From NCBI GenBank assembly GCA_964019135.1, contig OZ025255.1:19693708-19757707 (forward strand): a DNA stretch of 64,000 bases. Direction: 5' to 3'. The notes beneath the pieces were generated by a model that searched no databases, was not told where the DNA came from, and saw nothing but the letters and a program-made list of their open reading frames with translations. How positions within the stretch are numbered: the stretch's first letter is position 1; each line of letters opens with the position of its first letter. The translations under genes were made by a program, and so were the position numbers. Below, one piece after another: positions 1-64,000 of the stretch. The DNA is from Arenicola marina (Eukaryota; Annelida; Polychaeta; Arenicolidae).

Positions 1-304
1 TCCGAACCGTATCGGGTAACATGGCGTGTGCGACACGTGGTCAATATCTCCTTGTCGTACAGAAATATCTCAAAATACCGGTAGCCGAACCGATCATGAC
101 CCCCCTGTCACTTTCCCCAAATAGCGCGAGTTAGCGTAGTGTTAACATACTTCCGTTGTTTTGCGTGCAACATTCGCCACCATTTAGCGACTGGCTCAGT
201 TATCTAAACATCGCAAGGTTAGTCGATCACGGTCTTCGCCTAGTTTGCTTTGGTATATAATACTGTAGAAGCTGGTTAGGAGGCAAGGCTCACGTAACCG
301 GGAT

Positions 305-1115
305 CTGGCGTGGATGGAGGGATCGCTTGGGGGAGGGCTAGGTTGGCTGGAGGGCTCGTTAGGATAGAGGGCTCGACATGGTGGAGGGCTCGCTATGATG
401 GAGAGATCGCTTTGATGGAGGGCTCGCTATGGTGGAGGGCTCGCTATGATGGAGGGCTCGCTATGATGGAGGGCTCGCTATGATAGAGGGTTCGCTATGA
501 TGAAGGGCTCGCTGTGATGGAGGGCTCGCTATGGTGGAGGGCTGGATAAGATAGAAGGCTCGCTATGATGGAGGGCTCGCTATGGTGGAGGCCTCGCTAT
601 GGTGGAGGGCTCGCCATGGTAGAGGGATCGCTGTGATGGAGCGCTCGCTATGATGGAGGGCTCGCTTTTGCAGAGGGCTCGCTATGGTGGAGGGCTCGCT
701 ATGGTGGAGGGTTCTCTATGGTGGAGGATTCGACAAGGTAGAAAGCTCGCTATGATGCAGGGCTCGCTATGGTGGAGGGTTCACTTTGATGGAGGGCTCG
801 CTATGGTAGAGGGATTGCTATGGTGGAGGGCTCGCTATGGTGTAGGTCTCGCTATGGTGTAGGGCTCGCTATGGTGGAGGGCTCACTATGGTGGAGGGCT
901 CGCTATTGTAGAAGGCTCGCTATGGTGGAGGGCTTGTTAGGATGGAGGGCTCGCTATGGTGAAGGGCTCGCTAAGGCAAAGGGCTCGATATGGTGGAGGG
1001 CTTGATATGGTTGAGGGCTTGATATGGTGGAGGGCTTGATATGGTTGAGGGCTCGCTATGGTGGAGTGCTCACTATGGAGGAGGGCTGCCTTGGCCGGAG
1101 GGTTCCGTAGAGTGG
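305..1115. repeat. 17-bp minisatellite, about 47 degenerate copies
   Basis: Tandem copies of a 17-bp unit close to GCTCGCTATGGTGGAGG. Most copies differ by one to three substitutions (for example ATGATGGAGG), so the array is old or weakly homogenised. Seventeen is not a multiple of three, so short open frames here repeat every 17 codons and are by-products of the repeat. It lies beyond the 3' end of gene 1, with no gene signal around it. Confidence 0.9.
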
Positions 1116-2747
1116 AGGATTGCCTGAGTCGGACAGCTTGCCAGGGTGGAGCCGCGCTAGATCAGGTTAAAGGTCGGATTGTTTTATGATAGATAGAATT
1201 GAATTAATGATATAAGGAATTGATTTGATGATGTCTAAAGGTAAAGGGGCTACATGTGTCATTGAATTAGTGACATTTGCAATTAGCCCATATCATTAAT
1301 TGAATTCGATATAGCGCATACCATGAAATCAATTTCACTTAAATCCGGGCAACATTTTTGCAAACCCTAATAATAAGTGCAAATATTACACATGTGCACG
1401 AGTTGATGGTCATATAATAGCAATAAATCTGAAGACGGCTAAAATCGTGTGATTTGACGCAACCCCTTCTAATAGACAATCGTTGCCATAGTGACATTGC
1501 GCACAATAATGAAACAAGACGTCTAAAAGCTCATTTTCAAACAAGTGAAGGCAAACAACCTCCGGAAGGAATGCAACACATGTCGTTAATGCCTTTAGCA
1601 GTATCGCATTGACGTGGGGCACAGGTCTCAATGTCTCGTGGGGGCCCGATCAGATCTCGCAGTGACTGTGCAACAATATAGCCAGAATTAATAGTTTTTT
1701 TTGTTGTTCTACATAATGCTTGCTTGTTCTAAGTAATGTCACTAAGGCGAAGGTTGTCTATTGAAGGGACTAACGGGCGTTAATCCTTCAATAGCTCGAG
1801 GCTCTGGTCGAGTTAGCTTTTAGCCGCCTTCAGATCGAATGCTAATGTACACAGCTAACATGATCACCAACTCATCGTAATATATATATGGATGACAATC
1901 ATATACATGCCAATGTGACAAATAAATACAATATTTGGTGCAATTGTGTCATTTCTTTCAGTAAGCCTCAGGACTTCAGCCATTTTCTAAGCATACGGCA
2001 AGTCGATATATGTCCACATATATACCATATCATACTAATGAGCAGGAAAGTTGTCTGCAAAATATGACTCACGCTCTTTGGCTACGGCTTGAGTTAAATA
2101 TATAGATCCATACACTGACATTGTAATGAGTTTTTAAAATACTTTTGTCTATTATATTTAGAATTTTTGAAATTTTAAAATACGTCTATAGCCAATTGTT
2201 ATCTTCTTGGCAGCGTCTTCTCTTAGTATGCCACCCAAATGATTACCCATTCGATCCCCTGTGGCTTGGTGGCACTGATATGACATAATCATTAGAAAAT
2301 CCGTGAATATACGGCTGCATATATCTTGATTACTCTTCAAACAGCTTGTGCAGGTAATTCCCGCAAATCTCAGGTAACACATAATATGCTGACAGTCAGG
2401 TGTAACACTCCGCATTCACGGTATTCATACCGTAATTAGAAAATTTGGTATTCCGGCCTACTAGGTCATATAGTATTGTACGGTCTTCGTAATGAAAAAC
2501 AAACACCCAATAAAAATGCCTTTACGTTAATATAAACCCAGCTAATATTCTACACGATTTCGGGAATACAATAACGAATGAATAAATGCACGTTATGCCA
2601 AAGTCTGATGATCCATGCTTATAATAAGGCAATATCTACGGCAAACATATCACTGTCTGCACTGCAATGCCCAAGGAAATGCAAATATAAACATACTTCA
2701 CTTCATTCTGCAGAAAGTCTGTATGCTTGTGATATCGGTACATCCAG
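1116..2747. other. 3' flank of gene 1, no gene seen
   Basis: AT-rich sequence between the 17-bp array and the last exon of gene 1. It should contain the 3' UTR of gene 1 (minus strand), but I find no clear polyadenylation signal. Short open frames here match no recognisable domain. A piece near 1,540-1,690 is related to sequence inside the transposon at 46-54 kb and is listed separately. Confidence 0.5.
1540..1690 (+). repeat. Dispersed copy of transposon-internal sequence
   Basis: The stretch beginning GTGAAGGCAAACAACC and ending near the word AGTGACTGTGCAAC matches 49,605-49,740 in order and orientation, including the shared words GTCTCGTGGGG and CATTGACGT. The second copy lies just before exon 4 of the transposase in the 46-54 kb element. 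This is probably a decayed fragment of a related element; a small repeat that inserted at both places is the alternative. Confidence 0.55.
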
Positions 2748-4292
2748 TTAATTGTAGTTGGAATAATTGCTGTATTTCTCTAGATGTGTCTCCAGGGTAG
2801 CGTACAACACGTCGTACTGGTTCTGTAAAGATTGTGGTTATGAACAAATAATTTTCAGTTATATCCCCTTAGAGGCAATTTATATAAATCCATTGCTTGC
2901 GTGGACATGTTTGATTAAGTAGTCGACCTTTATAAACTAAATTAAAACAATGCTGTGAGACTTTGACAAATTGTTTTACCTTGGAGTTGATGAACTCGGG
3001 TCGGCTTTCTTTGGCCTGTCTGACCAGCTGGAAGATGTCCACCTCGCCCTCTGTGTTAGCCATCTCAAATATGTTACAGCTGACCACGTAGAGGCCGCTC
3101 AGGCTGGCGCCATTGCTGCAACGAGACGGATTGATGAACGGCGTCGGAGCTTGGTCTAACAAAATGATTTCATGACGCGAACGTAACATCGTCACACCTA
3201 TCATCAGCAGTCAGTTACAGTTTTCTTGAGGATCTGTAATTTGATCTATGTTTACGGTTATCCTACTATTATTATTTTATCGAATCAACAACGTGGATGA
3301 CACTTACAGACATGACACCACTACGGGTCGATCGCCACTGCTGCGTTGCCAAGTTTCAACATCCGAGTGTAGTGAGATGACGTCATCCATGGCCAGTTCG
3401 TCTCGCTTTTTGGTGCACAGCTTGAACACTTTTAGTTTAATGTCTTTGCTGTCGGGTTTCTAAAAATATAAGTTGTATTCCTTTTACTGTGCGCTCTCTT
3501 GCAATCGTACTGGCGGGCCTAGGCGCTATTTGACGCCACTCAGATTGCTGTTCTAGGCTGCAAGTTCTTGACTATTTCATATTATCGCATGTTCACTAGA
3601 ATTAATCAACTTGTTAGATGTCAAGCTCACCGGTGTGGGAACAGACACTTCGCTGACGTTTGCGTAGGTCGCTGCGCCTTCATTCTCTTCGCCAGCTTCT
3701 GCCATGATCAAATCGACGATTTGGTGACTTCCGCCTATGGTACTTCCGGTTTGGGTCACGTGACGGCCCGCCACAAGGAGCGGCGTGGATTTGTCGGGTA
3801 ACATCCGGGGCATCTCCTGTTTGAGATATGCAAAGTAATTACGCAGCATGAACTAAATTCAATTGAGTCACCAGATGATCTAATACGCAAGATACATTTG
3901 CGGATTCATATTTGCGAAAATCATCATGAATTATTCCCAGGAAAAGACCCCGCAAACCTTTTCATCCCCATCGTGCATCAGCAGGACTATGGAGCGGCAG
4001 TCGTTCTCAGACACCATGCGCCAGAAGTCGATGACGGTCGTCTCCAGAGGAATCTGGGTCACGTAGAAGGAATCGTGTTTTCTGTATCCCTGAAACAAGC
4101 ATTCGTTCTTATTTTCAACCGAACAAATTCAATAATTTGTAATGCTCTCTCGTTTGTCTTTTGGGCAATCTAGCCTCGTAGTATATCATCCATGGAACCG
4201 CCACCACGTAACTAACTCACATTAACCGTCACAGCGTTGATGTAGTCGTTCCGTCCGGTGAAGCGTTGTTGAAGATACAACCGACGTGTCAT
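2748..4292 (-). CDS. Gene 1 exons 18-23: second phosphatase domain D2, predicted inactive
   Basis: Six exons encode a divergent PTP fold: DYINAV, then [18 protein letters not shown], a long stretch with no WPD motif, the pseudo-signature VVVSCLNGASLSG, and the C-terminal helix [17 protein letters not shown] followed by TAA at 2,748-2,750. The cysteine at about residue 863 is present, but the histidine before it is serine and the catalytic arginine position is leucine. D2 domains of receptor phosphatases are often inactive and serve in stability or binding, so this is probably a pseudophosphatase domain. Exon 18 appears to use an AG acceptor directly before an in-frame ATG codon. Confidence 0.8.
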
Positions 4293-7200
4293 CTCTACAG
4301 GCAGAATAATACGAAATTGCATGGGGTTATATGAAATGACATGAAAATCAGTTAATTGTAAGGAAATAGAGTTAGGAGAATGTTGATTTCGTTAATCGCG
4401 CGCTAAGCACCAGTGGATGGATACTTGCATGGTTGTATTAGCATGTGTCTTACTTGGCAAGATTGCCTTGTCTCTGTTCTTGGCTGCGTTATGTTTGCTC
4501 AGTGCGTCATCTTGATCATACTCCGATACTTTCTATTCTTGTGGTTTGTATGATCTGCAGTAGAACACATATTGCACATATTATATATATATGCATTTAA
4601 TCCCTTTGGATACAGGGCATTCACCTAAAGCCATCTATTATTGTATACTATTTTGAGCAAATAATATATTAAAACATGCAGTTTGTTATTGATCTAAAAG
4701 TTTCCAGATTACTACTTACCTTAAATTGTCTATCGAGTGCGCTAGTTCCATCTGCTCCAGGCTTCACAATGTTTCCGTAAGTCTCGGTGAAGACATCGAT
4801 GGACATCAAAGTACTTCCGGTTGTGATGTACTCGGCCAACGCGTCGTGGATGAAGACATATTGTTTCTGGAAAAGATTGTGGATAATAATATTGTTTCTG
4901 AAACAGGTCGTGCACGGAATGACTTTCGTTTTGGATGAAGGCATTGTTTGTGAAACACATTGTGGATAAAGACATTAAGTTTCTTGGGGTATGATATACT
5001 GTTTGGCTAAGATGATATTAATGCCGCAAGATGTCAGAGATTGATGATTTTTGCTGCTGCAGAAAAACATGGGGAAGGTCACAAATTAAGACATTTTGCT
5101 TGTGGTGAGAAGTCAAGGATGAAATGCTTTAGCTTCTAGAGGAAGTCGTCGGTATGTAGATACATTGTTTCTGAGAGATCACTATGACAAAAGCCCCGAA
5201 GAGGCCCTTCTAATAAACATACAAATGCCACGTTACATAGAACTTACCAATGTCTGCACCATAGTTGTCCTCTGTGCTCTTAGTTTCTTGATGCAGTTGA
5301 ACACATCTATGACACCTTTGTCGTTTGCTTGGTGTAGTAATTGGTAAAGCGCTATCAATGTTCCAGTTCTGCCAACACCGGCGCTGCAAGTAACAACAAT
5401 ATCAGCGGTTATTTCGCAGTCTTATGTGGTACGACCCTTCATTATGACGTTACTTATAAGTGTGACATAAATTTTAATATTTGCTATTCGACCTCAACAA
5501 GATGAGAGTTACAAACTGATGCTTTAGTTGTATCCACCGTTGTCCTTGCTTCTCTAGTTATGAAAACCGAATTACAAGCAGTTAATGTCATATTACATGA
5601 TATAGTTTTTAATTTATATATCATGCAAGCTTCGTTACGGAAAAACTAAGCGGCACCGTAGATATGGCCTAATAACCATTGGAGTAGTTCTTACCTGCAA
5701 TGAACAACCGTGGGCTTGTTGGCTTTCATTTGCTTGCCGACCTGTCTCACAAAGTTGACCATGGAGGTGGCGTTGGACGGAACGCTTTTGTCTGGCCACG
5801 CCGTATACTGAAGGTGAAGGACCGTGCGACGCTCGCTACCCTGTGTTAGGCCAAAGGTCACAATAGTTACGCCCATCTCTGTGACCGCCTCATGCAAATA
5901 AGTGGTAAGAATAATTGGTGCTTTGAGCCATATTTGGCATCCATTCAATGAATATTATGGACTAAACTCCAGGGCTTCACGGTAAGTTTGTCGCTAGTCT
6001 GTCACAGAAGTATTGGCGTTTTGATTAGTGTACCAATCGAACAAAAATGATGGATTAATATCCAGGGCGTCAAAGTAAATTCATGGAGTGTCACTATAGC
6101 ATGGTAACTGCGATTGATTAATGCTAGTGCCATGTTGTTCCACTCGTAGGATACAACGGACCATAACAACCATGGGTCAAATTAAGCTCATTCAAACCCA
6201 TCCAGCGGTGCATCTACGGCTAAGGCGATTACTTGGCTTAGGACCTGTATGAGAGTGAACTGCCCCCTGACGATGTCCAGCCACTTGTCTTCCTTCACCG
6301 GCCTCACTCTGATGTCTCCGTATTCAATCTCCTCGTCCACGGGCCAGTAGAAGGCGCACTTTTCCTAGATATAGCATGCTTCAATACATTATCTACATTG
6401 ATGTTTCACAGTTTATGTATATAAATATTATTGTTCATGTCTTTCATACAAAACTTGTGTATGCCATTATTGCTTCAACCCAACGCATCAAAGTCGATCA
6501 AGCAGTGCTTGCTTTATTTTTCTAGCATAGAAGAAGGCTAGACAGAACACGATCATAACAAATGGACTCCCCGTTTACGGATATATCCTTAGAATAGATA
6601 AACATATTTTGCCTACCTTGCCTCCTTCATTTAGGTTGGTCACCATGACAATCAAGGGCACATCTCGTTCCCAGATCATTCTCCAAAAGTCGTTCACCGT
6701 TGTGTTTATTGGTCCTGTCAAATTACGGCACTAAATTCATTACAGATGGAGACGTTGTGTGCACTATTCTGATGCGGATTTTATCCAAGTTCATATAATG
6801 TAAAGTCAAAAGTTACATTTCTGTGTATGAAGTTACTACTTCAATAGCCTCTGTCAGGTATATCAGTGTCACTTGGTCTAACACAGACACCCGTTAGATC
6901 TCTATGAGAGTTGCCACACATTCCATCATGTAGGGGGTTGCGAGCTTACCGATGCAAGCGATGAACTCATCATTGTCCACATAGCCCTGCGTGATAAAAA
7001 CAACATGATATGAGTTAAATGGGAAGGAAACGCCTTTTGAATTCCTCATTTATGTGCATCATATCTTGTATATATACTTGAGAAATTTGCATCATATCTT
7101 TCCGAAATACCTCATTGAAATGTGGTATGTTTTGTTGACCATATTCATGTCCATCATATCTCGTATAAGAACATGTTATACCCTGGTATATGATCAATAT

Positions 7201-10200
7201 CATATCAAGACACATCATGTCAAGTATAAATGACGTTATCAATATGCACCATTTCCTGCATCAGTACAGTATTAACATGTCATGTCCGGTGTAAATACCC
7301 AACTATATGGTTCGTATCTTTTATGGATAAGCTTTCATTTTAATTATTGTACCACGTATCTATTGATGTTACACAGTGTAACCTGCAAAAAAGCCAGCGT
7401 CACTCACATTTATGAGTGAGGCGTTGATATAGTCGGTCAGGGGGTCGTCATCAAGTGTCTTCAGCTTCACTCTAGTCTCATCATCTGAAAGGAGATAAAC
7501 ACACATCTGAAAACAAAGATCAACACTTATCTCTAAAGACATTGTAGTTGGTAGCGCCAGCGATACTGTACAATGCAAAGCACGTGGTTTTTATCTGGTA
7601 CTTACACGGTAACATGTTTTTATACTTGTTTTTGGCAGCAAGTCCGTTGCGCTTGGCGGCCGCGCAGCTGTGATCGCTGGCATCGACGAGTGTCTGCAAC
7701 ACGAAAGGTTTCTCATGTATTATTGAAGCGTGGATTTGAATATATATATAACTAATATAACTAATATATGTATATATAGCATCTTTAACATTCTTTAAGT
7801 ATAATAAAGTGGCGGACCCCAGATGGAGAGCGGCACATGGGCACGTCCCCTCCCCCTCTTTCCCTGGAAAATAAGCGAAAAGGGATCGTGCGCTTCGATA
7901 GTATTTTAATAAACGATTTCCCCCCTTTCGTAAATTCCTGCATAACAGTAATATATATGTGTAGGATACCCAGCAACACAAATATGTCTATAAAGTATGT
8001 CACGATCATGAGAGCCTCGCTGCTCGGTTGTTCTTATCACTGTTAATATTTAATATTTACATCAAATTCGTGTTCGAAGTTCTTGTTTTGTTTCAAGTGG
8101 TTGACGTGGTCAACAAACATGTCGACCTTCACTTGAGAGGGATAGTTTTTGTACACGACTTCCACTTGGGCGGCATCAGAGGCGACCTCTGTGTCTCGGG
8201 CAGAACCCTGATCTGTCGGTTGCGGGACTTGAGTGTCCTGGTCTGTGTTCTTGGCGGGCTGGGTGACCTGTTCGGCTGATGTTCCTACGAGCAATGCGAC
8301 AGGTATTTACTGGAGGACCTGGATGAGAATTAACGATAATATATCTACTGTTCACTGGATAAGACTCCTTTATTGATCACGTACACTTCTGTATCCAGAT
8401 TGGCTTTAAAATTTATTGAATGTGTGATCAATGTACTTTTTGCATGGAAAAGTACGTAATAAATTGTAGAAAGTAAAAAATATACTTCACACTAACTTTT
8501 GTTACACACTGTGTCCTAAATAATGAAGAATTAGAGTTCATAAATATGTAGATAAAGATGTACGAACACAATTATTTTTTCCACTTTGGCCTGAGTAATT
8601 ACTTATACAGCTTGGTAATATATAGTAGAAAGACTCACCATATCTATGCTTCTGCACAAATGAAACTTGGCTTACCCAGCGTTTTGTCTTTTGGACCAAA
8701 ACCTGCCATTGCTATGTCGTTGATATACCTTGGCTTGGCCCGCCTTGAGATTAAAACATACGAATGAATCAATACAGGAACATAACGTACATTATACAGT
8801 TGACTGCAAATCATGTTCCACGATTTAAATATATATGGTAACATAATTGACACTTATCTTTCTTTTGGTTAATTTTCTTTCCTGTCGACCAACTTGAACA
8901 ATGCGTCTCTCCGAGCGATCGAGAGATGCCAGTTAGGTCGTGAGATGAATAGGTTCATCGTTCCAAACAATCATCAGTATAACTTGTCTTTCGCCCATCG
9001 TAGGCTTGGAACAGAACCTCGCGAACACTATCTGGGAAAACAATATACTGTGGAATGCAGTATATATACAGTTTATCAGCATATTCAACGGGACACAGTT
9101 TGACAGACCTGCGTCTGAGGACGACCAGGACGACCACGACAACCGCTGTAATGGCGGCCACGGCAGCGACACACACTCCGGCTATCAGACCGAGGCTGAG
9201 GCCGATTCCACCGCCACCATGCGCCCCGGCAGACATCCCAGTTGTCATATCTTGGAAAATACAGGGTAGCACAAGGCGTTGTAATATTAGTGTGTCTCTT
9301 GCAGCAAAGTCTGAAGCCAGGGGTAGGACACCATAATAAAATAATAACTGCTCATAGATCGTCTGTCGATTTCCGCCAGTCACCCTTATCAGAAGAAAAG
9401 TAGATTTCCTGTCCGCTAATGAACGGAAGATCAACCATTTTTTTTTTAATATACAATGATTGAATATTTTAGTATGTCAGTCCATATTAATGTGCTGCAT
9501 CAGCCGGAATGAAACTGTCTCACCTGTAACTACGCTTGATAGTGTTGTAGTCGCCGCTTGTTGGATGCACTCAAAACTTCCATCCTTGTTCCGACATTTG
9601 TCAGTGGGACGGCAGTTGTGGAGTTTTGGGTCTGCGCACTCGTCTATGTCTGTAATGTGTCGACATAGCTGATATTGAGACTGCAATCGAGTCCAAATTT
9701 AGTTGATGACCTTCCGAATAGTAAATGTTACACATAGGTATAAAGCGCGCAAGTTACGATGGTCTGTTCCCGAAAATATTGTTATATATTCTTATATTTC
9801 TCAAGGTTTTCATTGATGTATTTAATGAGTAAAGCAACTTTTGTAGTCTATAGGGCCGACATTGCTGTCAGTCGTGTGTTCTAGATGTTACATGCCTGTA
9901 CACGTGGTGTTGTCTGAGAGATATCCCTCCTGACATGAACAGCTGTAGCCACCCTGAGTGTTGGTACAAGTGTGATCACACCCGCCGTTGTCGGTGGCGC
10001 ATTCATTGATATCTACAACATGCAACACGGTCATTATAATATCATTATCATAGTTCAGTAAACTTCTATTCGCTGCGGTTATAGTTTTACATGTTATACA
10101 TGTTGGTCAGTCATCCATACCGGTATCGGTACGATAAAATCTCTCACAGTGCATACGAACAGTGACAAATGTCAGATACAGGGTCATATCTATACAATAA

Positions 10201-13200
10201 TAAATTAGTCATTTTCCTTAGCCATGTGTGTATGCCCTAATGTCGATCAGAATGTTTGATATCAATGATGTTGATGAAACAACGTACATTAACTATTATA
10301 AAGTAATGACAACCACAATATTTGATGAATGAAGTACCTGGATATTTATCAAATTCACGAAATATTAGCTGGGATTAAAAGTTTTAACTTTTTAACGTTC
10401 CCATGGCAACGGGTGAAACGCCCATTTAGGTCATTCACAATGTACATGTATAATTACTCAGATGGGAATTGTATGTCAGTGACAATGCATACTACCTCAT
10501 CCGGGAGTATAAATTTAGTCACAGTATGAAATGAGCGATGTACAAGTTTTACATTAATGGCACGCAGAAGGAACTTTAGGCATAAGCAGCAATGCGTCAT
10601 AACCTACCTGTGCATAACGTGCCAGTCTTGTCTTACCATTTCCGACACCTGACAGTTGTTACACGTCTGGTCATAGTGACCAGGTATGACCTACCCATAC
10701 AGCTGGCTCCAGTCTGGCTGTAGCCGTCTCGACAGGAGCAGGAGAAGCTGCCCGGAGAGTTGTTGCACATCTGGTCACAGTGACAAGGTATGACCTACCC
10801 ATACAGCTAGCTCCAGTCTGGCTGTAGCCGTCTCGACAGGAGCAGGAGAAGCTGCCCGGAGAGTTGTTGCACATCTGGTCACAGTGACAAGGTATGACCT
10901 ACCCATACAGCTAGCGCCAGTCTGGCTGTAGCCGTCTCGACAGGAGCAGGAGAAGCTGCCCGGAGAGTTGTTACACGTCGGGTCACAGTGACAAGGTATG
11001 ACCTACCCATACAGCTGGCTCCAGTCTGGCTGTAGCCGTCTCGACAGGAGCAGGAGAAGCTGCCGGGAGTGTTGTTACACGTCTGGTCACATCCGCCATT
11101 GTTAGTTAGGCATTCGTTTACATCTGAAATATGCACCCAATATTCGAGGTTAGCAAGTTTAAATTCAATTTCGCACCAGAAATAAATATTGAACAATGGT
11201 AGCTCTCGCATTACTTTTGTTTGTGTTATAGGCCGAGATCGGCTGGGGGTTATTTTGGAGTTATTTTACTTTAAAAACGTTTTGGCAATTATTGTCAAAT
11301 TGGCCTTAACACGGCGATCAATGAGAAAATGCTAGATTTTAAATCCATCTTAAAAAAGGGCTTACTGAAATCTAGCGTCACATTGCATACGCAAATATCA
11401 AAATACAGATACGATAGTGAATTAACTATTGCTCTGTAAGCTCGATTATAAATAACAAGGCTATAAATTAGGCCAACAATGCAGAATTATCTCACTTTGG
11501 CTTTTTGGCGAGTATTTGCAATGAATAGTTTGTGTATTTGCTTGTAATATGTAACATGCATGCATGTTTGGCGGGAAAATTATGAAATGAAAATGAGAAC
11601 AAATGGGGATTTGTTTCGGAAAAATTCGGCCACGGTAGCTACCCACTCTCTACCTTAAGCTTATACTGGAACATGACGACGGGAGGTGGTGGGGGGGGGG
11701 GGGGGGAGGGGAGGGGGGGGGGCATCCACACTAATTAAATCAAATTGAATATATGACTGTGAAATGTCGTGCCAAATTATTGTGTAGCCTTATTGAAGGT
11801 GCACAATCGTTAGTAAAATATTATTTTAATATAGACAGTCCGCTTTTTTAACCCCTGTATCGAGGCCGATATTAAATGATACATGATATCCCAAATCCCT
11901 AGTCCATATTATCCCATGGCAATCCATATCGAACCATGTCACGTCAAACACATGAATAAAGACGCACAACATGCATGCCAGTGATGACAGTATTATTATT
12001 ACATGACAATGACCAGACCTTGAAGATACGTAAAAAATGTGCGACCGATATGATGGGTATATTAGCGTCTGTATGTACCTTCAGCTATTGGAGTCTTTAT
12101 GTGAAGTAAGGCGCAGAGGCATATTATCAGTGTTGACCTACCCTGATACACACTGACGTATGAGTTGGGCCTCTTCTGCCCTCCGCATTGAAGACCACCG
12201 CCACACGTTCTGCCACAGTTTGCAGCACCAAAGCTCTCGCCAGGAGTATTTAAACAGTAACAATCGGCTTGTGTGTGCTGTCGACGTACGCGCTTGAAGA
12301 GAAAGCATCAACATAAGTCAGATTCAAATCGTCATGCAATGCGTTGGAACTGAAACAATAAACCGCACCCTCCCTCGAATTTCACTTCCAGACGTTTCGA
12401 TCCGATAAAAGTATATCTGCGTTGATACTTAACTTCATATATGCATACACAACGCAACACAGAGGAGAACCAACCAGTGTAGATGGATGGTGGAACATGC
12501 TGAATGTTGGCAATGTAGGTGCGTCATTTAAAGAGGTGAACAGACAGCGTAGTGGTCGCTGTTTGGCTGCTATATTTATGTTATGACAGTAGCAGCTGCA
12601 TCCCCACATATAATAGCAGAGTGACAGCGAACACACACATAAGATTCACTTCACCCGACGAAGGAGGGGGGGGGGGGCATTGAGCTGGGGGGTGGGGACC
12701 CCACCCAAATCGCTATGACGAATGGCGATAAATAGTGAATGGGTCTTCGCGTTGAACAAGGAATTGTACGGATAACGATCCCCAAAAATGGCCAACAGCT
12801 GATCGCGAATCTCGAAGAATTCCTGGATGCCAATGGCGGAGATCGTAAAAGGTATTCCCTCCCCTCACATTGGGCACAGACCCTGAGTCCGCCGTAGCCG
12901 TATGCCGGGTCTTGCTCGCCACAGAACGCGAGACACCATTGGACGGTGACGTCACCCTGCCTCTTTCTGTCAGAAGGACCTCCCAGTTCATGGCTCGAGC
13001 ACTGAATATATATGTATCCTGCGGGAAGGAATCATCATTATGAACCGCCAAGGGGTGCGTGTGTGTGTGTGTGTGGAGGCGGGGAATGGGGGGGGGGCGG
13101 GGGGCATTTTTCAAGTGGTGGCCGGGTTCAGCCGATGTTAATATAAATGTCAACATTATGACATGCTAACATCAGATAATGTCAGATAGATTCCAATGAT

Positions 13201-13975
13201 AATGTCAATAGTTAGTTTCCAAGATAATGTCAACAGTTAGTTTCGAGAATAATGCCAACAGTTAGTTTCAAAGATAATATCAACAGCTAGATTCCAAGGC
13301 AATGTCAAGTTAGTTCCTAAGATGATATCAAAAGTTAGGTTCGGAAATAATATCAACAGTTAGTATCTAAGATATTGTCAACAGCTTGTGCGAGATGTGT
13401 GTCCGCGCGCCAGGCTACATTTCCTACCCCCCCCCCCCCCATACCCTTCCAGGCTCGGGTAAGAGCCGTCAGACTTGCCCGTCGCATCCGCTACACTGTA
13501 TGTCAGCTGTACCAGGAGCCACAGTACAAGGACGGGGAAGACCCGGTGCCCAACCACCGACATGACGTCACGGGGATCATCACACCTGCCGTCTCACCCC
13601 TATTCGGGGCAGACGCGACAGCTCAGTGGGCTAAATCGCTCGCATTCAGTGCGACGGCACGTGAATCGGTGGTTCGAGCCCTGCTGTTGCCATGTTTGTG
13701 TGGCCGCACTGTAAAGATCCAAGGTATTTCTTCGTAAAGAGTAGGGGGTTACCCCCGGAGACATGGCTCCTCTCTCCCTTCCTTCTCTTATTGACCCGAT
13801 ATGACCAAAGCCGTTAAAGCGTCCTGAATAATCAACCAACCATCACCCCTACTCCACCCCTACCAACATGTGGGTGAAAGCCGTCAGATTTACCTAGCGA
13901 GTCCGTTTCACTGTATCTCAGCTGTACCAGGAGCCACAGTACAACGGGGAAGACCCGGTGCCCAGCCACCGCCAT
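2748..13975 (-). CDS. Gene 1: receptor-type tyrosine phosphatase with WSC and EGF ectodomain
   Basis: Single-pass receptor predicted to dephosphorylate phosphotyrosine proteins under the plasma membrane. I could join 23 exons with consistent phases into one frame of 933 residues. Exons (minus): 13,894-13,975 or 13,479-13,563; 12,882-13,018; 12,142-12,277; 11,007-11,123; 9,896-10,012; 9,524-9,649; 9,109-9,250; 8,676-8,743; 8,061-8,284; 7,606-7,693; 7,408-7,484; 6,950-6,986; 6,617-6,714; about 6,246-6,364; 5,695-5,888; 5,248-5,383; 4,720-4,866; 4,221-4,292; 3,958-4,089; 3,631-3,816; 3,308-3,459; 2,980-3,115; 2,748-2,822. Order: signal peptide 1-28, WSC 29-119, EGF-like 120-239, membrane helix about 257-283, D1 about 345-683, D2 684-933. 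The D1 motifs TAWPD and [10 protein letters not shown] are intact. It is the first of three tandem paralogues and the only one with phosphatase exons. Some boundaries may be off by a few bases. Confidence 0.86.
4720..8284 (-). CDS. Gene 1 exons 9-17: catalytic phosphatase domain D1
   Basis: Nine exons encode a canonical classical PTP domain: [17 protein letters not shown] (N-terminal motif), [13 protein letters not shown] (substrate-recognition loop), [30 protein letters not shown] (WPD loop, aspartate about residue 557), [11 protein letters not shown] (P-loop, nucleophile cysteine about 588) and [17 protein letters not shown] (Q loop and last helix). The P-loop is cut by an intron after the first two bases of the serine codon: exon 15 ends at 5,695 and exon 16 begins at 5,383. 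All residues needed for catalysis are present, so D1 should be active. Family membership is certain; the substrate is unknown. Confidence 0.92.
8676..9250 (-). CDS. Gene 1 exons 7-8: membrane helix and juxtamembrane segment
   Basis: Exon 7 (9,109-9,250) encodes a Gly-rich stalk, a hydrophobic run starting [17 protein letters not shown], and the stop-transfer run LRRR. Exon 8 (8,676-8,743, 68 bp) follows in phase and encodes [16 protein letters not shown]. The tyrosine in YIN fits the pYxN adaptor motif that is repeated in the tails of genes 2 and 3. The choice of the CTCAAG acceptor for exon 8 rests on phase: using the nearer CAG would break the frame. Confidence 0.75.
9524..9649 (-). CDS. 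Gene 1 exon 6: short EGF-like module
   Basis: Encodes [19 protein letters not shown] followed by [11 protein letters not shown] and a Thr-rich linker before the membrane exon. The first four cysteines of an EGF module are present and the last pair is missing, so this is a truncated EGF-like unit. Gene 2 has the same module at 23,513-23,635; I find none in gene 3. Confidence 0.8.
9896..10012 (-). CDS. Gene 1 exon 5: calcium-binding-type EGF module with GC donor
   Basis: Encodes [16 protein letters not shown] then [16 protein letters not shown], with six cysteines and the D-x-N-E-C start typical of calcium-binding EGF. The exon is 117 bp, phase 1-1. Its donor reads CAG/GCATGT, so the intron is GC-AG. 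The orthologous exon of gene 3 also has a GC donor, while gene 2 has GTATGC. Confidence 0.88.
10585..11000 (-). pseudogene. 104-bp tandem copies of the EGF-exon 3' half
   Basis: Three copies lie exactly 104 bp apart (shared word ACCTACCCATACAGCT near 10,689, 10,793 and 10,897, with the real exon copy at 11,001). A further decayed copy lies near 10,600. Each carries the codons for [15 protein letters not shown] and the donor GTAGGT, but starts inside the exon. The only nearby AG would put it out of frame. They look like intronic by-products of tandem duplication, not used exons. Confidence 0.75.
11007..11123 (-). CDS. Gene 1 exon 4: first EGF module
   Basis: Encodes [16 protein letters not shown] then [19 protein letters not shown], a complete six-cysteine EGF in a 117-bp phase 1-1 exon. 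It is the 5'-most of four in-line copies of its 3' half. The three downstream copies lack the N-terminal half and a usable acceptor. Confidence 0.88.
12142..13018 (-). CDS. Gene 1 exons 2-3: WSC domain
   Basis: Exon 2 (12,882-13,018) encodes the N half, ending [20 protein letters not shown]; exon 3 (12,142-12,277) encodes the C half: DCYCLNTPG, then [14 protein letters not shown] and YVSVYQ. The cysteine spacing, CYC, CGG and final SVY match the WSC family (putative carbohydrate-binding domain known from yeast WSC sensors, polycystin-1 and Kremen). The intron splits the domain in phase 0 at the same place in all three genes. Confidence 0.85.
13170..13383. repeat. Degenerate 25-26-bp tandem repeat
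   Basis: Eight or nine diverged copies of a unit like AGATAATGTCAACAGTTAG plus a few bases, in the first intron of gene 1. No coding or RNA signal. Confidence 0.7.
13479..13563 (-). CDS. Gene 1 alternative first exon 1a (signal peptide)
   Basis: ATG at 13,563 opens [20 protein letters not shown], a basic start plus a long hydrophobic core, then TYSVADATG: a typical signal peptide. The exon is 85 bp, phase 1, with donor GCAAGT (a GC donor). Its sister exon 1b lies about 410 bp upstream. The ATG overlaps the palindrome TGACGTCA (13,563-13,570). Confidence 0.75.
13603..13842 (+). mobile_element. tRNA-derived SINE between gene 1 exons 1a and 1b
   Basis: A tRNA-like head has an A-box-like AGCTCAGTGGG and a B box GGTTCGAGCCC, followed by a body ending GTCCTGAATAATCAACCAACC. 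It is flanked by the 9-bp direct repeat TCACCCCTA (13,594-13,602 and 13,843-13,851). The same spot in gene 2 lacks the insert, so it is a true insertion. A second copy lies at about 57.3-57.6 kb on the other strand. Confidence 0.85.
13894..13975 (-). CDS. Gene 1 alternative first exon 1b (signal peptide)
   Basis: ATG at 13,975 opens [20 protein letters not shown], then YSETDSLG, with donor GTAAAT, 82 bp, phase 1. It is three bases shorter than the other copies (one valine codon lost) and stays in frame. It lies nearest the conserved upstream block, so it may be the main start. TGACGTCA overlaps the ATG (13,975-13,982). Confidence 0.72.
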
Positions 13976-13984
13976 GACGTCACC

Positions 13985-14470
13985 GGGGATCACCACACCG
14001 TGCACGCTGGCTGCTGATCTGTCCTCTTCCCACCGGTCATATGTTGGTAGCCAAAGTGACAGGCGACCTTAATGATAACGACGGCACCGGGGCACCTAGA
14101 GTTCTGAAGTCGCCGTCTAGGTCTATGCGTTCTCCATAACGCACATCACATCGCAGCAATACAGACAGGTACTTGTTGGTGTACTACATACGCTTGTGAA
14201 TCCGCTACTTGCTCGTCGCTACAACTACGCTGTATGCACGACACTAACCCACTGTTGACTGTGATGTAGTTTTAACAGCGCTCGGTTCACTTCCTGGACC
14301 AGCATGTGTGGTACACCCCTCGGCCTACCCAGCCAGCGTGAGGCCGCAAGCCCTTAGCCCAGGTCACGCATGAGAGATCGCGCCGCTCGGAGGGTAAAGT
14401 TCATCATGAACATCGACAAATACCACGTCGGGTGTCAAGAGTAGTTTTGTCGTCAGTTATGAAGCGGTCC
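13985..14470 (-). promoter_or_regulatory. Conserved 5' flank of gene 1
   Basis: Sequence upstream of exon 1b is recognisably shared with 28,695-29,240 (gene 2) and 63,570-64,000 (gene 3). Shared words include CACGCTGGCTGCTGATCT, TTCACTTCCTG and, for genes 1 and 2, CATGAGAGATCGCGCCGCTC. Duplication carried the promoter region with the genes, so they may be co-regulated. I see no clear TATA box; the exact start site is unknown. Confidence 0.5.
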
Positions 14471-14949
14471 ACATCCTTGTAAGGAGTGATGATATAAAAT
14501 GTTACTTTTATATGAAATGCTATTCATAGCCTTATGCAGACCGCATGAGTATATTAATCCACGAGATATATATGTCCGGCAGTACGTTGCTCTTGGGGTA
14601 GATATTGTTGATTTGATATAATATCAATATGTCTACGCCTTGAATCCACGAGAGATGTGTCCAGCTCACTACGATAAGTACTTTGCTGTTGGGTTATATG
14701 TTATAAAACGCGTTATTGTGTGTGTATAGAACACATCGTGTGGTATATGCTTGTTATTGATGCTTGCAAGGTAAACTATGCGCGTTTTGATCCTGATTGA
14801 CTTGAAAATGGGACATGAACATCTACATTATGGCCTCATGTTTTGCTGAGGGGAGGCGAGGGGGTGTCTTTTTTCAGCTCTGATGTGACGTCCAGCATAT
14901 ATTCTATTCCGTTATTACTGCGTCCTTGTCAATATTACTGATGCAGAGG

Positions 14950-15130
14950 AGCGCTCACCTCCGTTGGACACAATCAATACTGTGTCAGTCAGCCCAAGGC
15001 GGTGATATGTATAATATACCCATGCGCAAGCAACTCACCGCTATTCACCGCCTACCCACCTCACACTGCGACCCGCATCATGCATTAATCAAGCACGAAT
15101 CTAATTTTTTTGTATTTAATATGATTAAAC
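14950..15130 (+). repeat. Inverted relative of the 47-bp array edge
   Basis: The stretch with ACTGTGTCAGTCAGC, TAATATACCCATGCGCAAG and CAACTCACCGC is a diverged reverse complement of 16,725-16,850, the left edge of the 47-bp minisatellite. The two could be the ends of one element or two copies of a dispersed repeat from which the array grew. Confidence 0.6.
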
Positions 15131-16724
15131 TTTAAAGATAAACTTACCTTACATCGTGACAATTTATTTACAGCACCTACTGAAACAATTTTCCCACAAA
15201 ACACACTTCAAACAGTCCTTTGTGACCTTGCATATATAACGGAAGCGGAGGTTGCATGTTTATGAAAAATGCCGTTGGGTACGTCAGTCATTTTGCAATG
15301 GTCCCCAAGGGGGGAGTGGATTACTGTTTTTTTTACACTGAGTGTAGATTATGGCATCATACTTTCTAAATGATATTTAGCACAATGAACGCAGAAAAAA
15401 TATTCAATGTCAATAAATGACGTCATTAAACACGAATCATTTCCGCCAGGGTTAGGTCACATGTCAATGTATACAAAATTTGCTGATGAAAGATGTACTA
15501 ATATATCCGGAGGGGGGAGGGCAATGGGGGCGGGGGGGGGGGGTAGTCACGCTTTGCCATGAAAGGCTGGTGCCGATGTTTCATACATATGGACCTTTCA
15601 CATAGCGAATTGTAAGACTCGTTACGTTTAGCAGAAAGCTGACACAACCTTTTAATCACTGGTCAGGCAGGAACAGGCAAGACGCCGTTGCTGATGATTA
15701 TAAAGTAAACATTCAAAGATGTTTATTTTGTCATCTCCTGTTTCATAGTCGGGCAGCAATCTGACACATACTCGTTTGTTGGCAAGTATGCTCAAGTTGT
15801 GTGTATCATTTGAGTTATGTGCGTAGTTGGAGAAATGTCTTTTTCTAGGTTGATTATGTTGCCGGTTTTGAAAAAATTTGTATTGGCGACGGGGCGCGGT
15901 CCCGCACCCCACCCCCTTCTACACACACACACACAAACCTCTTAACTCCTTTCTTCTTCTTTTTTAACTAAAAAGGATACCCTCTTTCAACGCAAAGTAT
16001 ACAGTCAACTGAAGTATTTTACCTAGACAAAAACCCGCCACCACGCACACCGTTGCAAAATCTGGCAGCCGTATTCACAAAAACTTAAGCAGGCGTAACG
16101 GATGTTCGTTGTAGCGTGTCACTCGCCTAGCTAAGATAACAGTAGTATTACAATCCCAGTGTTGCTGCCTTAAGATTTGACACTTTCCTAATGCTAAAAA
16201 ATTATTTCCTCAGTGGATATACACTATTTCACGTCGAGAAAACCATTTTAAATGTCCTATTTAGCGTTAGGTCAATTTGTTTAGAGTGTATGGTTTATGA
16301 ATACGTCGCCTGGGGTATACTGCGAGCTAGGCGTGCTTGGCTAGGCATCATAGGAGTCCGCTTTCTGGTTAAAACTACCCCCAGTCCACGTACGATGTTT
16401 AAAAGGATTCCGACGGCCGGGTGCCGACCACTCCTTGGGGGTAATATTTCTAACCGCAAAAGTAGCCCACTGTACCGCTAGTTGTTAAATAGCCCATGTC
16501 TCATCCCTGTCTCGATCTTAGACTAATTCATACATGCATAAAAGTTTGCGTGGTCCCCCAAATTCAGTCAATCATGCGGTCGCTTTGTCGCTTCATATGT
16601 ATTTCTTGTATATAAACAAGGTTGCTTTTTGTACTGCGCTTTTGGAGCAAAATTGCTTCAGTAATAGCTGTAAAAATATGTCACGACAGTCTATTTCAAA
16701 AGTTTAATTATTTAGACAAGAAAT
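15131..16724. other. Intergenic sequence, no gene seen
   Basis: AT-rich DNA with a G-run near 15,530 and short open frames without recognisable domains. Nothing on either strand resembles the neighbouring exons or a known RNA. Confidence 0.5.
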
Positions 16725-16811
16725 ATGCCAAAATGTGGGTGGATTCGTTCGAAGTGTGAGGTCGATGGGCGGCGAGTTGCTTACTCTTGGGTATATTACA
16801 CATAGGACCAT

Positions 16812-17735
16812 GGTGTGCTGACTGACACAGTACTGATTGTGGCCATACATAGGGTCGGCGTGTGCTGACTGACACAGTATTGATTGTGGCCATACATAGG
16901 GCCGAAGTGAGCGGACTGACACAGTATTGATTGTGGCCATAGATAGGGCCGCCGTGTGCTGACTGACACAGTACTGATCGTGGCCATACATAGGGCCGCC
17001 GTGTGCTGACTGACACAGTACTGATTGTGGCCACACATAGGGCCGCCGTGAGCGGACTGACACAGTACTGATCGTGGCCATACATAGGGTCGCCGTGTGC
17101 TGACTGACACAGTACTGATTGTGGCCATACACAAAGCCGCCTTGTGCTGACTGACACAGTACTGATTGTGGCCATACACAGGGTCGCCGTGTGCTGACTT
17201 ACACAGTACTGGCTGTGGCCATACATAGGGCCGCCGTGTGCTGACTGACACAGTACTGATTGTGGCCATACATAGGGCCGCCGTGTGCGGACTGACACAG
17301 TACTGATTGTGGCCATACATAGGGTAGCCGTGTGCTGACTGACACAGTACTGACTGTGGCCATACATAGGGTCGCCGTGTGCTGACTGACACAGTACTGC
17401 TTGTGGCCATACATAGGGTCGCCGTGTGCTGACTGACACAGTACTGCTTGTGGCCATACATAGGGTCGCCGTGTGCGGACTGACGCAGTACTGATTGTGG
17501 CCATACATAGGGCCCCGCCGTGTGCGGACTGACACAGTACTGATTGTGGCCACACATAGGGCCGCCGTGTGCGGACTAACGCAGTACTGATTGTGGTCAT
17601 ACATAGGGCCCCGCCGTGTGCTGACTGACACAGTACTGATTGTGGCCACACATAGGGCCGCCGTGTGCGGACTAACGCAGTACTGATTGTGGCCATACAT
17701 AGGGCCCCGCCGTGCGCGGACTGACACAATACCGA
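16812..17735. repeat. 47-bp minisatellite, about 19-20 copies
   Basis: Tandem copies of a 47-bp unit containing CTGACTGACACAGTACTG and TGTGGCCATACATAGGG. Variation is concentrated at a few sites (GCTGACT versus GCGGACT, GGGCCGCC versus GGGCCCCGCC). Three minus-strand frames stay open over the array, giving false proteins up to 339 residues. It lies between gene 1 and the 3' UTR of gene 2. Confidence 0.93.
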
Positions 17736-17779
17736 TAACATTGGATATTTATAGCCGTAGAAAATCCACATTCATCTAG

Positions 17780-18348
17780 TTGTTTATTTAAAAACAAACA
17801 CCAGTATAATATTTAGTTTGAAGGAACTATTTATTTGCTGAATTAATATGGTGACCATTAAAATTAAACAAAATCAATATTGGGCAATTGTATCCTAATA
17901 TATATTTGGATTAACCCTGATTGTCTTGCTGTTATCTATACTGGTCGTCTTTTGGGTGAATCATTATCAACTTAATATACTTTATCCATTCAAAATTAGG
18001 CATTGAAGCTAATTGGGTGGCAGTGCACATTGCATGGCTTATTGTTCAGAAATACGTGATACTGATACTACTTATAATCTGTTGTAACATAACCACTGCC
18101 GAGTATGCCAAATCGTCCGATATTTTATAGCGATATACTTATAGCGTTATACAGCATACAGTGAAGTACCGGCAGTTAAGGAATTAGGGATCATCTGAAA
18201 GAAAGCTACATAAGTACCCTTGATGCGGACACTTCGGTCACAATCATTATAGGTTGGAAGAAGTCGATCGCCTCATTGTAAATGACAGCTTCCGTATATT
18301 GTTTTTGCATCAGGTGATATGTAAAACCATTTAGATACTTTCGTTCAA
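17780..18348 (-). other. Gene 2 3' UTR with polyadenylation signal
   Basis: Sequence after the gene 2 stop resembles the corresponding region of gene 3 (30,700-31,337). Both contain AATAAA on the minus strand in the shared context GAATAAATAGTT or CAAATAAATAGTT (here 17,830-17,835). A block at about 18,250-18,322 encodes MQKQYTEAVIYNEAIDFF and is also conserved in gene 3; see findings. Confidence 0.6.
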
Positions 18349-18671
18349 CTATTCCACCTTCTCGTACACTCCCTGCGCCGCCTCCGAGTTCGTGTATATC
18401 TTGATGTGTTCGTATTGTGAGTCAGACACCTCGGGGTTTGTGGGTCTGTCTTCCCGGTAGACGGGTGCCGGACTGGCAGGGACGACTCTCTCAGAACCCG
18501 GATGAGGGTGGGACGCAGTTGCTGTGTTGTTGGTGTCATTCGTGCCCGCACGGCGGCGCCACAGCATGACGATGACGACGGCCATTGCAATGACAACAGC
18601 CAGAAGAATGCCGAGCAGAGCGTACATCCAAACAGGCGGCGTGGTAGAAGATCGGCAAACGCCCTCGATTT
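18349..18671 (-). CDS. Gene 2 last exon: membrane helix and tyrosine tail
   Basis: Encodes [20 protein letters not shown], the rest of a hydrophobic helix, [11 protein letters not shown], a Pro/Ser-rich stretch and the end [17 protein letters not shown] plus VYEKVE. The three tyrosines are YEHI, YTNS and YEKV; only YTN keeps the pYxN form. The end [11 protein letters not shown] resembles the gene 1 juxtamembrane sequence [12 protein letters not shown], so the tail may correspond to the segment just before D1. Confidence 0.85.
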
Positions 18672-21600
18672 CTGAAATGGTATTTGGTATTGCCGCTAAT
18701 ACATGCTACAAATGGAATAGACATGGCCTAATTTATCGGGAGAGGATTTATCGAGATGGATCACTAGAGGCAAAATTTTTGATGATTTAACGGCACGTTC
18801 AGCTTGAAATCATGGCATGGTAATGCTTGGTGCAGCCAGGTATTAACACCAATAGTCATCGGCTAATTGATTTTATGCGTCGATGAAGGGATTCCAACTA
18901 TGAATCCTAACCTGCACATGTCACGTTGTCTTCCATTATCAACCAGCCTGGTCTACAATAACATCTGAAGCCGCCATTAGTGCTATGACAGAATTGATCA
19001 CAAGTAGAGTCATCGCACCCGTCAACATCTGCGGAATACACATATTTTAAACATACAGCTGTCATTCACATTTAGGTCCATTACAGCTCTACATCTAAAT
19101 GATTATTATCTTCCTGTCGAAGAGTTAAAAATTACATGAGTTTAAGATCGCAGTATTTCTATTCAGAAACTTAAAACAAATACCTTTATTGAGGAGTAAT
19201 ATTCAGTTTGTTATGCTTATAAATGAACTGAGACTTAATTGAAACGTATTAGTTAGTGCAGAGACAGCTATAAATCCTACTTCCATTCAGTTCATTCGCA
19301 AAACTTTATGGCATCAGTATAAATGGGGCTTGATATATGTTATCAAGGTACTGCGTTTAGTATATATATCTGGTTGTTACATATCGAACTTAAATATCTT
19401 ATACCATCTCTCATACCATAAATTGATAATGGTGCATTTTTGCATGAGTATCAAAGTTTATCTCCTTATAATGTCTTTGTCCTTATGTCCCACTCTGGCG
19501 ATCAACATAATTCAAGACCCCCCCCCCCAACACACACACCTCATTACTATACATTTCATCACTGTCGCCCAATGGATACATGGATATATTTCACTTGATA
19601 ATATCAGGCCACGAGCACTGTAGCGTTGGTTTTTATCGGAGTCGCATCACATCGAATGCTGAGAGAATTATGTTGTGATTATACAGGGTCGCGGTAGAGC
19701 GCGCGACCAGAGTTATTATGACAAAGTGTACTGGGTCCAGGGTGGCGTATAGTCTGAGTTTTCGTATTGCGTAAGCTGCTCTTGGCCGTTGTTTTGCCAC
19801 ATCAAATCGAGCCACATGGTACCATACCAGGGCCACGGTAATACTGGGAAGGCCAACCAGAGTAATTATGCCACTGCGCATTTGGTCCAGTGTTTCGCAT
19901 AAGCACGAGCCTGAGTTTGACTTAAGCTACTCGTGACCCTTTTGACACATCAAATATCTAGCCAAATGCTGACAAGAACATTGAGACCGACCTGAGTAAA
20001 TATGTTAATATGCACTTGGCCCCTCATTAGATTTCTGAAAGTGATCCTTTTCCACTGTGCATTGTGAGCACCCGTCTATGAATATGTGAATCACGTTTAT
20101 TCCACCTTAAGTTAACCTCACAATATAAATCAGGTATTTAACGTTGCAACAATCCTGTGTAGGATAATGATCGGTTCCATTGGACTCCATGACGAATTTA
20201 CCCTCTGCTTCTATGAGCAACTCACATGTACGATTTCTGTTATTCCTAATTATGTCTGTTTCAGTATTTAGTTTCTTCTTATGTTTGTTTAACAGTGTAA
20301 AGCGCTTGCAAAATTGTTGCATCATGTACTGTTCTGCAACATGGAATAGGGCTCACAAGCAAAGGTATATACGCGCATTGCATGCTGCATTTATGTTTAA
20401 CCGTTATTTCCTGTACGGAGAACTTTGTTCTTATGTCTGTTCACTGTCTATGATTAGACAAATGTACTTTGATATATATTTCACTATTTTCTCACATGGA
20501 GAGTACGATGAATGACGATTTTTAAAAACAATTCGGGGGTTTAACTCGTAATTCCTTGTCGGAAAATTCTCAGTAAATGGTCAAGTGAAGATGATGAATG
20601 TTTAGAACTCAATTTTATACAGCATTCCCCATATGTCGGTGTTGACTCTGTAAATACGGTACTGAACAATGATGATAAGTTTAACATATTGAGCCTAAAC
20701 GTGTTACCGTTATCGGCTAAATTAGACGAATTAAATATTTTCTCGATACTTGCGAATCCCCTGGTAGAGATATATAGTTATGATAGTTGAGCTCTTGAAC
20801 TGTTCTATCAATTTTGTTGAAACTCTACTCTTGCAACTGTACAATAAGAGCCTGGAGCTTGGTAAATTTCCTGACAGCTAGTCTGAAGCTCCTATTGTTC
20901 TATTTTATAAAAAAAAGTACCTGTGAATGATCCAAACATATGTCGTGGAATCTCACTATGCTCAGTATTATGCAAAGTGCTCATGAAGATAATATGTAAT
21001 AGGCTTACATTGTGGGCAGAGACTTTGTAAATGGTTTTGTAAATGTAGGTCAACAATTGACAACATGTTTATATTGCAATGTATGGTAAAAAAGTATCTT
21101 CTTTGCTTGTTGCACAATATGTATGGCAAACTGTCATCAGCTGTATTAACACCCGAGGGAATCTCTGAATCATTTGATATGAAAATAGGTACACGTCAAG
21201 GTTGCCAAGTTGGCGCACTCTTGTTTATTATATATGTAAATACATTGCTAGATGATCTTGCAAAGACTGGTACAAATGGTATCTTTATAAATGAGAACTT
21301 TGATAACTTGTCAGCTGTGTTCTTTGCAGATGACTCAAACCAGCTAATTGACACTGTAGGCCGCCTATAAAAGCAAAGAAATTCACTGTCTGTCTTCTGC
21401 AAAGAATGGGGTTTGAAAGTAAACTTAGATAAAACAAAAGTTATGGTATTTCGAAACGGGGGCCCACTGCGGCAAAATGAGAAATGGTATCTTGATGGAG
21501 TCCAGCTCGAAGCTACATCATATTATAAATATCTTGGGTTAATTATTTCTAGTCGTCTATGTTGGTAAATGTCACGACGTACCCTAGCTGAACAAGCGAA

Positions 21601-24600
21601 CAAAGCAGCTGTGTTTATTCCGCAAACTGCAACACAGCTTAACTTTATTGATGTCAAAATGCTGTGTAATTTATTTGATAAAATGGAGCTACCTATCTTA
21701 AAGGGAACCGCCAGCCTGGCCTCTAACGCTGCTTTACCGATTCCTATAATACCCAATTGTCTATCCTCCAAATTATAGAATTTTTCGTTCTATCTGTAGC
21801 TCACAATAAAATTTAGAAGTGACCGCCAGGCACGATTTCGCCGCCTACCCAGGCGGCAGCCCTGTTTGGAGGCGTGTCCACGATTGACCCATCAGGAGGC
21901 GATACTCTAATTTATTCAAACCGGAAATTGCGACTATTGTGTGAGCAAAACAAGAGCGCGTTATAATCGCTAATATAAATAGCTGCGATTCTAACTCCAA
22001 TCATGGCATTGTTGCAGAGTCAATCGTTGCAAGACGTATATTAATTTGTTTGGACGGTACTTTTCCATGAAACACTAAGATCTTGCGCTACTGCGAGGCT
22101 TGGAACTGCCGTCGTTTATCTGTAAATTGCGGCCCTGATCTCTCTCTCCGCGAGTTATAACGTAAGGCGGCGCCATATGAATAGTCACAATATGCGTCAC
22201 TGCTCCCGGCAAAATGGCGCTCTGCTTGACATTCCTGGGGGCGGGTTGCCTTAATTTTGTTCTCCTTACCAGTCGGCCGAAACGAAGCGTTAACGCTCGC
22301 CAATTTAATTTTAATATGTAAACTTTCGGTGCAGATCGCGATTAAATTAGGTTGGACACCCGCTTTAACATATAGAAGTGACATTTGGGGCTTTAACACA
22401 CATGATGCTATTGAAGGGATTCAAATGAAATTTTGTAAATATGTATTGAAACTGCTCAGCCACACTTCAAATTCAATTGTTCTAGGTGAATGTGGCAGGT
22501 ACAAGATAGATGTTGTATGTAAGTTTAAGTTCTTGAAATTTTGGCGAACTTGATTGGCAATGGATGAGAGCCCGAAGGCTTGTTGTCATATGATGTATAA
22601 ACTCGATGGGATTGGCAGAAGAACCTGGGCGACCGAGGTCAAAGACTTAATGTTTAGGGTAGGATTCCGGTATTGTTGCATTGTTCAAGATGCAGGAAAC
22701 ACAGAAGTATGTTTAAGCGAAGCAAAGCAAAGACTCAGGGACATCGGCCAGCAAGGGTGGTACTCGGAAATGTGTTCAAATATTGAGCTTCGAAGTGTGA
22801 GTATTATAAAACACAGAATCGCGTTGTCGAGATTTAGATTTAGTGTACATAAACTAGCGATTGAAGAAGGAAGGCATATAAATGTACCACCAGAGTTAAG
22901 AGTTCGTAAATATTGTGAAAAACACGGGGAATACCTAGTAGAGGATGAATATCACTTTTACTGATATGCCCACTATATCAATCTCTGCGCCAGATATACC
23001 TACCTCATTGTGTCTTAGAAAAGCCGAGCCAAGATAATTTTATTTTAACAATGGCTTCAACAGATAGTCAAAAAATAAAGAGAATTTATATATTTATCCT
23101 CCACTGTACGCGAAAAGACCTTCTCGCAGCTTTAAATTAAATATGAATATGTCTGCAGCGTGTCGTAATCTATGACTATGAATGTGTTTTGTATTATTTT
23201 CGTTAAATTCTATATATATCTTGTATGAATTGTTCTTGTACCATGGGCGTTGCGCCTACAGTACTGAAATATACTTCCTTCATTCATTCATTCATTATGA
23301 ATATGGTACAGCAGTGAAATGTATCCATGAAATGTACCACATAACAGACCGGAAGGGTACACGGATATCTGCCTGGCTAACACAAGCTTTTAAATGTGTA
23401 TTCAGGCCGATAACACATGGTCCATGGGATGGAATCTAAATAACAAAGTGTGTTGTAACCAGTTGAAAAGACCTTGGCGGACTGTGTACAAAGCTGTGAC
23501 AAGAAGGCTCACCAGTGACGCTTGATGAAGTCGTGGTCGCCGCTTGATGGATGCACTCAAAACCTCCATCCGTGTTCCGACATCTGTCAGTGGGAGGGCA
23601 GTTGTGGAGTGTTGTTTCAGCGCACTCGTCTATATCTGCAACGGTATAGCTCATATTGAGTCTGAGCCAGGTTTAATGATGATATTCTGTATTACCGTAA
23701 TACTTCATCATAAAGAGCACAAGTTAGGATAATCTGTTCTTGCAAATATAGGGGTTTATTATCTTTATAAACGTCTTTAGCTATGCTTTTAATAATCAAG
23801 GCGACATAGCTGTGGTCTAGATTAGGGGTAGTGGTATGACACTGGCTGCCGATGTTGCATACCTGTACACGTGGTGTTGTCGGAGAGATATCCCTCCCGA
23901 CATGAACAGCTGTAGCCACCAGGGGTGTTGGTACAATTGTGATCACACCCGCCGTTGTCCACAGCGCACTCGTCAATGTCTGAAATATACGATGCAACAT
24001 CATTATGGTAACTTAATCTTCAACTTACCGTCGATACAATGTTACATGTTATACATTTTAGTCGGTCAATGATAAAACGGTATCTGTATACCATGGTATC
24101 GATCTCATTGCTTGCAGTGACATCCATCTCTACAGTGTCACGGCAGTCTTCATAAAACTACTATTAATACCATGGTATTTGTTACAAAGGATTGCGACTG
24201 ATAAATGAATGTAGTGAATGTCTGTGTGTTTAACCCGTTATCGGGAACGAGAATAAATGATACATTGGGGTAACGTACAACATGCATGAAAGCGATGATG
24301 TCATTATGATGATATTACATAAGAGAGTGTGTGAAAGCTTATACATGAAATAGGCGTGCAACCGATATGTGCGCACTGCTTTTATATTTATGTTCAGCTA
24401 AGGGATTTTGCAAGTGAAATAAAGTCACCATGCCTAGGATTAGTTATATCATGGAGCCGCATACAGTTCATTGTGCTTGATAATGTCAGAATACAGGGAT
24501 AGATTTGTTCAATGATTAATTATAGCTGTGTATTTATGCCTTTATTTCAGTCGCAATTTTCGAAGATCAATGTTATGAACTGTGGCATACTGTGGTGTGA

Positions 24601-27600
24601 GCAATATACCCCTCGTCACAAGTACACACACTCACCGATATGTGGGGCAAATGGCATAACGATATACAGTACCCTTAATACCTCTCTAGCTTTGTTGTTA
24701 TCGCCGGATTAACAGGCTGCACCAACAAACACAAGCCACATGCTTTGTTACTCTTTTGGTCTCTTTGTGTTTGTGATTGGCATTGCGCAACGTGTGGCAT
24801 GTTTGAACAAGAGACTTGATGAGTGCGATCACGTTCATAATTAAAGCAGTGTGCCTCATCTCATTGCCCTTCAACCTGTAAACTGTTTGGGTCCTCGCTT
24901 TGATTATGGAGATGATAGAACTTGAGACGTTGCTTGTGTGAAATTTATTGCAACACGCATGAAAGTTAGCTGCATGTGCAGTGAAATGTGTCTAATCCCT
25001 TTTTTCTTGGGTTGTTTGTTCCTCGCTGTAACTTGTAACAGTACATATAATTAGCTGCATAGGCCATTTTACCATTCCAGTGGTACAGAGTGAGAAGCAT
25101 CTGGCTAATAAATGTCAACCACGATGTATATTACCTCATCTGTGCAATGCTATGAGCAAGATTCTTATTGGTTTAGCCTCATTTGGCAATGAGCTTGCTA
25201 CAGGTCTACATGTATTCCATAAAGAATATCTAATGGTAACCCATAGGCAGTAATGACATACCTATGCAGAAAAGACCAGCTTGGTCGTAGCCTTCTCGGC
25301 ACTGACAGGCGAAGCTGCCTGGGGAGTTGACACACGTCTGGTTGCAACCACCATTGTTAGTCAGGCATTCGTTCACATCTGAAATGAAAATCTGGTGTTT
25401 GAGATTAAAGTCCCACTCCGGAAGGCAATTTGTTTTACTAAACCGCTTCCAGATACCCTAAGGTGACAATGAAAGTTGTTTTATTGTTAACCATCGGCAT
25501 GATACACTTATCGGTTGTGATCAGTTGTTACGGTAATTGGAGAAATGAATCTGTCCAATCACAGGTTAAATCTGGCCTATTTATCTGTCCAACCGTTCAT
25601 TGTCTTTGCCGTGGTCTTTGATGACGCTGTACATGCGACAATAACCCGTTCTCCCCTCCCTCTTCAGGGGTGGATCTAGGTGGATATGGTGGATATATAT
25701 AAGCTACAATCCTAATTTTCCTACAATTTGTGTATCACTAGTCATACTATTCGATAGACAAATAAAGGATGTTGGTTGTGTGCTGTAGACCTAGCCCCGA
25801 GGGACCCTGGAGTCACTATCTTCTCCGTAGGGTCTCGAAGCAGCGCACTGACGCTGCCGCCAAAATCGAACAGATTATTAAAAATAAATAAATTTGAATT
25901 ACATTTTGGGAGTGTCATTCGTATATATTAACATTTCCTTGATTATGTTGAACCTAATCTAATGCTTAACCTTTTAGTTGACGTCGTTAGTCAAATTATA
26001 AAGGTACCCACGGCCATTTAGTCCATATATGGCGGTTTGTTCATGTGAGTGTGTACTTCAAGTGGCGCGATCTGGCGGTGACCGTTTAGCGCAATATTGC
26101 GCATACTAATAGATGGCTTCGCCAAAGGACTGGATGTTCAGTGCTGGATGGTTATGAGTTAGCCTTTTGTTTCCCTATATCGTTGATATTGTTCCGATGC
26201 CATTAAGCTACAGCGAATTTATGTAGGTAAGGTTCAGTGACCTTATGAAGTTATGTGTTTAGCTTCACTGACTATGTCGTTACGCTTCAGTACAATTGTC
26301 ATAAAGCTTCAGTTACCTTATGTAGTGCATATTTCATCTTTAATGACCTGATGTTAAACTTCAAGCAATACCGTATAATCATCTAAAGCAGTCTTGTAGC
26401 GGAATCTTATATAAGCAATTAAACTGGTTGAAAAGAGTTTCTATCTACAGTATGGATAGTTGGATGAGGCCCTGTGATGTTGCAGGACAACAATCTCCAG
26501 AAATGGCTTATGTAAGAGCCATTACCTAAGGTGGACCTAAAATACGGCCTGCATTCTGGAAGATGTTGGTTTCATGACGTCGGGGGGGGGGGGTCTCTTT
26601 TAAGGCAATGTGACATAAGTTTGAACGGAAATTTCATATTGGGTTATTAATTATATTCAGTATTGACTTTTTGATACCCTAGTATTCGGCCGTTCAACCT
26701 CCAGCAACAATATGCCTGTGTTAAGGGAGTGTTCTTGATATTTTGTGTTTGTAGAATCTCTTAACGTATCAATATTAATGGTTATATTTGCATTAATTAT
26801 ACGTGTTTACTGAGCAACATAGTTTTAATTGATATGGGGGGCGGGGGGGGGGGGACTTTTAGGCGCCTTATCTCAAGCCAATTTCATCTAGTTTATTATT
26901 GGGTGGCTGAAAATGCAAGCTAGTCGCGATTGTAATTTTACCTCGCTGCCTACCACCATTCTCTATGGCGGGGGTTGAGGTTTCGGCCCACTGAATTGAT
27001 ACGGCTACGAGTGCATGGCTAGTCTCATCAGTGCTATGGTGATTATTTAATGGCGCTGAATTGTTTACGTTTATTATTAGTAAGTTATTAATAAATGACC
27101 ATACCAAAAAATCGTGGTCCTATCTATTTGCGTATTAAAGAACGAAGTCTGTATCGTATGATAAAACCTCATTTAGTAGTAGAAGGGAGTTAACGTTTAA
27201 ACATACCGTCAATATCTAAGTTACGTACTTGCTCGCGTTAATTCTTAGGCTGGTAAATAAGGACGCCTTAATCAGTAAAAGCTTTTTCTCGCTCTAATAA
27301 GCAATGACAAACCGGCAAATTTTACATGAAATCTAAGATGTATCACAGAGAACCACACGTGCTATTCACTTAAATATGCTATTACAACATGTAAACATGA
27401 AAACACGCCGGATATACTAATCTTCCGATTAATCGTATAATCACATGTTGTGAGGACCCAAATATCCGACAAAACTGTTTTTAATTCCTTATGTTAAAAT
27501 TTGATTTCTGTGAGAGTTCTATTTTAAGTGTTTCACAATTTCTACTTAGTGTTACAAAACGTTTGTGTAGCGATCGGTAGGTTTAATTAGTACTGTCCGT

Positions 27601-28686
27601 TCGTACTGTGGTGGTTGTAACCTACCTTGATACACACTGATGTGAGAGAAGCCCGTGTGCGTCCCTCCACACTGCAGCCCACCGCCACACCTCCATCCGC
27701 ACGTGGCATTGTTATAGCTAGGAAGACCACTTAATGTCACACAGTAGCACGCGCCCTGTGCGTTGCCGCCACTTAAACGCTGTGACAGAATAAAACATAA
27801 ATACAGGTTTAACACATAACGTCATGTTTTCTGTTTGAGTTTGAATAGTCACATTAATGAACTAGATACACTAAGACAGAATAATGATCGAGGTGGACTG
27901 ACCCTGAGTGCGCCGTAGTCGTAAGGCGGGTTGTTTGTGGCACAGAAGTCGAGACACCACTGGACGGTGACAGAGCCCTGTGCCATCACCGTAAAAGGCT
28001 GCTGCAGCGTGTATCTGCTACACCGTACCCAACTGTATCCTGTAGATAAGCAGTGTCATTAGCATTCAGTCAGCTTACTTGCTTGTACGAACTGGAATGT
28101 TTGACAGGGGAGCTATTTCACTCGTAAAAGGGACTATTGGGCGTAGGGAAAGAAGGGGGGAGGGGAGGCGTACCAGGAATGTGTCGTTTCTCAGCGAGTT
28201 TCCTCCCTTTTCGAAGGGTGGGTTAAACATATGTCTATAACGTACAGGACATTGGGTTGGGTGGGGTGGCATCATACAAACCCGACGCCCCCTGCATGCT
28301 AAGCCCGTACCTAAGAAGCCGCCCTCAACAATATGACTCCCATCGGTCCTTAGTGTCCGATCCCTCTTCCCAGTAGCAGTGGCCTCCACCCCCCCCCCCC
28401 CCCCCCAAGCTCGGGTGATATCGGCCAGACTTACCCATCGCATCCGCTCTACTGTGTGTCAACTGTACCAGGAGCCACAGTACAAGGACGGGCAAGACCC
28501 GATGCCCAGCCACCGCCATGACGTCACCGGGGATCACCACACCTACCGCCCTACCCCTCCACTACCCACACCAACATGTGGGTGAGAGCCGTCAGACTTA
28601 CCAAGTGATTCCGCTCCACTGTGTGTCAGTTGTGCCATGAGCCATAGCGCAAGGACGGGGAAGAACCGGTGCCCAGCCACCGCCAT
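18349..28686 (-). CDS. Gene 2: WSC-EGF single-pass receptor without phosphatase domain
   Basis: Paralogue of gene 1 with a short tail. Exons (minus): 28,602-28,686 or 28,435-28,519 (signal peptide); 27,903-28,039 and 27,626-27,779 (WSC); 25,262-25,378, 23,863-23,979, 23,513-23,635 and 18,912-19,028 (four EGF-like); 18,349-18,671 (stalk, membrane helix, tail, stop). All phases agree and give 390 residues. Order: signal peptide 1-28, WSC 29-125, EGF-like 126-283, helix about 299-321, tail to 390 with tyrosines at about 370, 376 and 386. It has no catalytic domain, so it may bind the same ligand as gene 1 as a decoy, partner or adaptor-docking receptor. The function is inferred from architecture only. 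Confidence 0.83.
18912..19028 (-). CDS. Gene 2 exon 7: divergent EGF module
   Basis: Encodes [14 protein letters not shown], then [16 protein letters not shown] and a final cysteine. Six cysteines, 117 bp, phase 1-1. I see no counterpart in genes 1 or 3. Confidence 0.75.
19640..20060. repeat. Degenerate tandem repeat, about 150 bp, near three copies
   Basis: Words such as GAGTTATTATGACAAAGTG, GAGTAATTATGCCACTGCG and GAGTAAATATGTTAATATG recur about every 150 bp in the gene 2 intron, each followed by a form of TTGGTCCAG. It is strongly diverged and has no coding signal. Confidence 0.5.
20590..23300 (+). mobile_element. Broken non-LTR retrotransposon (LINE-1 of this window)
   Basis: Pieces in order: an endonuclease start ([18 protein letters not shown]), early RT ([14 protein letters not shown]), RT core [18 protein letters not shown] with FADD, then the RT thumb, cut by an insertion between PIL and TYRSDIWGF, and a C-terminal part (EYHFY at 22,964) with a Cys/His cluster. 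The 3' end has CCATGGGCGTTGCGCC and stops at a CATT repeat near 23,280-23,300. The frame is broken at several points and much of the endonuclease is missing. It lies in gene 2 between exons 6 and 7, opposite in direction. The clade is not assignable by eye. Confidence 0.85.
21702..22364. mobile_element. TTAA-flanked non-autonomous insertion inside the LINE
   Basis: TTAA lies at 21,698-21,701 and again at 22,365-22,368. Removing the 663 bp and one TTAA restores the RT reading [11 protein letters not shown] exactly. The ends, AGGGAACCGCCAGCC and the reverse-complement end AGCGGGTGTCCAACC, are weak inverted repeats. The target fits piggyBac (TTAA); a PIF/Harbinger element with a 3-bp target is the alternative. 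No transposase frame is seen. Confidence 0.7.
23513..23635 (-). CDS. Gene 2 exon 6: short EGF-like module
   Basis: Encodes [19 protein letters not shown] then [12 protein letters not shown] and a Thr/Ser linker, 123 bp, phase 1-1. It is the counterpart of gene 1 exon 6 and likewise lacks the last cysteine pair. Confidence 0.8.
23863..23979 (-). CDS. Gene 2 exon 5: calcium-binding-type EGF module
   Basis: Encodes [16 protein letters not shown] then [16 protein letters not shown], with six cysteines. Its donor is GTATGC, whereas the orthologous exons of genes 1 and 3 use GC. Confidence 0.88.
24000..25261. other. Gene 2 intron, nothing recognised
   Basis: AT-rich intron between two EGF exons. 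No further EGF, WSC or transposon signature is visible. Confidence 0.5.
25262..25378 (-). CDS. Gene 2 exon 4: first EGF module
   Basis: Encodes [16 protein letters not shown] then [20 protein letters not shown] complete six-cysteine EGF, 117 bp, phase 1-1, donor GTATGT. Confidence 0.88.
25379..27625. other. Gene 2 intron with weak repeats
   Basis: Near 26,190-26,370 the words AAGCTTCAGT, ACCTTATG and TATGTAGT recur in a diverged short tandem pattern. Near 25,780-25,890 a GC-rich stretch ends in an A/T tail, possibly an old SINE-like tail. G-runs lie at 26,580 and 26,836. No exon is recognised. Confidence 0.4.
27626..28039 (-). CDS. Gene 2 exons 2-3: WSC domain
   Basis: Exon 2 (27,903-28,039) encodes [15 protein letters not shown] through [20 protein letters not shown]; exon 3 (27,626-27,779) encodes [13 protein letters not shown] through [17 protein letters not shown] and HISVYQ. 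The cysteine pattern and split phase match gene 1. This is the clearest WSC copy of the three. Confidence 0.88.
28435..28519 (-). CDS. Gene 2 alternative first exon 1a (signal peptide)
   Basis: ATG at 28,519 opens [20 protein letters not shown], then THSRADAMG, with donor GTAAGT, 85 bp, phase 1. TGACGTCA overlaps the start codon (28,519-28,526). A run of C bases lies just beyond the donor side. Confidence 0.78.
28602..28686 (-). CDS. Gene 2 alternative first exon 1b (signal peptide)
   Basis: ATG at 28,686 opens [20 protein letters not shown], then THSGAESLG, donor GTAAGT, 85 bp, phase 1. It lies 83 bp upstream of exon 1a; this is the duplicated spacing without the SINE found in gene 1. Confidence 0.76.
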
Positions 28687-28694
28687 GACGTCAC

Positions 28695-29240
28695 CGGGGG
28701 TCACCACACCGTGTATGCTGGCTGCTGATCTCTCCTCCTCCCACCGGTCATATGTTGGTAACCACAGTGAAAGACGCACTAAATAATGACGGTGCCTGGG
28801 GGTTCTTCTGAATACCGTCTTGGAGAGTCTACTCTACTTTCTGACTGTCTGAGACAGCTGCACGTCATAGACAAGTCCTCGCCTAGGTCAGTTGGTCCTT
28901 TATAACACCCATGACATCCATGAAATGCGGACAGATATTTGCTACAGTTCTATCAAATCTTGCTCGTCTCTACAACTACACTGTATGCACGACACTAGCG
29001 CACTGTTGACTTATGTAATGTCAACAGCGCTCTGTTCACTTCCTGAATCATGATGAGTCGTACACCTCTCGGCCTACCCCGCCAGTGTCAAGCGACAAGC
29101 CGCTAGCACAGATCACGCATGAGAGATCGCGCCGCTCGGAGGGTAAAGTTCACCATGAACGTCGACCAGACACCACGTCGAGCGTCAAGAGTAGTTTTAT
29201 CGTCAGTGATGCAACGGTTACTTTTAGCCGTATGCGGACA
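28695..29240 (-). promoter_or_regulatory. Conserved 5' flank of gene 2
   Basis: Closest to the gene 1 flank: both share CATGAGAGATCGCGCCGCTC, GGAGGGTAAAGTTCA and AGAGTAGTTTT. Conservation continues weakly to about 29,340. No promoter motif can be placed with confidence apart from TGACGTCA at the start codon. Confidence 0.5.
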
Positions 29241-29349
29241 GCAGGAATATAATATGATCTTTAACCAACGAGAGATATATGTCAGGCTCTCAGCCATTAC
29301 ATACATATTAGATAATACTCCATGTGGGGCTCCATGTAAGGAATGAGAT

Positions 29350-30699
29350 TTATAAATGTTTCACAACATGGTGTGGATGGTGTGGCCCACAGTCCCTACC
29401 TACAAGGAAGTAACATCATTTTGTTGGGTACTTAGTTGGTCTTAGTTGGTACACGATACGCCTTCAGTTGGCCTGGTCGTTAACAAGGTCTATAGCATCT
29501 CTACTTCGGATGCACATGGTTGCCTACCACTTAGATATCGCGTTGTCTTGCCATGGTCTTGACGATATTCTGCTGAATGGCTCGGGCAATAGGCATAGGG
29601 AGTTCGGTAACCAAATGGAAACATTATCCTGCCGCATATCCTTACTGTGTGGGAACGATTGCGGATGTCACCGTTATCAATCCGTATCAATGGACTATGT
29701 ATGTCTATATATTATATATGGCTGTCTCTCTTTGTGTGTGCGAGGGTTTCTCTTTGTGTTCTGCAGGTCGTTTTTGTAGCTACTGCCTTAAAAGAAATAC
29801 CGTCTCACTGTCTTTTATATCAGTGTGCCGAATTACATCTAAACCCAAAAGTAGTTATAATAAATTATCAAATTATGACATTGGGCGGTAAAAATCGTTC
29901 CTTTTCGGTCTTTCGGATTAAAATATTACATGATAAAATTAGGTGTCACCTAGGAGTTAGACAGCAACATATCAGGGCAGGATCTTCCACAGCTCCACCT
30001 TTGCTCGCTCCATGTGAGTGAGCGGGCCACGCAGCGGGGGGCTGTGGAGGAGACTACACATATCAGGGTCAATGTCGGATCACCGCTGGGCTGTGACAAA
30101 CGACCATTGCGATCTGTTCGTTGGCTGAAATACTAATCTCGCAAAAAAGATGGTAAATTAGCTGATGTTATACTTGATTTTCGCATATTTTACCACTGCA
30201 TTGTTCCGAAATACATTTTGAATGATTAGACCAGATTAGTTCAGTGACACGTGGATAATTATATGTGCGGATCAAATCGTCTTACCTAAAATTTCCAAAT
30301 GTAACATATTATCGTTCAGTGACGGATCCAAAGGGGGGGGGGCGTCATGGGGTTTAACACCCCCCCCCCCTCATCCCAAGCGAAAGGAATTTTTTAACAA
30401 ACAAGAAAGCCGTTTTGCTATGCAAAGTCAAGGCAATCTTAGATGTGGATATCCTGGCCGGGTCTCAAAAAAATCGGTGAATCCTTCCGGTCATTTTAAC
30501 CACCCACCCCTTCCCACGCCGGTAGCAAGTTTTCAGAGAGTAGAAAGCCCACCCACGCCCCCCCCCCCACCCCCGGTCGCAACTTTTCAGTGAAGCCTAC
30601 CCTGTTCAAATTTCTAGATCTACCCCTGTCGATCCGTTCGTGTCAGAGTATGCCCCGAATCCTACCACCGAGTTCTAAGTATGGAAACTGTTTGAACAT
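29350..30699. other. Intergenic sequence between genes 2 and 3
   Basis: Short frames without recognisable domains. At 30,315-30,640 long G and C runs are bounded by GTGACGGATCC and, inverted, GATCTACCCC, suggesting a decayed inverted-repeat element. A small inverted repeat (TCCACAG and CTGTGGA) lies near 29,985-30,045. Confidence 0.4.
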
Positions 30700-31337
30700 A
30701 TTAAGAGACAGTTCAATAAATACAAGAAAGATAATAATTACTTTGAAGCAACTATTTATTCGCTGAATTAACATTAAGTGACCAATATAATGAAGCAAAA
30801 TCAATATCGCGTGACAGTATTCTAGTAGATATTTGAATCAACCCAGATTCCCTTGGTTTTAATTAAAACAGACCTATCGCGTATCTGTACTCTAATACAA
30901 ATTAGGATTAACATAGATTCTCTTGTTGTTGGTCTATACAGGCCATCTCCAGTGCGCACTATTAATCAACTTAACATACTTTAGTCAATTAAAAGTTAGC
31001 ATTGACAGAAGCCATTTAGGAGGCTGTGTAAGATGCATGGCTCACAGTTTAGTCACACGGTTTAATGATTATACTCGTTATTTGGATGATCTCTGATGTG
31101 ACGGGATAATCTGTGTTGTAGCACAACAACATGGTTCCGACATTTTAGGAACAGATCATTTTAATAAAAGAAGCATGACAAGTCAGATGCATGTAGGAAC
31201 TCTTCAGTCACTTCAGTCAGAACGATTCAAAGTTCGAAGTCGATCATCTCATTGTATATGACAGCTTCCTTATACTGTTTTTGCATCAGGCGACATGTGG
31301 CATCAAGCGCTTTTCACCATTAGATATAGTTGTGTAA
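30700..31337 (-). other. Gene 3 3' UTR with polyadenylation signal
   Basis: Resembles the gene 2 3' UTR. AATAAA lies on the minus strand at 30,755-30,760 in the conserved context. A block at about 31,240-31,300 encodes MQKQYKEAVIYNEMIDFEL and then a stop. Confidence 0.6.
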
Positions 31338-31678
31338 CTATTGCACGTTCTCATACACTCCCTGCGCCGCCTCCCAATTGGTGTAGATCTGAATGTTGTC
31401 ATATTGTGGGTCGGCCGGTGCGGCACACGGGTCTGTGGGTCTCACTTCCCACGAGACGACTGCTGGACTAGCAGGGACGGCTCTCTCAGAATCCGGATGA
31501 GGATCCAGAGGGTGGGATGTAGTTGCTGCGTTGTTGGTGTCATTCGTGCCCACACGGCGGCGCCACAGCATGAGAATGACAACACCTATAGCGATGACAA
31601 CAGCAACGAGAAGGCCTAGTGCGGCGTACAGCCAAACAGGCGGCACGGTAGAAGATGAGGAAGTAGACCCCAGGACTT
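31338..31678 (-). CDS. Gene 3 last exon: membrane helix and tyrosine tail
   Basis: Encodes a Ser-rich stalk, [20 protein letters not shown], further hydrophobic residues, [11 protein letters not shown], then a Pro-rich region and [17 protein letters not shown] plus VYENVQ and a stop. All three tyrosines have asparagine at +2, the pattern preferred by GRB2-type SH2 domains. Upstream of the acceptor is a long TA run. Confidence 0.86.
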
Positions 31679-31704
31679 CTGAAATAATGTGTATTTTATA
31701 TACA

Positions 31705-31744
<40 letters not shown>

Positions 31745-34700
31745 GTAATGTATATCACATTCCATTAATTCATTATATTTGGGGTTATATACCGGGTGAG
31801 TCCGCGTAGTCACAACCAGACATCACGAGTTACTAAAGCCGCATCAGTAATTGTCTTACAAATTTTTACAAAGGATGGCTCAGAATGTGCTTCATTTGGT
31901 ATACGAGTTTTTCTAGGCGACACAGAATAGAATCGGACAATGCCCACGGATAAGAACACTGCAGTATGGACTGGGAACCACCAGGGTATGAACAGGGAGC
32001 ACCACGGTATGGACTGGGAGCACCGCGGTATGGACTGGGAGCACCACGGTATGGACTGGGAGCACCACGGTATGGACTGGGAGCCCCACGGTATGGACAG
32101 GGAGCACCACGGTATGGACAGGGAGCACCACGGTATAGACTGGGAGCACCACAGTATGGACTGGAAGCACCACGGTATGGACTGGGAGCACCACGGTATG
32201 GACTGGGACTACCATGGTATGAACAGGGAGCACCACGGTATGGACTGGGAGCACCACGGTATGGACTGGGAGCACCACGGTATGGAAAGGGAGCACCACG
32301 GTATGGACTGGGACCACCACGGTATGGACTGGGAGGATCACGGTATGGACTGGCAACAACGCGGTATGGACTGGCAGCACCACGGCATGGACTGGGAGCA
32401 ACACGGTATGGACTGGGGGCACCACGCTATGGACTGACAGCACAATGGTATGAACCGGGAACCACGGTATGGACTGGGGGCACCACGCTATGGACTGACA
32501 GCACAATGGTATGAACCGGGAGCACCATGGTATGGACTGACAGCTCCACGGTATGGACTGGGGGCACCACGATATGGACTGACAGCACAATGGTAAGAAC
32601 CGGGAGCACCAGGTTATGGTCAGAAAGCACAAGGGTGTGGACTAGAAGCACCACGGTATGGACTGACAATTCCACGGTATGGACTGACAGCACCACGGTA
32701 TGGACTGGGAGCACCACGGTATGGACTGGGAGCACCACGGTATGGAATGGGAGCCCCACAGTATGGACTGACAGCACCATGGTATAAACTGGGAGCACCA
32801 CGGCATGGACTGGGGGCACCACAGTATGAACTGAGGGCACCACGATATGGACTGGCAGCTCCGCGGTATGAACTGACAGCACCATGGTATGAACCGGGAG
32901 CACCACGGTATGGACTGGGAGCACCACGGTATGGACTGGGAGCACAACGGTATGGACTGGGGACACCACGGTATGGACTGGGGACACCACGGTATGGACT
33001 GGGAGCACCACGGTATGGACTGGGGGCACCACGGTATGGACTGGGGGCACCACGGTATGAACTGGGAGCACCACGGTATGGACTGGAAGCACCACGGTAT
33101 GGACTGGGAACACAATGGTATGGACTGGGAGCACCACGGTATGAACTGGGAGCACCACGGTATGGACTGGGAGCGCCAAGGTATGGACTGGGGACACCAC
33201 GGTATGGACTGGGAACACCACGATATGGACTGGGAGCACCACGGTATGGACTGGGAGCGCCAAGGTATGGACTGGGAGCGCCAAGGTATGGACTGGGGGC
33301 ACCACGGTATGGACTGGGAGCACCACGGTATGGACTGGGAGCGCCAAGGTATGGACTGGGGACACCACGGTATGGACTGGGAACACCACGATATGGACTG
33401 GGAGCACCACGGTATGGACTGGGGACACCACGGTATGGACTGGGGACACCACGGTATGGACTGGGGACACCACGGTATGGACTGGGAGCACCACGGTATG
33501 GACTGGGAGCACCACGGTATGGGCTGGGAGCACCACGGTATGGACTGGGGGTACCACGGTATGGACTGGGGACACCACGGTATGGACTGGGGGCACCACG
33601 GTATGGACTGACAATTCCACGGTATGGACTGACAGCACCACGGTATGGACTGGGAGCACCACGGTATGGACTGGGAGCACCACGGTGTGGACTGGGAGCC
33701 CCACAGTATGGACTGACAGCACCATGGTATAAACTGGAAGCACCACGGCATAGACTGGGGGCACCACGGTATGGACTGGCAGCTCCGCGGTATGAACTGA
33801 CAGCACCATGGTATGAACTGAGGGCACCACGATATGGACTGGCAGCTCCGCGGTATGAACTGACAGCACCATGGTATGAACTGGGGGCACCACGGTATGG
33901 ACTGGGAGCACCCCGGTATGGACTGGGAGCACCACGGTATGGACTGGGGACACTACGGTATGGACTGGGGACACCACGGTATGGACTGGGAGCACCACGG
34001 TGTGGACTGACAGCACCACGGTATGGACTGGGAGCACCACGGTATGGACTGGGAACACAATGGTATGGACTGGGGACACCACGGTATGGACTGGGAACAC
34101 CACGATATGGACTGGGAACACCACGGTATGGACTGGGGACACCACGGTATGGACTGGGAGCGCCACGGTATGGAAAGGGAGCACCACGGTATGGACTGGG
34201 ACCACCACGGTATGGACTGGAAGCACCACGGTATGGACTGGCAGCACAATGGTATGAACCGGGAGCACCACGGTATGGACTGGGACCACCACGGTATGGA
34301 CTGACAGCACCATGGTATGAACTGGGAGCACCAGGGTATGGTCAGAAAGCACAAGAGTGTGGACTGGGAGCACCACGGTATGGACTGGGAGCACCACGGT
34401 ATGGACTGGGAGCACCACGGTATGGACTGGGAGCCCCACAGTATGGACTGACAGCACCATGGTATAAACTGGGAGCACCAGGGCATGGACTGGGGGCACC
34501 ACAGTATGAACTGAGGGCACCACGATATGGACTGGCAGCTCCGCGGTATGAACTGACAGCACCATGGTATGAACTGGGAGCACCACGGTATGGACTGGGA
34601 GCACCATGGTATGGACTGGGAGCACCGCGGTATGGACTGGGGACACCACGGTATGGACTGGGGACACCACGGTATGGACTGGGAGCACCACGGTATGGAC

Positions 34701-37700
34701 TGGGAACACAATGGTACGGACTGGGGACACCACGGTATGGACTGGGGACACCACGGTATGGACTGGGGACACCACGGTATGGACTGGGGACACCACGGTA
34801 TGGGCTGGGAGCACCACGGTATGGACTGGGGATACCACGGTATGGACTGGGGACACCACGGTATGGACTGGGGGCACCACGGTATGGACTGGGGAGCTCC
34901 ACGGTATGGACTGAGAGGACCACGGTATGGACTGGGAGCAACACGGTATGGACTGGGAGCACCACGGTATGGACTGGGAGCAACACGGTATGGACTGGGA
35001 GCACCACGGTATGGACTGGGAGCACCACGGTATGGACTGACAGCACCATGGTATGGACTGGGAGCACCTCGGTATGGACTGGGAGCACCACGGTATGGAC
35101 TGGGGGCACCACGGTATGGACTGGGGAGCTCCACGGTATGGACTGAGAGGACCACGGTATGGACTGGGAACAACACGGTATGGACTGACAGCACCACGGT
35201 ATGGACTGGGAGCAACGCGGTATGGACTGGGAGCACCACGGTATGGACTGGGTGCACCACGGTATGGACTGACAGCACCATGGTATAAACTGGGAGCACC
35301 ACGGCATGGACTGGGGGCACCACAGTATGGACTGACAGCACCCCGCTATGGACTGGGAGCACCACGGTATGGACTGGGAGCACAGTGGGATGGACTGGGA
35401 GCGCCAAGGTATGGACTGGGGACACCACGGTATGGACTGGGGACACCACGGTATGGACTGGGAGCACCACGGTATGGACTGGGAGCACCACGGTATGGAC
35501 TGGGAGCACCACGGTATGGACTGGGAGCACCACGGTATGGACTGGGGACACCACGGTATGGGCTGGGAGCACCACGGTATGGACTGGGAGCACCACGGTA
35601 TGGACTGGGAGCACCACGGTATGGACTGGGGGCACCACGGTATGGACTGGGGACACCACGGTATGGACTGGGGGCACCACGGTATGGACTGGGGAGCTCC
35701 ACGGTATGGACTGAGAGGACCACGGTATGGACTGGGAGCAACACGGTATGGACTGGGGGCACCACGGTTTGGACTGACAGCACCCCACTATGGACTGGGA
35801 GCGCCAAGGTATGGACTGGGAGCACCACGGTATGGACTGGGAACACCAAGGTACGGACTGGGAGGAACACGGTATGGACTGGGAGGACCATGGGTTGGAC
35901 TGGGAGGACCACGGTATGGACTGGTGGCACCACGGTATGGACAGTGAGCACCACGGTATGGACTGGGAGCACCACGGTATGGACTGGGAACACCACGGTA
36001 TGGACTGGGGACACCACGGTATGGACTGGGGACACCACGGTATGGACTGGGAGCACCACGGTATGGACTGGGGGCACCACGGTATGGACTGGGGGCACCA
36101 CGGTATGAACTGGGAGCACCACGGTATGGACTGGGAGCACCACGGTATGGACTGGGAACACAATGGTATGGACTGGGAGCACCACGGTATGAACTGGGAG
36201 CACCACGGTATGGACTGGGAGCGCCAAGGTATGGACTGGGGACACCACGGTATGGACTGGGAACACCACGATATGGACTGGGAGCACCACGGTATGGACT
36301 GGGAGCGCCAAGGTATGGACTGGGAGCGCCAAGGTATGGACTGGGGGCACCACGGTATGGACTGGGAGCACCACGGTATGGACTGGGAGCGCCAAGGTAT
36401 GGACTGGGGACACCACGGTATGGACTGGGAACACCACGATATGGACTGGGAGCACCACGGTATGGACTGGGGACACCACGGTATGGACTGGGGACACCAC
36501 GGTATGGACTGGGGACACCACGGTATGGACTGGGAGCACCACGGTATGGACTGGGAGCACCACGGTATGGGCTGGGAGCACCACGGTATGGACTGGGGGT
36601 ACCACGGTATGGACTGGGGACACCACGGTATGGACTGGGGGCACCACGGTATGGACTGGGGACACCACGGTATGGACTGGGAACACCACGATATGGACTG
36701 GGAGCACCACGGTATGGACTGGGGACACCACGGTATGGACTGGGGACACCACGGTATGGACTGGGGACACCACGGTATGGACTGGGAGCACCACGGTATG
36801 GACTGGGGACACCACGGTATGGACTGGGAGCACCACGGTATGGACTGGGGGCACCACGGTATGGACTGGGGGCACCACGGTATGAACTGGGAGCACCACG
36901 GTATGGACTGGGAGCACCACGGTATGGACTGGGAACACAATGGTATGGACTGGGAGCACCACGGTATGAACTGGGAGCACCACGGTATGGACTGGGAGCG
37001 CCAAGGTATGGACTGGGGACACCACGGTATGGACTGGGAACACCACGATATGGACTGGGAGCACCACGGTATGGACTGGGAGCGCCAAGGTATGGACTGG
37101 GAGCGCCAAGGTATGGACTGGGGGCACCACGGTATGGACTGGGAGCACCACGGTATGGACTGGGAGCGCCAAGGTATGGACTGGGGACACCACGGTATGG
37201 ACTGGGAACACCACGATATGGACTGGGAGCACCACGGTATGGACTGGGGACACCACGGTATGGACTGGGGACACCACGGTATGGACTGGGGACACCACGG
37301 TATGGACTGGGAGCACCACGGTATGGACTGGGAGCACCACGGTATGGGCTGGGAGCACCACGGTATGGACTGGGGGTACCACGGTATGGACTGGGGACAC
37401 CACGGTATGGACTGGGGGCACCACGGTATGGACTGACAATTCCACGGTATGGACTGACAGCACCACGGTATGGACTGGGAGCACCACGGTATGGACTGGG
37501 AGCACCACGGTGTGGACTGGGAGCCCCACAGTATGGACTGACAGCACCATGGTATAAACTGGAAGCACCACGGCATGGACTGGGGGCACCACGGTATGGA
37601 CTGGCAGCTCCGCGGTATGAACTGACAGCACCATGGTATGAACTGAGGGCACCACGATATGGACTGGCAGCTCCGCGGTATGAACTGACAGCACCATGGT

Positions 37701-40700
37701 ATGAACTGGGGGCACCACGGTATGGACTGGGAGCACCCCGGTATGGACTGGGAGCACCACGGTATGGACTGGGGACACTACGGTATGGACTGGGGACACC
37801 ACGGTATGGACTGGGAGCACCACGGTGTGGACTGACAGCACCACGGTATGGACTGGGAGCACCACGGTATGGACTGGGAACACAATGGTATGGACTGGGG
37901 ACACCACGGTATGGACTGGGAACACCACGATATGGACTGGGAACACCACGGTATGGACTGGGGACACCACGGTATGGACTGGGAGCGCCACGGTATGGAA
38001 AGGGAGCACCACGGTATGGACTGGGACCACCACGGTATGGACTGGAAGCACCACGGTATGGACTGGCAGCACAATGGTATGAACCGGGAGCACCACGGTA
38101 TGGACTGGGACAACCACGGTATGGACTGACAGCACCATGGTATGAACTGGGAGCACCAGGGTATGGTCAGAAAGCACAAGAGTGTGGACTGGGAGCACCA
38201 CGGTATGGACTGGGAGCACCACGGTATGGACTGGGAGCACCACGGTATGGACTGGGAGCCCCACAGTATGGACTGACAGCACCATGGTATAAACTGGGAG
38301 CACCAGGGCATGGACTGGGGGCACCACAGTATGAACTGAGGGCACCACGATATGGACTGGCAGCTCCGCGGTATGAACTGACAGCACCATGGTATGAACT
38401 GGGAGCACCACGGTATGGACTGGGAGCACCATGGTATGGACTGGGAGCACCGCGGTATGGACTGGGGACACCACGGTATGGACTGGGGACACCACGGTAT
38501 GGACTGGGAGCACCACGGTATGGACTGGGAACACAATGGTACGGACTGGGGACACCACGGTATGGACTGGGGACACCACGGTATGGACTGGGGACACCAC
38601 GGTATGGACTGGGGACACCACGGTATGGGCTGGGAGCACCACGGTATGGACTGGGGATACCACGGTATGGACTGGGGACACCACGGTATGGACTGGGGGC
38701 ACCACGGTATGGACTGGGGAGCTCCACGGTATGGACTGAGAGGACCACGGTATGGACTGGGAGCAACACGGTATGGACTGGGAGCACCACGGTATGGACT
38801 GGGAGCAACACGGTATGGACTGGGAGCACCACGGTATGGACTGGGAGCACCACGGTATGGACTGACAGCACCATGGTATGGACTGGGAGCACCTCGGTAT
38901 GGACTGGGAGCACCACGGTATGGACTGGGGGCACCACGGTATGGACTGGGGAGCTCCACGGTATGGACTGAGAGGACCACGGTATGGACTGGGAACAACA
39001 CGGTATGGACTGACAGCACCACGGTATGGACTGGGAGCAACGCGGTATGGACTGGGAGCACCACGGTATGGACTGGGTGCACCACGGTATGGACTGACAG
39101 CACCATGGTATAAACTGGGAGCACCACGGCATGGACTGGGGGCACCACAGTATGGACTGACAGCACCCCGCTATGGACTGGGAGCACCACGGTATGGACT
39201 GGGAGCACAGTGGGATGGACTGGGAGCGCCAAGGTATGGACTGGGGACACCACGGTATGGACTGGGGACACCACGGTATGGACTGGGAGCACCACGGTAT
39301 GGACTGGGAGCACCACGGTATGGACTGGGAGCACCACGGTATGGACTGGGAGCACCACGGTATGGACTGGGGACACCACGGTATGGGCTGGGAGCACCAC
39401 GGTATGGACTGGGAGCACCACGGTATGGACTGGGAGCACCACGGTATGGACTGGGGGCACCACGGTATGGACTGGGGACACCACGGTATGGACTGGGGGC
39501 ACCACGGTATGGACTGGGGAGCTCCACGGTATGGACTGAGAGGACCACGGTATGGACTGGGAGCAACACGGTATGGACTGGGGGCACCACGGTATGGACT
39601 GACAGCACCCCACTATGGACTGGGAGCGCCAAGGTATGGACTGGGAGCACCACGGTATGGACTGGGAACACCAAGGTACGGACTGGGAGGAACACGGTAT
39701 GGACTGGGAGGACCATGGGTTGGACTGGGAGGACCACGGTATGGACTGGTGGCACCACGGTATGGACAGTGAGCACCACGGTATGGACTGGGAGCACCAC
39801 GGTATGGACTGGGAACACCACGGTATGGACTGGGGACACCACGGTATGGACTGGGGACACCACGGTATGGACTGGGAGCACCACGGTATGGACTGGGGGC
39901 ACCACGGTATGGACTGGGGGCACCACGGTATGAACTGGGAGCACCACGGTATGGACTGGGAGCACCACGGTATGGACTGGGAACACAATGGTATGGACTG
40001 GGAGCACCACGGTATGAACTGGGAGCACCACGGTATGGACTGGGAGCGCCAAGGTATGGACTGGGGACACCACGGTATGGACTGGGAACACCACGATATG
40101 GACTGGGAGCACCACGGTATGGACTGGGAGCGCCAAGGTATGGACTGGGAGCGCCAAGGTATGGACTGGGGGCACCACGGTATGGACTGGGAGCACCACG
40201 GTATGGACTGGGAGCGCCAAGGTATGGACTGGGGACACCACGGTATGGACTGGGAACACCACGATATGGACTGGGAGCACCACGGTATGGACTGGGGACA
40301 CCACGGTATGGACTGGGGACACCACGGTATGGACTGGGGACACCACGGTATGGACTGGGAGCACCACGGTATGGACTGGGAGCACCACGGTATGGGCTGG
40401 GAGCACCACGGTATGGACTGGGGGTACCACGGTATGGACTGGGGACACCACGGTATGGACTGGGGGCACCACGGTATGGACTGACAATTCCACGGTATGG
40501 ACTGACAGCACCACGGTATGGACTGGGAGCACCACGGTATGGACTGGGAGCACCACGGTGTGGACTGGGAGCCCCACAGTATGGACTGACAGCACCATGG
40601 TATAAACTGGAAGCACCACGGCATGGACTGGGGGCACCACGGTATGGACTGGCAGCTCCGCGGTATGAACTGACAGCACCATGGTATGAACTGAGGGCAC

Positions 40701-43700
40701 CACGATATGGACTGGCAGCTCCGCGGTATGAACTGACAGCACCATGGTATGAACTGGGGGCACCACGGTATGGACTGGGAGCACCCCGGTATGGACTGGG
40801 AGCACCACGGTATGGACTGGGGACACTACGGTATGGACTGGGGACACCACGGTATGGACTGGGAGCACCACGGTGTGGACTGACAGCACCACGGTATGGA
40901 CTGGGAGCACCACGGTATGGACTGGGAACACAATGGTATGGACTGGGGACACCACGGTATGGACTGGGAACACCACGATATGGACTGGGAACACCACGGT
41001 ATGGACTGGGGACACCACGGTATGGACTGGGAGCGCCACGGTATGGAAAGGGAGCACCACGGTATGGACTGGGACCACCACGGTATGGACTGGAAGCACC
41101 ACGGTATGGACTGGCAGCACAATGGTATGAACCGGGAGCACCACGGTATGGACTGGGACAACCACGGTATGGACTGACAGCACCATGGTATGAACTGGGA
41201 GCACCAGGGTATGGTCAGAAAGCACAAGAGTGTGGACTGGGAGCACCACGGTATGGACTGGGAGCACCACGGTATGGACTGGGAGCACCACGGTATGGAC
41301 TGGGAGCCCCACAGTATGGACTGACAGCACCATGGTATAAACTGGGAGCACCAGGGCATGGACTGGGGGCACCACAGTATGAACTGAGGGCACCACGATA
41401 TGGACTGGCAGCTCCGCGGTATGAACTGACAGCACCATGGTATGAACTGGGAGCACCACGGTATGGACTGGGAGCACCATGGTATGGACTGGGAGCACCG
41501 CGGTATGGACTGGGGACACCACGGTATGGACTGGGGACACCACGGTATGGACTGGGAGCACCACGGTATGGACTGGGAACACAATGGTACGGACTGGGGA
41601 CACCACGGTATGGACTGGGGACACCACGGTATGGACTGGGGACACCACGGTATGGACTGGGGACACCACGGTATGGGCTGGGAGCACCACGGTATGGACT
41701 GGGGATACCACGGTATGGACTGGGGACACCACGGTATGGACTGGGGGCACCACGGTATGGACTGGGGAGCTCCACGGTATGGACTGAGAGGACCACGGTA
41801 TGGACTGGGAGCAACACGGTATGGACTGGGAGCACCACGGTATGGACTGGGAGCAACACGGTATGGACTGGGAGCACCACGGTATGGACTGGGAGCACCA
41901 CGGTATGGACTGACAGCACCATGGTATGGACTGGGAGCACCTCGGTATGGACTGGGAGCACCACGGTATGGACTGGGGGCACCACGGTATGGACTGGGGA
42001 GCTCCACGGTATGGACTGAGAGGACCACGGTATGGACTGGGAACAACACGGTATGGACTGACAGCACCACGGTATGGACTGGGAGCAACGCGGTATGGAC
42101 TGGGAGCACCACGGTATGGACTGGGTGCACCACGGTATGGACTGACAGCACCATGGTATAAACTGGGAGCACCACGGCATGGACTGGGGGCACCACAGTA
42201 TGGACTGACAGCACCCCGCTATGGACTGGGAGCACCACGGTATGGACTGGGAGCACAGTGGGATGGACTGGGAGCGCCAAGGTATGGACTGGGGACACCA
42301 CGGTATGGACTGGGGACACCACGGTATGGACTGGGAGCACCACGGTATGGACTGGGAGCACCACGGTATGGACTGGGAGCACCACGGTATGGACTGGGAG
42401 CACCACGGTATGGACTGGGGACACCACGGTATGGGCTGGGAGCACCACGGTATGGACTGGGAGCACCACGGTATGGACTGGGAGCACCACGGTATGGACT
42501 GGGGGTACCACGGTATGGACTGGGGACACCACGGTATGGACTGGGGGCACCACGGTATGGACTGGGGAGCTCCACGGTATGGACTGAGAGGACCACGGTA
42601 TGGACTGGGAGCAACACGGTATGGACTGGGGGCACCACGGTATGGACTGACAGCACCCCACTATGGACTGGGAGCGCCAAGGTATGGACTGGGAGCACCA
42701 CGGTATGGACTGGGAACACCAAGGTACGGACTGGGAGGAACACGGTATGGACTGGGAGGACCATGGGTTGGACTGGGAGGACCACGGTATGGACTGGTGG
42801 CACCACGGTATGGACAGTGAGCACCACGGTATGGACTGGGAGCACCACGGTATGGACTGGGAACACCACGGTATGGACTGGGGACACCACGGTATGGACT
42901 GGGATCACCACCTCGAGAATAATATTTACGTTGGTTGAAAGAAAAGTTGTTTCAAGCAAAAAGTAAGCCCTATTTTCAACAGATTATCAAACAAACACAA
43001 AATGAATGCATGTTATAAATCAGTGTGACATTGGTGTCAATGTACTCTATGCTAGGACAGGTAACGGTATACCTGAGCGGTAATACTGGTGGGTAATATT
43101 CATGGCGAAAATTGGGGCGAGGGAGTGGTGATGCCATAACAGAACCAAAACGCCGTATATTTTACAACCGCAAAGACCCTTTGCTAACTCGGCGCTTTTT
43201 GAAGCATATTATTCCATGACAGGCAATGTTTAGACAGGCCGCGATGTGCGTTGGGAGCACCAAAGTAAGGACTGGGAACACCGTGGTATGGACTGGGGGC
43301 ACCATGGTATGAATTGGGAACTTATTGTAATAATAAAGATGCCTATATATGGCATGGAGGATTTCACTAAGCCCTACATGTTACGTGCCTGTACACGTGG
43401 TGCGGCCTGTGAGATATCCCTCCCGACATGAGCACGCGCGGCCCCCTGGGGTGTTGGTACAATGGTGGTCACACCCGCCGTTGTCGGTGGTGCACTCGTC
43501 GATATCTAAAACGTACCTCATGGCTAGCCCAGTGAACTTGACCCTTCTGACAACAAGCTGATAGGCAGCAGTCAAGCAATACACATGGTTCAAAAAGTAG
43601 TAATGCATAACCAAGCTCACTTCGATGAATAATTGTCGATTATGACAACGAGCCTACCTCTTTAACTCGCCGCGACCCTCTTCTTTACACATTACTTGGA

Positions 43701-46700
43701 CCCTAGGATGCAATCATTTTAAAGTTTGCTCTCTATTACTTGCACATGAATGATATTTTCATCGGTTGTTAACGGCTTTCCTCTCTGACGCTTCAAATTT
43801 GACCAGGCAATAAAACAGATATCATCCGCATGGCGGCGCCGCTAGTTGCGTCAAAAACGCAGGCACGACTATAGACACACAACGAGAATTAGTGTCGCCG
43901 CTATACGGAAGCTGTCGGGTGTATTACCTGATGTCAACAAACGAGCCGCGGCAACCGCCTAGAAAAATTTGAACCGGCACGGAGGGAAACCGTTAACGAC
44001 CGACGAAAATATCATTGATGTGCAAGAAGTAGAGAGGAAACTTTAAAATGAATGCATCCTATGGTCCAAGTAATGTCTAAAGAAGAGGGTCGAGCCGATT
44101 AGGAGAGGTAGGTTCGTCGTCATAATCGACAATCATTCATCGAAGCGAGCTGGGTGATGCCATGCTACTTTTTTGACCGTGTGTATGGCATGGCCCTTAC
44201 ACCCCCGTTAGGGTTGAGGTCGTGAGGGCCATGCGTCAGGGCTACCTCATGGCCATGACATCACTATAGTTGAATAATATTCAGCTTACACATTATAATG
44301 ATTTCACGCGTTTCACTTGTTGGGCATAACTGTATGTGTTAACAATCGCGATGTATGCAATGGCAGATATTTAAACTAATCTAAATAATTATTACGCGAT
44401 TGTTCATGCGTGGAGCTATCTAAATAATTATTACGTATTTATTCATACGTGGAGCTATCTAAATACTTAATACGTGAATATTCATACGTGGAGGTATCTA
44501 AATAATAACTACGTGATTATTCATACGTAGAGCTATCTAAATAATTATTACGTGATTATTCGTACGTGGAGTTACTTTTATCAAGATGCGAGTTAAACTT
44601 GTAATTTGTTATTTGAGTTAGAATGCGACGACATGGTTATACGAATACTAAACTATTCACCGTAGACAAACGTAAATCCAGTCACAATGATTCATAATTT
44701 GCTTGTGCATGGCATATCAATTGCAAAGCGTATCGAGGCATTAAGATAATGTCATAAATAGTGTACAGTATAATAATTGTATAATAATAATAGGAATAAT
44801 AATAATAGGAATACTAATAATAGTAATAATAATAATAATGACAACCATAACATATTTTGGATCCAGATGGTTATGCGGCTGAATGCGCAGACCTACATTG
44901 AGATATTGAAATGCATCAAGACAAGTCGTAAAAATTATGAAGACGTTTAGCACCACCAATTAAAATTTTGATGTGTCATCACCTACCTGTGCAGAAAGGA
45001 CCAGCCTCGTTGTAGCCTTCCCGACACTGACAGGAGAAGCTGCCCTGAGTGTTGACACACGTCTGTTCACAGCCACCATTGTTAGTAAGGCATTCGTTCA
45101 CATCTGAAATGTGCACCCAATTTGCGAGGTTAATATCGATAGTACACGTGCTGTATGATCAATAACTGATGGCACAATCATGGAGCTGGAGTGCATTCGC
45201 CAAAATAAAGCACGAGACGCGATAGCGGCGAGTAGTTTATTTGGGGAATGCACAACAGCGAGTTCATTAACGTGCTTTAAATTCTTTTTAGAACAAGGCA
45301 TGACATGTGCTCCCGTTTCGACATAGGAATTGACTATTGTGTCAATTGCACTGCCCGACGAATACATGAGGCACATTGTGGAAACAACGGTTCGTCATTG
45401 TGAAGCCCCAGGGGGGAGGGTCGGGGTAGGAAGGCGTGGATGAAGTAGACATTTTGGAAATCATTGCTCCTTAGTTTCGTGAAAACATCGCCCCGTGAAA
45501 AGCGATATGACGGATTTAATGAGAAATGTATGCAATCGATAACTGTGAAATTTCCATATATTTTGAGATTTCTGATCTAACCCCCGCCCCTTTGGTGCTT
45601 AACATTGACTTATCTATTCCAATGTTTGTCTTGAAATTGGCAAGTTCTGTCACCACCAGCCAACTCGGCTCCGCTCAGCTCAGCTCTACTGATTATACCG
45701 TGACACTTGTTTGCTTGTAAAACATAACAGACATGCAAATTTGGCAGAGGAACTAATATTTGATGTGACATGGATTGCTATTGGTTGTCATTGAAGTCTA
45801 AAAGGGCAAAAAAAAATTGAATTTAGTTCTAAAGAAATCCGCCATGCACGACCCGCTCTCGACCGTAAGCATATTTTTTATGACAACCAATACAATTCTA
45901 CATTGTTCTATACTATTGCGAAGGCTCTAAGGTCAATAACGGGGGCACTGTGAATGTCGTAAATTAAACTTAAACTGTTATGACTCGCTATGTCATGTCG
46001 CCTGGTTTTTGACCTACAGCCGACCACTCAACTTCTAGTTCAGCGCTGTGGCTTATATGTTTCTATGGAATGTATGTAATTTATTTCCTCCACTCGCTCG
46101 AGAGTTCAAGCAACGTATGTTACAGACAAATACATAAATATCAGTGTAGTAACGGTAACGATAATAATAATAAAACAATGATAAATATAACACACAATTA
46201 AAGTATTTACAATATCATTTGACTATACTAAAGTCAAAGTCAAAAGTCTGCGCAGGTCGAAATTTGCAAATTGTGAAAAAATGTACGATTCGATGTTAAA
46301 AAAACTGTCTGAAATCTTACCTATAAACTTTCCGGTGTTAGAAAATACAATATTCACAACTCAACCTTTCAACAATTAGCATTTAGCCTATTAATCCCAT
46401 GCTAGCAGACGTCTGCTTCCTTGTTGTTGTCGCCATTTTGCAATCGTCGTTTCACATGTCTCATGTATTCTTGCGCGGCCGCGTTTTGCATATTTTCCGT
46501 GACGTCGCTGGCCCAATATCTACATAGCGCTGTTTCAGGGCAGCGCCATCTGGCGAGTGTCGCTATGATGGGTACAGAGTAGCCCTGAAACATGCCTCTC
46601 TAGACACGAGCGTGTCTAGAGAGGCATGTTTCAGGGCTAGGTACAGAGCAGACGCCATATTTCTTGAAATGGACGCACGACAGCTAATCGTTAACGTTTT

Positions 46701-49700
46701 AAATTTTTTTGAACGCGAGAAGCGCGAAGGTGGCTTACTTTTTTCGATAAACCGACTGAATGAGAGAACCTGCGCCGCCTTAGGCATTACAAGCGGTCAA
46801 CTTCGACATGCACGTCTCACAGATCATAACGTCAACGGTAAGTTCATGATTCCGCATATATTCGAGACGTTATGATCCTCTGTTTTGGTCCAGAAGTTTC
46901 TAATGTAGACACCCTCTCTAAGTTACTTTTGTAGAAGCATGGCAAGGCCTGGGGGTCGGAGGTGGTCACTAAATATGTTTATGTATATAAAGATATATCT
47001 ATGTGCCTCTCAAAGGACTTTTTTCGCTTTTTTCAACGCCTTGGAGCGGAAATCTGCAATATATCTCCATGACCATGTGCCCTTTTGAGACCGTTTAAAC
47101 AAAGAAATTGGCATTTGCAGCGCTACAGTTGATATCGATATCGAACACGTTCAAATAGTTTGGCGCCATATACTTCGCCATGAATGTCAGTGTCTATTTT
47201 GCATGTATTTCTAAACATTTATCTCTCCATGACCACATAATCCGGCACTTTTCTCTCGTTCTCCGTATGCCCTCTATGGCAAGGGCGGTACGTACACCCC
47301 ACCGCTGTCGTAATGTGGTCCTCCCCCCTCCCCCCCCCCACCGGGTGGAAAGATAGCGGATATGCAAATGTAATGTTTTTACAAGGCCCGTTTTCTTTTT
47401 ATTGTGAAGAGGTGGGGGTGGGGGGGGGGGTCAAATCCCACGACCCATCACTGCATCAGAAACTTACTTTGAAACCGAAATAGCTGCCGCCCCTCTGCCT
47501 TACCTTGTATTTGTACATCAACTTAACATGAAACGCTCACCCCCATCTCATCTCATCATATGATCATGATACATCCATAATTAATATGATTACAAGACAC
47601 CCAATGCTTTGCCCTATCAATCCTAACAAACAATATTTTTTCAGATGCCACCGTAGTTGCCAAAAGGCTAGGTAGGCCATCGATCATTGATGAATTCGAC
47701 CTTGAAGTCATTCGCCGTGAAATCACGACCAGGCTTCAGCGCGGAGAGATAGTGCAGGTCTCGGGTGTGCGTGCCCAGCTAAGACTGCACGATATTGAAT
47801 TGTCAATATCTACACTGCGGCGCAGCTTAGGTGTTTTAGGATTTAAGTGAGTTCCCATGGTTGTTAAATCGTAGTTATGCCCCGACATAAAGCACATTAT
47901 AATATTGCATTAATGTACAACGTGTTTGAAAATGTAAGATGACAATGAAATTGATATACTGTGGTACTAAAATTTACGAATGGGAATGATACATGCTAAG
48001 AGCCAAATTGCGCATTGTGCGCAAAGTGAGTTAGTATGTGCATGTCTAGAGTTATTGATTGTGAGCATACCGTTACCTTATATGTAGTAGCTAATCAAAA
48101 TCATTGGCAATTAATTTTTATACTTGTAATAGAATACTAAGATAATAATAGTTTATTCAAGTACGTTAGGCACAACGCCCATGGTACATGTATGCAGTTT
48201 ACAAAAAAATATGTGCAAATATTAATAGCATACTGCTCATATGGAAAACATCCGAGTTGCATAATCTGATAAATACAAGGAAGGGTTGAGGTTCGGAGGA
48301 CAGTGACCATGTCCCAGTAACACAGAACCGGCGAGGCATTGTTCTGTGTTTTTATTGTTTTCTTCCTTGTACATATTTGCGTTGTGCGTTGAACTGTTTT
48401 ACAGGTACCAGGGGGTCAGCGCTGGCGCCGACGACCAGGTCAAGGAACGTGACGACATTGTCGTGTGGCGTCGCCGATACTTGCGCCAGGTTGCCCTGTA
48501 CAGGCAGCAGGACAGACCCCTGGTGTACACCGACGAGACGTGGGTCAACGCGGGGCACGCCCCAACAAAGGAGTGGTGTGCACCAGGGGTTGTCCGGAAG
48601 AAGAAGCGCGTCAGCGGCAAGGGCGGAAGGTATGTTACGGGATCAGCCACATGTGTTTAAAAGAATGTGACAAATACAGGCACAGTGAATCGAGGCACAA
48701 CTACAAATAGATGTGCGCGCCCCCACCCCCACCCCACCCCCCTTCTACTTTTCCTTTATTCTGTGTCCGTCGATTTACTGCACCTTATGGTGACAAGCTG
48801 CTGTTTCTCAGCCTTCTAACGAAACTGCTACATGCCACTCAGTGCCTTGAACACATTGCGGTTCGTGGCAGCCCGTACTTGATAGCATGATCGACCTGAT
48901 TACATATGGCTTATATATTATCTCCCTTAGATGGATAGGGCTGTACAGTTCTCGCGGTTTCTATTTCCGGTTTAGGTCTTTTGGGGACCAACAAAAAAAC
49001 ACGTGCTCTTAGAACGAGTGCGCATCACGCTGGTGCCTTGCTGCAACTGCGTGACTCGCACTCATTGTAGTCAACGTTTTAGTGTTGGGAACCGGCCGGG
49101 TGCGCGGTTTGTGCGTGAAAAATCGAGTGGGTGTGAAACTATTTTTTGTTTGCTTTGGTCCAGGCATGGCTAACTATAAAATAATAATATCATTAAAGAT
49201 AAGACATTTATCTCTCCATAATGCATGTGGTCCCTTCGATGAGGCTGTTGGAAGCGTTGTATTTTGAGCCAAATCATCGATGTTTACAGTTTACGACAGA
49301 CGGAGCGCCATTGTCCTCACCTGCTCAGTCCATATAAGGAGCGTTGTTACGTAACCATACATACCGCGCGCAGACACGCGCGTCATGATGATTATTACGT
49401 CATACGACATGGAAAACCCCGCGCAGCACGTTAGATCGCCTGACACTGACAGTCACTCATGAGACAACCGCATTCTGGTTTATCAACTGCCTAACCGCTC
49501 ATACATTACATAAATCTACTCGGATGGTAATAATTCGGATATGCACATAACTTCTGTGGTTATTTGTGCTTCCAAGGACAGCTTTAGCCGATCTTGTGTG
49601 TGAGGTGAGTGAAGGCAAACAACCGGAAGGTAGGCAGCACGTACAGGCCGTTGATGCTAGGCATTGACGTAGAGCATAGGTATCCCTGTCTCGTGGGGTC

Positions 49701-52700
49701 TCGATAAGATCCCGAAGTGACTGTACAGCCCTATTGTGACTGATGCCGGCGGCGAGGCTGGTTTTGTCGAAGGCGCTACCTTGATAGTCAGGTAACGAAA
49801 TATATACGTTTGTAGCAAATAAGTCACGTATTATTCAATAAGTTGGCATGGTGACGTCTGTGAAACAAGACCCACAAACCTCTAATACTGAAAAGAATGT
49901 TTAACAAAAATGGGGTTCATATTAATGTATTTGAACACATTTAACAGCGGAAAATCCTGTTCGAAGCACACTTTGGCATGCACTGTTTAATCCTGATATC
50001 GACTTCTGTTGCTACAGAGCCCAAAGCGGTACCGGGGACTACCATTGCGAGATGGACGGTCCCCGGTACGAGACCTGGTTTAAGGAGCAACTCCTCCCGG
50101 GATTACGACCGGCAAGTGTGGTTGTTATGGACAACGCGCCCTACCACAACGTGCAAACGGAAGAGTCGAAATCGCCGTCCTCAGGATCCCGGAAAGAGGA
50201 TATCCGCACATGGTTGCAGACAAAAGGTGAGCAATGCATAGATCGCATTTTTTTCAAACCAAATTCTTCAATTTTGTACAACTTATATTCTTGTGTATGC
50301 CAATTGTTTGTAAAAAGCTTGCTCATTGCATGTTCAAATAAGAAGAAATAGTATTTAGGTCTTCTACCTCATTTTTCGAAAAATTACTATGAACATGAAA
50401 ATTGTGCCGGTAATTCCAAGGCTCGGAATGGGAGAAATGCTGAATTTGAGACACTACAGATACTATAGTACTCACAACAGAGAATAATGTACTTTATCAA
50501 ATTAACATGAAAGCATTTAAGTAACCAAACAGGCAACCAACAGCAACGTTATAAACGCGGTCCACTGTCCATTTTCGGACTTAGCAAATAGACTTGCATC
50601 GCGTAAGTTGTACGCGAACTACTGTGGAATAACACTTTAATATGAAAGAACCACAGATCATGTTTAAAATAGTTTGGTCTTGAACTCGGCAAGGTAATAC
50701 CAGGATAGCTAGATCGCATTGGCGTTTTAGGAATTTGAACAATATTAATTTGTTATTATTAAGGTAATGCACTTCTTTACGGGTAATTCTTTAAATTACT
50801 TAGCGCCCACTTAGGCTAAGAATTGGCGATTGGTTTTGAAATGAAGAACGCTTTTCGTGTATGTTTCATCATGTATCCGTATATATATATAAGGAACAAT
50901 TAAAATTCGTGATGTCATATCTTTGTATAAGTATAAATGCACGGCAAAATGATAAGGAAGCTCATTCATTATCTTAATATCACATTTCACTTGTAATATG
51001 TTTACATATTGATAGCTTTGTTTTGATAGCTATGATTAGTTCAAACTTGAAATGTATGGTTCATTCGCAGGGGTGGACTTCAGTGTCGACATGTTAAAGG
51101 CCGAGCTGCTGCAGCTGGTCGCGCAACACCGTCCGGCCAAGAAATTCCGGGTCGACGTACTCGCCGAGGAGGCCGGCCACGCGGTCCTTCGTCTGCCGCC
51201 CTACCACTGCGAATTCAACCCCATCGAGATGGTGTGGGCGGTGGAGAAGGGCCACGTGGCGTCACTGAACACGACCCAGAAGATGGAGGACGTCCGCGCC
51301 TTGTTCCTCGCTGGTCGAGACAAGGTGGCGGACCGCAACATGTGGCCAGCATTCGTACGGCATTGTCGTAACGTTGAGAACCGGTAAGGGTTGCAAAGGG
51401 CCTGAATATTCAGAGGAAATTTTTTTTTCTCGGAAAACAGTAAATAAAATACAGTCCATTAAGGACATGTACTTATTTTCCCATCGTACTTAGTTGTCTT
51501 AGTTTAACTTGCATATCGTCATGTCTTGCTTAGAATGCGTCTCGGAGTGAGCTATACATGCGGTGTCATTGTTCAAACAGTATCCCATCCACATTGTATA
51601 GTAACATATTATGATTATGCATTAAGAGCGATGTTTTAGAGTTTTAGAAAGAAACAGACAGTTTTAGAGTTACAAAGTGCAATATTCAGCCGCCATTTTT
51701 GGCCTTTTGTTTTTGTGTTTAGCTATTGGAACTTGGACGGTGTCCGGGATGCCGAGGGCGTTGCCCCCTTAGTCGTTAATCTCTCGCAAGAGATGGAGGT
51801 GGAGGACGCGGAGATGGAGGTGGAGGATGGGGAGGTGGCGCTCGGTGGCGAGGTGGAGGAGGCGGAGGTGGTGACAGCTGCCGGCGACGACGAACCATCC
51901 TACCGCTGCGTTGAGTGTGGCGAGTTGTGGGGGAACCAGGGAGCAGAGACGTGGTTCGGCTGCGACCAATGCGACTCCTGGTGGCACGAGCAGTGTTTGG
52001 ACAGGTATTTAGTAATGTTTGTAGAACAAAATATCTTTATATGAAAATATTGGAAACAAATTAAAAGAATTTAACGCAGCTTTTTTCAGACATGTTTTGT
52101 GGCTATCAAAATAAAGCACTGGTTCTGTAGAAATTCTACAGAACGTGTCATGTAGAGAACATGCTGAACACAATATCTTTACAGAAGACTTTATAGAAGA
52201 CTGTATGCTCCATAGAGTTTATATTTAATTCTTTAGAAGCTGAATCAGTGATATGTAGGTGTGGATCTGTAATGTGTCATTTCTAATTTTCATACTGTAA
52301 CAGCGCGAATACTTTCTTTACCACCATTGAATGGCATGATGAAAAAGGTGTTGAGCCCCTATTAACAACGATTTTTGTTGTTTCGTTTCAGTCTTTCGTT
52401 GGCCCGGGTGCGTGCCTCGCTCGCAGAGGACAACCAAGATTGGTTGTGTGAGCTATGCTTGGTGCGGCGACTCCAGGCTGGCGACACATCCGTGCTGCCA
52501 GTGATAATGAGCCGCCCGGAAGACTAGTCACTCCTTTACACCATTTACACTGATATTTCTATATTATTCTAATTATTGATTATTTATATTCAGCTTTTTA
52601 TGTGCCGTTTATGGTTGTCAAATTTTACAATATTCAATAAATAGCCTCATAACGTTGATGTTTATGCCTCTTATTATTTACTAGCCGATAACTCCATGGG

Positions 52701-55700
52701 CCCACACATGATATATGAAGATAATTCCTTATAAATAATTAGCGTGAGTTAAGACATAAAATGAATAAGCCCATATAATATTAGACCTGTAGTTTTGCAT
52801 TATGATTATATGCCCTGAAACGAAATCCTTGCTTGACGAAATGACGTTATGATGTACCATTCACATGAATAAATATGCATCATAAATGCAAGTCTCATTA
52901 TGATGCCATGGTTAGTCTGGTTGCGGCAGCCAGATGGTGGCTTCGCTGCTTCCTGAAAATATGCTGGGGCAATTTCTTATAGAACCATTTGTTCCATTAA
53001 CTAAACCATATTTTTTTCATTTTGAAATTTTGAAGGGAGGAGGGGAGTGATTCCTGGGTTAATGAATAATTGAGTGACGGCATATTTAAGGAGAGGGGGC
53101 GGGGGAGGGGGGTCAAGACTTTATATTCCGTCACTTTTAACCCCGAGATACGCCCATGTATCAGGCGTACTGATATGAGTGCAAAGCGAGCATGTGCACG
53201 GTTGGGACATAGTGCAAGATGCTAAAATAAGCATCCACCTAAACGTTCTTTCCCGGTTAGAACATTTATCAGCGACGGTAGAAATTAATTTACTAATTCC
53301 CGGTTCTCAGATACAAAGCCCGATTCCGACGAACAAAAATGCCACTTGTTGCCCCCTCTCCCCTCCCCCCCGCCTCCCCCCCCCCCCCCCCTTCTTCCCC
53401 AAGGCTCGGGACTCGGAAGGAAAATACCCTAGGCCTACAGAGCGACTGTTCTGAACTCCTACCTTTAGTTCGCTGCAGCGTTTAAATTTTTTGCCCCTGT
53501 TCACAGAAGGCAATATGGTGTTAGCTCGTAGCCCACATAAATAAATGATACAGAACTCGTATGTTTATGCCAGTATACAAATGTATGCTAACGTCTACCC
53601 CTACTGATCATCAAAACCACGTGTCTTTGTTTACATTCTAACAGGTTTTTCTGACTTTGTTGACATGAATATGTAGTGCTGCTTAGTAACATTTTCGTTC
53701 GAAATCACGCGCCACACGATAAATATAGTCCGTGCAACCAAAGCTCCGCCGCGCAAGACATCGTTATGAAATTGCAAATGGCGACAACAACAACGAAACA
53801 GTCGTCTGCTAACATGGGATTAATAGGCTAAATGCTGAATGATCAAAGGTAAAGTTGTAAATAATGTATTTTCTAACACCGGACATTCTATAGGTAAGAT
53901 TTCAGCAAGTTTTTCCAACATCGAATCGTACATTTTTTCACAATTTGCAAATTTCGACCTGCGCAGACTTTTGACTTTGACTTTAGATTAATAATAGGGC
54001 AGACGCGGCTCTAAGGACAAAGCCTGCCATGCCCTGCCACTTATTGTGGTGAACAAGTCTAAATCATCGGTGTAATCGTTGGGATGAGATTTATGGCCCA
54101 AAATGAGAGCGGTTACAAGGTTTTCGCTCGAGTTAAAAAGATAGGAGGAAAACTGGACACTACATTGGTTGATTATTTCGGTCCAGAACATCTCTCTAGC
54201 CGCCTGGTATTTGTCACACGAGTGGAGAAAGTGATTTAAGGGGACAGATACTCGTTTTTTGCAATATTCACAAGCTGAATCTGTTTCTTTATAAAGGACG
54301 CAGTTAAGTCGTGCCAGCGCACGCAGTTGCCTTTTCTCATTAAACCGCGTGCTTTCCATTTGCCAGTAAATATGTATATGCAGGTTACAGCCATATACTC
54401 CATTAAAATAATTATATTTTTCCTGAACAATTTGTTGCGAGAGCTGAGTCTCTTTGTGACGCTTAACAGATGCTCTAACTGTGTTTTTCCACTCTCGCTT
54501 AGAAGGGAAACTGTTATCTGACACATACTTTGAAATGTGCTCAAACAAGTCATACTTCGATAACACATTAGTTAAATCTTTAACAATACCTGTACACTGG
54601 CCATTTGCGTTTTGAAAGAGTCGCTCAACAAAGACGACCTTAGCCAGCTTGCTAACATGTAGCCGGCATAGGCGTCCCAGGAACTGTAACTTTTTGACGT
54701 CGATCGTACATTCTAAACTGAGATCATTTACCATGCATCGAGTGATAGTTGCACTACAATTTCTAGGAAAATTCTGGGTAAATCGCAGGCAAAATGAATG
54801 AGCCCGCTCCAACTGAGCTAACTCGCCCCTGCTTAAATTCCACCACAGCTCAGCCCCATACAACGCACGAGGCAAAACGACAGTCCTATATAATCGCACG
54901 GCAGTGACACAGCTAAGTTCCGCGGGTCTTACACCATAGCCTACTAGTGTCATCAAACCGCTTCTCAGTTTAGAGGCTGCATCGCTCGTTCTCTCAACTG
55001 ATCTATTTAGTGAATTTAACCGTATACCCACGTGAGTAAAGTCTATAACTTCTTCGACTGGCTCGCCATCTAACAATAGTGATCTACGGGGGGCAAGTTT
55101 CCTTTTAGCATTGGCTGTTTCGCCGTAAACCATCAATTTTGATTTTACCGGGTTGAATTTAAACCGCCATTTTCGTGCATACTGTTCTCACGAGGAGACA
55201 AGCTCTTGCAAGGCATTAATGGTCAGCGCCGTGACAGCGATGTCATCGTCCTGCAATATACCGCCACATGGAATTGCGTTGCCATTGAAACAAAACATAA
55301 CAGTGCGATTGCATTCATCTTGCACCTGATACATGCTACCGTATCAGGTTCCAATGACACCACATATCGATTGCAAATGCGCGTCAAAAGGCAAACATGT
55401 GATAATTCTGCATTTCTGGCCTATTCTATAACCCATTTGTTTAGACATCGAGTCGATGGAGAACAATTTAGTTCAATAACATATCTGTTTTTTTTCTGTC
55501 GACCTGTTTTTTTTTGGGGGGGGGGGGGCTTCACAAAGTAGGATTTGTTTTTTATTACGTTTTTAAATAGATCCATGAACAATACTGTCGATGACATTTT
55601 TTTAGACCCCCAAACGCTTACCAAAAAGTGCAAATTTATCATGTGAGTTAGAATGCGAGGACATAACTATACGAATACTAAATTAGTCACAGCACGTAGC

Positions 55701-58700
55701 CGTGATGTCTGTCACAATGTTTCACAATTTGTTGATGCAGGGAGTATCAACTCTAACGTATATCGAGGCATTAGGGCACTTTTATAAATGTTACAGTATA
55801 ATAAGTATATATAATACTATTACTACTAATAATAATGACAACCCTAACATTGTGGTGACCTAACTGGATATCCCCTTGGCTACTAAATGCAACTAAGTAA
55901 ACTTATAATGTGTTAATGAAATACATCGAGACAAGTCAAATGAATTGTGATGACATTAAGCACCATTTCATCCATTGAAATTTGTTAGATTCACTGTATC
56001 ATTCGTATGTCTTTGATGTGTCATTACCTACCCGTGCACAAAGGACCAGCCTGACTGTAGCCTTCCAAACACTGACAGGAGAAGCTGCCCAGGGAGTTGA
56101 CACACGTCTGGGGACAGCCACCATTGTTGGTAAGGCACTCGTTCACATCTGAAATGTGCACCCAATATGCGAGCTTATTAATAAACTACTTGGTTCGAAA
56201 TTTTTAATTAAACCGAATGGCACAGTTAATAAATTATTTTGATACAGATGCGCTAAGAGGCAACATAACATAGTTCATGGTATTTCTTTACAAGCTCGAG
56301 GCCTTTGAATCGTATAGGCATCTGGTACTGAAAAATTATGTGGCTCAGAACAATGTTTGTATTTTTTGAAAGAAAACTCGAGCAAAAATAAGCACTATTA
56401 TCAACAGATTATTAGACATGAAAATGTATAAATCAGTGTGACATAATGCCCTGTTCACACGATGCAATATCTCGTAAAGTTTATTGCAACAAATCTACTT
56501 TTCGACCAGAAGCGGGCGTTCCCAAAATGACCAGAGGTGGTTGTGGAGTAGCTACCTTTAAGATGATGATTACTGTTCAAACATTCCCACCAAAGATAGA
56601 TGACAGTGATATTATTAGGATTCTATTACAAAGACAATACATCCTCGTCCCACATATGTACGAAATAGTACATCGCGCGATCGGCATCAATGTATCTTTA
56701 AAAATATATACATTTATATTCAGCTAGCTGATCATGTACACAAAATGAACTTCAGATGCATATTGGTGGTCGTGACTTACCTCGATACACACTGACGTAA
56801 TACTGCCCTCCACACTGAAGACCCCCGCCCCTGCCACACGTTCTGTTACAGTATGCATCGTCGTGGGAAGTTGATTCAAACAGTAACAACGGGCAAAGCT
56901 GGTGAGAGGGCCGATATCAAGCTGTAACACAAAAACATCGTTTAAATTAACAACACGTTGTGGGGCAAAATACATAAATGAAGCACTTTATGCCCAAAAT
57001 GCATGGCACTGTTTGAGTCGTAGTCCAATGGAGCTGCGTTAGTAGAGAGTAGGTGAACAGATATCGGTTATACGCAGCGGCCTTCTAACCTTATACAACC
57101 GTTCCTCAAATCTTTGCAACGCTTCATACGAACCATAACGTTCACCCATCGTAGATATAAATGAACTGAGACACTGTACACTGCACGCTATGGGGATGGA
57201 CTGACATTTGAGGCTGACCCAGGGACAATTGGTGTGTTTCGGTGTGGACGACACTGATGGTGGTCTGACATTGAAGACATGCTCTGAGTCCACTGTATTG
57301 ACATGGTTTACACTGCACTAATGATGGACTGGCACTGGTTTTGGTTGGTTATTCAGGACACTTTACCCACTTGGTCATATCGCGTCAATGGGAGAAGGAA
57401 GGGAGAGCGGAGTCATGTCCCCGGGGGTAAATCCTCTACTCTTTGCATAGAAGGACATGGGATCTTTATCTTGCGACCACACAGACATGGCAGCGGGGCT
57501 CGAACCATCGATCCACGTGCAGTTAGGCTCTCAGGTGACCAGAGCACTCAATGCCAGCGCTCTGGCCACTTGAGCTACCGGGCCAGCCTCTGTAGGGATA
57601 TGGTTTAGATTACACTAATGATGGACTAACATTGAAAACTGACCATGAGTCCACTGTAGGGATATGGTTTAGACTACACTGACGATGGACTGACATTGGA
57701 AACTGACCATAAGTCCAGTGTAAGAATATGGTTTAGACTACACTGATGATGGACTGACATTGAAAGCTGACCATGAGTCCAGAGTAGGGATATGGTTTAA
57801 ATTAAACTGATGATGCAATGACATTGGAAACTGACCCATAGTGCACAGTAGGTGTATGCCCCATGTTGTTGTCGACAGAACTCGAGACACCCCTCGACCG
57901 TGACGGCAGTGGTCAGCTGAATGGTTTTGGAAGGCCACCCGTAAGTAAATCCGGTGCACCGAAAGAAATCATATTCTGTGGGCATGAATTCTAAGATAAA
58001 AAGCAATTTTATTTCAAACATGGCAATAAACAAATACAGTGGAATTAACTGACAAAAAACGCATTGGCATTGGTTGAGGAGACTTCCATTAAGACGTGTC
58101 AGTCGCGAGCATGGGAGCCGCCTAGAAAAACAACAACAAAATAAAGAAAAAACACACAATAGATCGAAAAGAACAAACAAGTACGAATGAGAAAACAAAA
58201 TAGACAGAGCATGTCACTACAAAAAGTTAATGACTAAGAACATATATGGACTGTAGATAAGTAACCAAATATATAATGGACCGTTAGTTTAACATTATTT
58301 TTTACATGAGTAGCAGTGAGGGCTGTTTCATTCATAGGCGTACGAATTGATGATCGTATTTTTTATGTAGTTTTATGTAGTTTATGTAGGTCTTTTAATT
58401 GTAGCTGTTTTAGCTCGTTGAATAGTGGTTCTGTGTGTGAAGTATATTAATTATTTGAAACATTCCTATTAACTTTTTTTTGGAGCTTGCTTAATCTATA
58501 TATTTAGTAACCCCATTCAAGTATACAATAATAAAAATGTGGTAGAATTAAAGAGTTGTAGATAATGACAAAGAATTGAGGCGGAAGTACGTTTCTCAAC
58601 TTATAAAGTATGCCGGTAACCTTTGTTTTACTTATGTTAAAACACAGTTCATTGACTTTAAGCCAGTCGTTTATTTTTGCTAGTTCTCGTTCGGTGTTTA

Positions 58701-61700
58701 GTTCTCCAATATTAGGTTATCTGTTTCTAAAGTGAAAAGTGTCGTGCCATCTGCATATTTTATAGCTTTGCAAAGTTCACTTGTATATTTTCGATATCGT
58801 TTACATATATTATAAAACAATTAAATCGACCAGATTCAACATTCTCCATGCGTACATATTGCTTGCGATTGCGACGGTAGTTTTGTGGAAGTGTTAATGA
58901 GTTGCCACAAAACTCCTTGATGTTTTCATTTTGCAGAAATTATATTATGATTAAGAGTGTCGAAGGCTGTGGACATGTCAAGACAGATATTTATGGACAT
59001 TTTCCCTTCATCTAGTTTTTGAATGGTTGTGTCTACCAGTTCTAGTGTAGCTAACTCTGTATAATGCTGTTTTTTTGAATCCATGTTGCCCGGGGTTAAA
59101 CAATTTTTTTATTTGGAAATGTTCATGTAATTGCTTAAATATTGCTTTTTAAATACCTTCGAGATAGATGGTAGAATCGAGATAGGTCGATAATTATCTA
59201 TGTTAGCCTCGTAACCTTTCTTCAAGATTGGAATAACCTTCGCCAGTTTAAGCTTCTCGGGGAATATTTCTTGGGGTTATTGATTGATTAATGATGAAGG
59301 TGATAGTTTCCCTTATTTCATCTTTACGATTTTAAGTAGTTTAACTGATAATTCATCGTTCCCAGAGCTGGATTTGGGTTTTAGCTCATCGATAATTTGT
59401 AACGTCTCATGCTTATCTATTGGCCGAAAATTCACTTCAGTTTTACATGGGAAGTGTTTTAGATAGTCATTAAACATTACGTTATTCGGTTTGCATTTGT
59501 TCACATAAATTTGTTGCAACATTCACGAAAAAGCTATTGAAGCTATTAGCTATGACAGGTTTGTCTGTTATAGGGATACCATCCATGTCTATGGAAACTT
59601 TTCTTTATGTCTTGTGTTTTGTAAGATATTATTTATCTCAATCCAAGTATTTTTTCTGTCATTTTAATATTGGATAAAACGGCCGTTGTAATGGGTTTGT
59701 TTTGCCAACTGTATGTTTTGCTTCAGGATACTATTATATGTTTTCAAATTAGTTTTATGCATTTCGGATTGCCGTGTGGCGAAGCGTCGCGTGATGACGA
59801 TCGCCACATTTACCAGGTTGTGTTTTCGTAGGATATATGCAATTATGTGCCATAATTTCTTTCGTTGCGCAGCAACGATAGGAGTAATTATCTCCGACTC
59901 GCAGGGAGCCTCTCCGAAGTACTTTTCCCCTGCCGGGAACCCCAGATCTTCCCATCTCCCCATCGGGAGCCCCGGAATTTTGGTCACGTGCGCGATGGGT
60001 TACACGGCGTCACGTGACCCACGCGCACTGGTTTTCCATCCGCCATTTTTCTCCTTCACCAAGAAAGAACAAAATTTCCACCTCCTCCCCACCACCTTCC
60101 TTGCGAGCGCTCCTTATGAGGACGGCCTCACTACACCCAACTCAATGAGGAGGGCATCACTACACCCAACTCAATGAGGAGGGCATCACTACACCCAACT
60201 CAATGAGGAGGGCATCACTACACCCAACTCAATGAGGAGGGCATCACTACACCCAACTCAATGAGGAGGGCATCACTACACCCAACTCAATGAGGAGGGC
60301 ATCACTACACCCAACTCAATGAGGAGGGCATCACTACACCCAACTCAATGAGGAGGGCATCACTACACCCAACTCAATGAGGAGGGCATCACTACACCCA
60401 ACTCAATGAGGAGGGCATCACTACACCCAACTCAATGAGGAGGGCATCACTACACCCAACTCAATGAGGAGGGCATCACTACACCCAACTCAATGAGGAG
60501 GGCATCACTACACCCAACTCAATGAGGAGGGCATCACTACACCCAACTCAATGAGGAGGGCATCACTACACCCAACTCAATGAGGAGGGCATCACTACAC
60601 CCAACTCAATGAGGAGGGCATCACTACACCCAACTCAATGAGGAGGGCATCACTACACCCAACTCAATGAGGAGGGCATCACTACACCCAACTCAATGAG
60701 GAGGGCATCACTACACCCAACTCAATGAGGAGGGCATCACTACACCCAACTCAATGAGGAGGGCATCACTACACCCAACTCAATGAGGAGGGCATCACTA
60801 CACCCAACTCAATGAGGAGGGCATCACTACACCCAACTCAATGAGGAGGGCATCACTACACCCAACTCAATGAGGAGGGCATCACTACACCCAACTCAAT
60901 GAGGAGGGCATCACTACACCCAACTCAATGAGGAGGGCATCACTACACCCAACTCAATGAGGAGGGCATCACTACACCCAACTCAATGAGGAGGGCATCA
61001 CTACACCCAACTCAATGAGGAGGGCATCACTACACCCAACTCAATGAGGAGGGCATCACTACACCCAACTCAATGAGGAGGGCGTCACTACACCCAACTC
61101 AATGAGGAGGGCATCACTACACCCAACTCAATGAGGAGGGCATCACTACACCCAACTCAATGAGGAGGGCATCACTACACCCAACTCAATGAGGAGGGCG
61201 TCACTACACCCAACTCAATGAGGAGGGCATCACTACACCCAACTCAATGAGGAGGGCATCACTACACCCAACTCAATGAGGAGGGCATCACTACACCCAA
61301 CTCAATGAGGAGGGCATCACTACACCCAACTCAATGAGGAGGGCGTCACTACACCCAACTCAATGAGGAGGGCATCACTACACCCAACTCAATGAGGAGG
61401 GCGTCACTACACCCAACTCAATGAGGAGGGCATCACTACACCCAACTCAATGAGGAGGGCATCACTACACCCAACTCAATGAGGAGGGCATCACTACACC
61501 CAACTCAATGAGGAGGGCATCACTACACCCAACTCAATGAGGAGGGCATCACTACACCCAACTCAATGAGGAGGGCGTCACTACACCCAACTCAATGAGG
61601 AGGGCATCACTACACCCAACTCAATGAGGAGGGCATCACTACACCCAACTCAATGAGGAGGGCATCACTACACCCAACTCAATGAGGAGGGCATCACTAC

Positions 61701-63562
61701 ACCCAACTCAATGAGGAGGGCATCACTACACCCAACTCAATGAGGAGGGCATCACTACACCCAACTCCACTCAAGCCTCGTACAGAGGCTCATGTTAATC
61801 ACAACCCTCATTCATTACTGAGTAGGTCAGCTTTGGTTGTCTGCCCAGGTCACCCTAATAGTCAGACAAAGATCACACCCATGCCGGGGCTAGCCCGGCA
61901 CGGTGAATAGGGGGGGAGGTCAGCGTTGGTTGCTTTTCCAATCATTAAGAATTCTGAACCGTGTAACTGTGGGAAGGTCAGCTTTGGTTGCCTTCCCAAA
62001 CATGGGGAATTCTGAACTGCGTTACTGTGGGAAGATCAGCTTTGGTTGCCTTCCCAATGATTAGGAATTCTGAACTGTGTAACTGTGGGAAAGTCAGCCT
62101 TGGTTGCCTTCCCAATCATTAGGAATTCTGAACTGTGTAACTGTGGGAAGATCAGCTTTGGTTGCCTTCCCAATCAGTGGGGACGGGACAAGTCCTACCA
62201 TTAGTCGTTGTATATACGTTGGTTAATAAAACAACAAAAGGAGGCTGTGATAGGCCTGTCGGACGTCCTGCATGGTTTGGACCGGAACCAGGGGCCCATA
62301 GGCAGTCGATCCTTTGTGGGTGATAACTTCACCTCTCGTCGACTGGAGTAGGCCAAGCTGTTCCGCCTCTCTCTCGGTGAGACAGATTCAGGATGTCATG
62401 CGCGTCGCGGTGATTCAGGTAAGCGATCGGTTTGCTTCTCATTGTTCATGATGAGGCTGTCATTCGTGATTCTGATTTGAATCAGTTGTGGGGAGGCGCG
62501 GTCACTGGCCGCCTGGGCCCTTTCACTATACTCCCTTCACTGTTCAAGGATTTCGATCGGGTATTAATTGCAGGGTGATCTTAAAGGTATCTTTGCATCG
62601 AGGTAATTTATTCTTGGAGAAGTCCAGCAAACTAATTATGAATCGACCCTTATCATGTGGCGGGGTGGGGGTCCCATGGCGGTATTAGAGGTTTCAGCCG
62701 ACGACTCCCAGTAGATAATGTTAATATGTTCATTTACGGCTGAGTTAAGTGTTTTGTCGTCATACAAAGCCTCCGAACCACACTAATTCCGTCTGTATTA
62801 GACATGCATTTATTTCATTCTGCAACATTTAATGGGGCATCGTTTGAGAGAAGGGGTTTGCCTCCCAGGGTGTGGGGCTGCACCTCTCTGATTACCACTC
62901 CCTACAGGTACACATACTCCTGGACCCTTTCCCAGTACTCAATCTACCATCCTCTCCGTATTCCTAAGTGTTCTGGCCCCCCCCATGGCTCGGTGAGAGA
63001 TGGCAGACTTAACCATGGCATTCCCCTAGCAGTAGGGTGAGATCCGCTAGACTTACCCATCGTATCCGCTACATTGTGTGTCGGCCGTACCAGGAGCCAC
63101 AACACTATGCCAACCGAAGGAGCTCGTTCCTCATATAACCTCTGCCCACGTAACCTCTCACCGAATGGTTTTAGAGGGTTGTTTTGTTCGAATATGCTTA
63201 AACAGCGGTGTATTTGATGGCAAACTGCGAATCTATGCTCGGTTAGATTCATTTTAATGTTCGCGTATGAAGGATAATTATGATGGTTTAATTTGACGCG
63301 GGACAGAGGGACTATGGCGTAACGTAACGCCCTCTGCCGGGAGATCGGAGCTACAGTACAAGGACGGGGACGACCCTATACCCAACCCCCGACATGACGT
63401 CACAGGGAATCACCACACCCATCTTTCCACCGCACCCCCCCCCCTCCCAACGTGTAGGCAAGTGCCGCCTAACTTACCCGACGCATCCGCTCCACTGTGT
63501 GTCAGCTGTACCAAGAGCCACAGAACAAGGACGGGGAAAACCCGGTTCCCAGCCACCGCCAT
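31338..63562 (-). CDS. Gene 3: WSC-EGF single-pass receptor without phosphatase domain
   Basis: Third paralogue, about 350 residues. Exons (minus): 63,478-63,562 (signal peptide 1b); 57,836-57,975 and 56,781-56,921 (WSC); 56,032-56,148, 44,987-45,103 and 43,389-43,505 (three EGF); 31,338-31,678 (stalk, helix, tail). Exon phases agree, except that the second WSC exon is 141 bp where 3n+1 is needed: the frame shifts once between CYCLNQLPT and [10 protein letters not shown], so the gene is broken or the assembly has an indel. Its introns hold nearly all the repeats of the right half of the window. The tail has YDN, YTN and YEN, three pYxN motifs. A role as a phosphatase-free partner of gene 1 is inferred. 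Confidence 0.75.
31707..31741. repeat. TA dinucleotide microsatellite
   Basis: An uninterrupted alternating TA run of about 35 bp, next to the acceptor of the gene 3 membrane exon. Confidence 0.9.
31966..42906. repeat. 11-kb minisatellite of a 21-bp unit with higher-order repeats
   Basis: About 520 tandem copies of a 21-bp unit built on CACCACGGTATGGACTG plus a variable four bases (GGAG, GGGA, GGGG or ACAG types). It lies wholly in a gene 3 intron. Landmark variants recur as sets: GACAATTCCACGG at about 33,608, 37,433 and 40,481; GTCAGAAAGCACAAG at about 32,616, 34,335, 38,160 and 41,208. Spacings are 3,825 and 3,048 bp; the difference, 777 bp, is 37 units. Because 21 is divisible by three and the unit has no stop in any frame, all six frames are open for kilobases. 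The longest, 1,207 codons on the minus strand, is a by-product. Confidence 0.97.
42935..43030. repeat. Duplicated intron segment next to the satellite
   Basis: TTGAAAGAAAAG, ATTTTCAACAGATTATCA and TATAAATCAGTGTGACAT match 56,370-56,445 in order (ATTATCAACAGATTATTAG and the same TATAAATCAGTGTGACAT). It is a third remnant of the EGF-exon-plus-intron duplication in gene 3. Confidence 0.6.
43250..43320. repeat. Detached degenerate copies of the 21-bp unit
   Basis: About three diverged copies (GGGAGCACCAAAGTAAGG, GGGAACACCGTGGTATGG, GGGGGCACCATGGTATG) lie about 340 bp beyond the array end, separated by unrelated sequence. They may be an older edge of the satellite. Confidence 0.75.
43389..43505 (-). 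CDS. Gene 3 exon 6: calcium-binding-type EGF module with GC donor
   Basis: Encodes [16 protein letters not shown] then [16 protein letters not shown], with six cysteines, 117 bp, phase 1-1. The donor is GCACGT. Next exon 3' is the membrane exon, more than 11.7 kb away across the satellite. Confidence 0.85.
43577..44197. mobile_element. 620-bp foldback or MITE-like inverted repeat
   Basis: The two arms (about 230-250 bp each) read as reverse complements: left ATACACATGGTTC, CTTCGATGAAT, GTCGATTATGACAACGA and ACTTGGACC pair with right GACCGTGTGTAT, ATTCATCGAAG, TCGTCATAATCGAC and GGTCCAAGT. Identity is high but not perfect. The GC-rich centre is about 130 bp. No frame for a transposase. Target duplication is not clear. 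Confidence 0.82.
44377..44575. repeat. 39-40-bp tandem repeat, five copies
   Basis: Unit contains CTAAATAATTATTACGTG, ATTATTCATACGTGG and AGCTA. Copies differ at several sites. It lies in the intron between two gene 3 EGF exons. Confidence 0.85.
44600..44960. repeat. Duplicated intron segment of gene 3
   Basis: GAGTTAGAATGCGACGACAT, TATACGAATACTAAA and ATCGAGGCATTA match 55,640-55,990 in order, and both copies lead into an EGF exon. So exon and flanking intron were duplicated together. Includes an ATA/ATT-rich run near 44,775-44,840. Confidence 0.7.
44987..45103 (-). CDS. Gene 3 exon 5: EGF module
   Basis: Encodes [16 protein letters not shown] then [19 protein letters not shown], six cysteines, 117 bp, phase 1-1, donor GTAGGT. 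Very similar to the next EGF exon upstream (56,032-56,148), consistent with recent duplication. Confidence 0.88.
45110..46019. other. Gene 3 intron, nothing recognised
   Basis: A 92-codon frame on the minus strand (45,098-45,376) overlaps the EGF exon edge and has no recognisable domain. No other signal. Confidence 0.4.
46020..46228 (-). mobile_element. Candidate LINE 3' end left of the transposon
   Basis: On the minus strand this AT-rich stretch would directly follow the LINE coding end at 53,988 if the 7.75-kb transposon were removed. It has GAGGAAATAAATTACAT and an ATT-rich run, as in LINE 3' UTRs. Suggestive only; no second copy in the window proves it. Confidence 0.35.
46231..46494. repeat. 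Left terminal inverted repeat of the transposon
   Basis: Matches the reverse complement of 53,735-53,983. The outer 200 bp are closely similar, the inner 50 bp diverged (TTGCGCGGCCGCG versus TTGCGCGGCGGAG). Confidence 0.88.
46580..46639. repeat. Perfect 60-bp palindrome with 9-bp flanking direct repeats
   Basis: Two 29-bp perfect arms, starting TAGCCCTGAAACATGCC, meet around a 2-base centre. The direct repeat GGTACAGAG flanks it at 46,571-46,579 and 46,640-46,648. It lies 30 bp before the transposase ATG. It could be a minimal foldback insertion or a hairpin regulating the gene; a 9-bp target is typical of Mutator-like elements. Confidence 0.88.
46669..52527 (+). CDS. DDE transposase with C-terminal PHD finger, eight exons
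   Basis: Catalyses cut-and-paste movement of the element. Exons: 46,669-46,837; 47,645-47,846; 48,405-48,629; 49,729-49,791; 50,018-50,226; 51,071-51,383; 51,723-52,004; 52,392-52,527. Phases agree and give 532 residues. N-terminal helix-turn-helix-like region includes [18 protein letters not shown] and [16 protein letters not shown]. The DDE catalytic core has [11 protein letters not shown] (first Asp), [25 protein letters not shown] (second Asp) and [11 protein letters not shown] (Glu). An acidic linker leads to a C4HC3 PHD finger: CVEC, CDQC, HEQC and CELC, split across exons 7 and 8. The 63-bp exon 4 was found from the missing family motif. AATAAA at 52,636-52,641 may be its poly(A) signal. 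No stop or frameshift is seen. Confidence 0.88.
48140..48240 (-). mobile_element. LINE 3' tail fragment in the transposase intron
   Basis: On the minus strand, GTACCATGGGCGTTGTGCC followed by ACTTGAATAAACTATTATTATC matches the 3' end of the LINE at 23.2-23.3 kb (TACCATGGGCGTTGCGCC). It is a very short 3' copy inserted in intron 2 of the transposase. Confidence 0.7.
52642..53734. other. Non-coding right part of the transposon
   Basis: AT-rich sequence between the transposase poly(A) signal and the right terminal repeat, with C and G runs near 53,370 and 53,100. No gene recognised. Confidence 0.5.
53735..53983. repeat. Right terminal inverted repeat of the transposon
   Basis: Reverse complement of the left terminal repeat, ending CTTTTGACTTTGACTT before TA. 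About ten differences in the outer 200 bp. Confidence 0.88.
53988..55350 (-). mobile_element. 5'-truncated non-LTR retrotransposon (LINE-2 of this window)
   Basis: A 382-codon frame (53,988-55,136) encodes the RT thumb and C-terminal part: [34 protein letters not shown] and a Cys/His cluster [19 protein letters not shown]. Just upstream the RT active-site region appears as [18 protein letters not shown], with at least one break before the long frame. It is related to the LINE at 20.6-23.3 kb. The stop is 4 bp from the transposon's TA, so the transposon sits at or just past the end of this ORF. Confidence 0.85.
55640..55990. repeat. Duplicated intron segment of gene 3 (partner of 44,600-44,960)
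   Basis: GAGTTAGAATGCGAGGACAT, TATACGAATACTAAAT and TATCGAGGCATTAG match the other copy in order, before the homologous EGF exon. Confidence 0.7.
56032..56148 (-). CDS. Gene 3 exon 4: EGF module
   Basis: Encodes [16 protein letters not shown] then [19 protein letters not shown], six cysteines, 117 bp, phase 1-1, donor GTAGGT. Confidence 0.88.
56781..56921 (-). CDS. Gene 3 exon 3: C half of the WSC domain, frame broken once
   Basis: The 5' part reads [19 protein letters not shown] and the 3' part reads [18 protein letters not shown] then YVSVYR in another frame. Both parts are clear WSC sequence, and the splice sites match genes 1 and 2. The 141-bp length does not fit the phase; one base appears lost near 56,840-56,850. 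Either gene 3 is a recent pseudogene or the assembly has an error. Confidence 0.75.
57045..57250 (-). pseudogene. Possible decayed copy of a WSC N-half exon
   Basis: A minus-strand frame contains [22 protein letters not shown], whose spacing resembles [20 protein letters not shown] of the real exon. The adjacent sequence CCCTGGGTCAGCC also resembles the exon 2 donor region. The similarity is weak and no C-half partner is present. Confidence 0.3.
57255..57835. repeat. Degenerate ~60-bp tandem repeat derived from a WSC exon edge
   Basis: Words like GATGGACTGACATTG, AACTGACCATGAGTCCA and GGGATATGGTTTAGA recur about every 60 bp. The block runs into the donor of gene 3 exon 2, which shares ACATTGGAAACTGACCCATA, so the unit includes the exon edge. 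A SINE interrupts it. Confidence 0.7.
57336..57592 (-). mobile_element. tRNA-derived SINE, second copy
   Basis: On the minus strand the head has A box TAGCTCAAGTGG and B box GGTTCGAGCCC, and the body has TTACCCCCGGGGACATG and GTCCTGAATAACCAACCA. It matches the copy at 13.6 kb along its length. It sits inside the 60-bp repeat of the gene 3 intron. Confidence 0.85.
57836..57975 (-). CDS. Gene 3 exon 2: N half of the WSC domain
   Basis: Encodes [18 protein letters not shown], then [19 protein letters not shown] and CALW, ending in phase 0 at GTCAGT exactly as in gene 2. Frame intact. Confidence 0.83.
58200..59790 (-). mobile_element. Broken non-LTR retrotransposon (LINE-3 of this window)
   Basis: In order on the minus strand: the pre-RT region with [11 protein letters not shown] and [16 protein letters not shown], then [20 protein letters not shown] (start of RT), [36 protein letters not shown], and the C-terminal [19 protein letters not shown] and HTEPLFNEL. 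Many stops and frameshifts interrupt it, and the central RT block is missing. It looks like a CR1/L2/Jockey-like LINE, different from the other two. It lies in the first intron of gene 3. Confidence 0.83.
59791..60114. other. Intron sequence, nothing recognised
   Basis: Moderately GC-rich stretch with two CACGTG palindromes (59,980-60,020). The only frame is short and lacks a recognisable domain. Confidence 0.4.
60117..61767. repeat. 29-bp minisatellite, about 57 nearly identical copies
   Basis: Unit of 29 bp containing CACTACACCCAACTCAATG and AGGAGGGCAT. Almost every copy is identical; the main variant, GGGCGTC for GGGCATC, appears five times near 61,083, 61,199, 61,344, 61,402 and 61,576, all in the right half. 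Such uniformity means very recent expansion or strong homogenisation. There are no spacers, so it is not a CRISPR array. Confidence 0.97.
61918..62185. repeat. 58-bp tandem repeat, about 4.5 copies
   Basis: Unit contains GTCAGCTTTGGTTGCCTTCCC, split here as GTCAGCTTTGG and TTGCCTTCCC, plus GGAATTCTGAACTGTGTAAC. GGGAAG and CTTCCC in each copy can pair as a hairpin. A diverged start lies near 61,825. It lies just right of the 29-bp array. Confidence 0.88.
62190..63040. other. Gene 3 first intron near exon 1, nothing clear
   Basis: No domain is recognised. A stretch near 62,985-63,030 (GCTCGGTGAGAGATGGCAGAC) resembles the intron side of the exon 1 donor and may be the stub of a third exon 1 copy. 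Confidence 0.4.
63057..63395 (-). pseudogene. Gene 3 exon 1a split by an insertion
   Basis: The start half (ATG at 63,395, TGACGTCA overlapping it) and donor half (GTAAGT at 63,051-63,056) of the signal-peptide exon are separated by about 240 bp at 63,108-63,346. GGAGCCACA left and GGAGCTACA right may be the diverged target duplication. The inserted DNA has no recognised family. Exon 1a of gene 3 is therefore probably unusable. Confidence 0.72.
63478..63562 (-). CDS. Gene 3 first exon 1b (signal peptide)
   Basis: ATG at 63,562 opens [20 protein letters not shown], then THSGADASG, donor GTAAGT, 85 bp, phase 1. It is the only intact first exon of gene 3. Its link to the WSC exons 5.5 kb away rests on homology with genes 1 and 2. 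Confidence 0.75.
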
Positions 63563-63569
63563 GACGTCA

Positions 63570-64000
63570 CCGGGGATCACCACACCGTGCACGCTGGCTG
63601 CTGATCTGTCCTCCTCCCACCGGTCATGTGTTGGTAACCACAGTGAATGACGCCCTAAATAATGACGGCATCAGTTCGCCTAGGTTTTTTTCGGGAGGCC
63701 GTTTACGAGAGTGTCCTGTATTCTGTGACTGTCTGACAGGGATGTTCGTCATAGACAAGTCGTCCTACATTTACGAATCACTTTATTGGTGGGATATTTG
63801 TTGCTGTTCTGCAGACTCTTCTAATTTCGTTACTTCGTCGTCTCTGAACAAGCGTATAAATGCGTGACGCTAACCCTTTGTCGACTATGCTGTAGTTGCA
63901 CCAGCGCTGGCTTCACTTCCTGGATCAGGGTGGGTGGTACAGCTCTAGGCCTACCCCTCCAGGGTGGGTCGTACAGCTCTAGGCCTACCCCTCCAGGGTA
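63570..64000 (-). promoter_or_regulatory. Conserved 5' flank of gene 3, cut by the window edge
   Basis: Shares CACGCTGGCTGCTGATCTGT, CTCCCACCGGTCAT and CACTTCCTGGATCA with the other two flanks. A short direct repeat, TCGTACAGCTCTAGGCC and its twin, lies at 63,930-64,000. Confidence 0.48.

Follow-up and report, generated by a model that had tools for sequence, protein, structure and literature searches.

A family of about 60 clustered receptor genes was found on one chromosome of the annelid Arenicola marina (OZ025255.1, hereafter C8), and we consider it probable, at roughly 60%, that these sequences represent a paired-receptor family with a phosphatase as one of its arms. The mitochondrial contig is in keeping with an annelid host, as its genes, identified by eye, follow the annelid order ND3-ND2-COX1-COX2-ATP8-COX3 and AGA fits serine. 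The stretch of DNA analysed (the window) comprised 64,000 nucleotides (C8:19693708-19757707), and it was compared with a genome of 867 Mb, for which the match counts given below are lower bounds. A paired-receptor system had been suggested in a preliminary description of the window, and the architecture found agrees with it, as the ectodomains are homologous and encoded in clusters, the cytoplasmic endings are of two exclusive and separately conserved kinds, and related ectodomains are common to both of them.

Three genes were located in the window, all of them on the minus strand and named A, B and C in their 5′ to 3′ order, the array being limited by the start codon of gene A at 63562 and the stop codon of gene C at 2748. 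Gene A spanned positions 63562-31338, gene B 28686-18349 and gene C 13975-2748 (signal-peptide exon to stop). As the preliminary description had proposed (gene C being its gene 1), a signal peptide, a split WSC-like domain, EGF exons, the intron phases and the upstream DNA were shared by the three genes of the same direction, and the exon map and the Pfam searches placed phosphatase exons, with the domains D1 and D2, in gene C only. The three genes do not stand as an isolated cluster, since A, B and C are members of the family of about 60 genes. In gene C, the signal peptide ended in phase 1, the two exons of the WSC-like domain ran from phase 1 to 0 and from 0 to 1, the EGF exons ran from 1 to 1 and the transmembrane exon was entered in phase 1. 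The corresponding junctions of genes A and B fitted these phases, and entry in phase 1 was also seen for the tail exon in A, B and three neighbouring genes. One junction of the gene C model showed a mismatch, as the transmembrane exon ended in phase 2, whereas phase 1 was required by the exon recognised after it (8284-8061). Moreover, a GC-type donor was present in one EGF exon each of genes A and C. Among the WSC-like, tail and P-loop exon matches of the clusters, only those of the window's own genes lay on the minus strand, so the window looks like an inverted stretch of its cluster.

Table 1. Positions in the window of the exons and domains assigned to genes A, B and C.
Gene	Feature	Positions	Strand	Remarks
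A	Signal-peptide exon	63482-63562	-	
A	WSC-like exon 1, diverged type	57836-57973	-	
A	WSC-like exon 2, frame disturbed relative to sister genes	56782-56895	-	
A	Three EGF exons (56149-56030, 45104-44985, 43506-43387)	43387-56149	-	
A	Transmembrane and tyrosine-motif tail exon	31338-31646	-	Entered in phase 1
B	Upstream/first-exon DNA common to other cluster genes	28389-29218	-	At least 55 matches, all on C8
B	Two signal-peptide exon copies (28686-28606, 28519-28439)	28439-28686	-	
B	WSC-like exon pair (28037-27903, 27779-27627)	27627-28037	-	Exon map, Pfam score
B	Three EGF exons (25379-25260, 23980-23861, 23636-23517)	23517-25379	-	
B	Fourth EGF exon, diverged	18910-19029	-	
B	Transmembrane and tyrosine-motif tail exon	18349-18639	-	Entered in phase 1
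C	Signal-peptide exon, copy 1	13894-13975	-	TGACGTC precedes start codon; ends in phase 1
C	Signal-peptide exon, copy 2	13483-13563	-	GC-type donor
C	WSC-like domain exon 1	12882-13018	-	Exon map, Pfam score
C	WSC-like domain exon 2	12142-12292	-	Exon map, Pfam score
C	EGF exon 1	11007-11123	-	Followed by three partial 104-bp tandem copies, 10693-10987
C	EGF exons 2 (10012-9896, GC-type donor) and 3 (9649-9524)	9524-10012	-	Phase 1-1
C	Phosphatase-type transmembrane exon	9109-9250	-	Entered in phase 1; in the 250-kb map only in phosphatase genes
C	Juxtamembrane region and D1	4756-8284	-	Nine exons; catalytic motif and Q loop intact
C	D2	2748-4286	-	CSNGASL, no catalytic Arg; partial model; stop codon 2750-2748

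Gene C was classified as an R-PTP on the basis of a signal peptide, a transmembrane segment, a D1 domain with WPD, HCxxGxxRT and Q loop, and an additional D2 domain. The reading frame of D1 was open over the first eight joined exons, the ninth exon being read separately, and D2 was pieced together by eye in an incomplete form that leaves out approximately 3.9-3.5 kb. The Pfam model Y_phosphatase scored 254.9 bits for D1 and 112 bits for the D2 pieces, and the solved structure closest to D1 was that of receptor phosphatase alpha (6uzt_A, E 5.3e−116). Judging from these motifs D1 looks active, and D2 should be inactive because CSNGASL stands in place of CX5R. With regard to repeats, 104-bp tandem copies (4.2 copies, 95% matches) of the back part of the EGF exon were observed in gene C at 10654-11091, this part being single-copy in the sister genes at 19.68 and 19.79 Mb.

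Genes A and B had been described as phosphatase-free, which was right, but a conserved tyrosine-motif tail of their own had been overlooked. Each of them ends in a single exon, which encodes both the transmembrane segment and a tail carrying a conserved tyrosine module (the T ending, as opposed to the phosphatase or P ending of gene C), the last residues of the tail being similar in both. The tail exon of gene A had 45 matches in the genome, including two partial ones; every match was on C8 and uninterrupted by stop codons. When a 37-residue C-terminal piece of a sister tail was used as query at E≤10, 44 matches were obtained, again all on C8, and no T tail was found away from this chromosome. 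The tails present three spaced tyrosines in the motifs QY[E/D]xI, YTN and VYExV. Among 25 full tails, QY[ED]xI was found in 25, [VI]YE.. in 24, YTN in 22 and a strict ITIM ([ILVS]xYxx[ILV]) in 19, compared with frequencies of 0.000, 0.000, 0.010 and 0.080, respectively, in shuffled tails; the ITIM consensus, which gene B follows and gene A does not, failed in 6 of the 25. We take QYExI to resemble the core of an ITIM or YxxI motif, and YTN to be a Grb2-type site. Taken as a set, YxxI, YTN and YExV are compatible with roles of the ITIM, Grb2 or ITAM kind, and the tail may inhibit or activate. A charged transmembrane residue, which characterises the activating arm of classical mammalian paired receptors, was absent from all 25 aligned T segments and from the P-type segment of gene C. 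No solved structure matched the last 24 tail residues of gene A. In the 12.7-Mb cluster, three consecutive tail exons (C8:12704665, 12706989 and 12709313) were observed after one WSC-like exon, these being possible alternative tails of one gene.

Some members of the family look damaged. The WSC-like exon 2 of gene A was out of frame in comparison with the sister genes at 19772258 and 19820123, and only an alternative acceptor located further in keeps the frame open, at the cost of the CYC motif; gene A may therefore be damaged or a variant. In the T gene at 19.77-19.78 Mb, a stop was found in the EGF exon at 19780999, together with no first WSC-like or signal exon. Furthermore, the P gene at C8:19935920 (L082) matched only from residue 12 because the start of its P-loop exon is out of frame (at CSAGVG), and this gene may be a pseudophosphatase or a pseudogene. 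Two tandem repeats were also observed along gene A. The larger one, an 11-kb satellite of 521 copies of a 21-bp unit (31964-42911), lies between the last EGF exon found and the tail exon and has a strong GC and AT skew, its long open frames on both strands looking like repeat artefacts. The other one is a 29-bp minisatellite between the signal and WSC-like exons (60116-61767), with 57 copies and 99% matches, which appears to be very young or homogenised.

The assignment of the first ectodomain module to WSC was upheld as far as the cysteine pattern is concerned, which fits, but the score stayed below the Pfam cut-off and membership is not secured. In particular, the WSC model (PF01822) gave 16.8 bits for gene C and 13.5 bits for gene B, with a cut-off of 27.8, and in the whole genome it recognised only 6 places, none of them within the window, which probably reflects the divergence of the domain and the intron that splits it. 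An alignment of the WSC-like domain with WSC sequences of the same genome (hhalign) had a probability of 20.7% and an E of 0.0011, with a shared cysteine pattern. For the EGF modules, EGF_CA (PF07645) reached 87 bits over the three EGF exons of gene B, above the curated cut-off.

The similarity among the genes extended to their upstream DNA. The 830-bp stretch upstream of gene B had at least 55 matches (40 of 52 candidates scored), and a dispersed repeat was ruled out since all 55 matches listed were on C8 and in the same gene clusters. Regarding the signal-peptide exons, TGACGTC was observed ahead of the ATG in all 14 of those with a start codon in C8:19.60-19.85 Mb, two partial matches being excluded. 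The ATG sits inside a perfect TGACGTCA palindrome, including the exons at 13894-13975, 28606-28686 and 63482-63562, and 38 occurrences of this palindrome were counted in 250 kb, compared with a mean of 3.55 in 20 base shuffles. This palindrome, which we presume to be a CRE/ATF-type site, possibly serves as a shared regulatory switch at the start codons. Moreover, signal-peptide exons appeared as tandem pairs in gene B (28439-28686), gene C (13483-13975) and several neighbours, in which they are possible alternative first exons.

The size of the family was estimated from exon matches. The WSC-like exon 1 of gene B was found in 53 places, all on C8, and the same exon of gene A used as query added two further places, gene A itself and 19849616, for a total of 55. 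For the P-loop exon, the 18 best of at least 146 matches were on C8 (66-100% identity, with 150 of 170 candidates scored), 17 of which appeared in clusters and one was isolated at 23.74 Mb. The remaining 128 of the 146 matches listed were distributed over C7, C2, C1, C17 and others, with identities of at most 62%. Many of these off-C8 matches were clustered, and one C7 gene that was inspected (C7:23311000-23330999; L096, L097) showed the same design as on C8, namely EGF, a GAHGGG transmembrane segment and a phosphatase. The clusters on C8 occupied 12.66-12.85, 17.07-17.87, 19.61-20.00 and 24.26-24.47 Mb, and both the tail and the phosphatase endings were present in all four of them.

Variable degrees of constraint were observed along the genes. 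Considering the usable pairs, the P-loop exon (16 of 18 rows) had a pN/pS of 0.20, the complete tail exon one of 0.57 and the WSC-like exon 1 (31 rows) one of 0.66, and their dN/dS, calculated from pairs with dS between 0.05 and 1, was 0.13 (83 pairs), 0.50 (293 pairs) and 0.62 (318 pairs), respectively. Within the tail exon, pN/pS was lowest in the tyrosine module (0.31), followed by the transmembrane segment (0.44) and the linker (0.85). The most variable part was the half of the WSC-like exon ahead of VTVQWC, with a pN/pS of 0.77 over all pairs; the value of 1.24 obtained from 138 close pairs is biased, as these pairs were chosen for low pS. The preliminary description had recommended comparing the ectodomains for positive selection, and none was demonstrated by pN/pS in the WSC-like exon.

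The grouping of ectodomains followed the cluster much more closely than the tail type. A tree was built from 31 of the 55 first WSC-like exons (20 tail genes and 11 phosphatase genes, about 46 codons), and its support was modest, with 11 of the 28 inner branches open. On this tree, the cluster changed 4 times, the minimum being 3 and the mean after shuffling 16.6 (0 of 200 shuffles gave so low a number), and the tail type changed 7 times, with shuffled means of 9.2-9.4 (as low in 38 of 500 and 28 of 500). A slight sorting by tail persists, and it is weak. Given that both endings appear in every cluster, genes of different tails have probably exchanged or converted their ectodomains, a process that is usual in paired receptor families. 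The WSC-like exon 1 was only 40-50% identical among A, B and C, and closer relatives with the other tail were found outside the window. The closest to gene C were other phosphatase genes (91 and 89%) and, with the other tail, the gene at C8:19611662 (89%), and the closest to gene B was the phosphatase gene at C8:19958659 (83%); together with the pair L062_T/L063_P, likeness across tail types was found in at least three places. The proposal that A and B would compete or pair with C in particular thus found no support in this form, and the partners of B and C, if matched ectodomains matter, would lie outside the window.

These data also bear on other explanations of the clusters. One of them is that each cluster works as one complex locus, in which the ectodomain exons of T genes would also be spliced to a downstream phosphatase set in the manner of clustered protocadherins. 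Such a splice would keep the frame, since the introns ahead of the two types of transmembrane exon are in phase 1, and the exon matches of the clusters are all on the same strand except for the window's own genes. However, in gene direction, an ending appeared after the WSC-like exon 1 and before the next WSC-like exon in 53 of 53 cases over the four clusters, the best of 10,000 shuffles of the order within clusters reaching 38, and with an ending of their own T and P genes look self-contained. The 250-kb exon map points in the same direction, as tail exons appeared only in T genes, and P-type transmembrane and phosphatase exons only in three P genes, each with its own signal and WSC-like exons. 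Two WSC-like exons seemingly preceded both kinds of ending, and the map gave front exons to each of the three tails concerned: a second WSC-like exon and EGF exons for that at 19783169 (with no first WSC-like or signal exon found), a signal exon, a partial first WSC-like exon and a second one for that at 19833117, and for that at 19889852 a signal exon and a first WSC-like exon. A single complex locus is thus highly improbable. The preliminary description had named two outcomes that would count against its reading, namely splicing of its genes 2 and 3 into phosphatase exons and the three genes being one, and both are unlikely on the genomic evidence of this map. Hardly any credit is left either to a plain expansion of receptor phosphatases, in which truncation or decay would have turned A and B into decoys or pseudogenes, a reading that is largely refuted. 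Decay would be consistent with the disturbed frame of WSC-like exon 2 in gene A and the internal stop in the EGF exon of the T gene at 19.77-19.78 Mb, but the tail has an exon to itself, which includes a transmembrane segment of its own, is constrained and was free of stops within the match in 45 places, and phosphatase exon matches were absent from the T genes over the 250 kb. For both reasons, the reading of A and B as decayed phosphatase genes was rejected.

It is also conceivable, and in our view rather doubtful, that T and P genes form two independent subfamilies of common ancestry, which are homogenised by gene conversion within the clusters and work separately, for example T genes as adhesion or endocytic receptors and P genes in tissue patterning or gamete recognition, as receptor phosphatases of the ordinary kind. 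Concerted evolution alone could explain the grouping by cluster, and QYExI and VYExV also fit the Yxx-hydrophobic sorting signal. In addition, the abundance of P-loop matches off C8 (128 of the 146 listed), among them one C7 gene of the same design, would suit this reading, as would the finding of no T tail off C8. Opposite to this, genes of different tail type have similar ectodomains in at least three places, as expected if matched recognition matters, and a single sorting signal would not account for three conserved, spaced tyrosines.

Under the preferred reading of a paired-receptor family, each gene encodes a type I membrane protein with a signal peptide, one fast-diverging WSC-like domain and several EGF domains, continued through a phase-1 intron into one of two endings. 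The P ending provides a transmembrane exon followed by an active-looking D1 and an inactive D2, and the T ending consists of one exon, in which the transmembrane segment is followed by a short tail bearing three tyrosine motifs. A Src-type kinase would phosphorylate the T receptors, whose phosphorylated tails would recruit SH2 proteins, and P receptors of matching ectodomain would meet the same ligand or the T receptors and strip the phosphates, so that the response would be set by the ratio of both arms, as in paired immune or allorecognition receptors. That both arms recognise the same ligands, and that a non-self or other cell would be read as the balance between substrate and phosphatase receptors, is put forward tentatively as an enzyme-substrate version of a paired system, and an immune or allorecognition role is a guess by analogy of architecture. 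If true, the logic of paired receptors would have been invented independently in an annelid, with fewer intermediates, using WSC-like and EGF ectodomains and a phosphatase as one arm, and both sides of the kinase-phosphatase balance would be contained in one diversifying gene family. The family is a concrete, testable candidate for annelid recognition receptors (graft rejection and pathogen recognition being guesses), and a natural test of whether the kinase-phosphatase balance is what evolution retains of recognition.

Vertebrate immunity makes use of paired receptors, and so does allorecognition in tunicates and cnidarians, where the ectodomains are of the Ig type. The mammalian KIR, LILR, SIRP and Ly49 families consist of tandem genes with near-identical ectodomains, kept alike by conversion, and two kinds of tail, one arm activating by means of a charged transmembrane residue and an adaptor, and the other inhibiting through ITIMs that recruit SHP phosphatases. 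In contrast, charged transmembrane residues are found in neither arm of the C8 family, and one of its arms has tandem phosphatase domains of its own. These domains, D1 and D2, are shared by gene C with PTPRA, PTPRE, LAR and CD45, and an inactive D2 is usual in receptor phosphatases; gene C differs from these classical members in its WSC-like and EGF ectodomain and in the existence of a matched phosphatase-free subfamily. In the literature, searched through the titles and abstract openings of the top matches, with subscription papers and preprints outside the scope, no WSC-EGF-phosphatase family and no phosphatase-bearing paired receptors were found. Among invertebrates, Alr of Hydractinia is a gene complex with diverging Ig-type ectodomains, which is not known to include phosphatase members. 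It resembles the C8 family in being an invertebrate complex with ITIM/ITAM-like tails and diverging ectodomains, and differs in their Ig type. The ITIM/ITAM motifs of Alr are mentioned in a paper on Botryllus schlosseri (PMC12065747), whose fester/FcoR (FF/FcoR) system is the nearest published one found. According to that paper, these are clustered receptors with diverse ectodomains on ITIM, hemITAM and YxxI/L/V tails, and kinase-phosphatase competition has been proposed as their output (PMC12065747). Both systems are clustered invertebrate receptors coupling a variety of ectodomains to tyrosine-motif tails, with Ig and sushi ectodomains in fester/FcoR and WSC-like and EGF ectodomains in the C8 family (PMC12065747). 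Furthermore, the receptor phosphatases homologous to CD45 are described as separate, co-expressed signalling proteins in Botryllus (PMC12065747), whereas in the C8 family the phosphatase is the tail of one arm.
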